Below are positions 1-64,000 of a stretch of DNA of 64,000 nucleotides, piece by piece. The stretch is taken from assembly GCA_012861695.1 (NCBI GenBank), contig JAAOOA010000399.1, positions 14,367,248 to 14,431,247 on the forward strand. The letters run 5' to 3'. Position 1 is the first letter of the stretch, and every line of letters begins with the position of its first letter. Position numbers and translations under genes: made by a program. The notes below the pieces were generated by a model, which was not told where the DNA came from, did no database searches, and saw only the letters and a program-made list of their open reading frames with translations. The DNA comes from Trematomus loennbergii (Eukaryota > Chordata > Actinopteri > Perciformes > Nototheniidae).

Positions 1-3000
1 CAACACACACAACACACACATCACATGGAACACACACAACACATGGAACACACACATCACATGGAACACACATCAATGGAATACACACATCACATGGAAC
101 AACACACACATGGAACACACACATCACATGGAACACACACAACACATGGAACACACACAACACATGGAACACACACAACACATGGAACACACACATCACA
201 TGGAACACACACACACATGGAACACACAACACATGGAACACACACATCACATGGAACACACACATCACATGGAACACACACAACACATGGAAAACACAAC
301 ACATGGAACACACACATCACATGGAACACACACATCACATGGAACACACACACAACACATGGAACACACACATCACATGGAACAAACAACACATGGAACA
401 CACACATCACATGGAACACACATCACATGGAACACACACATCACATGGAACACATGGAACACACACATCACATGGAACACACACATCACATGGAACACAC
501 ACATCACATGGAACACACACATCACATGGAACACACACATCACATGGAACACACACAACACATGGAACACACACATCACATGGAACACACACAACACATG
601 GAACACACACATCACATGGAACACACATTTCACATGGAACACACACATCACATGGAACAAACAACACATGGAACACACATCACATGGAACACACACATCA
701 CATGGAACACACACATCACATGGAACACATGGAACACACACATCACATGGAACACACACAACACATGGAACACACACATCACATGGAACACACACATCAC
801 ATGGAACACATACAACACATGGAACACACACATCACATGGAACACACAACACATGGAACACACACAACACATGGAACACACACAACACATGGAACACACA
901 CATCACAGGAACACACACAACACATGGAACACACACATCACATGGAACACACACATCACATGGAACACAAACAACACATGGAACACACACATCACATGGA
1001 ACACACACAACACATGGAACACACACATCACATGGAACACACAATCACATGGAATACACACATCACATGGAACACATGGAACACACACAACACATGGAAC
1101 ACACACATCACATGGAACACACACATCACATGGAACACACACATCACATGGAACACACACATCACATGGAACACACACAACACATGGAACACACACATCA
1201 CATGGAACACACACATCACATGGAACACACACAACACATGGAACACACACACATCACATGGAACACACAATCACATGGAACACACACAACACACATCACA
1301 TGGAACACACACAACACATGGAACACACACATCACATGGAACACACACATCACATGGAATACACACATCACATGGAACAAACAACACATGGAACACACAC
1401 ATCACATGGAACACACACATCACATGGAACACACACACACATGGAACACACACAACACATGGAAACACACACATCACATGGACCACACACAACACATGGA
1501 ACACACACACACATGGAACACACAAAACACATGGAACACACACATCAATGGAACACACACAACACATGGAACACACACAACACATGGAACACACACATCA
1601 CATGGAACATCACATGGAACACACACACATCAACGGAACACACACACATCACATGGAACATACACATCACATGGAACACACACAACACACATATCACATG
1701 GAACACACACATCACATGGAACACACACACACATGGAACACACACATCACATGGAACACACACAACACATGGAACACACACACATGGAACACACACAACA
1801 CATGGAACACACACATCACATGGAACACACACAACACATGGAACACACACATCACATGGAACACACACATCACATGGAACACAAACAACACACGGAACAC
1901 ACACATAAACACACACAACACATGGAACACACACATCACATGGAACACACACAACACATGGAACACACACATCACATGGAACACACACATCACATGGAAC
2001 ACACACATCACATGGAATACACACATCACATGGAACACATGGAACACACACAACACATGGAACACACACATCACATGGAACACACACATCACATGGAACA
2101 CACACATCACATGGAACACACACAACACATGGAACACACACATCACATGGAACACACACATCACATGGAACACACACAACACATGGAACACACACACATC
2201 ACATGGAACACACACATCACATGGAACACACACAACACACACATCACATGGAACACACACATCACATGGAACACACACAACACATGGAACACACACACAT
2301 CACATGGAACACACACATCACATGGAACACACACAACACACACATCACATGGAACACACACAACACATGGAACACACACATCACATGGAACACACACATC
2401 ACATGGAATACACACATCACATGGAACAAACACATCACATGGAACACACACATCACATGGAATACACATCACATGGAACACATGGAACACACACAACACA
2501 TGGAACACACACATCACATGGAACACACACATCACATGGAACACACACATCACATGGAACACACACAACACATGGAACACACACATCACATGGAACACAC
2601 ACATCACATGGAACACACACCACATGGAACACACACATCACATGGAACACACACATCACATGGAACACACACAACACACACATCACATGGAACACACACA
2701 TCACATGGAACACACACAACACATGGAACACACACACATCACATGGAACACACACATCACATGGAACACACACACACACACATCACATGGAACACACACA
2801 ACACATGGAACACACACATCACATGGAACACACACATCACATGGAATACACACATCACATGGAACAAACAACACATGGAACACACACATCATATGGAACA
2901 CACACATCACATGGAACACACACAACACATGGAACACACACAACACATGGAACACACACAGCACATGAAGACACACATCACATGGAACACACACAACACA

Positions 3001-6000
3001 TGGAACACACACAACACATGGAACACACACAACACATGGAACACACACATCACATGGAACACACACATCACATGGAACACACACAACACATGGAACACAC
3101 ACATCACATGGAACACCACTTGGAACACACACATCACATGGAACACACACACATCACATGGAACATACACATCACATGGAACACACAACACACATATCAC
3201 ATGGAACACACACATCACATGGAACACACACAACACAAACACACACATCACATGGAACACACACAACACATGGAACACACACAACACATGGAACACACAC
3301 AACACATGGAACACACACATCACATGGAACACACACAACACATGGAACACACACATCACACGGAACACACACATCACATGGAACACACACATCACATGGA
3401 ACACAACAACACACGGAACACACACATCACATGGAACACACACACACATGGAACACACACATCACATGGAACACACACAACACGTGGAACATACAAAACA
3501 ATGGAACACACACAACACATGGAACACACACAACACATGAACACCACATCACATGGAACACAAACAACACATGGAACACACACATCACATGGAACACACA
3601 CAACACATGGAACACACACATCACATGGAACACACACAACACATGGAACACACACAACACATGGAACACACACAACACATGGAAACACACAACACATGGA
3701 ACACACACATCACATGGAACACACACAACACATGGAACACACACATCACATGGAACACACACATCACATGGAACACACACATCACATGGAATACACACAT
3801 CACATGGAACACATGGAACACACACAACACATGGACACACACATCACATGGAACACACATCACATGGAACACACACATCACATGGAACACACCAACACAT
3901 GGAACACACACATCACATGGAACACACACATCACATGGAACACACACAACACATGGAACACACATCACATGGAACACACACAACACACACATCACATGGA
4001 ACACACACAACACATGGAACACACACATCACATGGAACACACACATCACATGGAATACACACATCACATGGAACACACACAAACACACACATCACATGGA
4101 ACACACACACACATGGAACACACACATCACATGGAACACACACATCACATGGAATACACACATCACATGGAACAAACAACACATGGAACACACACATCAC
4201 ATGGAACACACACATCACATGGAACACACACAACACATGGAACACACACAACACATGGAACACACACACATGGAACACACACATCACATGGAACACACAC
4301 AACACATGGACACACACAACACATGGAACACACACACATGGAACACACACATCACATGGAACACACACATCACATGGAACACACACAACACATGGACACA
4401 CACACACATGGAACACACACAACACATGGAACACACACATCACAAGGAACACACACATCACATGGAACACACACAACACATGGACACACACAACACATGG
4501 AACACACATCACATGGAACACACACATGGAACACACATCACATGGAACACACACAACACATGGAACACACACATCACATGGAACACACACATCACATGGA
4601 ACACACACAACACATGGAACACACACACATCACATGGAACATACACATCACATGGAACCACACACATCACATGGAACACACACACATCACATGGAACATA
4701 CACATCACATGGAACACACACAACACATGGAACACACACATCACATGGAACAAACACAACACATGGACACACACATCACATGGAACACACACATCACATG
4801 GAACACACACAACACATTGAACACACACATCACATGGAACACACACAACACATGTAACACACACAACACATGGAACACGCACATCACATGGAATACACAC
4901 ATCACATGGAACACACACATCACATGGAACAAACAACACATGGAACACACACATCACATGGAACACACACATCACATGGAACCACACATCACATGGAACA
5001 CATGGAACACACACATCACATGGAACACACACAACACATGGAACACACACATCACATGGAACACACACATCACATGGAACACATACAACACTGGAACACA
5101 CACATCACATGGAACACACACAACACATGGAACACACACAACACATGGAACACACACATCACATGGAACACACACAACACATGGAACACACACAACACAT
5201 GGAACACACACATCACATGGAACACACACAACACATGGAACACACACAACACATGGAACACACACAACACATGGAACACACACAACACATGGAACACACA
5301 CATCACATGGAACACACACAACACATGGAACACACACAACACATGGAACACACACAACACATGGAACACACACATCACATGGAACACACACATCACATGG
5401 AACACACAACACATGGAACACACACATCACATGGAACACACACAACACATGGAACACACACATCACATGGAACACACACATCACATGGAACACACACATC
5501 ACATGGAATACACACACAACACATGGAACACACACATCACATGGAACAAACAACACATGGAACACACACATAGCATGGAACACACACATCACATGGAACA
5601 CACACATCACATGGAACACATGGAACACACACATCACATGGAACACACACATCACATGGAACACACACAACACATGGAACACACACATCACATGGAACAC
5701 ACACATCACATGGAACACACACATCACATGGAACACACACAACACATGGAACACACACATCACATGGAACACACACAACACATGCACACACACATCACAT
5801 GGAATACACACATCACATGGAACACATGGAACACACACATCACATGGAACACACACATCACATGGAACACACACATCACATGGAACACACACAACACATG
5901 GAACACACACATCACATGGAACAAACAACACATGGAACACACACATCACATGGAACAACAACACATGGAACACACACATAGCATGGAACACACACATCAC

Positions 6001-6751
6001 ATGGAACACACACATCACATGGAACACATGGAACACACACATCACATGGAACACACACACATCACATGGAACACACACATCACATGGAACACACACAACA
6101 CATGGAACACACACATCACATGGAACACACACAACACATGGAACACACACATCACATGGAATACACACATCACATGGAACCATGGAACACACACAACACA
6201 TGGAACACACACATCACATGGAACACACACATCACATGGAACACACACATCACATGGAACACACACATCACATGGAACACACACAACACATGGAACACAC
6301 ACATCACATGGAACACACACATCACATGGAACACACACAAAACATGGAACACACACACATCACATGGAACATACACATCACATGGAACACACACACATCA
6401 CATGGAACACACACACATCACATGGAACATACACATCACATGGAACACACACAACACACACATCACATGGAACACACACATCACATGGAACACACACATC
6501 ACATGGAATACACACATCACATGGAACAAACAACACATGGAACCACACATCACATGGAAACACATCACATGGAACACACACATCACATGGAACACCCACA
6601 TCACATGGAACACACACATCATGGAACACACACATCACATGGAACACACACAACACATGGAACACACACATCACATGGAACAAACAACACATGGAACACA
6701 CACATCACATGGAACACACACATCACATGGAACACACATCACATGGAACAT
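1..6751. repeat. 18-bp minisatellite array
   Basis: About 370 tandem copies of an 18-bp unit, ACACACATCACATGGAAC, and its main variant ACACACAACACATGGAAC. Scattered variants (GGAATAC, AACAAAC, GGAACACATGG, short CA-length changes) recur in the same order, which gives a higher-order pattern. Because 18 is divisible by 3 and the unit has no stop on either strand, it generates very long open frames (plus strand MEHTHH / THGTHTS / ITWNTH, minus strand CVPCDV / FHVMCV). These are artefacts and not genes. The plus strand is strongly A+C rich. The array runs off the left edge and ends in ordinary sequence near 6751. Confidence 0.97.
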
Positions 6752-6903
6752 GTGCCTACATGGGCAACGCTCCACCTATCATGGGAATTAGAGGTTGGGC
6801 CACATCCACGGCCATGGGCCAACCTCTCATTGCCATATAGGCTGTCGGCAGGCTGAATCTCCCCGAGTCGCATCTGTGTTATTTGCCAGCATATCTGAGG
6901 CAG

Positions 6904-7176
6904 TGAAAGTTGTGCTGCTGTTGGCTGCAAAAATCGGGACAAGGGACTGCATGCAATGCCATCCCTGGAAAAACAGAAGAATCTGTGGCTGGACTTCATT
7001 TTCAAGGGGAATGTGCCAGAACACCTCAGCAAATGTCTGCTTGTGTGTCTAAACATTTTACCTCGGACATGTTTATCAACTTCCCTCAAGTGAAAAGAGG
7101 ATATGCTTCCAATCTAAGGCTAAAAACTGGATCAATACCAACCATCCGGGACCAGGACACATCCAATTTGGAAGCT
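6904..7176 (+). pseudogene. THAP-domain exon with one frameshift
   Basis: A C2CH zinc-binding THAP module can be read across two frames. The first frame (from 6911) gives CAAVGC, a CxxxxC zinc pair, then KNRDKGLHAMP and the conserved Trp in LWLDFIF, ending ...LLVC near 7048. The second frame gives SKHFTSD, which with the preceding Cys completes the Cx2H pair, then the basic segment and GSIPTI, equivalent to the family's terminal AVPTI motif. One missing base near 7048 separates the halves. No ATG lies between the upstream in-frame stop (6896) and the first Cys, so the segment would be an internal exon. Candidate borders are an acceptor AG at 6902-6903 and a donor GTACGT at 7177. THAP modules bind DNA in host transcription factors and in P-element-type transposases; which of these this was is not decidable here. 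Confidence 0.6.
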
Positions 7177-7254
7177 GTACGTTTTTCCACGTTAATATTT
7201 GTATTCCTTTTATTTAGCGGTGCTTTTCCTGATAAAGTTATCTCTACTACGTAG

Positions 7255-8007
7255 CTTGTAGCATGTAGCTTGTAGCTTCGCCGTATCAATGTCGCCTCAA
7301 ACCCAAACAGTAATCGGTTGGGGTTTATATGTTTTTGTAACATTTTATTTCATTTTGTAAGCTCCGCAGTCTTTTCTATTTAAACTATCAGGCATTTGCT
7401 AACCTGTTCAGACATACTGCTGTAATGGCGATCTGTGTGAAGGCTGTAAAGCTACGCCCTAGCGATACCACAAGTATTTATTCTCCTATTTATTAGTATT
7501 TTTGATCCTCTAAAATCATATTGAGTAAGTTATAATAACAAACGTAATCTTCTGTAGGTAAGTGCCGTTTTTTCCAGCGTTTTATATAAAAGCTTTTGTG
7601 ATTGTAGTCTATAAGAATGATCAAATATCACCGATCTGTAAGCTAAGCTAAGCTAAGCTACGCTACGCGAATGAGACGTGATGTGATTCAGCAGTCTTTA
7701 TTACTTGTTTGCGCACATGAATATACATATGTGTGTGTGTGCACGACTGTTAGGATACAACAGTGTGTGTATGTGCGCAATGTTGCAAGGAGGGGGGAAA
7801 AACACAACGCTGCACAGCTCCGTTGATGGGACTTGGCTAATTAGCGGCTAGCACTCATTACAGTCTGTCTACTGAGCTCAGCCCTCTCCAACACATCAGC
7901 TTTGCTAAATAGACAGCGTTAGCCCCCATCTTTTGGGATTTCAGATTATAATTATCCAAATAGTATTTTCTCATCCTGAATACTAAATTGAGATGATTTT
8001 GTTCTAA
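7255..8007. other. AT-rich, apparently single-copy DNA
   Basis: No convincing coding region. It contains a short AGCTA-type direct repeat near 7640-7665, a small TG run at 7730-7742 and a consensus-like donor (GTAAGTG) at 7558 with no recognisable exon attached. Confidence 0.5.
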
Positions 8008-8412
8008 CTATGTTTCTTCTATACAGGCCAGCACCTCACATACTACCAACGGAAAACCTGTGATGATAGATGATAGATTCTGCATGTCAGACTGACCCAC
8101 CGAAGCTGCGTACTGTATTTCGTATGAGTTCAATGAACCGTTGATTTTGACAATAAAGTTCCGACAGTTTATATAAAATGTGTCATGATTATTCATGTTT
8201 GATGGGTAAAGTATGCAGATTTCAAAAGCAAAAGGTTGTGTGTGGACTTTTTTGTCATCAACAAATGGGTGTGTTATGCCATTGCTGTGTAGTATATAAT
8301 ATAATAGTAACGCCATGTACAATGACAGAATGAAATGAAAGATTGCATAAAACCATATACACCAGTATTTATTTTCATGAACAATATTAGCACACGTTTT
8401 ACAAATTCGCAT
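8008..8412 (-). CDS. hypothetical 134-residue protein with one membrane segment
   Basis: An open frame with its ATG at 8410-8412, not recognised as any family. The N-terminal 18 residues include CKTC and are followed by a hydrophobic stretch (about residues 21-42, WFYAIFHFILSLYMALLLYY) that could be a signal anchor, giving a type II topology. The remaining ~90 residues contain several Cys and two N-x-S/T-like sites. The setting is AT-rich and beside a transposon end, so it may be a chance ORF or an isolated exon. No promoter, splice partner or poly(A) signal could be tied to it. Confidence 0.25.
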   Translation of the reverse strand: MRICKTCANIVHENKYWCIWFYAIFHFILSLYMALLLYYILHSNGITHPFVDDKKVHTQPFAFEICILYPSNMNNHDTFYINCRNFIVKINGSLNSYEIQYAASVGQSDMQNLSSIITGFPLVVCEVLACIEET

Positions 8413-8496
8413 ACGCTCGTGCCGGGGCAGTGACTCGCCCCCCTCTCCTGCAGGGGGCAGTGGTCAGCTGCAGCTCATTTGCATTAAAGCTACGTC

Positions 8497-8666
8497 ACAG
8501 AATCAGCCCTTGCAAAAACAGGGCTGGAATAGAGCAAATAGAGCGAAATGAGGCATGGCTAAAATGCATGATCTGTTTGGTATTTTGAAAAAAAAAACTT
8601 CACAGACATGTTTTATATAGGTATGGCCCTACAATATATTTTTAAAATATAGCATGATAGGTCCAC
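8497..8666. mobile_element. TTAA-type MITE end (piggyBac-like)
   Basis: The right end reads GCATGATAGGTCCACT followed by TTAA (8667-8670). It is homologous, base for base over much of its length, to the reverse complement of the MITE at 18344-18830. To its right the LINE sequence resumes exactly where array copies of that LINE carry TTAA, so this is a TTAA-targeted insertion. The left border is unclear; homology fades near 8497. Confidence 0.65.
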
Positions 8667-8670
8667 TTAA

Positions 8671-8891
8671 GGAAGAATTCATTCAGCCAATCTTCATTTT
8701 CTTTTAAAGCTGCACAACAGTGGAACTCAATCCCAGTAACGATTAGAGAACAAAACACCTGCAGTTTATTCAAATCTAATTTAACAACATGGTTAGTGGA
8801 AAATCAGCTCTGTCAACACTGACACAATCTGCACTTTACAACGCTCTGTTTGTACACATGTGCCTTGACCTGTTGCTATCTGTCTGCTTTG
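8671..8891 (+). mobile_element. L2-like LINE 3' coding remnant (inverted-repeat left arm, outer part)
   Basis: Reverse complement of the LINE segment found at about 23670-23875 and in every array unit. It covers the C-terminal RT tail (…VQQWNSIPVTIRE… in intact copies) and the start of the 3' UTR. The plus strand here reads in LINE sense. The LTR element begins directly after CTTTG at 8887-8891. Confidence 0.75.
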
Positions 8892-9383
8892 TGTGGAGGA
8901 AACTTCTGTGTAGTAATGCATGGAGTCACCGACTCAGGAAGGAGACACGGTGAGAGTTGGAGCTTTGATGTCAAACACTGATGGGTTTATTCAGAGTATT
9001 CGGCCGGAGGATTCACATCACAAATCAAAGAGTCAGAGGTTCTGACTACACGGTAGAGTTGCCACATCAATTCTGAAGAGCCTCTCTCTATGCTAGACCT
9101 TTTAACAGGTTCACAGAGAGAAATCAACATCTCTGAAGGAGTAGACTAAACACTGAATCATCTGCGTCCAACGCTCATGGCCTCAAGGATTTCACATCCG
9201 AGAGCCCACAAACACCGATAAAGAAGTGCTTCAGTGTTCTCACAACAATTACCCTACGTGCCAGTCAAGTTGACCGGTCTCACACTGGGGACAACAACAC
9301 ATATGGCACCAAGGCCTTTCCTTAAAGGAAATAACACATGTCAGAGTAAAAGGTTAGATATCTAGAAGAATTATTCCTTAACA
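8892..9383 (-). repeat. LTR of large LTR element (3' LTR in element orientation)
   Basis: 492 bp beginning TGTGGAGG and ending TTAACA. By eye it is identical to 15559-16051 except for one base at the inner/outer end. On the minus strand it carries AATAAA (near 8986), consistent with minus-strand transcription. The purine-rich tract immediately inside it (minus strand AAAAAGAGAGGAAC, 9384-9400) is the expected polypurine tract position, so the element points leftwards. Confidence 0.9.
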
Positions 9384-12300
9384 GTTCCTCTCTTTTTATC
9401 ATTTTTGATAACCTTAAAACATTAGTCTAATAATTCTGGTCAATACTTAAATCAATAGGCGTCTTCAGATTGAGTGTGGTCTCACCTTACATTCAATTAC
9501 ATCACAAAGTAGAGTAAGATTGAAACATTCAATCACAATGATTGATACAGGCAATCATAATAGGAAAAATTATCTCTCATCAGTGTTTGGAGCATCTTTT
9601 GTCAAAAGCATAATAATGAACACACATAAAACACAGATACATAATAGCAAAATATTTGTTTTAAACTAATATCTTTTATCATTTAAACCATTAGTTAATG
9701 TCATTTATCAAACTATAAAATCAAAACCAGAAACAGCTAAAGATTTGCTTTAAGGCAATCACTAGTCAAAAGCATTTAAAACTTAGGATCATAAGAGATC
9801 CAGCTAAGGCATAAAATTCACAGTGGTGATTTGATCAATCTGTAATCCACAAAGTTGCAGTGTCCTCAATTTTAGGATTACTTTACGTTTACTTCATTAC
9901 GCTTTAGTCAAGAGTAAGGCACTTAGTCTTAGTAAAATCAATACATTCATTTTAGTCTGAAAAGGAAAAGTTAGGCAAATATTCAAAGACTTTTGTAAAA
10001 ACCTGGAAAGGAAAGATTAAACATTCTTAAAACTTTAATTCATACATTTGTAAATGCTACAACTGATCTGTACCAAATTAAGTCTATCACTTATTCTTAT
10101 TAGCCATACTTACCTGAACATCTACTTATGGTACTTGGAAAGGGTTCTTCTGTGTTTATCTAATGTTGAATATAGAATATCAATTTCTTTAAATTATAAT
10201 TCTCTAATTTGAGGATCAAATATGCTACATAATTGTTATATAATTATTATAAATATTTGTTTTGGGCCAAAACTGAAATTAATCCAGTACTTGAAACATC
10301 ATTTTATGTCTGTCTGTGCATGGGTAATACATTAAGAGTAGTGTTGTTAAGCCTGATTGCTGGATGATTAAGGATATTAACATTATCTGTTATAATATTA
10401 GAAATACCTTATTATTCAATACCTTATAATCTGAGAATATTTATTTATTAATTTTGTTTAGTGTGAAAATGTAATCTGATCTGACTAAATATATTTATCA
10501 CCACTATTTAACACATGTCTGGTCATTGGAAATATAAAAAACAATCATTAATTGTACATCTTTAAACATCTGGTCATTCAATTCAAAGTTCATCTTTGTA
10601 CGAGAGCTGGAAGAACATGTCCGTCAGTCTTCCTGACTCGTTCTCCTCCTCCCTTTATGACACCGAGTGTCTGGTGTGTAAAGGCATCCTGATACTGTAG
10701 ATTAGCACTGAGGTGCTGATTGGCTCAAACTCTTCTTCATCAGAGCGCCATATTTCAACCCCCCAATTGCTCTGCTTTTGTGTGGCTCATTCAGTGAGCA
10801 CTGTAGTTAATCCCCCAGTGAGACGGAGGCTCATCTGCCGGTATTCCTTCTGCTATCTGCTTGAGTACAACTGCGTATTCCTGATGCATCCAGGTGTCCC
10901 CCCCGTGATGGGAGAGGTTAGGAAGACATCAAACTCCTCCAAGAAACATGGAACATTGTATTATAGAAGCCTCTGAACCCTCGCTCGTCCTGCAGGGTTG
11001 TCTGCTAGAGCCCACCGAGCAGAAAGATGAAGAGAAGAACCCCCTCTTATCAGAAAGGTGAAGAGAAGCATCTCTCATCTCGAACGACCTTGTGCTTCCT
11101 TGCACGTGGCTGGGGGTGCTCTCTGCACCCGGAGAGTGTGTCCTAGTTATTGGGTTAACACTTGATAGGGATGTTTTTTCTGAGTGAAGACAACTCAAAG
11201 TAATGGATTAGCACATTATCATTTAATTACAAAAATAGGATAGGCCCCTCAGAATTATTTGGGAGCCTTCCTGACACATGCACATTATCATTTTGAAGGT
11301 TTGTGTTAGTCATTGAACATGCAAGAATCATATACTCATCAGTCCATAGCAGAGACATGTTATTGTAAGTTAAAGGTGAGCTTGTCCCTGTGGATATAAC
11401 CCCTTCTCAATGATTCTAAATGTATATTAATTCACCATTTACCTTTTGATAAAATATTAGTTTATCAGAAATATTTATCCATAAAACATAGGTTTGAGAA
11501 ATAAATTACCCAATATAAAATCAATTACTCAATATAATTGACTCTTCCCTCCCTTTTCTTACATATGGTACATATGAAATAATAACTTAGGAGTCTATTT
11601 AAACATGGTATAGTTTATAATCTATTAATCGAGAAGACTCAGTATCACCTGTGTGCAGCTTAAAAAACCATTGTGATAAACATATATTATGCAGGAAATG
11701 ATACATTTGTTGAAAAACAAAGCATATCTGATTTGGGAGGAAAAGTTTCATCCCTTTAACATCTGAGTTATTACTGAGGCATAGCATGAATGATATTGGG
11801 TGTCTGAGGGTGTCATTACTGAGAAATGTCAAACAAAATCAAAACCTTACATTTGAAAACAGGTTTGCATTCCTCCACTTAAGGTGACGTTATCATTGGA
11901 AACAATAAAAGCTAATTGTTTTGATGTAGAATCTATATATTGAATCGTTAGAGCAGAACATAATGGTTGTATTGTAGCCTGAGTTTTGTGCAGCCTTTAG
12001 TTTTACCAGGTGGAAACATTGTCTATATAATGTGAATACATGTAGAACTAGACATTAAGAGACCCCTGACATTAGGCCTATTTGAAACAATAGTAGGGGC
12101 TTTTACCAGCTCGCCAACTTACAGGCATCCTCTGCATAGCAGTATGAATAGCCTTAAAAACAACCCACTCTGCGGTAACGAGAGTCATGTATCTGAACCA
12201 AATGCCCTAAGTGAAGCCGTTAGTCTCATCTGACTGACCCAAGGGTTGGTGCTGGTGTGACAGGGAGGCTTCCAAGTGTTCATAGCAGATGTCATGCTTT

Positions 12301-15300
12301 CAGTTCATGGCTCAGTGGGGGGGAGCAGACCCATGTGAGACAGTATCAACGGCTGTAATGTTCAGTTTGAGGAGTGTCATTCTCTCTGGGAGCAGGAAAT
12401 GGTGTCCATTCAGACCAGACCATTAATGTCATGTAGAGCAGCCATAGCATCTCTGTGACTGCACTCAGCCGGACTGCAGCAGGGCAGAACTGGGTGACTT
12501 TTAGTGAAGCCGTCCAAGGCCATAGACAAAATGGAACCACGTACTAACAAAAGGGACACAAGGTCATCAATGTCTCTCTTTACCTTTGGCCTAATTGTAA
12601 AACAAATTAGTGGAAGAAATGTGGAACACTAATCCATCATCATGTGACATTTAGAGTTAATTTAAATAATTACTTATGGGTTGAAGTCAAATTAACATTA
12701 ACATTAGAACTAAAGTCAGTCAAAATTGGACTTGCACGGATCAGAATCTAATCAATACACCATTTTCCCAGCTCTGTAATGAAAAAGATATCAAGATTAG
12801 GTACATTACAGGAGTGTTAAAACATCCAAACATGCACACTTATCTTATTCTAGTAGAGATTAGAGGACAGGTCTAATGTTGTGAACAAAATGATCAAGTC
12901 AAGTTATTTTATTTATTTTATCTTATGTACCACATTTAATTTAATAATTAATCTTAAATTACTAATAACTTTAAAGAAGGCAACAATTTACAATGTGGAT
13001 AAGGTGACTACTTATCCAAAGTGTGTGGGTGTGTGTGTGGGTGTGTGAACAGCTTGTCTGCCCAAGGTTAAAACATTTGGGACAGCAGTGAGAATGTTAT
13101 GAGAAACAATTTGTTGCTTAGACTGAACTCGAAAGAAGCTGAGATTAGAACATTTGAAATAAATCAAAACACTTGTACATTAATTAAATACATTTGACAT
13201 TTAGCTTGAGCTGGGTTCAATACTTTCTTTATGGTATTTAAATTGGGCTCAAGTAGAACCTTTACATGGATTTGGCTTGCAACACAAAGTGATACCGATC
13301 TCTGTCTGTTATGATTTGAAAGTCTCATGATTTAAAGTGTAGGGCTGTGAAGGAGAGGCCCTTGGAAAACAACTCTTCTTTGTTAACTGTAATTACTTAT
13401 TGTAAAGAGATTGCAACATTATACTTTTTAAAGAATTGCTCAATTCATTTAACACATTTATTATGCACACTGTAATGAAAACGTCAACAAATATATTGAT
13501 CCTGGCTTAACCAGCGACCTTTACTCTTTTGTTCATAACTCGGTTTCAGAAAACTTGTCAGTAGTTTAACAACTATTAGAATTAGTAATGTCTATGGAGA
13601 CCAATTGGTTGATACGAGAAATCATTTGAAGCAGTTTAATAAAGAATGTTAAACTATATTTAAAACTGTAATTAAACTTCAACTTATATTAATTATCTGA
13701 ATCCAGTGGCCAGTTGGAATAGATAATCAACAAAGTTTCCATTTTGCAGCAACAGCGCAAAAGGTTTCAACAATAATTTGTATTATGTCTGAGTCAAGTT
13801 CTGTCTTATCAGCTTTGTTTCGGAATGTGTTCAATACATTACGTTTTTTTTTCATTATTACCATACAATACATAGATTTAAGAATAAATGAAACAAATAA
13901 TACAACATTGACCTAAAACAGCAGACAGATTTTGCCACCCTGACCTCCTCAGGCAGGTTTTTACGACCAGCAGTGATGCCTCTTAGGGTCTCAGGGTGCA
14001 GGACGGGGCATAGGGTTTATAAAAGGTCACAAACATATCTTAACATACCAGCAATACAATTTAAGAATGTATTCTTAAAGTAATATAATCTTCTCTTCTT
14101 CTTACACCTACAGCGCACACCCTGAACAGTGTGCTCCTTGTTTACATTTCCTCTGCACACTCAGATGCAGGACATAAAACACTCTTTTGCTATTTATTTT
14201 CATTTTGCAGCACATCTATACTACCAGAATTTTGCAAAACACTATATATTATTTATCTTTCTCAAGTCATTTACTTTTGGTGAGTTAACTAAAGCTTAGT
14301 TTATTTTACCCTGGCTATGGACTGATTCATTATTAGTTGTTACAAAACATGCACAAGACGGCGGTTAGACAAACCAATATAGACCCCTGATACAAACAAT
14401 CAGACAAACAAACATGATGAACTCATAATAAACACCAGCGTGACAGCAAAGTTCATCCAGCTCAATTTAGTCCGGATTAAAGAGGTTTCAGAGGGGGTAG
14501 GGACTATTTGATCTCTCCCAATGGGAACCCAGTGGGGTACCTTGACTCGTACCTCCACCCTTGTATACAAGTCCTTAGATCGGTGCCTGAAGACCGTCCA
14601 AGAGCAATAACTAGCTTATCCCCTTGCGACTCCACTATCCCTGTTCTAGTGGTGCTATGCCCCCCCGATCAGGAGCACATAGACTTTTTTTCCTCTACCC
14701 TTTCTATCCGAAACCACACAGTTAACTGTAGTCCTGCTCGACCAGCCTATACACCTCCCATCATGCTCATCCCAACGATGAAACACAGTTTTGCTCTACA
14801 CTTGCATACCACTGCCCACCCGTGATCAATTAGCCTATAATTTTATGTATGCACCCCGGACCGACACCAGCTCCTCAGCAATGTAGGGTGCCTGTCGCAT
14901 CAGGTAATGCACGCACCTCGCACCTGCCAGCACATCTCTGAATGTAAATGGCCACAAGCCACGAGAGTGCCTTTTAAACAGTCTCGTTTTTAATAGAGAC
15001 GGCGGTGGTGTGAGTTAAAGTTATAGACAAAAGCTGTGATTTTCTCCCTCTGAGTTCACTTCACCAGCTCATGCAGATACGGGGAGGTATTTGACACACA
15101 TTCCCCGGAGCTGCAGCAGCTGGAGCGTGTTTTTTTTAGAGGCGCTGGGGGTAATATCTCTGGCTGCTTTAGTTAACTGCTAGTGTTGGCCGCTGAAACC
15201 CCCGGAATCTCGGCGATTTGTTCATTACAAATCTCTATTTTGATTTCACACAGAAGTTCCACTTTACTGCTGCCCTCATTAAGGTCTTTTTAAACATCTC

Positions 15301-15558
15301 CGTGTATGCTTGCACAGCACATACGTCCCGAGCAGCACACACAGAGGGAACCAGCCAAGACAGAGTCCCTGGATGATCCCCTGGGGTTACTAGCCCCAAA
15401 TGTTCATTAACCAAAACGAAACGCAGCCGCTTAGCTTCACAGATAATTTTAGGATACCGTCAATCACAGATTCTGGTAAGGCAATGTCCAAATGTAGATT
15501 TGAAATCACACTTACCAGTCTCTGAAGATATGTTGGTATCCTGCCGACAACGCCAATT
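9384..15558. other. interior of LARD-like element: no recognisable genes
   Basis: An AT-rich 6.2-kb stretch. A slightly more GC-rich part lies near the element's 5' end (about 14460-15558). Small ORFs (10713-10976, 10929-11198, 12346-12540, 14508-14825, 15390-15641) match no family I know, and the last one runs across the LTR/primer-site junction. A TG-rich run lies at 13021-13047. Confidence 0.7.
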
Positions 15559-16051
15559 TGTGGAGGAAACTTCTGTGTAGTAATGCATGGAGTCACCGAC
15601 TCAGGAAGGAGACACGGTGAGAGTTGGAGCTTTGATGTCAAACACTGATGGGTTTATTCAGAGTATTCGGCCGGAGGATTCACATCACAAATCAAAGAGT
15701 CAGAGGTTCTGACTACACGGTAGAGTTGCCACATCAATTCTGAAGAGCCTCTCTCTATGCTAGACCTTTTAACAGGTTCACAGAGAGAAATCAACATCTC
15801 TGAAGGAGTAGACTAAACACTGAATCATCTGCGTCCAACGCTCATGGCCTCAAGGATTTCACATCCGAGAGCCCACAAACACCGATAAAGAAGTGCTTCA
15901 GTGTTCTCACAACAATTACCCTACGTGCCAGTCAAGTTGACCGGTCTCACACTGGGGACAACAACACATATGGCACCAAGGCCTTTCCTTAAAGGAAATA
16001 ACACATGTCAGAGTAAAAGGTTAGATATCTAGAAGAATTATTCCTTAACCA
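15559..16051 (-). repeat. LTR of large LTR element (5' LTR in element orientation)
   Basis: 493 bp, TGTGGAGG…TTAACCA, partner of 8892-9383. It is followed by the CTTTG target duplication and then by the resumed LINE 3' UTR. Confidence 0.9.
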
Positions 16052-16056
16052 CTTTG

Positions 16057-16524
16057 TGAATATGTATTTTTGTTTTGTTTTTATGTTTTCATATATGCTT
16101 TTATCATAATATAAGCATCTATGTTGAATGTTGTTTTACTGATTGTATTTACCTGTCATTTGAAGTGACATTTTTTTTAGGATGACTTTCAACATCTGTC
16201 CAGGGACTGCAGATGAAAAATAGCCTGTTGGCTAACTCTGGCGCATTTACAGAAATGTTAATCAATGTGCACTGTCCCTGTCAAATAAATAAAAAATAAA
16301 TCAATTAAAATAAACTTTATTGTCAATCTTTCAGTTTGTGTGTCGGCTACAGACAGAGAGATCAAAATACAGTTTCCCACAATCCTTAATACAATAACAA
16401 AGGTATATAAAAATATGTTTAAAAATATGTATATACAGTACCTATATATATATATATACACACAATCAACAGACTTATTTGTACATATGCACACATTAAG
16501 ACATAAATAAAAGTACAACAATCA
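16057..16524 (-). mobile_element. L2-like LINE 3' UTR (left arm)
   Basis: Two adjoining LINE 3' segments in inverted orientation to the copy at 23215-23690. They contain the palindromic TGTCACTTC/GAAGTGACA region, the poly(A)-signal-bearing end near 16295-16320 and an AT dinucleotide run at 16443-16460. The 87-codon minus ORF here is low-complexity and not a gene. Confidence 0.65.
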
Positions 16525-16532
16525 ATATATAC

Positions 16533-16756
16533 TAGCAAATTAATCGCAGATTTTTATCTGTTCTAAATGTATCTTAGAGGGATATTTTTCAAGTTTTAAT
16601 ACTCTTATCAACATATGAGTGGACAAATATGCTTTATATGTTTGTTTATTATCATTTGAACAATGACAAATATTCTCATGAATATTAAACACAACAACCT
16701 CTGAACATTAAATATTCGCCTCAATTCAACCTGGAACCTCTCTCATACAATAATAC

Positions 16757-16801
<45 letters not shown>

Positions 16802-16852
16802 CACACGCGTTATTAACACACGCGTTATTAACGCGTTAACTTGACAGCCCTA
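16533..16852. mobile_element. 320-bp hAT-type nonautonomous element
   Basis: Flanked by the 8-bp direct repeat ATATATAC (16525-16532 and 16853-16860). The other inverted arm (about 23215-23235) lacks the insert and has a single copy of this site. The right end, read inward, starts TAGGGCTGTCAAGTTAACG, a common hAT terminus in fish; the left end is less conserved. It includes a GT microsatellite at about 16761-16798. Confidence 0.7.
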
Positions 16853-16856
16853 ATAT

Positions 16857-17137
16857 ATACAAAATAACAGTCACTTCAAAATCTTTGAGAATGTACATGT
16901 ATGCAAACTGAAATGGGTCCAGCGAGGGGGGAGGTCAGATTTGCTTCATGACTAGCCTCTAAAAGCACTTCATGATGGTTGAAGTCAGCGCTACGGGGCG
17001 GGAGTCATTGAAGCAGGAAGGTGATGACTTCTTCGGCACAGGTAGATGGTGGTTACCTTGAAGCACAAGGGAACAACAGCCTGGCTCAGGAAGATGTTGA
17101 AGATGTCTGTGAGGACGTCTGTGAGCTCAGCGGCGTG
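16857..17137 (-). pseudogene. LINE reverse-transcriptase remnant (left arm)
   Basis: The minus strand encodes [19 protein letters not shown] followed by AVVPLCFK, the segment just before the RT catalytic palm in fish LINEs, then decays. It is the inverted counterpart of 23045-23125. Confidence 0.55.
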
Positions 17138-17141
17138 TTAA

Positions 17142-17640
17142 AGGGGACCTATTATGCAAAATCCACTTTTCATGTCTTTTATACATAAACATGTGTCCCT
17201 CTGTGTAAAGAGATTCTGAACGTTTCAGGAAAAAGATTTGCTCACTTTTTGTCCTGATCCATTTATAAAAAACCTGTCTGAAAATGAGCTGATCAGATTT
17301 TATGATGTCATAACGATTTGTTGGCTTGTGTAACCATTAGCCAATAACCAACCAGGGTAACCCTACCACCTTATCACCTGAATCTCCTCCTAAAGCACTA
17401 TTGTGTTCTTTTGAACCAAATATTTTGCAGAGGGGCTTGGGGAGTGGAACCTTATTTTTCATCTAAAGTAAAAGACACACGCTCCTCAAACTGCTTGGGG
17501 ACAGACAGATAGCCTGGTCGTTGGGTGGAGGCGTTGTTTTCTGCGCAGGTGTGATGTTCTGTGCTTCAAAGCGTGCAAAGAAGCCGTTGAGGTTGTTCAG
17601 CAGAGAGATAGCTATGGAAGCCTGTTTGCGCCACAAAAAA
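17142..17640. mobile_element. TTAA-type MITE end, left arm of inverted repeat
   Basis: Begins AGGGGACCTATTATGC directly after TTAA (17138-17141). The same sequence in reverse complement occupies 19030-19283 plus 22796-23040, ending at TTAA 23041-23044. The distal terminus of the MITE was not found; the sequence runs into GCCTGTTTGCGCCAC and the satellite. Confidence 0.6.
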
Positions 17641-17644
17641 AAAA

Positions 17645-17745
17645 AATCCTGTAAGTCAATATATTGACTTAGCTATCTCAATATATTGACTTAGCTATCT
17701 CAATATATTGACTTACTATCTCAATATATTGACTTAGCTATCTCA
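17645..17745. repeat. 21-22-bp palindromic satellite (left arm)
   Basis: Four copies of a unit centred on TCAATATATTGA and joined by ACTATC or AGCTATC. With flanking TAAG/CTTA the core is the 20-bp perfect palindrome TAAGTCAATATATTGACTTA. Confidence 0.85.
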
Positions 17746-18012
17746 TCAATCATCAATCAATGTTTATTTATATAGCCCAATATCACAAATGTTACATTTG
17801 TCTCAGTGGACTTCACAGTTTGTACAGAATATCAGTATGACAATACGACACCCTCTGTCCTTAGACCCTCACATCCTACAAGGAAAAACTTCCAAAAAAG
17901 GAAAAACCCCACAGTTTAAATGGGAAAATGGGAGAAACCTCAGGGAGAGCAACAGAGGAGGGATCCCTCTCCCAGGACGGACAGAGGTGCAATAGATGCC
18001 GTGTGTAAATCG
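17746..18012 (-). mobile_element. L2-type LINE 3' UTR fragment
   Basis: Starts with a TCAATCA-type tandem tail followed by GTTTATTTATATAGCCC and a conserved 3' UTR, including the GGGAGAAACCTCAGGGAGAGC block familiar from fish L2-like LINEs. The 3' end is to the left, so the fragment is on the minus strand. The 68-codon plus ORF within it is not a gene. Confidence 0.65.
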
Positions 18013-18918
18013 AAAGGATGATACATTTATAACATAGGTAACATTTACTTTAAAATAGGGAACATATTCTTAGATAGAAATAGCTAATTTTGAGTTATTT
18101 AGACATATTGAGGAGAGCATATTAAGACCAAAGCTCATGTACAACAACTTCCTTACTTGCAATAATAAGGACTAATTAGAGGGTTATTGAGGAAAAACTC
18201 TCAACTAATGGCCTATTACTTGTAGAATATAGTCATGTAGAATAAGGCATTAATAAGTGTTTCATAATGAATAATAAGAGCCAATATACTGCTAATATGC
18301 ATGTTAATTAACAACTAGTTGATGGTTAATTTGTGTACCTTAAAGTGGACCTATCATGCTATATTTGAATAATATAGTGTAGGACCATACCTATATAAGG
18401 CATATTTATACTTTTTTTTTTCAAAATACCAAACAGATCATGCATTTTAGCCATGCCTCATTTTGCTCAATTTGACAATTTCTAGCTCTGTATTTGCAAG
18501 GGCAGATTCAGTGAGACAGCACCATCTACTGGCCTGGCATATGTACTACAGCGTCTCCAGGGCTTTCGAACGGCAATGGCCGTGGCTGTCTCCTCCTGAT
18601 TGGTGGAGTTGGCCCAATAGCCGTAGCGCCACTGTCCTGACGTCAGGACAGTGTTCAAATCTGGATCAGTTTTTATCAGATCCGTTGCAGCCCCTTTTTT
18701 AGAGATTTCGGTATGGAGGAAAATAGAGAGGGTTGTGTTTTCTGACACTTGGTGAGTTCCCTGGAACACCGGGGACACATATTCATGTATAAAAGACGTA
18801 CAAAAGTGCATTTTGCATGATAGGTCCCCTTTAATATAAAGTTTTACCGGTTATATGATGAACATTGATGTCTATGTGCCTTATTCTGTATTTGACTTAA
18901 TTGTTTCAATAAAAAAAA
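18013..18918. repeat. AT-rich block, inverted relative to the array, split by a MITE
   Basis: 18013-18339 and 18835-18918 are the reverse complement of the AT-rich block that follows the satellite in every array unit. The array copies show the uninterrupted site GTACCTTAATATAAAG. Confidence 0.8.
18344..18830. mobile_element. 487-bp TTAA-flanked MITE (piggyBac-type)
   Basis: Flanked by TTAA (18340-18343 and 18831-18834). The terminal inverted repeats are AGTGGACCTATCATGC and, on the other strand, AGGGGACCTATCATGC. The empty site is visible in the array copies. ORFs inside are not transposase. Relatives lie at 8497-8666 and 58737-59024. Confidence 0.85.
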
Positions 18919-18926
18919 ATACATAT

Positions 18927-19018
18927 AACTCAATATATTGAGATAGCTAAGTCAATACGTATATTGAGATGGCTAAGTCAATATATTGAGATGGCTAAGT
19001 CAATATATTGACTTACAT
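18927..19018. repeat. palindromic satellite (right arm)
   Basis: Four degenerate units of the TCAATATATTGA satellite, joined by GATAGCTAAG or GATGGCTAAG, i.e. inverted with respect to 17645-17745. Confidence 0.8.
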
Positions 19019-19029
19019 GATTTTTTTTT

Positions 19030-19283
19030 TCCCCCTGTGGCGCAAACAGGCTTCAGCTATCTCTCTGCTGAACAACCTCAACGGCTTCTTTACACGCTTT
19101 GAAGCACAGAACAGCACGCCTGCGCAGAAAACAACGCCTCCACCCAACGACCAGGCTATCTGTCTGTCCCCAAGCAGTGTGAGGAGCGTGTGTCTTTTAC
19201 TTTAGATGAAAATAAGGATCCACTCCCCAAGCCCCTCTGCAAAATATTTGGTTCAAAAGAACACAATAGTGCTTTAGGAGGAG
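19030..19283. mobile_element. MITE-arm sequence, right arm (inner part)
   Basis: Reverse complement of about 17385-17640. It is interrupted at ATTCA (19284-19288) by the L2-like LINE and resumes at 22796. Confidence 0.75.
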
Positions 19284-20241
19284 ATTCAAATCAAATCAAA
19301 TCAAATCAGGTTTTATTTATAGCACATTTAAAAGCGATTTTTGGTCGAGCCAAAGTGCTGTACATGTAATAAAAACACATTACTACAAATCACAATAAAC
19401 GACAATAAATTACAACAGATATATCTTAAAAACAAAATAAAAATAAAACACACGGAAAAGTCAGGAGTCGTGCTCCGCTCTAACTAGAAAGCCAGAGAGA
19501 AGAAGTGTGTTTTTAGTTTAGATTTAAAAACCCCTAGGGTCTGGGCCGACCTCACATGGAGGGGCAGAGTGTTCCAGAGCCTAGGGCCAGCTGCTGCGAA
19601 GGCTCGGTGCCCTCGGGTTTTAGCCTGGTCTTGGGCACTACCAGCAGCAGCTGGTCAGCAGACCTTAAAGCTCTGGCTGGGGTGTAGCGCTGGAGCAGTT
19701 CAGCTATATAGGCCGGAGCCAGCCCATTTAGTGCTTTAAAAACAAATAAAAGGATTTTAAAATCAATTCTGAACCGAACTGGAAGCCAGTGTAGTGAGGC
19801 CAGAATAGGGGTGATGTGGTCACGCTTTTTGTGGCCAGTCAGCAAACGTGCAGCAGCGTTTTGGACTAGCTGTAAGCGTTTAATTGAGGCCTGGTCCATA
19901 CCCACATACAGAGCGTTACAATAGTCCAGTCTCGAGGTTACAAAGGCGTTAATAACCCTTTCTAAGTCATTAAAAGATAAATACGACTTGGTTTTGGCCA
20001 ATAGTCTTATTTAAAAAAGCAGGATTTTACTACGGTGCTGACCTGCTTGTCGAATTTAAAAGTGCTAGTGAAGGTCACTCCAAGGTTCATGACCGAGGGG
20101 AGGATGTTTTTTTTGATAGAGCCCAGAATATCAACCGGAGAGGCTGGAGGTTGCGGTCCAAAAAAGATGACCTCAGTCTTGCTCTCGTTGAGGTTGAGAA
20201 GTTTTTGCTCAGCCAGGATTTTATCTCTGCTAAGCAGTCCA

Positions 20242-21429
20242 TCAATGCTGTAGTGAGTGTTTGACATTTGCTTTGAGAGGCAGATAGATCTGTACATCGT
20301 CGGCGTAGCAGTGGAAGGGAATGTTATGTTTTGTGAGATTGAACCTAGGGGCAGTATGTACAGTAGAAAAAGGATGGGGCCCAGAATCGAGCCTTGGGGA
20401 ACCCCACAGGTAAGAGGGGCTTTGGCAGAGGAGAAGGCACCTAGCTGTACCGAAGCTACGGTCTGTCAGGTAGGACCTGAACCATGCAAGGGCAGAGCCT
20501 GTGATGCCAGCGGACTGTTCAAGCCGTGACAGCAGGATGCTATGGTCCACAGTGTCAAAGGCAGCTGTCAGGTCTAACAGCACCAAGACAGCTGGGCTAC
20601 CTGAGTCGGCGGCTAGGAGCAGATCATTAAAAACTCTTAAAAGGGCTGTTTCAGTGCTGTGCATGGGTTTGAAGCCAGACTGAAACTTTTCATGGATTCC
20701 ATGCATGGTTAAAAAAGACTGCAGCTGGGCGTAGACTACTCGCTCCAGGGCTTTTGATAAAAAAGGTAGCTGGGAGATGGGCCTAAAATTTGCGAGAATG
20801 GAGGGGTCGAGATTTTTCTTTTTAAGGAGTGGCTTAACCACGGCATGTTTGAAGGCAGCTGGGACACATCCTGAGGTAAGAGAGGTGTTTAAAAGTAATA
20901 AAATACTTGCTCCAACTGAATCAAAAACATCTCTGAGAAGGCGAGAGGGAATGCTGTCTGAGGTGCAGTTTGTCGGCCGCAGGTGCTTGACTACATCCGA
21001 GAGAGAAGAGAGGGATACAGGCTCAAAGTGGTCGAGGACAGCAGGGCACAGAAAAGGAGCAGGATCTGGGGTAGCACTAGTGTGGGCTAGCCTAAGAGCA
21101 GATACCTTTTCAATAAAAAATGTAAGAAACTTATCACAGAGAGTAGTCGATGGGACAATAGAAGAAACATCACAGGGATTAATGATCGAGTTGAGGACAT
21201 TAAAAAGAACCTGAGGTTTATGGCTGTTTTTGGAGATTAACAGAGAAATGTGCTCTGTTTTGGCTGCTTTGACTGCCGTCTGGTAGTCAGAAAGGCAAGC
21301 ACGAAGGATTTCTAGGGAGACATGGAGTTTATCCTTTTTCCATTTTCTCTCTGCACGCCTGCAAGCGCGTCTGAGAGCACGAGTACAGTCATTGAGCCAC
21401 GGAGCAACAGAATCAGTATTAGTGTGCAT
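20242..21429 (-). pseudogene. L2-like reverse transcriptase (395-codon segment)
   Basis: The longest intact piece of the LINE protein. It contains RT motifs in order: NFRPIS (about residue 215), the FQSGF/HSTETAL region (about 255-265), LDLTAAFDTVDHSILLSRL (motif A, about 288) and WFRSYLTDR. The YADD catalytic box lies near the end, after a disturbed stretch between ALAWFRSYLTDRSF and SGPHPFSTVHT that suggests a compensated double frameshift. Earlier residues belong to the endonuclease-RT linker. Confidence 0.8.
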
Positions 21430-22753
21430 GTCGAGTCAAACATGGAGATAAGCTCATCAGCATTAAAAGCACAGTTCACATCTAATTTACAGATCGGAGA
21501 AGCATTAAAAACATCAGAGAACTGTGAGGCAGTCAAGGGGTTAATCGAACGCAGACGACGCGCCGGGGCACGTGATTCGACTCCTGCGGAAGGGATGTAG
21601 GTTGTAAACAGAACCGGTAAATGGTCTGAGATACGCGTTGCTGCACATATTTCATCCACAGATACAGACAGTCCAAACGATAATACTAAGTCCAAAGTGT
21701 GTCCTTTTTCGTGTGTTGGGCCAGCCACGGACTGAACGAGACCAAAGAATCAAGGAGATTTAAAAAGTCCCTAACCAGAGGTTTGGACTCGCAACACACA
21801 TGGACATTGAAGTCTCCGGAGATCAAAACACGATCATATTTCACCATGATCCCGGACAGAAAGTCAGAAAAGTCATTTATGAAATCCTTATTACACTTTG
21901 GCGGACGATACACGACTGCGCAGAGTATAGGCGAGGCCGGGTTCAGTTCAAAAAGCTGCAACTCAAAGCTGGCATAGCTAGTTACAGGGTGAAGCAATCG
22001 GCATTGGAGGCTAGCTCTAAACACTGATGCTATGCCCCCCCATGGCCAGTGGCACGGGGGGAGCTGAAGAATGTACAGTCAGGAGGAAGAAGTTCAGAGA
22101 ACGGTGTATACTCGCCAGCGTGGACCCAGGTCTCCGTCAGGAACATAAAATCCAGTTCACGAGAGGTGAAGAAGTCGTTTAGCAGGAACGTTTTGTTTGC
22201 TATCGACCTAGCATTTAGCAAAGCCATGCAAAGTTTTCGCTCCGGGCTTGCCGAAGGTGTAGTGCGTCTCAGCTGACGAAGATGTGCGTGTTGAACGCCG
22301 CGCGGGCCGGGAGCAGTCAGTCGGGCAGGAGAGCTGCCAGCGGGCCCATCAGAGTCCGGAGCTCCGGAAAAACGGGGCGAATCCACCAATCCCTCACATG
22401 GCGTGCAGCGGGAGGGCCATGACATCCGAGGCGTGGATAATTCACAGAAGACGCCGTCAGGTATGCCTTAAGATGGACCAGTGCACCACCACGCTTTCCC
22501 CGTCGTCGAAAGCGCTTTCGGCGAGGCAGGATGCAGGGCGACCGGCGCAGGTAGGTGGGAATATCCGATAGTAGAGGGGGGGGGGGATTTATGGTTGCCA
22601 GATGTAGGTTTGGGCAGCAATATCAACTCCAGTGAGGGTCTGAGGTGGAGGAGAGCTTGGCGATCATAAACGAGCAGAGCAGAGACATTCTGACAAACAT
22701 AAAACAAAAACAGGATAGCTAAAGGTAGAGAGCTGAGCGAGCGGCGAGCCGAC

Positions 22754-22790
22754 ACAGGCGCCATCTTGAATCACGTCACGTCACGTCATC
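22754..22790 (-). promoter_or_regulatory. LINE 5' end with YY1-like and CRE-like motifs
   Basis: On the minus strand the element opens with repeated TGACG steps and then CAAGATGGCGCC. This matches the YY1 core (AAGATGGCG), and its ATG is also the putative first codon. A YY1 site at the LINE 5' end is known to position initiation in human L1; here it is inference from sequence. Confidence 0.45.
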
Positions 22791-22795
22791 ATTCA

Positions 22796-23040
22796 GGTGA
22801 TAAGGTGGTAGGATGGTAGGGTTACCTTGATTGGTTATTGGATAATGGTTACACAAGCCAACAAATTGTTGTGTCATCATAAAATCTGATCAGCTCATTT
22901 TCAGACAGGTTTTTATATCAATGGATCAGGACAAAAAGTGAGCAAATATTTTTTCCTGAAACTTTCAGAATCTCTTTACACAGAGGGACACATGTTTATG
23001 TATAAAAGACAAAAAGTGGATTTTGCATAATAGGTCCCCT
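22796..23040. mobile_element. MITE-arm sequence, right arm (outer part)
   Basis: Continues 19030-19283 after the LINE and ends AGGTCCCCT + TTAA (23041-23044). Reverse complement of 17142-17385. Confidence 0.7.
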
Positions 23041-23044
23041 TTAA

Positions 23045-23875
23045 CACGCCGCTGAGCTCACAGACATCCTCACAGACATCTTCAACATCTTCCTGAGCCA
23101 GGCTGTTGTTCCCTCGTGTTTCAAGGTAGTCATGAAGCAAATCTGACCTCCCCCCTTGCTGGACCCATTTCAGTTTGCATACATGTACATTCTCAAAGAT
23201 TTTGAAGTGACTGTTATTTTGTATATATTGATTGTTGTGCTTTTATTTATGTCTTAATGTGTGCATATGTACAAATGCGTATGTTGATTGTGTTGATTGT
23301 GTGTGTGTATATATATATAGGTATATACATATTTTTAAACATATTTGTATATACCTTTGTTATTGTATTCAGGATTGTGGGAAACTGTATTTTGATCTCT
23401 CTGTCTGTAGCCTACACACAAACTGAAAGATTGACAATAAAGTTTTTTTTTTTAATTTTTTTAATTTTTTTAATTTATTGACAGGGACAGTGCACATTGA
23501 TTAACATTTCTGTAAATGCGCCAGAGTTAGCCAACAGGCTATTTTTCATCTGCAGTCCATGGACAGATGTTGAAAGTCATCCTAAAAAAAAAAATAGATG
23601 CTTATATTATGATAAAAGCATATATAAAAACATAAAAACAAAAATGCATATTCACAAAGCAGACAGATAGCAACAGGTCAAGGCACATGTGTACAAACAG
23701 AGCGTTGTAAAGTGCAGATTGTGTCAGTGTTGACAGAGCTGATTTTCCACTAACCATGTTTTTAAATTAGATTTGAATAAACTGCATGTGTTTTGTTCTC
23801 TAATCGTTACAGGGATTGAGTTCCACTGTTGTGCAGCTTTAAAAGAAATGAATATTGGCTGAATGAACTCTTCCT
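23045..23875. mobile_element. LINE RT remnant, 3' UTRs and L2-like C-terminal coding (right arm, array copy 0)
   Basis: 23045-23125 encodes [16 protein letters not shown] and QAVVPSCFK on the plus strand. 23215-23445 is a LINE 3' UTR ending in GACAATAAAG plus a T-rich tail. From about 23475 the opposite-strand L2-like 3' UTR and its C-terminal coding (23700-23995, frameshifted) follow. From GTAGCCTACACACAAACTG (about 23408) onward the sequence is the same as in array units A-E. Confidence 0.65.
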
Positions 23876-24081
23876 TAATGGAACAACGTAATCTCCTCTT
23901 GTTGCAGCTCTTGTTGACCTATAGTTATAGGTGTGCGTATGGTGATAAAATGTCTGAGCGGAGGTGAGGTAAGTTGACTTTGACTTGACTTTCAAAGCTA
24001 AAATATAGTTTGTCTAATATTAACGTCTAATATTTGAGTAAATGCGTGTTGTAAACTGTAACGTTGTTGTTGGTTATAACT

Positions 24082-24153
24082 GGGGATGTAGCTCAGTGGT
24101 AGAGCGCATGCTTTGCATGTATGAGGCCCCGGGTTCAATCCCCGGCATCTCCA
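24082..24153 (+). tRNA. tRNA-Ala (TGC), array copy 0
   Basis: A 72-nt canonical cloverleaf. The 7-bp acceptor stem pairs GGGGATG with CATCTCC, with discriminator A. The anticodon loop CTTTGCATG gives TGC, and the T-loop is GGTTCAATCC. The internal pol III promoter is intact (A box TAGCTCAGTGG, B box GGTTCAATCC) and a TTTT terminator follows a few bases downstream. Decodes alanine GCA-type codons. Confidence 0.95.
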
Positions 24154-24250
24154 CTCGTTTTGAAGTGGTTCAATCCGATGGGATTTGGTTTGGGAACCGG
24201 TACAAGTCCCAAATGCAGAACAAATCATTATCACCACAGACCTGTGACAG

Positions 24251-25519
24251 ATCGCGGATACAAGCGGCCGAGATGGGTTTTCTCCGCAGGGTGGCTGGCG
24301 TCTCCCTTAGGAATAAGGTGAGAAGTTCAGTCATCCGGGAGGGACTCGGAGTTGAACCGCCCCTCCTTCACGTCAAAAGGAGCCAGTTGAGGTGGTTCAG
24401 GCACCTACCTAGTAAGGATGCCACCTGGGCGCCTCCTGTTGGAGTAGAACACCTCTGCTACGCGCCGTTCGTTGGATGAGGCTGGATCTCTATTAAATTA
24501 AGAAAGGAATTGAAAACACCGGAATCAAAGTTATAACAAATTATCTGAGTTTCTTCTAGTAGGAAACCAAACACATATACAAGTTATACAGAGTACTCGA
24601 GCACTCCGGGCTTCAGGTTTGTGACGCGGTTTACAGGTAGACAGACCAGCCTTCAGGAAACGAGAAGTACAGACTTCAGGTTTGGGATGCGGTTTACACG
24701 TCTCTAGACCAGCGTTCAGCAAACCAGAAGCATTTTTACACTCAAAAACATCAGTATTCATATCTATTTTTGGGGCGGAGATTTCTGACTCTTCCTTCCC
24801 ATTTTCCTCCCAAGCGAATCAGAGTTCCCCTGGGGAGGAGCTGTGTAAGCTGATCACCTCCCCCAAGTGCCCTGACTGGCTGGATTCGCTTCTGGCCGAG
24901 GTCAATCAGAGTTCCGAACAGAGAGTGAGATCCTAAATTTCACCAGGTCAAAAGTCAACGTTCATCCCCACCTTATCTACACCACATTCCCCTCCCATGC
25001 GTTCTTCACCTATTTAACGATGTCTTTAACGACTTAAAAACAGCATCTGGCTTTTAGGGATGATAAGAAGCGATGTAATGTTGTCTTTAACGACCTTAAT
25101 GACGACATCTGCTTTTAGGGGTAAAACAGACAAGGTTGGTGTGTTGGAACACAGAATCTCTGGATCAGTGAGTTTGAAAGTAAGAATAACATTCCTATTC
25201 TATATATAATTACCCAAAACCGTTGTGATTACATAAAACAGTTCAAACAATACATGTTTACTTCAATACAGTGTAGAATCATATCTTTTTACTTCACTCC
25301 CTAGGGAGGGGTTCCAGGCGCGTCCAGCTGGGAAGAGACCGAGGGGTAGACCTAGGACCATGTGGAGGGATTATATCTCTTCGCTGGCCTGGGAGCGCCT
25401 TGGGATCCCCCAGTCAAAGCTGGTTGATGTGGCCAGGGAAAGGAAAGTTTGGGGCTCTCTGCTGGAACTGCTACCTCCGCGACCCGACCACGGATAAGCG
25501 GGAGAAGATGGATGGATGG
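24251..25519 (+). mobile_element. 5'-truncated RTE/Rex3-like LINE, split by a solo LTR (copy 0)
   Basis: About 405 bp of LINE 3' end (24251-24436 and 25301-25519). It encodes MGFLRRVAGVSLRNKVRSS, then GRPRTMWRDYISSLAWERLG and LLELLPPRP, and ends in a GATG repeat tail. This C-terminal tail and (GATG)n end are typical of fish RTE/Rex3 elements. It is flanked by an 11-bp duplication ACCTGTGACAG (24240-24250, 25520-25530). Promoterless and non-functional. Confidence 0.75.
24437..25296. repeat. solo LTR, 860 bp
   Basis: Begins TGTTGGAGTAGAACACCT and ends TTTTTACTTCA. It has a 4-bp duplication CTCC on both sides (24433-24436, 25297-25300). The uninterrupted site GCGCCTCCCTAGGG is present in array copies A-E, so it is a post-amplification insertion reduced to one LTR. 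Homologous to 27637-28512. Its short ORFs are not genes. Confidence 0.85.
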
Positions 25520-25578
25520 ACCTGTGACAGTGATACCTATGGAAGCCTGTTTGCGCCACAGGAAAAAAAAAAAAATCC

Positions 25579-25775
25579 TGTAAGTCAATATATTGACTTA
25601 CTATCTCAATATATTGACTTACTATCTCAATATATTGACTTAGCTATCTCAATATATTGACTTACTATCTCAATATATTGACTTGGCTATCTCAATATAT
25701 TGACTTAGCTATCTCAATATATTGACTTAGCTATCTCAATATATTGACTTAGCTATCTCAATATATTGACTTAGA
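25579..25775. repeat. palindromic satellite, unit A
   Basis: About nine units of the 21-22-bp TCAATATATTGA repeat with TACTATC, TAGCTATC and TGGCTATC linkers. Confidence 0.9.
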
Positions 25776-26135
25776 ATATAGAATAAGGCACATAGACATC
25801 AATGTTCATCATATAACCGGTATAACTTTATATTAAGGTACACAAATTAACCATCAACTAGTTGTTAATTAACATGCATATTAGCAGTATATTGGCTCTT
25901 TATTAGTCATTATAAAACACGTATTAATGCCTTATTCTACATGACTATATTTTACAAGTAATAGGCCATTAGTTGAGAGTTTTTCCTCAATAACCCTCTA
26001 ATTAGTCCTTATTTATTGCAAGTAAGGAAGTTGTTGTACATGAGCTTTGGTCTTAATATGCTCTCCTCAATATGTCTAAATAACAAAAAATTAGGTATTT
26101 CTATCTAAGAATATATTCCCTATTTTAAAGTAAAG
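25776..26135. repeat. AT-rich block, unit A
   Basis: About 360 bp found at the same place in every unit and inverted at 18013-18918. No coding potential and no family recognised. Confidence 0.75.
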
Positions 26136-27636
26136 TCTTGTTCATAACCAACAAGCTAATTTGACTCTAATTGACCTGAACAGGTTCCCTATTCTAAAGT
26201 TGCCTCCTCTTCACACTTTGTAAATACATTATAGCACAAAACTACTGAAATGAACCTCAACAGTACATGAACAAAGTAGGCTCACGTTGAAATATCTGTT
26301 TTATTAATGAAGCACGAGATAGTGCATCGGCAAGAACATGATCGGCCCCCTTTTTATGACTTATGTCAACGTTGTAGTTCTGGACAATCAATGACCAACG
26401 CATAAGGCGTTGATTGTGGTGGTACATCCTTGCAAGAAAAACCAGGGGATTGTGATCAGTGTATACCTTAATAGGTTTTACACTGGAGCCAAGATACACC
26501 TCAAAGTGCTGCAAGGCAAACAATAGAGCTAAAGCTTCTTTTTCAATCGTAGAGTACTTCAACTGATGTTTGTTAAACCTTCGGGAGTAGTAACTCACGG
26601 GTGATCGATGGCCTGTGCATCTTCTTGGAGAAGAACAGCCCCTGTCCCAACTCCACTGGCATCGAACTCGAGCTTGAATGGCTTCGAAAAGTCTGGTGCA
26701 GAAAGAACAGTAGTGCAACACAGAATACCTTTAAGGCTCTCAAATTACTGTTGACACTCACCGGACCAAACGAAAGGCTTTGAGGGACTGGTCAACGTAG
26801 TGAGCGGGGCCGCCACCGAGGAGAAGTTTCTGCAGAAACGGCGATAGTACCCTGCCATTCCTAGGAAGCGGCGAAGTTCCCTTCTGGTGGATGGCACTGG
26901 GAGGGAGGCAATTGCCCTGATCTTTGCATCATCAGGGCACACCTGCCCTCGACCAACCTGCTGACCAAGGTAGAGAACGGTACCTTTTCCAAACTCACAT
27001 TTGGCTAGGTTTAACGTTAGGGATGCGGCCGACAAGCACTTACAAACTTCTCTTAAGGTAGACATGTGGCTAGCCCAGTCATTAGAATAGAAAACAATGT
27101 CGTCCAGATATGCCTTACAGTTTGGAATATGTCCTAATACAAGATTTACAAGCCTCTGAAAGGTGGCAGGTGCGTTACATATACCGAAAGGCATCACAGT
27201 GTACTGAAGGAAGCTGTCAGGGGTCACAAAGGCTGAGATATCGGAAGCACGCTGTGTTAAAGGAACTTGCCAGCATCCCTTTAACATGTCCAGCTTACTG
27301 ACAAATTGTGCAGGACCGATTTCATCGATGCAGTCATCAATGAGCGGTAACGGGTGTGCATCGGGGACAGTGACAGCATTAACCTTGCGAAAGTCAGTGC
27401 AGAATCTGGGACTTCCATCTGACTTTGTGTCTAGCACACAAGGGGAACTCCATGAACTGGAACTAGGCCTTGCAAATCCGTTTTTAAGTAGATCCTCAAC
27501 TTCCCTTTTCATAACCTCTCTCTTAACTGGGTTAACCCTATACGCACGCTGTTTGATGGGCAAAGGGTTGGTTAAGACCACATCATGAGCTAGGACAGAA
27601 GTGTGTGAGGGAGTGTCATTAAAAAGACATGCAAAG

Positions 27637-28512
27637 TGTTGGAGCAGAACACCTATCTGGTGACTGATAGCCCCCCCTCCGCGCCGTTCGTTGAATGAGG
27701 CTGATCTCTATTTAATTAAGACAGGAATTGAAAACACTGGAATCAAAAGTTATAACAATTATCTGAGTTTACTGGTAGGGAATAGAACACGTATACAAGT
27801 TATACAGAGTACTCCGGACTTCAGGTTTGTGATGCGATGCGGATAAAGGTGTCGGGACCCGCCAACTCATCAAACAAGAAGAAATTGACTTCAGGTTTGT
27901 GATGCGATGCGGACACAGATATCGGGACCAGCCAACTCACCAAACAAGAAAGCATTTTACATACAAAAACAACAGTATTCATATTCATATTTTGGGGCGG
28001 AGATGTGTTCACTTTTCCCTTCCCCTTTTACTCCAAAGCGAATTAGAGAGTCCGTGAGGAGGAGCTGTGTGAGCTGCTCACATCCCCCAGGTGTTTTTAC
28101 TGGTTGGATTCACTTCTGGTCGGGTTCAATACAGCGAATCAGAGTTCTGACCAGAATGTGAGATTCTAAAGTTCCACAAGGTCAACGTCAATCTTATCTC
28201 TGCCCCGATATCCACTCCCTTACTTTCCCATGGGATCTTTCACATAAACTATTCTTTCTCATACAATTAAACCTTGTACACAGATATAATGATGCCCATA
28301 AAGAACCTTGAAAACAATATGTGTGTGCGCTGGTGAAAAGGAGCTGTGTGCGTATGAAACAGGATCTCTGGGTCAGTGAGTTGTAAGTGAGAATATCATT
28401 TCTATATATGTGATTACTTAAAACAGTTCAAACAATACATGTTCACTAAAATACAATTCAAAATAATAAATGTTTACTTCAATACAGTTTAGAATCATAT
28501 CTTTTTACTTCA
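27637..28512. repeat. solo LTR, 876 bp
   Basis: TGTTGGAGCAGAACACCT…TTTTTACTTCA with a 4-bp duplication AAAG (27633-27636, 28513-28516). Units B-E carry the empty site. Same family as 24437-25296. Confidence 0.85.
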
Positions 28513-29016
28513 AAAGTCAATATCAGCTTCTGTATATCACTTTCTTGGTTATCAGGGAGATGAGACAAGTAATTGGGCAAATCAGCCAATACCTCAGTAT
28601 TGCTTAGTCTTGCCCCTGTGGTGTTGCACTGCGCATCACCAACTCATCCTCATTTGAGCTCACCCTCTAAACTGAAGCCATAGGAGAGACGGTTGTCCCC
28701 ACCTGGTGAGCTTTGGAAGACTCGTTTTGGTCATCCCTGGAGCAGTACTTCTTCAGCATGTTGATATGACACACTCTGGTAGGACGTCTGCGGTCAGGTG
28801 TTTGAATGACGTAGTTTGTTTCACCGAGCTTCTTATCTACAACATAAGGACCAGAACATTTAATAGACAGAGCAGAACCAGGTACAGGCAATAGAACCAA
28901 CACCTTGTCACCTGGCTGAAACAAGCGCGCTACCGCCTTCTGGTCGTAGTGTTTCTTCATCTTCCCCTGGGTAGAGGTCAGAGCTTCCCTAGCCAAGGAG
29001 CAAGCACGATGTAGAC

Positions 29017-29418
29017 CAGGGGTGCCCAATACGTCGATTGCAATCGACCGGTCGATGGCAAGGGTAGTGTGGGTATATCGCATGGCAGTGAAAAAAAAAG
29101 AAGAACAAAAAAAAGAAAAAAACTTACTATGGCATTTGCCACTTGATTGATGTACAGGTAAGCCAGTCTGAGTTGTATTGTGCCATACGGGTTCATGCAG
29201 TTATGAGGGGCCTCACCTCCTCATCTGAAGCGCAAATGCGGCGCACTATTATACGCTTATGCGGCGCAATTAGTGTAAGCGCGCCACAGTTTATCCGTCG
29301 TTTATCCCCCCCCCCCCGCTCAAGACACAGATTGGGCAGGGGCGGCCCTGTAGGTAGATCATTTGGGCGTGGTCATTTTAATAGTAGCTCCCAAGCTGAA
29401 AAAGTGTGGGCACCCCTG
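29017..29418. mobile_element. 0.4-kb hAT MITE in integrase, unit A
   Basis: Terminal inverted repeats CAGGGGTGCCCA…GTGGGCACCCCTG, flanked by the 8-bp duplication ATGTAGAC (29009-29016, 29419-29426). It sits inside the integrase frame, between LRDRL and HRACSLAREAL. Identical position in units B-E. Confidence 0.9.
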
Positions 29419-30452
29419 ATGTAGACGATCCCTAAGTTTGGCGACATACTCCGGGATACTGCAAACTTTTTTCCTTGGCATTATCAAATGCTCTTTAAGA
29501 ACTCTTAGAGGACCTCTGACTCATGTCCAAACACTAGCTCAGCAGGACTAAAACCTAGAGACTCCTGAACAGCTTCACAGGCAGCAAATAACACTAAAGG
29601 AACACCGTCATCCCAATCTTTATGAGACTCGTGGCAATGTTTTCTTAACATGCATTGCATAGTCTGGTGAAACCTCTCTAATGCCCCTGACTTTCAGGAT
29701 GATATGGGCTGGATGTCACATGCTTGATACCTAAGGTGTCAAGTACCCGGGCAAACACTTTAGACATGAAGTTGGTACCTTGGTCTGTTTGAACTACCTT
29801 CATGGAGAAAAACTTCAGAAGTGCCTTGGTGATGACCGGGGCAGTGATTTTCCGTAGTGGGATGGCTTCTGGGAACCTAGTGGAGGCACACATGACAGTT
29901 AAGAGAAACTGGTTTCCAGTTTTAGTTTTTGGCAAGGGTCCCACACAATCACAATCACCCTATCAAATGGCTCTCCCATTACTGGAATGGGAATGAGAGG
30001 AGCAGGGTGAATCACCTGATTCGGTTTACCAGCAACTTGGCACACATGACATGTTCGACAATAAAGAACTACATCAGACTTGAGTCCTGGCCAAAATAAA
30101 TGTTTTAAAACTCTTTCATACGTTTTTGTTACCCCCATGCGACCTGACCACGGATGATCATGAGCCAAGGACATCACCTGAGAACGATAGGCTGTTGGCA
30201 CAACAACCTGATAAATTGCAAAGGAGTCTGACTCCTCACAGGCATCACTAATCCAGCGACGCATTAATAGGCCATCTTCCATAATGTAGGCCATCTTCTT
30301 TGACTTGGCCTCTTCCTGACTGATAACAGAAGAGGACATTTAGAAAGTGTTTCATCACTTAACTGGGCTGCCATGAATTCTTCCCGAGTGGCAGGCAGTT
30401 GTACAAGCTCTGAGCTGTTACTGGGTGATCCAGCACCAGCAGACCGGGTCAG

Positions 30453-31083
30453 TTTGTCTGTAGCCTACACACAAACTGAAAGATTGACAATAAAGTTTTT
30501 TTAATTTTTTAATTTATTTGACAGGGACAGTGCACATTGATTAACATTTCTGTAAATGCGCCAGAGTTAGCCAACAGGCTATTTTTCATCTGCAGTCCAT
30601 GGACAGATGTTGAAAGTCATCCTAAAAAAAAATGTCACTTCAAATGACAGGTAAATACAATCAGTAAAACAACATTCAACATAGATGCTTATATTATGAT
30701 AAAAGCATATATAAAAACATAAAAACAAAAATACATATTCACAAAGCAGACAGATAGCAACAGGTCAAGGCACATGTGTACAAACAGAGCGTTGTAAAGT
30801 GCAGATTGTGTCAGTGTTGACAGAGCTGATTTTCCACTAACCATGTTTTTAAATTAGATTTGAATAAACTGCATGTGTTTTGTTCTCTAATCGTTACAGG
30901 GATTGAGTTCCACTGTTGTACAGCTTTAAAAGAAAATGAATATTGGCTGAATGAACTCTTCCTTAATGGAACAACGTAATCTCCTCTTGTTGCAGCTCTT
31001 GTTGACCTATAGTTATAGGTGTGCGTATGGTGATAAAATGTCTGAGCGGAGGTGAGGTAAGTTGACTTTGACTTGACTTTCAA
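30453..31083 (-). mobile_element. L2-like LINE 3' end, unit A
   Basis: Minus-strand ORF 30811-31083 ends …WLVENQLCQH, an RT C-terminal tail containing WNSIPVTIRE. The 3' UTR extends left to the junction with Gmr1 at GTCAG/TTTGTCTG. The fragment is 5'-truncated. Confidence 0.75.
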
Positions 31084-31168
31084 AGCTAAAATATAGTTTG
31101 TCTAATATTAACGTCTAATATTTGAGTAAATGCGTGTTGTAAACTGTAACGTTCTTCTTGGTTTAACT

Positions 31169-31240
31169 GGGGATGTAGCTCAGTGGTAGAGCGCATGCTT
31201 TGCATGTATGAGGCCCCGGGTTCAATCCCCGGCATCTCCA
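31169..31240 (+). tRNA. tRNA-Ala (TGC), unit A
   Basis: 72 nt, identical by eye to the copy at 24082. A box, B box, TGC anticodon and downstream TTTT are present. Confidence 0.95.
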
Positions 31241-31336
31241 CTCATTTTGAAGTGGTTCAATCCATGGGATTTGGTTTGGGAACCGGTACAAGTCCCAAAT
31301 GCAGAACAAATCATTATCACCACAGACCTGTGACAG

Positions 31337-31739
31337 ATCGCGGATACAAGCGGCCGAGATGGGTTTTCTCCGCAGGGTGGCTGGCGTCTCCCTTAGGAAT
31401 AAGGTGAGAAGTTCAGTCATCCGGGAGGGACTCGGAGTTGAACCGCCCTCTGCACGTCGAAAGGAGCCAGTTGAGGTGGTTCAGGCACCTACCTAGTAAG
31501 GATGCCACCTGGGCGCCTCCCTAGGGAGGGGTTCCAGGCGCGTCCAGCTGGGAAGAGACCGAGGGGTAGACCTAGGACCATGTGGAGGGACTATATCTCT
31601 TCGCTGGCCTGGGAGCGCCTTGGGATCCCCCAGTCAAAGCTGGTTGATGTGGCCAGGGAAAGGAAAGTTTGGGGCTCTCTGCTGGAACTGCTACCTCCGC
31701 GACCCGACCACGGATAAGCGGGAGAAGATGGATGGATGG
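31337..31739 (+). mobile_element. RTE/Rex3-like 3' fragment, unit A
   Basis: About 403 bp ending in GATGGATGG. Duplications are ACCTGTGACAG (31326-31336) and ACCTGTGACTG (31740-31750, one change). The C-terminal RT tail frame is shifted once near 31447. Confidence 0.75.
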
Positions 31740-31797
31740 ACCTGTGACTGTGATACCTATGGAAGCCTGTTTGCGCCACAGGAAAAAAAAAAAATCC

Positions 31798-32060
31798 TGT
31801 AAGTCAATATATTGACTTACTATCTCAATATATTGACTTACTATCTCAATATATTGACTTAGCTATCTCAATATATTGACTTAGCTATCTCAATATATTG
31901 ACTTACTATCTCAATATATTGACTTAGCTATCTCAATATATTGACTTACTATCTCAATATTGACTTAGCTATCTCAATATGACTTATCTCAATAATTGAC
32001 TTAGCTATCTCATATATTGACTTACTAGAATATATTGACTTACTATCTCAATGACTTAGA
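31798..32060. repeat. palindromic satellite, unit B
   Basis: About twelve units, the last several decayed (ATCTCAATATGACTT, ATCTCATATATTG). Confidence 0.9.
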
Positions 32061-32419
32061 ATATAGAATAAGGCACATAGACATCAATGTTCATCATATA
32101 ACTGGTACAACTTTATATTAAGGTACACAAATTAACCATCAACTAGTTGTTAATTAACATGCATATTAGCAGTATATTGGCTCTTTATTAGTCATTATAA
32201 AACACGTATTAATGCCTTATTTTACATGACTATATTCTACAAGTAATAGGCCATTAGTTGAGAGTTTTTTCTCAATAACCCTCTAATTAGTCCTTATTTA
32301 TTGCAAGTAAGGAAGTTGTTGTACATGAGCTTTGGTCTTAATATGCTCTCCTCAATATGTCTAAATAACTCAAAATTAGGTATTTCTATCTAAGAATATA
32401 TTCCCTATTTTAAAGTAAA
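32061..32419. repeat. AT-rich block, unit B
   Basis: Near-copy of 25776-26135. Confidence 0.75.
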
Positions 32420-35400
32420 GTCTTGTTCATAACCAACAAGCTAATTTGACTCTAATTGACCTGAACAGGTTCCCTATTCTAAAGTTGCCTCCTCTTCACA
32501 CTTTGTAAATACATTATAGCACAAAACTACTGAAATGAACCTCAACAGTACATGAACAAAGTAGGCTCACGTTGAAATATCTGTTTTATTAATGAAGCAC
32601 GAGATAGTGCATCGGCAAGAACATGATCGGCCCCCTTTTTATGACTTATGTCAACGTTGTAGTTCTGGACAATCAATGACCAACGCATAAGGCGTTGATT
32701 GTGGTGTACATCCTTGCAAGAAAAACCAGGGGATTGTGATCAGTGTATACCTTAATAGGTTTTACACTGGAGCCAAGATACACCTCAAAGTGCTGCAAGG
32801 CAAACAATAGAGCTAAAGCTTCTTTTTCAATCGTAGAGTACTTCAACTGATGTTTGTTAAACTTTCGGGGTAGCAACTCACGGGGTGATCGATGGCCTGT
32901 GCATCTTCTTGTAGAAGAACAGCCCCTGTCCCAACTCCACTGGCATCGACTCAAGCTTGAATGGCTTCGAAAAGTCTGGTGCAGAAAGAACAGGAGTGCA
33001 ACACAGAATACCTTTAAGGCTCTCAAATGACTGTTGACACTCACCGGACCAAACGAAAGGCTTTGAGGGACTGGTCAACGTAGTGAGCGGGGCCGCCACC
33101 GAGGAGAAGTTTCTGCAGAAACGGTGATAGTACCCTGCCATTCCTAGGAAGCGGCGAAGTTCCCTTCTGGTGGATGGCACTGGGAGGGAGGCAATTGCCT
33201 GATCTTTGCATCATCAGGGCACACCTGCCCTCGACCAACCTGCTGACCAAGGTAGAGAACGGTACCTTTTCCAAACTCACATTTGGCAAGGTTTAACGTT
33301 AGGATGCGGCCGACAAGCACTTAAAAACTTCTCTTAAGGTAGACACGTGGCTAGCCCAGTCATTAGAATAGAAACAATGTCGTCCAGATATGCCTTACAG
33401 TTTGGAATATGTCCTAATACAAGATTTACAAGCCTCTGAAAGGTGGCAGGTGCGTTACATATACCGAAAGGCATCACAATGTACTGAAGGAAGCTGTCAG
33501 GGGTCACAAAGGCTGAGATATCGGAAGCACGCTGTGTTAAAGGAACTTTCCAGCATCCCTTTAACATGTCCAGCTTACTGACAAATTGTGCAGGACCGAT
33601 TTCATCGATGCAGTCATCAATGAGCGGTAACGGGTGTGCATCGGGGACAGTGACAGCATTAACCTTGCGAAAGTCAGTGCAGAATCTGGGACTTCCATCT
33701 GATTTGTGTCTAGCACACAAGGGGAACTCCATGAACTGGAACTAGGCCTTGCAAATCCGTTTTTAAGTAGATACTCAACTTCCCTTTTCATAACTCTCTC
33801 TTAACTGGGTTAACCCTATACGCACGCTGTTTGATGGGCAAAGGGTTGGTTAAGACCACATCATGAGCTAGGACAGAAGTGTGTGAGGGAGTGTCATTAA
33901 AAAGACATGCAAAGTCAATATCAGCTTCTGTATATCACTTTCTTGGTTATCAGGAGATGAGACAAGTAATTGTGCAAATCAGCCAATACCTCAGTATTGC
34001 TTAGTCTTGCCCCCTGTGGTGTTGCACTGCGCATCACCAACTCATCCTCATTTGAGCTCACCCTCGAAACTGAAGCCATAGGAGAGACGGTTGTCCCCAC
34101 CTGGTGAGCTTTGGAAGACTCGTTTTGGTCATCCCTGGAGCAGTACTTCTTCAGCATGTTGATATGACACACTCTGGTAGGACGTCTGCGGTCAGGTGTT
34201 TGAATGACGTAGTTTGTTTCACCGAGCTTCTTATCTACAACATAAGGACCAGAACATTTAGTAGACAGAGCAGAACCAGGTACAGGCAATAGAACCAACA
34301 CCTTGTCACCTGGCTGCAACAAGCGCGCTACCGCCTTCTGATCGTAGCGTTTCTTCATCTTCCCCTGGGAGGTCAGAGCTTCCCTAGCCAAGGAGCAAGC
34401 ACGATGTAGACCAGGGGTGCCCAATACGTCGATTGCCATCGACCGGTCGATGGCAAGGGTAGTGTGGGTAGATCGCATTGGCAGTGACAAAAAAAACAAA
34501 AAAAAGAAAAGAACTTACTATGGCATTTGCCACTTGATTGATGTACGGTAAGCCAGTCTGAGTTGTATTGTGCCATACGGGTTCATGCAGTTATGAGGGG
34601 GCCTCACCTCCTCATCTGAAGCGCAAATGCGGCGCACTATTATACGCTTATGCGGCGCAATTAGTGTAAGCGCGCCACAGTTTATCCGTCGTTTAGTCCC
34701 CCCCCCCCCCGCTCAAGACACAGATTGGGCAGGGGCGGCCCTGTAGGTAGATAATTTGGGCGTGGTCATTTTAATAGTAGCTCCCAAGCTGAAAAAGTGT
34801 GGGCACCCCTGATGTAGACGATCCCTAAGTTTGGCGACATACTCCGGGATACTGCAAACTTTTTTCGTTGGCATGATCAAATGCTCTTTAAGAACTCTTA
34901 GAGGACCTCTGACCTCATGTCCAAACACTAGCTCAGCAGGACTAAAACCTAGAGACTCCTGAACAGCTTCACAGGCAGCAAATAACACTAAAGGAACACC
35001 GTCATCCCAATCTTTATGAGACTCGTGGCAATGTTTTCTTAACATGCATTGCATAGTCTGGTGAAACCTCTCTAATGCCCCCTGACTTTCAGGATGATAT
35101 GGGCTGGATGTCACATGCTTGATACCTAAGGTGTCAAGTACCGGGGCAAACACTTTAGACATGAAGTTGGTACCTTGGTCTGTTTGAACTACCTTCATGG
35201 AGAAAACTTCAGAAGTGCCTTGGTGATGACCGGGGCAGTGATTTTCCGTAGTGGGATGGCTTCTGGGAACCTAGTGGAGGCACACATGACAGTTAAGAGA
35301 AACTGGTTTCCAGTTTTAGTTTTTGGCAAGGGTCCCACACAATCCACAATCACCCTATCAAATGGCTCTCCCATTACTGGAATGGGAATGAGAGGAGCAG

Positions 35401-35848
35401 GGTGAATCACCTGATTCGGTTTACCAGCAACTTGGCACACATGACATGTTCGACAATAAAGAACTACATCAGACTTGAGTCCTGGCCAAAATAAATGTTT
35501 TAAAACTCTTTCATACGTTTTTGTTACCCTCATGCGACCTGACCACGGATGATCATGAGCCAAGGACATCACCTGAGAACGATAGGCTGTTGGCACAACA
35601 ACCTGATAAATTGCAAAGGAGTCTGACTCCTCACAGGCATCACTAATCCAGCGACGCATTAATAGGCCATCTTCCATAATGTAGGCCATCTTCTTTGACT
35701 TGGCCTCTTCCTGACTGATAACAGAAGAGAGACATTTAGAAAGTGTTTCATCACTTAACTGGGCTGCCATGAATTCTTCCCGAGTGGCAGGCAGTTGTAC
35801 AAGCTCTGAGCTGTTACTGGGTGATCCAGCACCAGCAGACCGGGTCAG
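32420..35848 (-). pseudogene. Gmr1-like pol fragment, unit B
   Basis: Same INT-RT-RNaseH order on the minus strand: integrase 35195-35770 and 34820-35198, integrase tail 33921-34403, RT 33334-33732 and 33041-33289, RNase H 32673-33044. It is the most damaged complete copy, with many one-base losses (for example near 32708, 32872, 33199, 33301 and 33374). Gag and LTRs are absent. Confidence 0.85.
34412..34811. mobile_element. hAT MITE in integrase, unit B
   Basis: 400 bp with CAGGGGTGCCCA ends and ATGTAGAC duplications (34404-34411, 34812-34819). Confidence 0.9.
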
Positions 35849-36481
35849 TTTGTCTGTAGCCTACACACAAACTGAAAGATTGACAATAACGTTTTTTTAA
35901 TTTTTTTTAATTTATTTGACAGGGACAGTGCACATTGATTAACATTTCTGTAAATGCGCCAGAGTTAGCCAACAGGCTATTTTTCATCTGCAGTCCATGG
36001 ACAGATGTTGAAAGTCATCCTAAAAAAAAAATGTCACTTCAAATGACAGGTAAATACAATCAGTAAAAAACATTCAACATAGATGCTTATATTATGATAA
36101 AAGCATATATAAAAACATAAAAACAAAAATACATATTCACAAAGCAGACAGATAGCAACAGGTCAAGGCACATGTGTACAAACAGAGCGTTGTAAAGTGC
36201 AGATTGTGTCAGTGTTGACAGAGCTGATTTTCCACTAACCATGTTTTTAAATTAGATTTGAATAAACTGCATGTGTTTTGTTCTCTAATCGTTACAGGGA
36301 TTGAGTTCCACTGTTGCACAGCTTTAAAAGAAAATGAATATTGGCTGAATGAACTCTTCCTTAATGGAACAACGTAATCTCCTCTTGTTGCAGCTCTTGT
36401 TGACCTATAGTTATAGGTGTGCGTATGGTGATAAAATGTCTGAGCGGAGGTGAGGTAAGTTGACTTTGACTTGACTTTCAA
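35849..36481 (-). mobile_element. L2-like LINE 3' end, unit B
   Basis: Minus ORF 36209-36481 is the intact 90-codon C-terminal tail ending NQLCQH; 3' UTR to the left. Confidence 0.75.
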
Positions 36482-36568
36482 AGCTAAAATATAGTTTGTC
36501 TAATATTAACGTCTAATATTTGAGTAAATGCGTGTTGTAAACTGTAACGTTCTTCTTGGTTATTAACT

Positions 36569-36638
36569 GGGGATGTAGCTCAGTGGTAGAGCGCATGCTT
36601 TGCATGTTGAGGCCCCGGGTTCAATCCCCGCATCTCCA
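36569..36638 (+). pseudogene. broken tRNA-Ala, unit B
   Basis: 70 nt instead of 72. One A is lost after the anticodon stem (GCATGTTGAGG instead of GCATGTATGAGG) and one G at the T-stem/acceptor junction (CCCCGCAT instead of CCCCGGCAT), which disrupts the T stem and acceptor register. The A and B boxes remain. Either a pseudogene or two assembly errors. Confidence 0.8.
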
Positions 36639-36736
36639 CTCGTTTTTTGAAGTGGTTCAATCCGATGGGATTTGGTTTGGGAACTGGTACAAGTCCCAAA
36701 TGCAGAACAATCATTATCACCACAGACCTGTGACAG

Positions 36737-37141
36737 ATCGCGGATACAAGCGGCCGAGATGGGTTTTCTCCGCAGGGTGGCTGGCGTCTCCCTTAGGAAT
36801 AAGGTGAGAAGTTCAGTCATCCGGGAGGGACTCGGAGTTGAACCGCCCCTCCTGCACGTCGAAAGGAGCCAGTTGAGGTGGTTCAGGCACCTACCTAGTA
36901 AGGATGCCACCTGGGCGCCTCCCTAGGGAGGGGTTCCAGGCGCGTCCAGCTGGGAAGAGACCGAGGGGTAGACCTAGGACCATGTGGAGGGACTATATCT
37001 CTTCGCTGGCCTGGGAGCGCCTTGGGATCCCCCAGTCAAAGCTGGTTGATGTGTCCAGGGAAAGGAAAGTTTGGGGCTCTCTGCTGGAACTGCTACCTCC
37101 GCGACCCGACCACGGATAAGCGGGAGAAGATGGATGTATGG
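36737..37141 (+). mobile_element. RTE/Rex3-like 3' fragment, unit B
   Basis: 405 bp, duplications ACCTGTGACAG at 36726-36736 and 37142-37152. The tail is slightly degenerate (GATGTATG). Confidence 0.75.
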
Positions 37142-37200
37142 ACCTGTGACAGTGATACCTATGGAAGCCTGTTTGCGCAACAGGAAAAAAAAAAAAATCC

Positions 37201-37352
37201 TTAAGTCAATATATTGACTTACTATCTCAATATATTGACTTACTATCTAAATATATTGACTTACTATCTCAATATATTGAATTAGCTATCTCAATATATT
37301 GACTTACTATCTCAATATATTGACTTAGCTATCTCAATATATTGACTTAGAA
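37201..37352. repeat. palindromic satellite, unit C
   Basis: About seven units of the 21-22-bp repeat. Confidence 0.9.
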
Positions 37353-37709
37353 TATAGAATAAGGCACATAGACATCAATGTTCATCATAAACCGGTACAA
37401 CTTTATATTAAGGTACACAAATTAACCATCAACTAGTTGTTAATTAACATGCATATTAGCAGTATATTGGCTCTTTATTAGTCATTATAAAACACGTATT
37501 AATGCCTTATTCTACATGACTATATTCTACAAGTAATAGGCCATTAGTTGAGAGTTTTTCCTCAATAACCCTCTAATTAGTCCTTATTTATTGCAAGTAA
37601 GGAAGTTGTTGTACATGAGCTTTGGTCTTAATATGCTCTCCTCAATATGTCTAAATAACTAAAAATTAGGTATTTCTATCTAAGAATATATTCCCTATTT
37701 TAAAGTAAA
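37353..37709. repeat. AT-rich block, unit C
   Basis: Near-copy of 25776-26135. Confidence 0.75.
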
Positions 37710-39303
37710 GTCTTGTTCATAACCAACAAGCTAATTTGACTCTAATTGACCTGAACAGGTTCCCTATTCTAAAGTTGCCTCCTCTTCACACTTTGTAAAT
37801 ACATTATAGCACAAAACTACTGAAATGAACCTCAACAGTACATGAACAAAGTAGGCTCACGTTGAAATATCTGTTTTATTAATGAAGCACGAGATAGTGC
37901 ATCGGCAAGAACATGATCGGCCCCCTTTTTATGACTTATGTCAAGGTTGTAGTTCTGGACAATCAATGACCAACGCATAAGGCGTTGATTGTGGTTGTAC
38001 ATCCTTGCAAGAAAAACCAGGGGATTGTGATCAGTGTATACCTTAATAGGTTTTACATTGGAGCCAAGATACACCTCAAAGTGCTGCAAGGCAAACAATA
38101 GAGCTAAAGCTTCTTTTTCAATCGTAGAGTACTTCAACTGATGTTTGTTAAACTTTCGGGAGTAGTAACTCACGGGGGATCGATGGCCTGTGCATCTTCT
38201 TGTAGAAGAACAGCCCCTGTCCCAACTCCACTGGCATCGACCTCGAGCTTGAATGGCTTCGAAAAGTCTGGTGCAGAAAGAACAGGAGTGCAACACAGAA
38301 TACCTTTAAGGCTCTCAAATGACTGTTGACACTCACCGGACCAAACGAAAGGCTTTGAGGGACTGGTCAACGTAGTGAGCGGGGCCGCCACCGAGGAGAA
38401 GTTTCTGCAGAAATGGCCATAGTACCCTACCATTCCTAGGAAGCGGCGAAGTTCCCTTCTGGTGGATGGCACTGGGAGGGAGGCAATTGCCCTGATCTTT
38501 GTATCATCAGGGCACACCTGCCCTCGACCAACCTGCTGACCAAGGTAGAGAACGGTACCTTTTCCAAACTCACATTTGGCAAGGTTTAACGTTAGGGATG
38601 CGGCCGACAAGCACTTAAAAACTTCTCTTAAGGTAGACATGTGGCTAGCCCAGTCATTAGAATAGAAAACAATGTCGTCCAGATATGCCTTACAGTTTGG
38701 AATATGTCCTAATACAAGATTTACAAGGCTCTGAAAGGTGGCAGGTGCGTTACATATACCGAAAGGCATCACAGTGTACTGAAGGAAGCTGTCAGGGGTC
38801 ACAAAGGCTGAGATATCGGAAGCACGCTGTGTTAAAGGAACTTGCCAGCATCCCTTTAACATGTCCAGCTTACTGACAAATTGTGCAGGACCGATTTCAT
38901 CGATGCAGTCATCAATGAGCGGTAACGGGTGTGCATCGGGGACAGTGACAGCATTAACCTTGTGAAAGTCAGTGCAGAATCTGGGACTTCCATCTGTCTT
39001 TGTGTCTAGCACACAAGGGGAACTCCATGAACTGGAACTAGGCCTTGCAAATCCGTTTTTAAGTAGATACTCAACTTCCCTTTTCATAACCTCTCTCTTA
39101 ACTGGGTTAACCCTATACGCACGCTGTTTGATGGGCAAAGGGTTGGTTAAGACCACATCATGAGCTAGGACAGAAGTGTGTGAGGGAGTGTCATTAAAAA
39201 GACATGCAAAGTCAAATATCAGCTTTTGTATATCACTTTCTTGGTTATCAGGGAGATGAGACAAGTAATTGGGCAAATCAGCCAATACCTCAGTATTGCT
39301 TAG

Positions 39304-40127
39304 TAGGGATGTCCCGATCACCTTTTTTTGCTCCCGATCCGATTCCAATCATTTGATTTTGACAATCTGCCGATACCGATTTTTCCCGATCCGATCTTTA
39401 TGCAATGCATTGAGAAAAAAAAGGTAACAGATAACGGCTGGTCATCCAACGCGATGAATTCAGCTATCTTGGCTGTTATTTTTTTGGCCTTTTCACTGTT
39501 CTGGGGCAGTTTCTCTTTCCTTTTAAAAGTCTCTGAAAGTGTCAGTTGATTCAGTGCCGTTACCCAAGTGGCCGCTGTGTACTCGTCGTGTTGTTGTTGG
39601 TGTTTGTTTCTCAGGTGGCGTATTAGATTGGTCGTGTTGAACGTAGCTCTGTTCTTTCCACCACGCGGAACCTCCGCCTTGCAAACATTGCATCTGGCTG
39701 TTACATTGCCTTCGCTTTCAATTTTATAATACTTCCAAACTCCTGACATTTTCTCTGTCCCGACTCCCGAGTCACCAGCTGAACGTAGCCTCTTGTTAGC
39801 TTACTGCTACTATTAGACACTGCGCCCTGCCCACTCTGTTGCCAGATTTGAGAGAAATAAGCAACCAGGTCTATGAAAACAAGCCCAAAAGAAGCAACAC
39901 ATACCTGATGTTGTGTAATTTTAAACCAAAACTAAGGCCTGGGGATGACTTTAAGACGTGAACATGGTCATTTTTGTTTTGTAACATTAAATAAAATAAA
40001 AATATTTATAAAAAAAAAAAAAAAAAAAGATTCTTGATCCCCGATTTTTTTCTCCCGATTCCGATCTTTTGAAAATCACGTGATCGGCTCCGATCCCCGA
40101 TCACGTGATCGGATCGGGACATCTCTA
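39304..40127 (-). mobile_element. 824-bp hAT derivative carrying a BED finger
   Basis: Ends TAGGGATGTCCCGATC and, on the other strand, TAGAGATGTCCCGATC, with an exact 8-bp duplication TTGCTTAG (39296-39303, 40128-40135). It retains only the transposase N-terminus (see 39318-39749); no catalytic domain is present, so it is nonautonomous. Confidence 0.9.
39318..39749 (-). CDS. BED-type zinc-finger protein, truncated hAT transposase
   Basis: 143 codons with ATG at 39747-39749. A BED finger spans residues about 3-50: aromatic WKYY, CNVC (Cx2C) and HLRNKH (Hx4H). It is followed by ~55 residues typical of the linker after the finger (SEKAKKITAKIAEFIALDDQPLSV), after which the frame runs into the terminal repeat sequence and stops. 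Full hAT transposases of this type continue for ~500 residues; the dimerisation and RNase H-like catalytic parts are missing. If expressed, it could bind its own termini without cutting; that role is inference. Confidence 0.7.
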   Translation of the reverse strand: MSGVWKYYKIESEGNVTARCNVCKAEVPRGGKNRATFNTTNLIRHLRNKHQQQHDEYTAATWVTALNQLTLSETFKRKEKLPQNSEKAKKITAKIAEFIALDDQPLSVTFFFSMHCIKIGSGKIGIGRLSKSNDWNRIGSKKR

Positions 40128-40545
40128 TTGCTTAGTCTTGCCCCCTGTGGTGTTGCACTGCGCATCACCAACTCATCCTCATTTGAGCTCACCCTCGAAA
40201 CTGAAGCCATAGGAGAGACGGTTGTCCCCACCTGGTGAGCTTTGGAAGACTCGTTTTGGTCATCCCTGGAGCAGTACTTCTTCAGCATGTTGATATGACA
40301 CACTCTGGTAGGACGTCTGCGGTCAGGTGTTTGAATGACGTAGTTTGTTTCACCGAGCTTCTTATCTACAACATAAGGACCAGAACATTTAGTAGACAGA
40401 GCAGAACCAGGTACAGGCAATAGAACCAACACCTTGTCACCTGGCTGAAACAAGCGCGCTACCGCCTTCTGGTCGTAGCGTTTCTTCATCTTCCCCTGGG
40501 TAGAGGTCAGAGCTTCCCTAGCCAAGGAGCAAGCACGATGTAGAC

Positions 40546-40944
40546 CAGGGGTGCCCAATACGTCGATTGCAATCGACCGGTCGATGGCAAGGGTAGTGTG
40601 GGTAGATCGCATTGGCAGTGACAAAAAAAGAAGAAAAAAAAAAGAAAAAAACTTACTATGGCATTTGCCACTTGATTGATGTACAGGTAAGCCAGTCTGA
40701 GTTGTATTGTGCCATACGGGTTCATGCAGTTATGAGGGGGCCTCACCTCCTCATCTGAAGCGCAAATGCGGCGCACTATTATACGCTTATGCGGCGCAAT
40801 TAGTGTAAGCGCGCCACAGTTTATCCGTCATTTAGTCCCCCCCCCCCCCGCTCAAGACACAGATTGGGCAGGGGCGGCCCTGTAGGTAGATCATTTGGTC
40901 ATTTTAATAGTAGCTCCCAAGCTGAAAAAGTGTGGGCACCCCTG
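40546..40944. mobile_element. hAT MITE in integrase, unit C
   Basis: 399 bp, ATGTAGAC duplications at 40538-40545 and 40945-40952. Confidence 0.9.
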
Positions 40945-41109
40945 ATGTAGACGATCCCTAAGTTTGGCGACATACTCCGGGATACTGCAAACTTTTTTCG
41001 TTGGCATGATCAAATGCTCTTTAAGAACTCTTAGAGGACCTCTGACCTCATGTCCAAACACTAGCTCAGCAGGACTAAAACCTAGAGACTCCTGAACAGC
41101 TTCACAGGC

Positions 41110-41691
41110 TGTAAGGGTCTCACTAGCACTGAGCTAGCTATCCATCCAGTTAAACCGTTTGAAAGAAAACTCCAGCACAGTTGTCAGTTTTACTGAAGTC
41201 TCTTTACTTGGTGAAACTGTAAAGACAATACAGACATAACAGTTTATTATTGACTGCCCGACTGACGAGCTAAATAGACAGAATACTTCACACAATGAGC
41301 TACGGTGCACAAACTGAGAAGCTAATCAGCCTAGCTGCTAGTAGCTTAGCCGCAAAGAATACTCACTGCATTCCTACAAACATAAACATTTTACATACAA
41401 CATATTCCCATGAAGCCACAGTCTGTCGGACAATAACACTCACAGACGATGCGTGAACCAGCGGGAAATACGAAGCACAGCCCATGGAGAGCAGACGTCC
41501 GTTCATGAAACAACCCAAGCTACACGTGGAGCACACCCGGGAACGAACAAGTTCGGTCTCCTAGCAACAGGAATCGAATAAACCACTAGAAAGCAGCAGT
41601 GTCAAACAACCACCACAAGGTGGTGCCAAAACACAGCCAAGAAAACACATATACGACAGATATACACCAAAACACACACAAGGACAGAACA
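41110..41691 (-). repeat. BEL/Pao LTR (left, 3' in element sense)
   Basis: 582 bp, TGTAAGGG…CAGAACA, differing from 43326-43908 at about seven to nine positions by eye. Confidence 0.9.
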
Positions 41692-41724
41692 CTCCCCGTC
41701 TGGGGTTTTTAAACCCCAGATCAA

Positions 41725-42342
41725 TCAACAAGAATCAGTCTTTGGAGACAGAAGCAGGACCACTTCTGTAACAGGACGAGAAAAGATCCTTTTGGTCTTG
41801 TCCTTGGAGATCTCTACCTCGATCTTACGAACCAGTCCATCCCTTCCTAGGAATGTCTTTGTGATGGTGGCCATAGGCCATTCGTTTCTCTGAGCCTGAT
41901 TGTCTTTCAGGAGAACAATGTCCCCCTCTTGAAGGTTTGACCTCTTAGACCGCCACTTGTGACGAAACTGCAGAGTCTTGAGATATTCTTTTCTCCACCT
42001 ACTCCAAAAGGTGTCCGCCAGGCTCTGAACTTGCTTCCACTGCTCTTTAAAGAGGTCTGCCTCTTCAAAGTTACCTGGAGGAGGTGGTGTAGAGCCTGTT
42101 TTGAGGGTCAGGAGCATTGCTGGGGTGAGGATGAGAGGTGACTCTGGATCTGAAGATACTGGAATGAGAGGTCTAGCATTGATGACTGCTGTCACCTCAG
42201 CCATGAGCGTAAGCAGAACTTCATGCGTCAAAGAAGACTTCTTCTGTTCAAGCAGCAGATAGTCAAGAATGCGACGAGCGATGCCAATCATCCGTTCCCA
42301 TGCCCCACCATGTGGGACGCATGTGGCGGGTTGAACACCCAT
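41725..42342 (-). pseudogene. BEL/Pao integrase C-terminal half
   Basis: 205 codons: the integrase glutamate region (VPHGGAWERMIGIARRIL), TLMAEVTAVINARPL, then the Pao-type C-terminal domain (WSRWRKEYLKTLQFR…LQEGDIVLLKDN…NEWPMATI…RPVTEVVLL). It ends 33 bp from the left LTR. The preceding integrase piece is in another frame (42288-42980), so the protein is broken near 42300. Confidence 0.8.
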
Positions 42343-42980
42343 GTGCAGTTCTGCGTGCTCAGGTACTTCTCCACGTTGTTGCCACTGGGATCTGTAGTCT
42401 TCATTTGCAACTCTCGAGAAGCGCCAACGAAGTTAGTGCCGCAGTCAGACCGTATTTGTTTTGCTGTGAACTCTAGAAAGTGGGCTTTCATCTGTGGCCG
42501 TTTTTCCAGCATGCGTCTCAATGAGGCAAGACGATCTTGTGCTTGTTTCCTATTGTTAGGCAGCCTCTGTCTTGGTAACCGGAAAGGTAGTGGTCCCACC
42601 CAGCTCTTCGAGCTGTCTTGATGAAACTCTGCTTCCATGATCTTAAGAAACTTCATATCTTCTACGGATGGGGCTAGTTTGTGGTCGTTGGCAGTTCGCG
42701 TGAAGATGGTTTGACCCAGACTGTCTGCATCATGTGTTGCTGTGCTGAACTTAGAGGTCAGTGCTGGATGATGTGTGTAGTCAGGGGTTTGATTGAAGAT
42801 TTCTCTTACCTTGAGTTGGTTGTTGCATGGCTGCAGATGGCTAGTATGACCATTCTCCAAGATAGACGTCTTGTAACTGTTCACCTCTAGTGGTTCGCGA
42901 GCACCTGCTAGACACACGTCACCAACGACAACCCATCCCAGGTCCAGCCTTTGGCGCGAACGGTGCGTTGTCTGGACCAC
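42288..42980 (-). pseudogene. BEL/Pao protease-RT to integrase deletion fusion
   Basis: 230 codons. The N-terminal part continues the protease (LDLGWVVVGDVCL). Residues up to about 170 are the region before RT (LEKRPQMKAHFLEF). After that, AKQIRSDCGTNFVGAS is integrase with its second catalytic Asp. RT palm and RNase H are deleted at the fusion without losing the frame. Confidence 0.75.
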
Positions 42981-43170
42981 TTATCTGCTCACGGACCTTG
43001 TGGACCCTGAGAATGTCTCTGCCCAGCAAGAGGAGTATGTCAGCGTTAGGATCGAGAGGTGGTATTTCGTCGGCAATGCACTTCAGGCGAGGATGGTGAT
43101 GAGCTGCATTTGGCGTAGGGACTTCGGAGCGGTTGTTGGGAACTTGGTTGCACTCTAAAAGTGAAGGCAA
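42919..43170 (-). pseudogene. BEL/Pao protease fragment
   Basis: 83 codons with PNAAHHHPRLKCIADEIP and DILLLLGRDILRVHKVREQ, the end of the retroviral-type aspartic protease and the linker to RT. Upstream gag is missing. Confidence 0.7.
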
Positions 43171-43325
43171 AGGAAAGCTTAGCTTTAGAATTCAATAACG
43201 TGGATGAAGAGATAAGATGGCGTGAAGGTTGTACATATGCACTGAGTTAGCCACTTAGCTCTTGGTGTCGCTCCGTAGGAAGCCTGTCTCCGTCCCCGGA
43301 GCTGGCTGTAATGCCGTCTTTTCAC

Positions 43326-43908
43326 TGTAAGGGTCTCACTAGCACTGAGCTAGCTATCCATCCAGTTAAACCGTTTGAAAGAAAACTCCAGCACAGTTGT
43401 CAGTTTTACTGAAGTCTCTTTACTTGGTGAAACTGTAAAGACAATACAGACATAACAGTTTATTATTGACTGCCCGACTGACGAGCTAAATAGACAGAAT
43501 ACTTCACACAATGAGCTACGGTGCACAAACTGAGAAGCTAATCAGCCTATCCGCTAGTAGCTTAGCCGCAAAGAATACTCACTGCATTCCTACAAACATA
43601 AACATTTTACATACAACATATTCCCATGAAGCCACAGTCTGTCGGACAATAACACTCACAGACGATGCGTGAACCAGCGGGAAATACGAAGCACAGCCCA
43701 TGGAGAACAGACGTCCGTTCATGAAACAACCCAAGCTACACGTGGAGCACACCCGGGAAACGAACAAGTTCGGTCTCCGAGCAACAGGAATCGAATAAAC
43801 CACTAGAAAGCAGCAGTCAAACAACCACCACAAGGTGGTGCCAGAACACAGCCAAGAAAACACATATACGACAGATATACACCAAAAACACACATCAAGG
43901 ACAGAACA
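43326..43908 (-). repeat. BEL/Pao LTR (right, 5' in element sense)
   Basis: 583 bp partner of 41110-41691. Confidence 0.9.
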
Positions 43909-44774
43909 CAGGCAGCAAATAACACTAAACCAATCTTTATGAGACTCGTGGCAATGTTTTCTTAACATGCATTGCATAGTCTGGTGAAACCTCTCTAATG
44001 CCCCCTGACTTTCAGGATGATATGGGCTGGATGTCACATGCTTGATACCTAAGGTGTCAAGTACCCGGGCAAACACTTTAGACATGAAGTTGGTACCTTG
44101 GTCTGTTTGAACTACCTTCATGGAGAAAAACTTCAGAAGTGCCTTGGTGATGACCGGGGCAGTGATTTTCCGTAGTGGGATGGCTTCTGGGAACCTAGTG
44201 GAGTTTCGGGACATGACAGTTAAGAGAAACTGGTTTCCAGTTTTAGTTTTTGGCAAGGGTCCCACACAATCCACAATCACCCTATCAAATGGCTCTCCCA
44301 TTACTGGAATGGGAATGAGAGGAGCAGGGTGAATCACCTGATTCGGTTTACCAGCAACTTGGCACACATGACATGTTCGACAATAAAGAACTACATCAGA
44401 CTTGAGTCCTGGCCAAAATAAATGTTTTAAAACTCTTTCACACGTTTTTGTTACCCCCATGCGACCTGACCACGGATGATCATGAGCCAAGGACATCACC
44501 TGAGAACGATAGGCTGTTGGCACAACAACCTGATAAATTGCAAAGGAGTCTGACTCCTCACAGGCATCACTAATCCAGCGACGCATTAATAGGCCATCTT
44601 CCATAATGTAGGCCATCTTCTTTGACTTGGCCTCTTCCTGACTGATAACAGAAGAGAGACATTTAGAAAGTGTTTCATCACTTAACTGGGCTGCCATGAA
44701 TTCTTCCCGAGTGGCAGGCAGTTGTACAAGCTCTGAGGTGTTACTGGGTGATCCAGCACCAGCAGACCGGGTCA

Positions 44775-45405
44775 GTTTGTCTGTAGCCTACACACAAACT
44801 GAAAGATTGACAATAACGTTTTTTAAATTTTTTTATTTATTTGACAGGGACAGTGCACATTGATTAACATTTCTGTAAATGCGCCAGAGTTAGCCAACAG
44901 GCTATTTTTCATCTGCAGTCCATGGACAGATGTTGAAAGTCATCCTAAAAAAAAATGTCACTTCAAATGACAGGTAAATACAATCAGTAAAACAACATTC
45001 AACATAGATGCTTATATTATGATAAAAGCATATATAAAAACATAAAAACAAAAATACATATTCACAAAGCAGACAGATAGCAACAGGTCAAGGCACATGT
45101 GTACAAACAGAGCGTTGTAAAGTGCAGATTGTGTCAGTGTTGACAGAGCTGATTTTCCACTAACCATGTTTTAAATTAGATTTGAATAAACTGCATGTGT
45201 TTTGTTCTCTAATCGTTACAGGGATTGAGTTCCACTGTTGTACAGCTTTGAAAGAAAATGAATATTGGCTGAATGAACTCTTCCTTAATGGAACAACGTA
45301 ATCTCCTCTTGTTGCAGCTCTTGTTGACCTATAATTATAGGTGTGCGTATGGTGATAAAATGTCTGAGCGGAGGTGAGGTAAGTTGACTTTGACTTGACT
45401 TTCAA
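44775..45405 (-). mobile_element. L2-like LINE 3' end, unit C
   Basis: Minus ORF 45160-45405; one T is lost in the run near 45170, which shifts the last ten codons. Confidence 0.75.
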
Positions 45406-45491
45406 AGCTATAATATAGTTTGTCTAATATTAACGTCTAATATTTGAGTAAATGCGTGTTGTAAACTGTAACGTTCTTCTTGGTTATAACT

Positions 45492-45563
45492 GGGGATGTA
45501 GCTCAGTGGTAGAGCGCATGCTTTGCATGTATGAGGCCCCGGGTTCAATCCCCGGCATCTCCA
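45492..45563 (+). tRNA. tRNA-Ala (TGC), unit C
   Basis: 72 nt, intact cloverleaf and promoter boxes, TTTT immediately downstream. Confidence 0.95.
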
Positions 45564-45660
45564 CTCCTTTTGAAGTGGTTCAATCCGATGGGATTTGGTT
45601 TGGGAACCGGTACAAGTCCCAAATGCAGAACAAATCATTATCACCACAGACCTGTGACAG

Positions 45661-46064
45661 ATCGCGGATACAAGCGGCCGAGATGGGTTTTCTCCGCAGG
45701 GTGGCTGGCGTCTCCCTTAGGAATAAGGTGAGAAGTTCAGTCATCCGGGAGGGACTCGGAGTTGAACCGCTCCTCCTTCACGTCGAAAGGAGCCAGTTGA
45801 GGTGGTTCAGGCACCTACCTAGTAAGGATGCCACCTGGGCGCCTCCCTAGGAGGGGTTCCAGGCGTGTCCAGCTGGGAAGAGACCGAGGGGTAGACCTAG
45901 GACCAGGTGGAGGGATTATATCTCTTCGCTGGCCTGGGAGCGCCTTGGGATCCCCCAGTCAAAGCTGGTTGATGTGGCCAGGGAAAGGAAAGTTTGGGGC
46001 TCTCTGCTGGAACTGCTACCTCCGCGACCCGACCACGGATAAGCGGGAGAAGATGGATGTATGG
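45661..46064 (+). mobile_element. RTE/Rex3-like 3' fragment, unit C
   Basis: 404 bp, duplications ACCTGTGACAG (45650-45660, 46065-46075). One G is lost near 45850. Confidence 0.75.
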
Positions 46065-46122
46065 ACCTGTGACAGTGATACCTATGGAAGCCTGTTTGCG
46101 CCACAGGAAAAAAAAAAAAATC

Positions 46123-46147
46123 CTGTAAGTCAATATATTGACTTAGA
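46123..46147. repeat. palindromic satellite, unit D (single unit)
   Basis: Only one TAAGTCAATATATTGACTTA palindrome remains, against seven to fifteen units elsewhere. Confidence 0.9.
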
Positions 46148-46504
46148 ATATAGAATAAGGCACATAGACATCAATGTTCATCATATAACCGGTACAACTT
46201 TATATTAAGGTACACAAATTAACCATCAACTAGTTGTTAATTAACATGCATATTAGCAGTATATTGGCTCTTTATTAGTCATTATAAAACACGTATTAAT
46301 GCCTTATTCTACATGACTATATTCTACAAGTAATAGGCCATTAGTTGAGAGTTTTTCCTCAATAACCCTCTAATTAGTCCTTATTTATTGCAAGTAAGGA
46401 AGTTGTTGTACATGAGCTTTGGTCTTAATATGCTCTCCTCAATATGTCTAAATAACAAAAAATTAGGTATTTCTATCTAAGAATATATTCCCTATTTTAA
46501 AGTA
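46148..46504. repeat. AT-rich block, unit D
   Basis: Near-copy of 25776-26135. Confidence 0.75.
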
Positions 46505-49500
46505 AAGTCTTGTTCATAACCAACAAGCTAATTTGACTCTAATTGACATGAACAGGTTCCCTATTCTAAAGTTGCCTCCTCTTCACACTTTGTAAATACA
46601 TTATAGCACACAACTACTGAAATGAACCTCAACAGTACATGAACAAAGTAGGCTCACGTTGAAATATCTGTTTTATTAATGAAGCACGAGATAGTGCATC
46701 GGCAAGAACATGATCGGCCCCCTTTTTATGACTTATGTCAAGGTTGTAGTTCTGGACAATCAATGACCAACGCATAAGGCGTTGATTGTGGTTGTACATC
46801 CTTGCAAGAAAAACCAGGGGATTGTGATCAGTGTATACCTTAATAGGTTTTACACTGGAGCCAAGATACACCTCAAAGTGCTGCAAGGCAAACAATAGAG
46901 CTAAAGCTTCTTTTTCAATCGTAGAGTACTTCAACTGATGTTTGTTAAACTTTCGGGAGTAGTAACTCACGGGGTGATGGATGGCCTGTGCATCTTCTTG
47001 TAGAAGAACAGCCCCAGTCCCAACTCCACTGGCATCGACCTCGAGCTTGAATGACTTCGAAAAGTCTGGTGCAGAAAGAACAGGAGTGCAACACAGAATA
47101 CCTTTAAGGCTCTCAAATGACTGTTGACACTCACCGGACCAAACGAAAGGCTTTGAGGGACTGGTCAGCGTAGTGAGCGGGGCCGCCACCGAGGAGAAGT
47201 TTCTGCAGAAACGGCGATAGTACCCTGCCATTCCTAGGAAGCGGCGAAGTTCCCTTCTGGTGGATGGCACTGGGAGGGAGGCAATTCCCTGATCTTTGCA
47301 TCATCAGGGCAAACCTGCCCTCGACCAACCTGCTGACCAAGGTAGAGAACGGTACCTTTTCCAAACTCACATTTGGCAAGGTATAACGTTAGGGATGCGG
47401 CCGACAAGCACTTAAAAACTTCTCTTAAGGTAGACACGTGGCTAGCCCAGTCATTAGAATAGAAAACAATGTCGTCCAGATATGCCTTACAGTTTGGAAT
47501 ATGTCCTAATACAAGATTTACAAGCCTCTGAAAGGTGGCAGGTGCGTTACACATACCGAAAGGCATCACAGTGTACTGAAGGAAGCTGTCAGGGGTCACA
47601 CGGCTGAGATATCGGAAGCACGCTGTGTTAAAGGAACTTGCCAGCATCCCTTTAACATGTCCAGCTTACTGACAAATTGTGCAGGACCGATTTCATCGAT
47701 GCAGTCATCAATGAGCGGTAACGGGTGTGCATCGGGGACAGTGACAGCATTAACCTTGCGAAAGTCAGTGCAGAATCTGGGACTTCCATCTGACTTTGTG
47801 TCTAGCACACAAGGGGAACTCCATGAACTGGAACTAGGCCTTGCAAATCCGTTTTTAAGTAGATACTCAACTTCCCTTTTCATAACCTCTCTTAACTGGG
47901 TTAACCCTATACGCACGCTGTTTGATGGGCAAAGGGTTGGTTAAGACCACATCATGAGCTAGGACAGAAGTGTGTGAGGGAGTGTCATTAAAAAGACATG
48001 CAAAGTCAAATATCAGCTTCTGTATATCACTTTCTTGGTTATCAGGGAGATGAGACAAGTAATTGGGCAAATCAGCCAATACCTCAGTATTGCTTAGTCT
48101 TGCCCCTGTGGTGTTGCACTGCGCATCACCAACTCATCCTCATTTGAGCTCACCCTCGAAACTGAAGCCATAGGAGAGACGGTTGTCCCCACCTGGTGAG
48201 CTTTGGAAGACTCGTTTTGGTCATCCCTGGAGCAGTACTTCTTCAGCATGTTGATATGACACACTCTGGTAGGACGTCTGCGGTCAGGTGTTTGAATGAC
48301 GTAGTTTGTTTCACCGAGCTTCTTATCTACAACATAAGGACCAGAACATTTAGTAGACAGAGCAGAACCAGGTACAGGCAATAGAACCAACACCTTGTCA
48401 CCTGGCTGAAATAAGCGCGCTACCGCCTTCTGGTCGTAGCGTTTCTTCATCTTCCCCTGGGTAGAGGTCAGAGCTTCCCTAGCCAAGGAGCAAGCACGAT
48501 GTAGACCAGGGGTGCCCAATACGTCGATTGCAATCGACCGGTCGATGGCAAGGGTAGTGTGGGTAGATCGCATGGCAGTGAAAAAAAAAGAAGAACAAAA
48601 AAAAGAAAAAACTTACTATGGCATTTGCCACTGATTGATGTACAGGTAAGCCAGTCTGAGTTGTATTGTGCCATACGGGTTCATGCAGTTATGAGGGGGC
48701 CTCACCTCCTCATCTGAAGCGCAAATGCTGGCGCACTATTATACGCTTATGCGGCGCATTTGTGTAAGTGCGCCACAGTTTATCCGTCGTTTAGTCTCCC
48801 CCCCCCCCGCTCAAGACACAGATTGGGCAGGGGTGGCCTTGTAGGTAGATCATTTGGGCGTGGTCATTTTAATAGTAGCTCCCAAGCTGAAAAAGTGTGG
48901 GCACCCCTGATGTAGACGATCCCTAAGTTTGGCGACATACTCCGGGATACTGCAAACTTTTTTCGTTGGCATGATCAAATGCTCTTTAAGAACTCTTAGA
49001 GGACCTCTGACCTCATGTCCAAACACTAGCTCAGCAGGACTAAAACCTAGAGACTCCTGAACAGCTTCACAGGCAGCAAATAACACTAAAGGAACACCGT
49101 CATCCCAATCTTTATGAGACTCGTGGCAATGTTTTCTTAACATGCATTGCATAGTCTGGTGAAACCTCTCTAATGCCCCCTGACTTTCAGGATGATATGG
49201 GCTGGATGTCACATGCTTGATACCTAAGGTGTCAAGTACCCGGGCAAACACTTTAGACATGAAGTTGGTACCTTGGTCTGTTTGAACTACCTTCATGGAG
49301 AAAAACTTCAGAAGTGCCTTGGTGATGACCGGGGCAGTGATTTTCCGTAGTGGGATGGCTTCTGGGAACCTAGTGGCACACATGACAGTTAAGAGAAACT
49401 GGTTTCCAGTTTTAGTTTTGGCAAGGGTCCCACACAATCCACAATCACCCTATCAAATGGCTCTCCCATTACTGGAATGGAATGAGAGGAGCAGGGTGAA

Positions 49501-49942
49501 TCACCTGATTCGGTTTACCAGCAACTTGGCACACATGACATGTTCGACAATAAATAACTACATCAGACTTGAGTCCTGGCTAAAATAAATGTTTTAAAAC
49601 TCTTTCATACGTTTTTGTTACCCCCATGCGACCTGACCACGGATGATCATGAGCCAAGGACATCACCTGAGAACGATAGGCTGTTGGCACAACAACCTGA
49701 TAAATTGCAAAGGAGTCTGACTCCTCACAGGCATCACTAATCCAGCGACGCATTAATAGGCCATCTTCCATAATGTAGGCCATCTTCTTTGACTTGGCCT
49801 CTTCCTGACTGATAACAGAAGAGAGACATTTAGAAAGTGTTTCATCACTTAACTGGGCTGCCATGAATTCTTCCCGAGTGGCAGGCAGTTGTACAAGCTC
49901 TGAGCTGTTACTGGGTGATCCAGCACCAGCAGACCGGGTCAG
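46505..49942 (-). pseudogene. Gmr1-like pol fragment, unit D
   Basis: Integrase 49580-49864 and 48918-49437, tail 48094-48498, RT 47234-48079 in three overlapping frames, RNase H 46629-47270 (213 codons with LEVDASGVGTGAVL and YTDHNPLVFL). Frameshifts lie at about 47287, 47600, 47890 and 49410. Confidence 0.85.
48507..48909. mobile_element. hAT MITE in integrase, unit D
   Basis: 403 bp, ATGTAGAC duplications at 48499-48506 and 48910-48917. Confidence 0.9.
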
Positions 49943-50562
49943 TTTGTCTGTAGCCTACACACAAACTGAAAGATTGACAATAACGTTTTTATTTTTTATT
50001 TGACAGGGACAGTGCACATTGATTAACATTTCTGTAAATGCGCCAGAGTTAGCCAACAGGCTATTTTTCATCTGCAGTCCATGGACAGATGTTGAAAGTC
50101 ATCCTAAAAAAAAAATGTCACTTCAAATGACAGGTAAATACAATCAGTAAAACAACATTCAACATAGATGCTTATATTATGATAAAAGCATATATAAAAA
50201 CATAAAAACAAAAATACATATTCACAAAGCAGACAGATAGCAACAGGTCAAGGCACATGTGTACAAACAGAGCGTTGTAAAGTGCAGATTGTGTCAGTGT
50301 TGACAGAGCTGATTTTCCACTAACCATGTTTTTAAATTAGATTTGAATAAACTGCATGTGTTTTGTTCTCTAATCGTTACAGGGATTGAATTCCACTGTT
50401 GCACAGCTTTAAAAGAAAATGAATATTGGCTGAATGAACTCTTAATGGAACAACGTAATCTCCTCTTGTTGCAGCTCTTGTTGACCTATAATTATAGGTG
50501 TGCGTATGGTGATAAAATGTCTGAGCGGAGGTGAGGTAAGTTGACTTTGACTTGACTTTCAA
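49943..50562 (-). mobile_element. L2-like LINE 3' end, unit D
   Basis: The C-terminal tail frame is broken by a small deletion near 50442 (TTCC lost), leaving the 61-codon ORF 50377-50562. Confidence 0.75.
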
Positions 50563-50648
50563 AGCTAAAATATAGTTTGTCTAATATTAACGTCTAATAT
50601 TTGAGTAAATGCGTGTTGTAAACTGTAACGTTCTTCTTGGTTATAACT

Positions 50649-50720
50649 GGGGATGTAGCTCAGTGGTAGAGCGCATGCTTTGCATGTATGAGGCCCCGGG
50701 TTCAATCCCCGGCATCTCCA
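50649..50720 (+). tRNA. tRNA-Ala (TGC), unit D
   Basis: 72 nt, intact, as the other copies. Confidence 0.95.
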
Positions 50721-50817
50721 CTCCTTTTGAAGTGGTTCAATCCGATGGGATTTGGTTTGGGAACCGGTACAAGTCCCAAATGCAGAACAAATCATTATCA
50801 CCACAGACCTGTGACAG

Positions 50818-51222
50818 ATCGCGGATACAAGCGGCCGAGATGGGTTTTCTCCGCAGGGTGGCTGGCGTCTCCCTTAGGAATAAGGTGAGAAGTTCAGTCA
50901 TCCGGGAGGGACTCGGAGTTGAACCGCCCCTCCTGCACGTCGAAAGGAGCCAGTTGAGGTGGTTCAGGCACCTACCTAGTAAGGATGCCACCTGGGCGCC
51001 TCCCTAGGGAGGGGTTCCAGGCGCGTCCAGCTGGGAAGAGACCGAGGGGTAGACCTAGGACCATGTGGAGGGACTATATCTCTTCGCTGGCCTGGGAGCG
51101 CCTTGGGATCCCCCAGTCAAAGCTGGTTGATGTGGCCAGGGAAAGGAAAGTTTGGGGCTCTCTGCTGGAACTGCTACCTCCGCGACCCGACCACGGATAA
51201 GCGGGAGAAGATGGATGGATGG
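50818..51222 (+). mobile_element. RTE/Rex3-like 3' fragment, unit D
   Basis: 405 bp, duplications ACCTGTGACAG (50807-50817, 51223-51233), GATGGATGG tail. The C-terminal RT frame is intact from 50985 to 51200 (GRPRTMWRDYISSLAW). Confidence 0.75.
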
Positions 51223-51285
51223 ACCTGTGACAGTGATACCTATGGAAGCCTGTTTGCGCCACCGGAAAAAAAAAAAATCCTGTAA

Positions 51286-51603
51286 GTCAATATATTGACT
51301 TACTATCTCAATATATTCACTTACTATCTCAATATATTGACTTACTATCTCAATATATTGACTTAGCTATCTCAATATATTGACTTACTATCTCAATATA
51401 TTGACTTAGCTATCTCAATATATTGACTTACTATCTCAATATATTGACTTGGCTATCTCAATATATTGACTTACTATCTCAATATATTGACTTACTATCT
51501 CAATATATTGACTTGGCTATCTCAATATATTGACTTCCTATCTCAATAGATTGACTTCCTATCTCAATATATTGACTTGGCTATCTCAATATATTGACTT
51601 AGA
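51286..51603. repeat. palindromic satellite, unit E first block
   Basis: About fifteen units, the longest block in the window. Confidence 0.9.
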
Positions 51604-51995
51604 ATATAGAATAAGGCACATAGACATCAATGTTCATCATATAACCGGTACAACTTTATATTAAGTTACACAAATTAACCATCAACTAGTTGTTAATTAA
51701 CATGCATATTAGCAGTATATTGGCTCTTTATTAGCCATTATAAAACACTTATTAATGCCTTATTCTACATGACTATATTCTACAAGTAATAGGCCATTAG
51801 TTGAGAGTTTTTCCTTGGGATCCCCCAGTCAAAGCTGATTGATGTGTCCAGGGAAAGGAAAGTTTGGGGCTCTCTGCTGGAACTGCTACCTCCGTGACCC
51901 GACCACGGATAAGCGGGAGAAGATGGATGTATGGACCTGTGACAGTGATACCTATGGAAGCCTGTTTGCGCCACAGGAAAAAAAAAAAATCCTGT

Positions 51996-52144
51996 AAGTC
52001 AATATATTGACTTACTATCTCAATATATTGACTTAGCTATCTCAATATATTGACTTACTATCTCAATATATTGACTTAGCTATCTCAATATATTGACTTA
52101 CTATCTCAATATATTGACTTAGCTATCTCAATATATTGACTTAG
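51996..52144. repeat. palindromic satellite, unit E second block
   Basis: About seven units, arising from the partial duplication. Confidence 0.9.
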
Positions 52145-52500
52145 AATATAGAATAAGGCACATAGACATCAATGTTCATCATATAACCGGTACAACTTTA
52201 TATTAAGGTACACAAATTAACCATCAACTAGTTGTTAATTAACATGCATATTAGCAGTATATTGGCTCTTTATTAGTCATTATAAAACACGTATTAATGC
52301 CTTATTCTACATGACTATATTCTACAAGTAATAGGCCATTAGTTGAGAGTTTTTCCTCAATAACCCTCTAATTAGTCCTTATTTATTGCAAGTAAGGAAG
52401 TTGTTGTACATGAGCTTTGGTCTTAATATGCTCTCCTCAATATGTCTAAATAACAAAATTGGTATTTCTATCTAAGAATATATTCCCTATTTTAAAGTAA
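52145..52500. repeat. AT-rich block, unit E
   Basis: Near-copy of 25776-26135. An incomplete copy precedes it at 51604-51813. Confidence 0.75.
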
Positions 52501-52623
52501 AGTCTTGTTCATAACCAACAAGCTAATTTGACTCTAATTGACCTGAACAGGTTCCCTATTCTAAAGTTGCCTCCTCTTCACACTTTGTAAATACATTATA
52601 GCACACAACTACTGAAATGAACC

Positions 52624-53946
52624 TCAACAGTACATGAACAAAGTAGGCTCACGTTGAAATATCTGTTTTATTAATGAAGCACGAGATAGTGCATCGGCAA
52701 GAACATGATCGGCCCCCTTTTTATGACTTATGTCAAGGTTGTAGTTCTGGACAATCAATGACCAACGCATAAGGCGTTGATTGTGGTTGTACATCCTTGC
52801 AAGAAAAACCAGGGGATTGTGATCAGTGTATACCTTAATAGGTTTTACACTGGAGCCAAGATACACCTCAAAGTGCTGCAAGGCAAACAATAGAGCTAAA
52901 GCTTCTTTTTCAATCGTAGAGTACTTCAACTGATGTTTGTTAAACTTTCGGGAGTAGTAACTCACGGGGTGATCAATGGCCTGTGCATCTTCTTGTAGAA
53001 GAACAGCCCCAGTCCCAACTCCACTGGCATCGACCTCGAGCTTGAATGGCTTCGAAAAGTCTGGTGCAGAAAGAACAGGAGTGCAACACAGAATACCTTT
53101 AAGGCTCTCAAATGACTGTTGACAGTCACCAGACCAAACGAAAGGCTTTGAGGGACTGGTCAACGTAGTGAGCGGGGCCGCCACCGAGGAGAAGTTTCTG
53201 CAGAAACTGCGATAGTACCCTGCCATTCCTAGGAAGCGGCGAAGTTCCCTTCTGGTGATGCACTGGGAGGGAGGCAATTCCCCTGATCTTGCATCATCAG
53301 GGCAAACCTGCCCTCGACCAACCTGCTGACCAAGGTAGAGAACGGTACCTTTTCCAAACTCACATTTGGCAAGGTATATCGTTAGGGATGCGGCCGACAA
53401 GCACTTAAAAACTTCTCTTAAGGTAGACACGTGGCTAGCCCAGTCATTAGAATAGAAAACAATGTCGTCCAGATATGCCTTACAGTTTGGAATATGTCCT
53501 AATACAAGATTTACAAGCCTCTGAAAGGTGGCAGGTGCGTTACATATACCGAAAGGCATCACAGTGTACTGAAGGAAGCTGTCAGGGGTCACACAGGCTG
53601 AGATATCGGAAGCACGCTGTGTTAAAGGAACTTGCCAGCATCCCTTTAACATGTCCAGCTTACTGACAAATTGTGCAGGACCGATTTCATCGATGCAGTC
53701 ATCAATGAGCGGTAACGGGTGTGCATCGGGGACAGTGACAGCATTAACCTTGCGAAAGTCAGTGCAGAATCTGGGACTTCCATCTGACTTTGTGTCTAGC
53801 ACACAAGGGGAACTCCATGAACTGGAACTAGGCCTTGCAAATCCGTTTTTAAGTAGATACTCAACTTCCCTTTTCATAACCTCTCTCTTAACTGGGTTAA
53901 CCCTATACGCACGCTGTTTGATGGGCAAAGGGTTGGTTAAGACCAC
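52624..53946 (-). pseudogene. Gmr1-like reverse transcriptase-RNase H (440 codons)
   Basis: Continuous from an internal Met to the stop. RT palm: first catalytic Asp in SKLDMLKGCW (D98), then PFGICNAPATFQ and YLDD (158-161), followed by the thumb/connection (RRFLGMAGYYR). RNase H: LEVDASGVGTGAVLLQ, the TIEKEALALLFAL glutamate and VYTDHNPLVFL. It copies element RNA into DNA in the virus-like particle. A small compensated frame disturbance lies around 53262-53300 (PDDARSGELPPSQCITRRELRR against the PDDAKIRAIASLPVPSTRRELRR of other copies). Confidence 0.85.
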
Positions 53947-54502
53947 ATCATGAGCTAGGACAGAAGTGTGTGAGGGAGTGTCATTAAAAAGACATGCAAA
54001 GTCAAATATCAGCTTCTGGATATCACTTTCTTGGTTATCAGGAGATGAGACAAGTAATTGGGCAAATCAGCCGATACCTCAGTATTGCTTAGTCTTGCCC
54101 CCTGTGGTGTTGCACTGCGCATCACCAACTCATCCTCATTTGAGCTCACCCTCGAAACTGAAGCCATAGGAGAGACGGTTGTCCCCACCTGGTGAGCTTT
54201 GGAAGACTCGTTTTGGTCATCCCTGGAGCAGTACTTCTTCAGCATGTTGATATGACACACTCTGGTAGGACGTCTGCGGTCAGGTGTTTGAATGACGTAG
54301 TTTGTTTCACCGAGCTTCTTATCTACAACATAAGGACCAGAACATTTAGTAGACAGAGCAGAACCAGGTACAGGCAATAGAACCAACACCTTGTCACCTG
54401 GCTGAAACAAGCGCGCTACCGCCTTCTGGTCGTAGCGTTTCTTCATCTTCCCCTGTGTAGAGGTCAGAGCTTCCCTAGCCAAGAAGCAAGCACGATGTAG
54501 AC

Positions 54503-54904
54503 CAGGGGTGCCCAATACGTCGATTGCAATCGACCGGTCGATGGCAAGGGTAGTGTGGGTAGATCGCATGGCAGTGAAAAAAAAGAAGAACAAAAAAAGA
54601 AAAAAACTTACTATGGCATTTGCCACTTGATTGATGTACAGGTAAGCCAGTCTGAGTTGTATTGTGCCATACGGGTTCATGCAGTTATGAGGGGGCCTCA
54701 CCTCCTCATCTGAAGCGCAAATGCGGCGCACTATTATACGCTTATGCGGCGCAATTAGTGTAAGCGCGCCACAGTTTATCCGTCGTTTAGTCCCCCCCCC
54801 CCCGCTCAAGACACAGATTGGGCAGGGGCGGCCCTGTAGGTAGATCATTTGGGCGTGGTCATTTTAATAGTAGCTCCCAAGCTGAAAAAGTGTGGGCACC
54901 CCTG
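54503..54904. mobile_element. hAT MITE in integrase, unit E
   Basis: 402 bp, ATGTAGAC duplications at 54495-54502 and 54905-54912. The 279-codon ORF 54009-54848 reads through it by chance. Confidence 0.9.
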
Positions 54905-55863
54905 ATGTAGACGATCCCTAAGTTTGGCGACATACTCCGGGATACTGCAAACTTTTTCGTTGGCATGATCAAATGCTCTTTAAGAACTCTTAGAGGACCT
55001 CTGACCTCATGTCCAAACACTAGCTCAGCAGGACTAAAACCTAGAGACTCCTGAACAGCTTCACAGGCAGCAAATAACACTAAAGGAACACCGTCATCCC
55101 AATCTTTATGAGACTCGTGGCAATGTTTTCTTAACATGCATTGCATAGTCTGGTGAAACCTCTCTAATGCCCCCTGACTTTCAGGATGATATGGGCTGGA
55201 TGTCACATGCTTGATACCTAAGGTGTCAAGTACCCGGGCAAACACTTTAGACATGAAGTTGGTACCTTGGTCTGTTTGAACTACCTTCATGGAGAAAAAC
55301 TTCAGAAGTGCCTTGGTGATGACCGGGGCAGTGATTTTCCGTAGTGGGATGGCTTCTGGGAACCTAGTGGAGGCACACATGACAGTTAAGAGAAACTGGT
55401 TTCCAGTTTTAGTTTTTGGCAAGGGTCCCACACAATCCACAATCACCCTATCAAATGGCTCTCCCATTACTGGAATGGGAATGAGAGGAGCAGGGTGAAT
55501 CACCTGATTCGGTTTACCAGCAACTTGGCACACATGACATGTTCGACAATAAATAACTACATCAGACTTGAGTCCTGGCCAAAATAAATGTTTTAAAACT
55601 CTTTCATACGTTTTTGTTACCCCCATGCGACCTGACCACGGATGATCATGAGCCAAGGACATCACCTGAGAACGATAGGCTGTTGGCACAACAACCTGAT
55701 AAATTGCAAAGGAGTCTGACTCCTCACAGGCATCACTAATCCAGCGACGCATTAATAGGCCATCTTCCATAATGTAGGCCATCTTCTTTGACTTGGCCTC
55801 TTCCTGACTGATAACAGAAGAGAGACATTTAGAAAGTGTTTCATCACTTAACTGGGCTGCCAT
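54859..55863 (-). pseudogene. Gmr1-like integrase (N-terminal and catalytic part)
   Basis: 334 codons. The zinc-binding N-terminal region is at residues ~71-113 (AHDHPWSGRMGV … TCHVCQ): Cys109 and Cys112 are present, but the second His of the usual GH-x-G is Arg79. The catalytic triad is Asp143 (VDCVGP), Asp198 (TDQGTNF) and Glu234 (ALERFH), with 35 residues between the last two, as in DD35E integrases. The frame is cut by the hAT MITE, after which the GPY/F-like tail resumes (54009-54494). Confidence 0.85.
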
Positions 55864-55938
55864 GAATTCTTCCCGAGTGGCAGGCAGTACAAGCTCTGAG
55901 CTGTTACTGGGTGATCCAGCACCAGCAGACCGGGTCAG

Positions 55939-56562
55939 TTTGTCTGTAGCCTACACACAAACTGAAAGATTGACAATAACGTTTTTTTTTTTTTATTTGA
56001 CAGGGACAGTGCACATTGATTAACATTTCTGTAAATGCGCCAGAGTTAGCCAACAGGCTATTTTTCATCTGCAGTCCATGGACAGATGTTGAAAGTCATC
56101 CTAAAAAAAAATGTCACTTCAAATGACAGGTAAATACAATCAGTAAAACAACATTCAACATAGATGCTTATATTATGATAAAAGCATATATAAAAACATA
56201 AAAACAAAAATACATATTCACAAAGCAGACAGATAGCAACAGGTCAAGGCACATGTGTACAAACAGAGCGTTGTAAAGTGCAGATTGTGTCAGTGTTGAC
56301 AGAGCTGATTTTCCACTAACTATGTTTTTAAATTAGATTTGAATAAACTGCATGTGTTTTGTTCTCTAATCGTTACAGGGATTGAGTTCCACTGTTGCAC
56401 AGCTTTAAAAGAAAATGAATATTGGCTGAATGAACTCTTCCTTAATGGAACAACGTAATCTCCTCTTGTTGCAGCTCTTGTTGACCTATAGTTATAGGTG
56501 TGCGTATGGTGATACAATGTCTGAGCGGAGGTGAGGTAAGTTGACTTTGACTTGACTTTCAA
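55939..56562 (-). mobile_element. L2-like LINE 3' end, unit E
   Basis: Minus ORF 56320-56562 is the RT C-terminal tail, cut ten codons early because CCATG is CTATG here. Confidence 0.75.
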
Positions 56563-56648
56563 AGCTAAAATATAGTTTGTCTAATATTAACGTCTAATAT
56601 TTGAGTAAATGCGTGTTGTAAACTGTAACGTTCTTCTTGGTTATAACT

Positions 56649-56720
56649 GGGGATGTAGCTCAGTGGTAGAGCGCATGCTTTGCATGTATGAGGCCCCGGG
56701 TTCAATCCCCGGCATCTCCA
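56649..56720 (+). tRNA. tRNA-Ala (TGC), unit E
   Basis: 72 nt, intact, as the other copies. Confidence 0.95.
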
Positions 56721-56817
56721 CTCATTTTGAAGTGGTTCAATCCGATGGGATTTGGTTTGGGAACCGGTACAAGTCCCAAATGCAGAACAAATCATTATCA
56801 CCACAGACCTGTGACAG

Positions 56818-57222
56818 ATCGCGGATACAAGCGGCCGAGATGGGTTTTCTCCGCAGGGTGGCTGGCGTCTCCCTTAGGAATAAGGTGAGAAGTTCAGTCA
56901 TCCGGGAGGGACTCGGAGTTGAACCGCCCCTCCTGCACGTCGAAAGGAGCCAGTTGAGGTGGTTCAGGCACCTACCTAGTAAGGATGCCACCTGGGCGCC
57001 TCCCTAGGGAGGGGTTCCAGGCGCGTCCAGCTGGGAAGAGACCGAGGGGTAGACCTAGGACCATGTGGAGGGACTATATCTCTTCGCTGGCCTGGGAGCG
57101 CCTTGGGATCCCCCAGTCAAAGCTGGTTGATGTGTCCAGGGAAAGGAAAGTTTGGGGCTCTCTGCTGGAACTGCTACCTCCGCGACCCGACCACGGATAA
57201 GCGGGAGAAGATGGATGGATGG
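56818..57222 (+). mobile_element. RTE/Rex3-like 3' fragment, unit E
   Basis: 405 bp with duplications ACCTGTGACAG (56807-56817, 57223-57233). Confidence 0.75.
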
Positions 57223-57282
57223 ACCTGTGACAGTGATACTATGGAAGCCTGTTTGCGCCACAGGAAAAAAAAAAAATCCTGT

Positions 57283-57513
57283 AAGTCAATATATTGACTT
57301 ACTATCTCAAATATTCACTTACTATCTCAATATATTGACTTACTATCTCAATATATTGACTTGGCTATCTCAATATATTGACTTACTATCTCAATATATT
57401 GACTTAGCTATCTCAATATATTGACTTACTATCTCAATATATTGACTTAGCTATCTCAATATATTGACTTACTATCTCAATATATTGATTTAGCTATCTC
57501 AATATATTGACTT
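57283..57513. repeat. palindromic satellite, unit F
   Basis: About eleven units of the TCAATATATTGA repeat. Confidence 0.9.
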
Positions 57514-57874
57514 AGAATATAGAATAAGGCACATAGACATCAATGTTCATCATATAACCGGTACAACTTTATATTAAGGTACACAAATTAACCATCAACT
57601 AGTTGTTAATTAACATGCATATTAGCAGTATATTGGCTCTTTATTAGTCATTATAAAACACGTATTAATGCCTTATTCTACATGACTATATTCTACAAGT
57701 AATAGGCCATTAGTTGAGAGTTTTTCCTCAATAACCCTCTAATTAGTCCTTATTTATTGCAAGTAAGGAAGTTGTTGTACATGAGCTTTGGTCTTAATAT
57801 GCTCTCCTCAATATGTCTAAATAACTAAAAATTAGGTATTTCTATCTAAGAATATATTCCCTATTTTAAAGTAA
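57514..57874. repeat. AT-rich block, unit F
   Basis: Near-copy of 25776-26135. Confidence 0.75.
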
Positions 57875-58442
57875 AGTCTTGTTCATAACCAACAAGCTAA
57901 TTTGACTCTAATTGACCTGAACAGGTTCCCTATTCTAAAGTTGCCTCCTCTTCACACTTTGTAAATACATTATAGCACAAAACTACTGAAATGAACCTCA
58001 ACAGTACATGAACAAAGTAGGCTCACGTTGAAATATCTGTTTTATTAATGAAGCACGAGATAGTGCATCGGCAAGAACATGATCGGCCCCCTTTTTATGA
58101 CTTATGTCAAGGTTGTAGTTCTGGACAATCAATGACCAACGCATAAGGCGTTGATTGTGGTTGTACATCCTTGCAAGAAAAACCAGGGGATTGTGATCAG
58201 TGTATACCTTAATAGGTTTTACACTGGAGCCAAGATACACCTCAAAGTGCTGCAAGGCAAACAATAGAGCTAAAGCTTCTTTTTCAATCGTAGAGTACTT
58301 CAACTGATGTTTGTTAAACTTTCGGGAGTAGTAACTCACAGGGTGATCGATGGCCTGTGCATCTTCTTGTAGAAGAACAGCCCCTGTCCCAACTCCACTG
58401 GCATCGACCTCGAGCTTGAATGGCTTCAAAAAGTCTGGTGCA
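57875..58442 (-). pseudogene. Gmr1-like RNase H fragment, unit F (array end)
   Basis: RNase H only (57998-58429, EVDASGVGTGAVLLQ to the stop). Homology stops at GTCTGGTGCAG (58442), inside the RT-RNase H junction, and marks the right edge of the array. Confidence 0.85.
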
Positions 58443-58732
58443 GTGGAGATTAGATACTATCCCCCAAAACTGCATTGCCCGAGCCTGACGCTGGTGATGT
58501 AAGTCTGATAAGCAGAGGGCCTGGCGAGCTGCCACGTGGCCATTCCCCCTAAGCACAGCGGCTTTAAGGGGAATATACTACTTAGTGAGACTGCTATGTG
58601 TAGTCCTGAGGAATAGCCCAGAGCCGATTCTTCCCCAAGCACAGCGACTTTGAGAGGAATATACTACCTATATACACTACCTAGTGAAACGGCTATGTGA
58701 AGGCCAGGGAACATCCCGAAAAGCCATCCCCC
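58443..58732. repeat. array-edge sequence with an imperfect ~100-bp duplication
   Basis: Two related stretches start AAGCACAGCGGCTTTAAGG (about 58550) and AAGCACAGCGACTTTGAGAG (about 58638) and share GGAATATACTAC and GGCTATGTG-like blocks. No gene seen. Confidence 0.5.
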
Positions 58733-58736
58733 TTAA

Positions 58737-59024
58737 AGGGGACCTATCATGCAAAATGCACTTTTGTACGTCTTTTATACATGAATATGTGTCCCCGGTG
58801 TTCCAGGGAACTCACCAAGTGTCAGAAAACACAACCCTCTCTATTTTCCTCCATACCCAAATCTCTAAAAAAGGGGCTGCAACGGATCTGATAAAAACTG
58901 ATCCAGATTTGAACACTGTCCTGACGTCAGGACGGTGGCGCTACGGCTATTGGGCCAACTCCACCAATCAGGAGGAGACAGCCACGGCCATTGCCGTTCG
59001 AAAGCGCTGGAGACGCTGTAGTAC
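58737..59024. mobile_element. TTAA-type MITE, truncated
   Basis: Starts AGGGGACCTATCATGC after TTAA (58733-58736) and matches the reverse complement of 18540-18830. It is cut at GCTGTAGTA, where a hAT-like end begins. Confidence 0.75.
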
Positions 59025-59640
59025 AGGGGTACTCAAATACAAATCAATAAGACAAAGGTCCGTTTATTACGGTCATTCAAACTTTTAAACAATTGCAACA
59101 AGATTCTTAACACGAGGTTGCAAAAACAAAAATAATCTGTATGCAGCAGTTTTCATTGTTATTGTGTCTGTGCTTGATCCCTCAGAGTCGCAGTGTAAGA
59201 GCTGCACAGTTATGAATAAAGGCAGCTGCACCCTCTTTCATTCAGCATTCCCATTATTGCTTTATAAATGTCTTCCCCCCTTGTGTGTCCACTGAGGTTC
59301 GTCAGGCCAACACATCTTCAACAAACTCCCCCTTTGCCTCATCATAAAAACTCACAAAGACAGCAACTGAGCATTGTCAGTGGTGTCAGTGGACTCATCC
59401 ACAGCTAAGGAAATGCACTGTGCATTTTTTATTCCATCACAAAGCTGATTCATCAAATCACCAGCCAGTATTTATGTTCTTCTGGTTGCTGTGGAATCTG
59501 AGAGGGGGATTTGCTTGATTTGACCTGTTATTTCCTCTTTTTGTTTGCCTTCAAACATGGTCTCCATCACTTCAGTCATGCATTCTTTTATACTTCAGTT
59601 ATTATCCAGTGGAATGCCCTTACCTACTGGCCTAGTTAAA
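59025..59640 (-). pseudogene. degraded hAT transposon with transposase remnant
   Basis: Starts CAGGGGTACTCAAATAC, a hAT-type end. On the minus strand about 59290-59420 decodes, with stops and shifts, CISLAVDESTDTTDNAQL and FYDEAKGEFVEDVL, the segment around the first catalytic Asp of GTF2IRD2/ZBED-like hAT transposases. The other end was not found. Confidence 0.55.
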
Positions 59641-60338
59641 TCAAAGTGGTTACTTTTTTGGCTGGGCAGTGTAGTTTTACACACCGTCTTATTTGACTTT
59701 CTCAGGACTTAAAACAGTTTTACATCGGTGCTAACGATGCTAATCTTAGCCTCCAAGTTAACTTAAAACCATAGACTGTATATATAAAGGTTAAAACGAA
59801 ATAGACAAGTGTTAAGCGTTAAGTGGATAATACTGTAGAACAAACGGCTTCTGTTTGAGGTTGATAAAATAAGGTCATCCTTGTAACTTAGAGAGATATT
59901 TTATTATGTAGGTAGGAACTGTATGCATCGCTAAGGTTAATTTAAATTGGCTATGCTCAAGTATGTAGACAAGCTAACGTCGAAGTAGTGTATGTGAAAT
60001 CAACCTCACAATAAGATGTGTGTATATTACAATTATTAATGTCATATTTCAAGATGATTACTTAGATATTACAATATGGTTGGTTGAGCTGGAGTTCATT
60101 ATTGAGCTTACACGTTAACGTCACAGTCATCTGAAGAACGAACCCAAACCTTGTTGTTTTTATTAATTGCATTACCAAATTGGTATCAAATAAACAGTAA
60201 GCATTGGTAAACAACAAAGTTACAGTAAAATAAAAAGGACCCTGACTCGGCAATACACAATCCAACATGTTCAACAGAAGATAATAAGTTATATTGTTTG
60301 TACACATGGTCTTTACATATATATCTGTTTGTTTAAAG
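59641..60338. other. no gene recognised
   Basis: AT-rich DNA with a short common fish repeat (CCATAGACTGTATATATAAAGG, about 59768). The 117-codon minus ORF at 60062-60415 has no family features and overlaps a better-supported exon on the other strand. Confidence 0.5.
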
Positions 60339-60417
60339 TGTCCAGGTGATGCAGACAGGCTGGACCAGAGAGTGAGAGACAGAACTGGACTCCTCACAGC
60401 AGTGAACTTCAGCACAG
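60339..60417 (+). CDS. putative internal exon of an unidentified gene
   Basis: The frame CPGDADRLDQRVRDRTGLLT followed by AVNFSTG ends at a good donor (ACAG/GTACAA). The acceptor is either TTTAAAG (start 60339) or CCAG (start 60346) after a T-rich tract. The exon ends in phase 1, which fits the next exon exactly. A hydrophilic tail-like sequence; no family recognised. Upstream exons are not in the single-copy DNA next to it and may lie beyond the array. Confidence 0.4.
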
Positions 60418-60976
60418 GTACAAATACTCTTTTTTCATACTGTACAAAGAATCAAGAAAGATATTGGTTTAAATAAATGAAGTATTGACTTTAATACACT
60501 GATATACATTCCATTAAACAATACTAAATACTAGATCACCTACACATCAGTGAAGTTGAGGGTTTTTCCATGCAAAGGGTTACATTTAGATGTTAACAAG
60601 CAATATGACTGTCAGCTTTCTAATTTAATGTATTGAAGGCAAAGCTATTTAACACATAGTGAGAACTGCTACTATTTATCTCTCAATATTGTCTGTAAAA
60701 ACGTGGTAAAAGTTATTCTTTCAGTGAGACAACAGAGCAAGCTTGTTTTAATAACAGTTAAATATTATTTTGATAATAAAATACATTTCAATGTTGATGA
60801 ATTTCATACTGTTCATTCATAATCTGATTGTCTTTGTAGCTCACTGTTGAAAAAAAAAAAACATTACAATTACAAAATAATTATATCTACAGCCCCTAAA
60901 CACAAACACACCTCTTTCATAAATAACACACTTGTTCTGCAATAATATGTTTTATGTTTCCTGTAATTTTTGTTAG

Positions 60977-61053
60977 GAAAGGACATGCCTGAAAGACACG
61001 ACTCAGCATCTCCTCTTCTCGAGGGTCAAGAAAACATCCAAGAGGAAAATTAA
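60977..61053 (+). CDS. putative terminal exon of the same gene
   Basis: Acceptor TTTTTGTTAG at 60967-60976. Joined in phase 1, it reads GKDMPERHDSASPLLEGQEN then IQEEN and stop (TAA 61051-61053). Acidic C-terminus with a PLLEG motif, possibly a cytoplasmic tail (inference). AATAAA follows about 190 bp downstream. Confidence 0.4.
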
Positions 61054-61240
61054 AAGCTGATGTTATGAGATTTTAAGACCAGTACAGGACATTCACTAAG
61101 AAACTACTTTTATTGTGAAAACACAGTCAGCTGATCGAATGCACCTATTTCCACATCTACACTCCATCAGCTGATTATTTCTATTTGCCTCACTTATGAG
61201 CTTCACAACATGTACCTTGTACCGCAGAGTTTGCAACGCA

Positions 61241-61246
61241 AATAAA
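61241..61246 (+). other. poly(A) signal AATAAA (plus-strand gene)
   Basis: Consensus hexamer 188 bp after the stop codon of the terminal exon. Confidence 0.4.
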
Positions 61247-61333
61247 TGGGGCCAATCTTCAGTCAGATGTGAATGTGTAATCTAACATTTTCAGTAAGAA
61301 TAATGGACAAAAGGAGTGCAAATACAAATTCAA

Positions 61334-61339
61334 TTTATT
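61334..61339 (-). other. poly(A) signal AATAAA (minus-strand small gene)
   Basis: Minus-strand AATAAA 135 bp beyond the stop at 61474. It lies under 100 bp from the plus-strand signal, so the two units would converge tail to tail. Confidence 0.4.
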
Positions 61340-61473
61340 GAAATGTGAACCAAAAGTTAATCAAACATGTTTTAAATAAAAAGCACATATGGACAGAAGG
61401 TGTAAACCTATTAAATGTATAAGTAAACACATTTAGTCAAATAAAGTGACAGACTAGGCCTGATCAGGTGGTA

Positions 61474-61635
61474 TCAGCTATGCATGGGCTCCTCCATCAG
61501 GCCTGGTCCTCCTCGCTGAGGAAAGACCCTCAGTCCTCTTCGGCCAAACCAACAGACAGGACGTCCATCACACGGAGGTTTCTCTCTGAAGTCTCTGCAG
61601 CTCTCTGGACACCACGCTGTCTCAATCCATCCACA
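61474..61635 (-). CDS. small Cys-containing protein, exon 2
   Basis: On the minus strand a polypyrimidine tract and CATATTCAG acceptor are followed by a phase-0 exon of 53 codons plus TGA: CGWIETAWCPESCRDF, then REKPPCDGRPVCWFGRRG, then a Pro/Gly/Arg-rich end closing MEEPMHS. Five Cys and four Trp in the first 35 residues look like a compact metal- or disulphide-stabilised fold (inference). The opposite-strand 63-codon ORF at 61468-61659 is its shadow. No known family recognised. Confidence 0.5.
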   Translation of the reverse strand, partial: CGWIETAWCPESCRDFREKPPCDGRPVCWFGRRGLRVFPQRGGPGLMEEPMHS

Positions 61636-62454
61636 CTGAATATGAGAGGGGAAAAATGAAAATAATAAATGCTTTAGACAATAAGAAATATAAAGTTGAA
61701 TGTTGAGTTGCTCAGTTTTTTTAGATTGTCAATACTATTACTGTATAACTAATATCTCAGGTTAAGAGGCACCTTCAAATAAAGATTGGTCTTTAAATAA
61801 ATTTTGTCTTTTGAATTGTTTGTCTAAAGTCAAGGATCTAGAACTGGTACTTGTAGTTTTAATGATACAGTCTGGTTATAATGCTGTTTGGAGGAGGCCT
61901 CACAGGTAAGAGCACTAACTAGCTATCATCACATGTACCTTAGCTTAACTTAAATGTATTAAACGTATAATTAAGTGATGGCAAAATATAAATAACTAAT
62001 GTCATGCAAACATATTAATATTTGCTTGATTCCAGTGTTTAATTTAGCACAATTGCATACAAACGTTAAGGGATTTTAAGATTCTGAAGTCTTCGTTCTA
62101 AATAGAAAATAGCATGGATAATTTACAAAGGCTTTAAAAACACAGCAGGAGCCCAAGACAATTATAAAACTTGTCATTATTTCAGTACAGTTCAATTGGT
62201 TTTATTTTCATAAACGGTTATCAACCGTTAGTGCAAAAGCAGTAGGCTATAATATATTAATTACTGCTGTATAGACTACAACCACTACTTGTTTAGCTAG
62301 CATAAATTCAACAAAGCTAGCGTTAGCTGGCTAACTGACGTTATTTTGCCGCTAAACTGCACGATATAAAACGGTGGTTTTCATAGCGGATTTAATCCTC
62401 AATAACAATAATAATATTCAAAGTAATACTGGGGAAGTAATGGGCAAAACTTAC
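61636..62454 (-). other. intron of the small minus-strand gene
   Basis: 819 bp with GTAAGT donor (62450-62454 side) and CAG acceptor. AT-rich, no other features seen. Confidence 0.45.
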
Positions 62455-62472
62455 CGTTGATTGGCGCGCCAT
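62455..62472 (-). CDS. small Cys-containing protein, exon 1 (MARQST)
   Basis: Six codons from an ATG in strong context (GACATGG) to a perfect donor (ACG/GTAAGT), phase 0. A six-codon upstream ORF (ATGTCGCTACCAGTCCGC + TGA) stops one base before this ATG, suggesting reinitiation control. Together with exon 2 this gives a 59-residue protein. Support is splice-site and frame consistency only. Confidence 0.5.
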
Positions 62473-62549
62473 GTCAGCGGACTGGTAGCGACATGGACCG
62501 TTAGCCCCGCAGACATCCGGTTCGACCTGACTATGGCTGTGACTGTTAC

Positions 62550-62760
62550 CTCATTCACACCAACGCAACTCCGGTTCAAGCTCCGTGCTAGAGCTTTTCA
62601 GGTTCAGAACCGGTTCTTCGGTTTAGCTCCGGCTCTTTTCACACCGCCCAGAGTCCGACTGGTGCTGCGTCATTGCGTCATCGTTTGCATCATGACGTAA
62701 CCGTTTGCGTGCCTGCTTCATATAGCCAAACCGCGCGGAAACCCCTCACAGCTCACACCG
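62550..62760. promoter_or_regulatory. transposon-like GC-rich end with ATF/CRE-like sites
   Basis: Contains CTCATTCACACC, a GGTTCAGAACCGGTTCTT palindrome-like block, and CGTCATTGCGTCATCGTTTG followed by ATGACGTAAC. It lies upstream of the small gene's first exon and downstream of the Myb-like ORF. A promoter role is inference. Confidence 0.35.
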
Positions 62761-62878
62761 ACAACAACAACAAAGGCCGATTGTGCTCCAGCTTCCTCTG
62801 TACCTCTTCGGAAGACCAGATTCCCAGTAGGTAGCTGGTCTCTTCAGTGGACCACTGCTGCTTGTTAAGTTTCTCCAT
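62753..62878 (-). pseudogene. Myb/SANT-like DNA-binding fragment of a transposon gene
   Basis: 41 codons, MEKLNKQQWSTEETSYLL then GIWSSEEVQRKLEHNR, followed by a stop. The W-x3-E-x2-x-LL-x-IW pattern is the first helix of the Myb/SANT-like domain found in PIF/Harbinger partner proteins and related fish genes. The remaining ~50 residues of the domain are missing, or lie in a further exon not visible. Confidence 0.5.
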
Positions 62879-63015
62879 CGTTGTGTACAAACTGGATAAA
62901 ACGCGGGCTTTTTGTTGTTGTTCAGGAGTTTATCCCGTCGTTGGGTTTTCAGCCATCGAATAAACATGGGTGCCGACCCATGTGTCAGAGGGCAATGATG
63001 CGAGAAGTTCAGCAT

Positions 63016-64000
63016 GGAAGATAAAGGACAAAGAAAACAGTGTTAGTTTAAGCAATGATTATTCGGGGTTCCTTGACTCCCCAAACAGAACTGTCAGACA
63101 TTGAATGTTTCAAAAACAGTGTGTATATTTGATCTCCAAAGTTAATTCAGTAAGGGTGAGATTATGCTGAGGATTAAAAGGTGAGAGGTCTGTGTATATT
63201 CGCCACCTGAGAAACCCATAGAAAGCTGTAACAACTACATCTGACATTTATCAATGTATAGTGAAACCCCTTTGCCTGAACTTATACATGCATGGGTGCA
63301 AAGGTTAAGAGGCAGTCTTTATCATTGCGTGGAGGACGTGCCTTCTTAAGGCCCTTGAGGAGCAAATTAATGAACTAGCATGGCTTTATAATTAGCACTT
63401 GAAGATTGCAGGATTCGAATGAAAATACAATTAATGCATGAACAACTATTATATCTATTGCATAAGTACACAGAGGGGTTGGGACAAAAGAAGATAAAAG
63501 TACCAAGCTGAATTGTATGCTTTGAATCATGCTCTTGGTTGAAGGCAGAATATGGGAAATCCTTGAGGGGCTTGACGTGTAGATCCAGAGTCATTTTGTT
63601 GAACGAAGGGCATGGCAAGCTGGTGGGGCAAACCACTCATTGTGAAATCCCCCAAACCAGCAGAAGGCGCAGTATCTGTAAGTAACTAGAGAGGATCTGA
63701 AGACACCGCAAAGTCATTATAAAAGAATGAACATAACATTCCACTCGTCGCATAGTAGAGGGGCTAAGGACCAAAGATCAGAGCAATAACCATCTCTATG
63801 GTTGCATTCACGCCGAATAGTCCGCGTCTTTACACCAGACGCAAGTGTATTACATCGTTTCATTTGCAGAAGGTTGGGTTTGCGTTCACCCAGGCAACCT
63901 CAAACGGACTATGAACTGTAAACTAAAGTCATTGTACGGAGATGCTTTTTCAACAATTGGCGGGACATTAAGCGGGTAAAACACAGATCTCAGCTATTTC
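63016..64000. other. no gene recognised
   Basis: Single-copy-looking DNA. ORFs under 90 codons, none with family features. GCATTCACGCCGAATAGTCCG at about 63806 and GCGTTCACCCAGG at 63882 resemble transposon-terminal wording but give no clear pair. Confidence 0.4.

Follow-up and report, generated by a model that had tools for sequence, protein, structure and literature searches.

In the window analysed here, a 64,000-nucleotide stretch of contig C399 of Trematomus loennbergii, copies of a tRNA-Ala(TGC) gene recur amid transposon fragments, which raises the question of whether a mobile unit carried the gene, selection favored its extra copies, or it was simply included in the duplication of the DNA around it. 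The reading that we favor, with a probability of about 0.83, is that a stretch of ~5.3 kb would have undergone recent tandem amplification, to six units, within an older local tRNA-Ala(TGC) cluster.

Self-BLAST of the window, the mapping of all units onto a reference unit (whose positions are given as R coordinates), and the joints between units together define a head-to-tail array at 23402-58443, with five complete units, A (23402-30454), B (30455-35850), C (35851-44777), D (44778-49944), and E (49945-55940), and a truncated unit F (55941-58443), all on the plus strand. Once private inserts are discounted the units are ~5.2–5.4 kb long, and the self-comparison of 46130-51514 with 52128-57513, for example, gives 98.7% over 5403 aligned positions, in agreement with the first-pass annotation, which had described a ~5.3-kb unit repeated in tandem in the same nested order. 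The unit phase is fixed by the native left flank of unit A (22791-23401, plus strand), a MITE and a LINE fragment in whose place units B-F have a Gmr1-like fragment. The start previously given, 22796, falls in this native flank, so the array begins at 23402 instead, and of the five complete and two partial units previously counted, the five complete ones and one partial, F, stand, but the second partial is not a separate unit in the unit A phase; candidates for it are the inverted left arm and the internal duplication of unit E. Inverted copies of the native flank lie at 17054-17383 and 16356-16532 and also to the left of the window. An older inverted partial copy spans 8662-17745 on the minus strand (8662-8893, 16052-16355, and LINE/MITE sequence to 17745) and is split by an LTR element, and an inverted AT block with satellite, itself split by a MITE, lies upstream of unit A at 18044-19054 (minus strand). 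The array is cut off on its right at R4472, so that whatever first lay to the right of the joint is hidden.

The same non-homologous joint separates every pair of neighboring units, with identical adjoining bases in 5/5 cases, and unit A retains its native flank; the six bases where the Gmr1-like fragment meets the LINE tail, at 30449-30454 (plus strand) in the A/B joint, are the same at all five. The motif TGTCTG was first suspected of being microhomology at the joint, a suspicion that comparison with dispersed Gmr1-like copies does not support. At R1936-1942 and R4085, the joints cut other elements short, and the unit ends lack the unit-level target duplication by which a composite transposon would be recognized. 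The earlier term composite transposon unit is therefore dropped, the ends being non-homologous joints with no such duplication and the Gmr1 piece itself being truncated.

That piece, represented by the unit B copy at 32598-35844 (minus strand), encodes integrase, reverse transcriptase, and RNase H (Pfam, on the unit E copies), has no LTR, and contains the hAT MITE. Its Gmr1-like label holds, integrase preceding reverse transcriptase both in the window and in 10/10 relatives, these ten having been chosen for an integrase domain, and the sequence is contiguous across R5398/R1 in three dispersed copies (L044, L045, and L047). The same domain order, integrase before reverse transcriptase, characterizes the Gmr1 clade of Ty3/gypsy elements in the available text of PMC8220671, from which the piece differs in being just a 3.2-kb truncated pol fragment without LTRs. 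Its best named relatives are from Pseudochaenichthys georgianus (P0063, 93% over 48%; P0077, 87% over 67%). Outside the array there are 27 matches to query 1-449, and Gmr1-like sequence runs natively past the joint in 4/5 opened loci, the fifth being on the other strand and unread. The piece in the unit is thus best described as a truncated fragment of a dispersed element. The AT-rich repeat block beside it (unit B copy, 32053-32597, plus strand) is cut at R4085 by the joint with the Gmr1-like fragment, and in 3/3 independent copies to the left of the window the AT element continues natively beyond that point into one common, different sequence.

The hAT MITE (unit A copy, 29017-29418, plus strand, with 8-bp duplications at 29009-29016 and 29419-29426; same site in units B-E) is flanked on both sides by ATGTAGAC in 5/5 units that have the site, and it is absent from 4/4 dispersed Gmr1-like copies covering that site. 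The RTE fragment, for which we keep the name first given to it, lies in unit B at 31337-31739 (plus strand) between duplications at 31326-31336 and 31740-31750; its duplication ACCTGTGACAG is present on the left side in 6/6 units and exact on the right side in 5/6, with unit B reading ACCTGTGACTG, and the empty site is found in J, a tRNA copy outside the array. Identity of both duplications in every complete copy, as first proposed, is thus true of the MITE but fails for the right side of the RTE in unit B; the proposal that both insertions predate the amplification is upheld by target duplications common to the units. The so-called LINE end (unit B copy, 30507-31061, minus strand; boundaries from L007 and L008) does occur in all six units as had been stated, as a dispersed repeat found in at least 33 places of at least 382 bases outside the locus (40 of 6263 candidates scored). 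Since a gap of 107 bp separates it from the tRNA and ARAGORN calls none in L007 or L008, its candidacy as carrier of the tRNA was rejected. The 22-bp satellite (unit B tract, 31804-32052, plus strand, by Tandem Repeats Finder) holds a 16-bp palindrome, AGTCAATATATTGACT, in each repeat unit when read by eye, and its tracts, among those measured, range from 16 bp in unit D to 315 bp in unit E, with 144 bp in unit C by Tandem Repeats Finder.

Each unit has one tRNA-Ala(TGC) copy, all on the plus strand, making six rather than five. Five are identical, at 24082-24153 (A), 31169-31240 (B), 45492-45563 (D), 50649-50720 (E), and 56649-56720 (F), and are called by ARAGORN and by Rfam RF00005, the latter at 70.1 bits; the unit C copy (36569-36638) is broken by two 1-base deletions, is uncalled by ARAGORN, and scores 47.3 bits with RF00005. 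Cloverleaf, box A, box B, terminator, and the TGC anticodon are present in 5/6 array copies, with the T run four bases past the gene, and G3:U70 can be read by eye, so that at most five copies in the array would be usable. None of the six contains an insertion, no encoded CCA follows the gene, and its immediate downstream bases vary from unit to unit, enough that trailers could distinguish some of the copies. A SINE or retro-copy origin of the tRNA was rejected, given the absent CCA and the restriction of tRNA-plus-flank sequence to one locus; no dispersed body of a tRNA-derived SINE was found, matches elsewhere covering about the tRNA itself (40 of 43 candidates scored).

Insertions confined to single units, each with its own target site duplication (TSD), together with the unit E duplication, postdate the amplification, as had been proposed. 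Unit A has two solo LTRs, at 24437-25296 (TSD CTCC) and 27637-28512 (TSD AAAG), which are 71.7% identical over their aligned part. Unit C has a hAT element with a zf-BED domain (39304-40127, minus strand, TSD TTGCTTAG) and a BEL-like element (41110-43908, minus strand, TSD CAGGC) with DUF5641 and LTR matches at 41109-41692 and 43325-43909 that are 98.3% identical. In unit E R3106-3760 is present twice (51101-52357, plus strand), and the satellite loss in unit D is also private. Substitution distances between units, calculated without 30 alignment columns of unit C beside the BEL insertion, are 0.58-1.27%, and units A-E each have 16-23 private substitutions over ~4600 compared sites, with 16 unit C edge columns dropped; 21 private changes in one block of unit C had looked excessive but were traced to an alignment edge at that insertion, within which 16/21 fell. 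The distance tree of A-E is star-like, with terminal branches of 0.42-0.59 and internal branches of 0.05 and 0.17. The 21 shared sites (DE 8, AD 3, AB 2, BC 2, and six other patterns once each) conflict, DE being set against AD, AC, AE, BC, CF, and others, so that the order in which the units arose is obscured by inter-unit exchange or by recurrent changes. There are 44 indel events against 121 variable columns, 30 of the 44 being single-base and 16 in homopolymers, a frequency at which some indels, those in the unit C tRNA included, may be sequencing errors.

The search for further copies that had been recommended returned tRNA with its own flanks at 10 places (40 of 43 candidates scored). 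All of these fall on C399 within 128 kb, from 14311494 to 14439322, and four lie beyond the array in inverted orientation. The tRNA was therefore already multicopy before the array was amplified. A distance of 515 bp separates outside copies H and I, and a LINE fragment comes after J, an older tRNA-LINE-tRNA order. A 100-N gap at window coordinate -5154, ~28.5 kb left of the array, means that the array and the three outside copies on the left are ordered relative to each other by scaffolding. Across eight copies, on trimmed columns and with the copies treated as independent of their relatedness, 1/72 tRNA columns vary against 26/138 in the flanks (P = 8e-5), and with copy G left out the values are 1/72 and 20/145 (P = 0.0016); an untrimmed version of the test (P between 6e-11 and 7e-7) was discarded for including non-homologous edge columns. 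The nearly invariant tRNA beside varying flanks suggests that selection or conversion probably preserved the function of at least some copies in the older cluster. Taken by itself, the array gives no signal of selection, zero variable columns in 73 being expected with P ~0.14.

The RTE and MITE sites and the two ends of the Gmr1-like fragment were each seen directly in an empty or uninterrupted state, and around these an order of events can be proposed. An old tRNA cluster with short LINE-fragment spacers would have gained the dispersed LINE end, the RTE, the satellite/AT element, and the Gmr1-like piece; one-off end-joining or template switching may have made the Gmr1/LINE joint; unequal exchange or a replication-based burst could then have multiplied the unit to six, with the tRNA genes carried along; and single units would later have been hit by insertions. 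The first-pass account, an ordered history of a tRNA gene multiplied within transposon debris, is kept in that the nested unit was amplified after the MITE and RTE and before the private insertions, but it begins too late, the tRNA having been multicopy earlier. A wider and tentative interpretation is that a short-spacer tRNA cluster is being converted into a long-period macrosatellite, in which old tRNA-LINE units, of which inverted examples with empty target sites survive nearby, were loaded stepwise with transposons, a captured Gmr1-like piece came to serve as spacer in a new 5.3-kb unit that was then amplified, and the tRNA was kept by selection or conversion.

A possible alternative to a single amplification, though we would not bet on it, is that the tandem already existed and that the Gmr1-like piece entered as filler DNA between two tRNA units of the older cluster, in a spacer that unequal exchange then spread. 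The older tRNA-LINE-tRNA order outside the array and the cutting of the Gmr1 piece at both ends by the joints are consistent with such a capture, but one tandem duplication that ended on the right within a Gmr1-like element would account for both the joint and the flank of unit A in fewer events. Selection for tRNA dosage, by which the array was amplified since extra tRNA-Ala(TGC) copies were favored, seems improbable: the near-invariance of the tRNA over the older cluster and the box A, box B, and T run retained in five intact array copies of six would fit it, but one copy is broken, the exact 72-nt tRNA also occurs at four other fetched places, and a dense cluster on another contig has 38 tRNA genes called in 10 kb, mostly Ala. 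The array, its six-unit count, and its joints are known from the sequence of one assembly, and one or two units expanded through long-read misassembly might be imagined given the N gap to the left and the indels that are common relative to substitutions; the window is free of N, however, and the units are told apart by private insertions with target duplications of their own and, in A-E, by private substitutions, so we regard such an artefact as very unlikely. Least likely of all, by a little, is whole-unit transposition, tRNA included, as a composite, foldback, or SINE-like mobile element: satellite and AT block are inverted on either side of the unit A core, 84-97% alike over 302, 181, and 129 positions, and the outer ends at the old site TGATA/TCTCTG suggest a long inverted-repeat element with a possible TA duplication, its interior lost in the array, but the ten tRNA-plus-flank places form one locus, the joints truncate other elements without unit-level duplication, and the tRNA has neither encoded CCA nor dispersed body.

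The locus belongs to the tRNA-bearing large tandem repeats, which are already known, and is not a new kind of system, having several-kilobase head-to-tail units each with a tRNA and of high identity; it opens no new question on mechanism. Among the papers listed, judged by title or start of abstract, none describes this locus. The value of the locus is that empty sites, target duplications common to the units, and one joint repeated throughout allow the events to be put in order, and that it illustrates how a tRNA gene can gain copies by being carried along when transposon-rich DNA is amplified. The tRNA arrays of Entamoeba are a genome-wide organization, in contrast with the one small local array built from transposon debris here. 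The likeness lies in tRNA genes being in tandem units, as the accessible part of PMC2888827 describes. That same text notes that fish tRNA gene numbers change fast and names local duplication as prime suspect for tDNA clusters, and in zebrafish nearly all neighboring tDNAs are in parallel orientation (PMC11417395, available text); this genome also holds a dense cluster of such genes. The survey counts tDNAs within 1000 nt as clustered (PMC2888827, in the part available), a cut-off by which just the outside pair H/I qualifies, the array spacing being 5-9 kb owing to the transposon load. Dada-tA is also a transposon associated with fish tRNA-Ala genes, but as excerpted in PMC3706591 Dada inserts inside the gene, and the six array tRNAs here are insertion-free. 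The human 1q23.3 tRNA variable-number tandem repeat is, in the available text of PMC4041453, likewise a several-kilobase tRNA-carrying tandem unit, with units ~98% identical, each holding part of an LTR retroelement, and with LTR elements at its borders. It differs in that alleles have 9-43 copies of a GC-rich, 7.3-kb unit that binds CTCF and contains several tRNA genes (PMC4041453, same text), whereas the array described here has one tRNA per unit, is not GC-rich overall, and comprises six units in one assembly.

The array consists of head-to-tail copies spanning 23402-58443 (coordinates are those of the window, negative values lie to its left, and R denotes positions counted in a reference unit starting at 28513), as delimited by self-comparison and by mapping to that one reference unit, and the window comprises 64,000 bases with zero N. 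Phase is set by the left flank of unit A, which is adjoined by MITE and LINE sequence (22791-23401) that is not present at the other units, and the same MITE/LINE continuation is found in an inverted partial copy farther left. Of the five complete and two partial units claimed in the first-pass annotation, the five complete units stand, and the partial ones reduce to unit F, cut at R4472. Once private inserts are removed, each unit is ~5.2-5.4 kb and reads, on the plus strand, LINE tail, dispersed LINE end (minus strand), tRNA-Ala(TGC), RTE fragment, 22-bp satellite, AT-rich block and Gmr1-like pol fragment (minus strand), with a hAT MITE sitting within the integrase part of the latter. All results come from one assembly, and the genome searches scored the best candidates only.

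A Pfam search of unit E, with three minus-strand frames searched separately, finds the integrase zinc finger and core, then the integrase C-terminus, and then reverse transcriptase and RNase H. Integrase precedes reverse transcriptase in all 10 relatives picked, for having an integrase core, from 120 listed, and three of the genome's dispersed copies (L044, L045 and L047) are unbroken across the point at which the reference unit was opened; because of this shared order and contiguity, the integrase-first domain order is native and was not produced by tandem duplication. The Gmr1-like element is common genome-wide (e.g., loci L043-L047), with at least 27 non-array matches over query 1-449, at 94-97% identity, and at least nine shorter ones among the best 40 of 53 candidates scored. 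Each of the 27 stops at query position 449, 6 bases short of the array LINE sequence, and past this joint the four loci read, out of five opened, share one and the same different continuation, the fifth lying on the opposite strand. Past R4085, where the AT block meets the pol fragment, three independent non-array AT-block copies (-62220..-61612, -54735..-54287 and -38590..-38377) continue with a common sequence that is absent from the array. Since the dispersed Gmr1-like copies and the non-array AT blocks continue differently, the pol piece lies between two non-homologous joints; the units meet at one of them, which is identical in all five places. The MITE is absent from the four dispersed Gmr1-like loci that cover its site (4/4), and in the surrounding 184 kb taken for comparison of the wider locus, the unit's integrase, reverse transcriptase, RNase H and MITE have no match beyond the array at the cut-off used.

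The MITE and RTE target duplications, annotated as identical in all complete copies, are the same in every unit reaching them except for one right-side base in unit B. The insertions described as private are each found in a single unit, namely two solo LTRs in unit A, the BED-type hAT and the BEL-like element in unit C, and an internal duplication in unit E; unit A also has a private 48-base deletion, and unit D has lost almost its whole satellite. Within each solo LTR, at 24611-24730 and 27817-27950, a repeat of 63 or 70 bp is present in ~2 copies. At 98.3% identity, the two LTR matches of the BEL-like element diverge by an amount of the same order as the units, which fits insertion after amplification and gives no date. 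Substitution distances between units are 0.58-1.27%, with 16-23 private substitutions per unit in A-E (unit C after removal of 16 edge columns) and 21 sites common to subsets of units, eight of them to D and E. In the distance tree of A-E the tips are long and the inner branches short, a shape like that expected after a burst, and conflicting shared sites may leave room for exchange between units or repeated change. At one joint-side site, units A and B and the inverted outgroup are alike and C-F differ; this single site suggests that the array grew away from A. The inverted copies left of the array are older, or exempt from homogenisation, because they lie ~2-6% from the units in the pieces compared.

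Five of the six array tRNA-Ala genes are identical and have box A, box B and a T run beginning 4 bases past the gene, and the unit C copy has two 1-base deletions. That the tRNA is part of the LINE end is rejected, since the LINE end is a dispersed repeat (at least 33 matches of at least 382 bases beyond the locus, among the best 40 of 6263 candidates scored) and in the two copies opened the match is confined to that element, with no tRNA found in either. A SINE is likewise rejected, as the 268-base segment containing the tRNA occurs, among the best 40 of 43 candidates scored, at 10 places in the 1.21-Gb assembly, all within 128 kb on contig JAAOOA010000399.1, and its other matches extend barely past the tRNA itself.

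The 184 kb taken around the window contain four inverted tRNA copies beyond the array, namely G at -55680, H at -51714, I at -51199 and J at 71917, in each of which ARAGORN calls tRNA-Ala(TGC). Copies G, I and J agree with the array tRNA at 73/73 bases and H has one change, and their flanks match those of the array at 82-98% over varying lengths. Copy J has a single uninterrupted RTE target (ACCTGTGACAG then TGATA) with a LINE fragment next to it, H has the RTE and lacks the dispersed LINE end, G lacks both in place, and I has the LINE end. From this arrangement, including the 515-bp spacing of H and I with LINE sequence in between, the old order appears to be tRNA-LINE-tRNA with short spacers. 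Within the array alone, the invariance of the tRNA (0 variable columns in 73, P ~0.14) is unremarkable. With the outside copies included (eight tRNAs), 1/72 tRNA columns vary versus 26/138 flank columns (P = 8e-5), and without copy G the figures are 1/72 and 20/145 (P = 0.0016), both with relatedness ignored; this contrast may fit selection or conversion alike, and the test does not separate them.

Several other elements surround the array. An 18-bp satellite (AACACACACATCACATGG) occupies 11-6750 and reaches leftward to about -19208, interrupted by an assembly gap of 100 N; more blocks of it lie at -32832..-28273 and -27586..-26425. An LTR element at 8892-16051 sits within an older inverted copy; its 491-bp LTRs are mutually identical, CTTTG is probably its 5-bp duplication, and no stop-to-stop frame in it reaches 120 aa. 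It looks like a recent non-autonomous insertion. Inserted in the upstream flank of unit A is a minus-strand LINE (19289-22790) that has a reverse transcriptase domain, ends in an AAATC-type repeat and probably has ATTCA as its duplication. A MITE with a probable TTAA duplication (18344-18830, 58737-59025, and on either side of the window) has several copies across the 184-kb locus, one close to the right end of the array. At ~60341-61060, reading by eye shows a pair of exon-like stretches whose borders resemble splice sites, the second ending with a stop; they may represent the end of a host gene on the right side of the array.

Direct observation covers the anatomy, the older copies, the empty sites and the one joint. 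The joint itself would have been created by an event of end joining or template switching, after which the unit could have been multiplied through unequal exchange or in a burst of replication. The literature (PMC2888827) ties tRNA genes to fork pausing and rearrangement, and palindromes are present in the satellite repeats; both would fit instability at the locus.

Clusters of tRNA genes are common in fish and often tandem (PMC2888827; PMC11417395). The same genome has a dense conventional cluster on another contig (C116:14953000-14962999), where 38 genes are called within 10 kb, Ala genes for the most part, along with some Glu and a single Arg. Two contigs (loci L035 and L036) carry the same exact tRNA and the same 40 bases on each side, and may represent both haplotypes of a single place, or a duplication. 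The nearest known case to the array is found in human at 1q23.3, a tRNA tandem repeat of 7.3 kb and ~98% identity with retroviral pieces inside and around it (PMC4041453). The array belongs to a known class of tRNA tandem repeats, and is one whose history is unusually readable.
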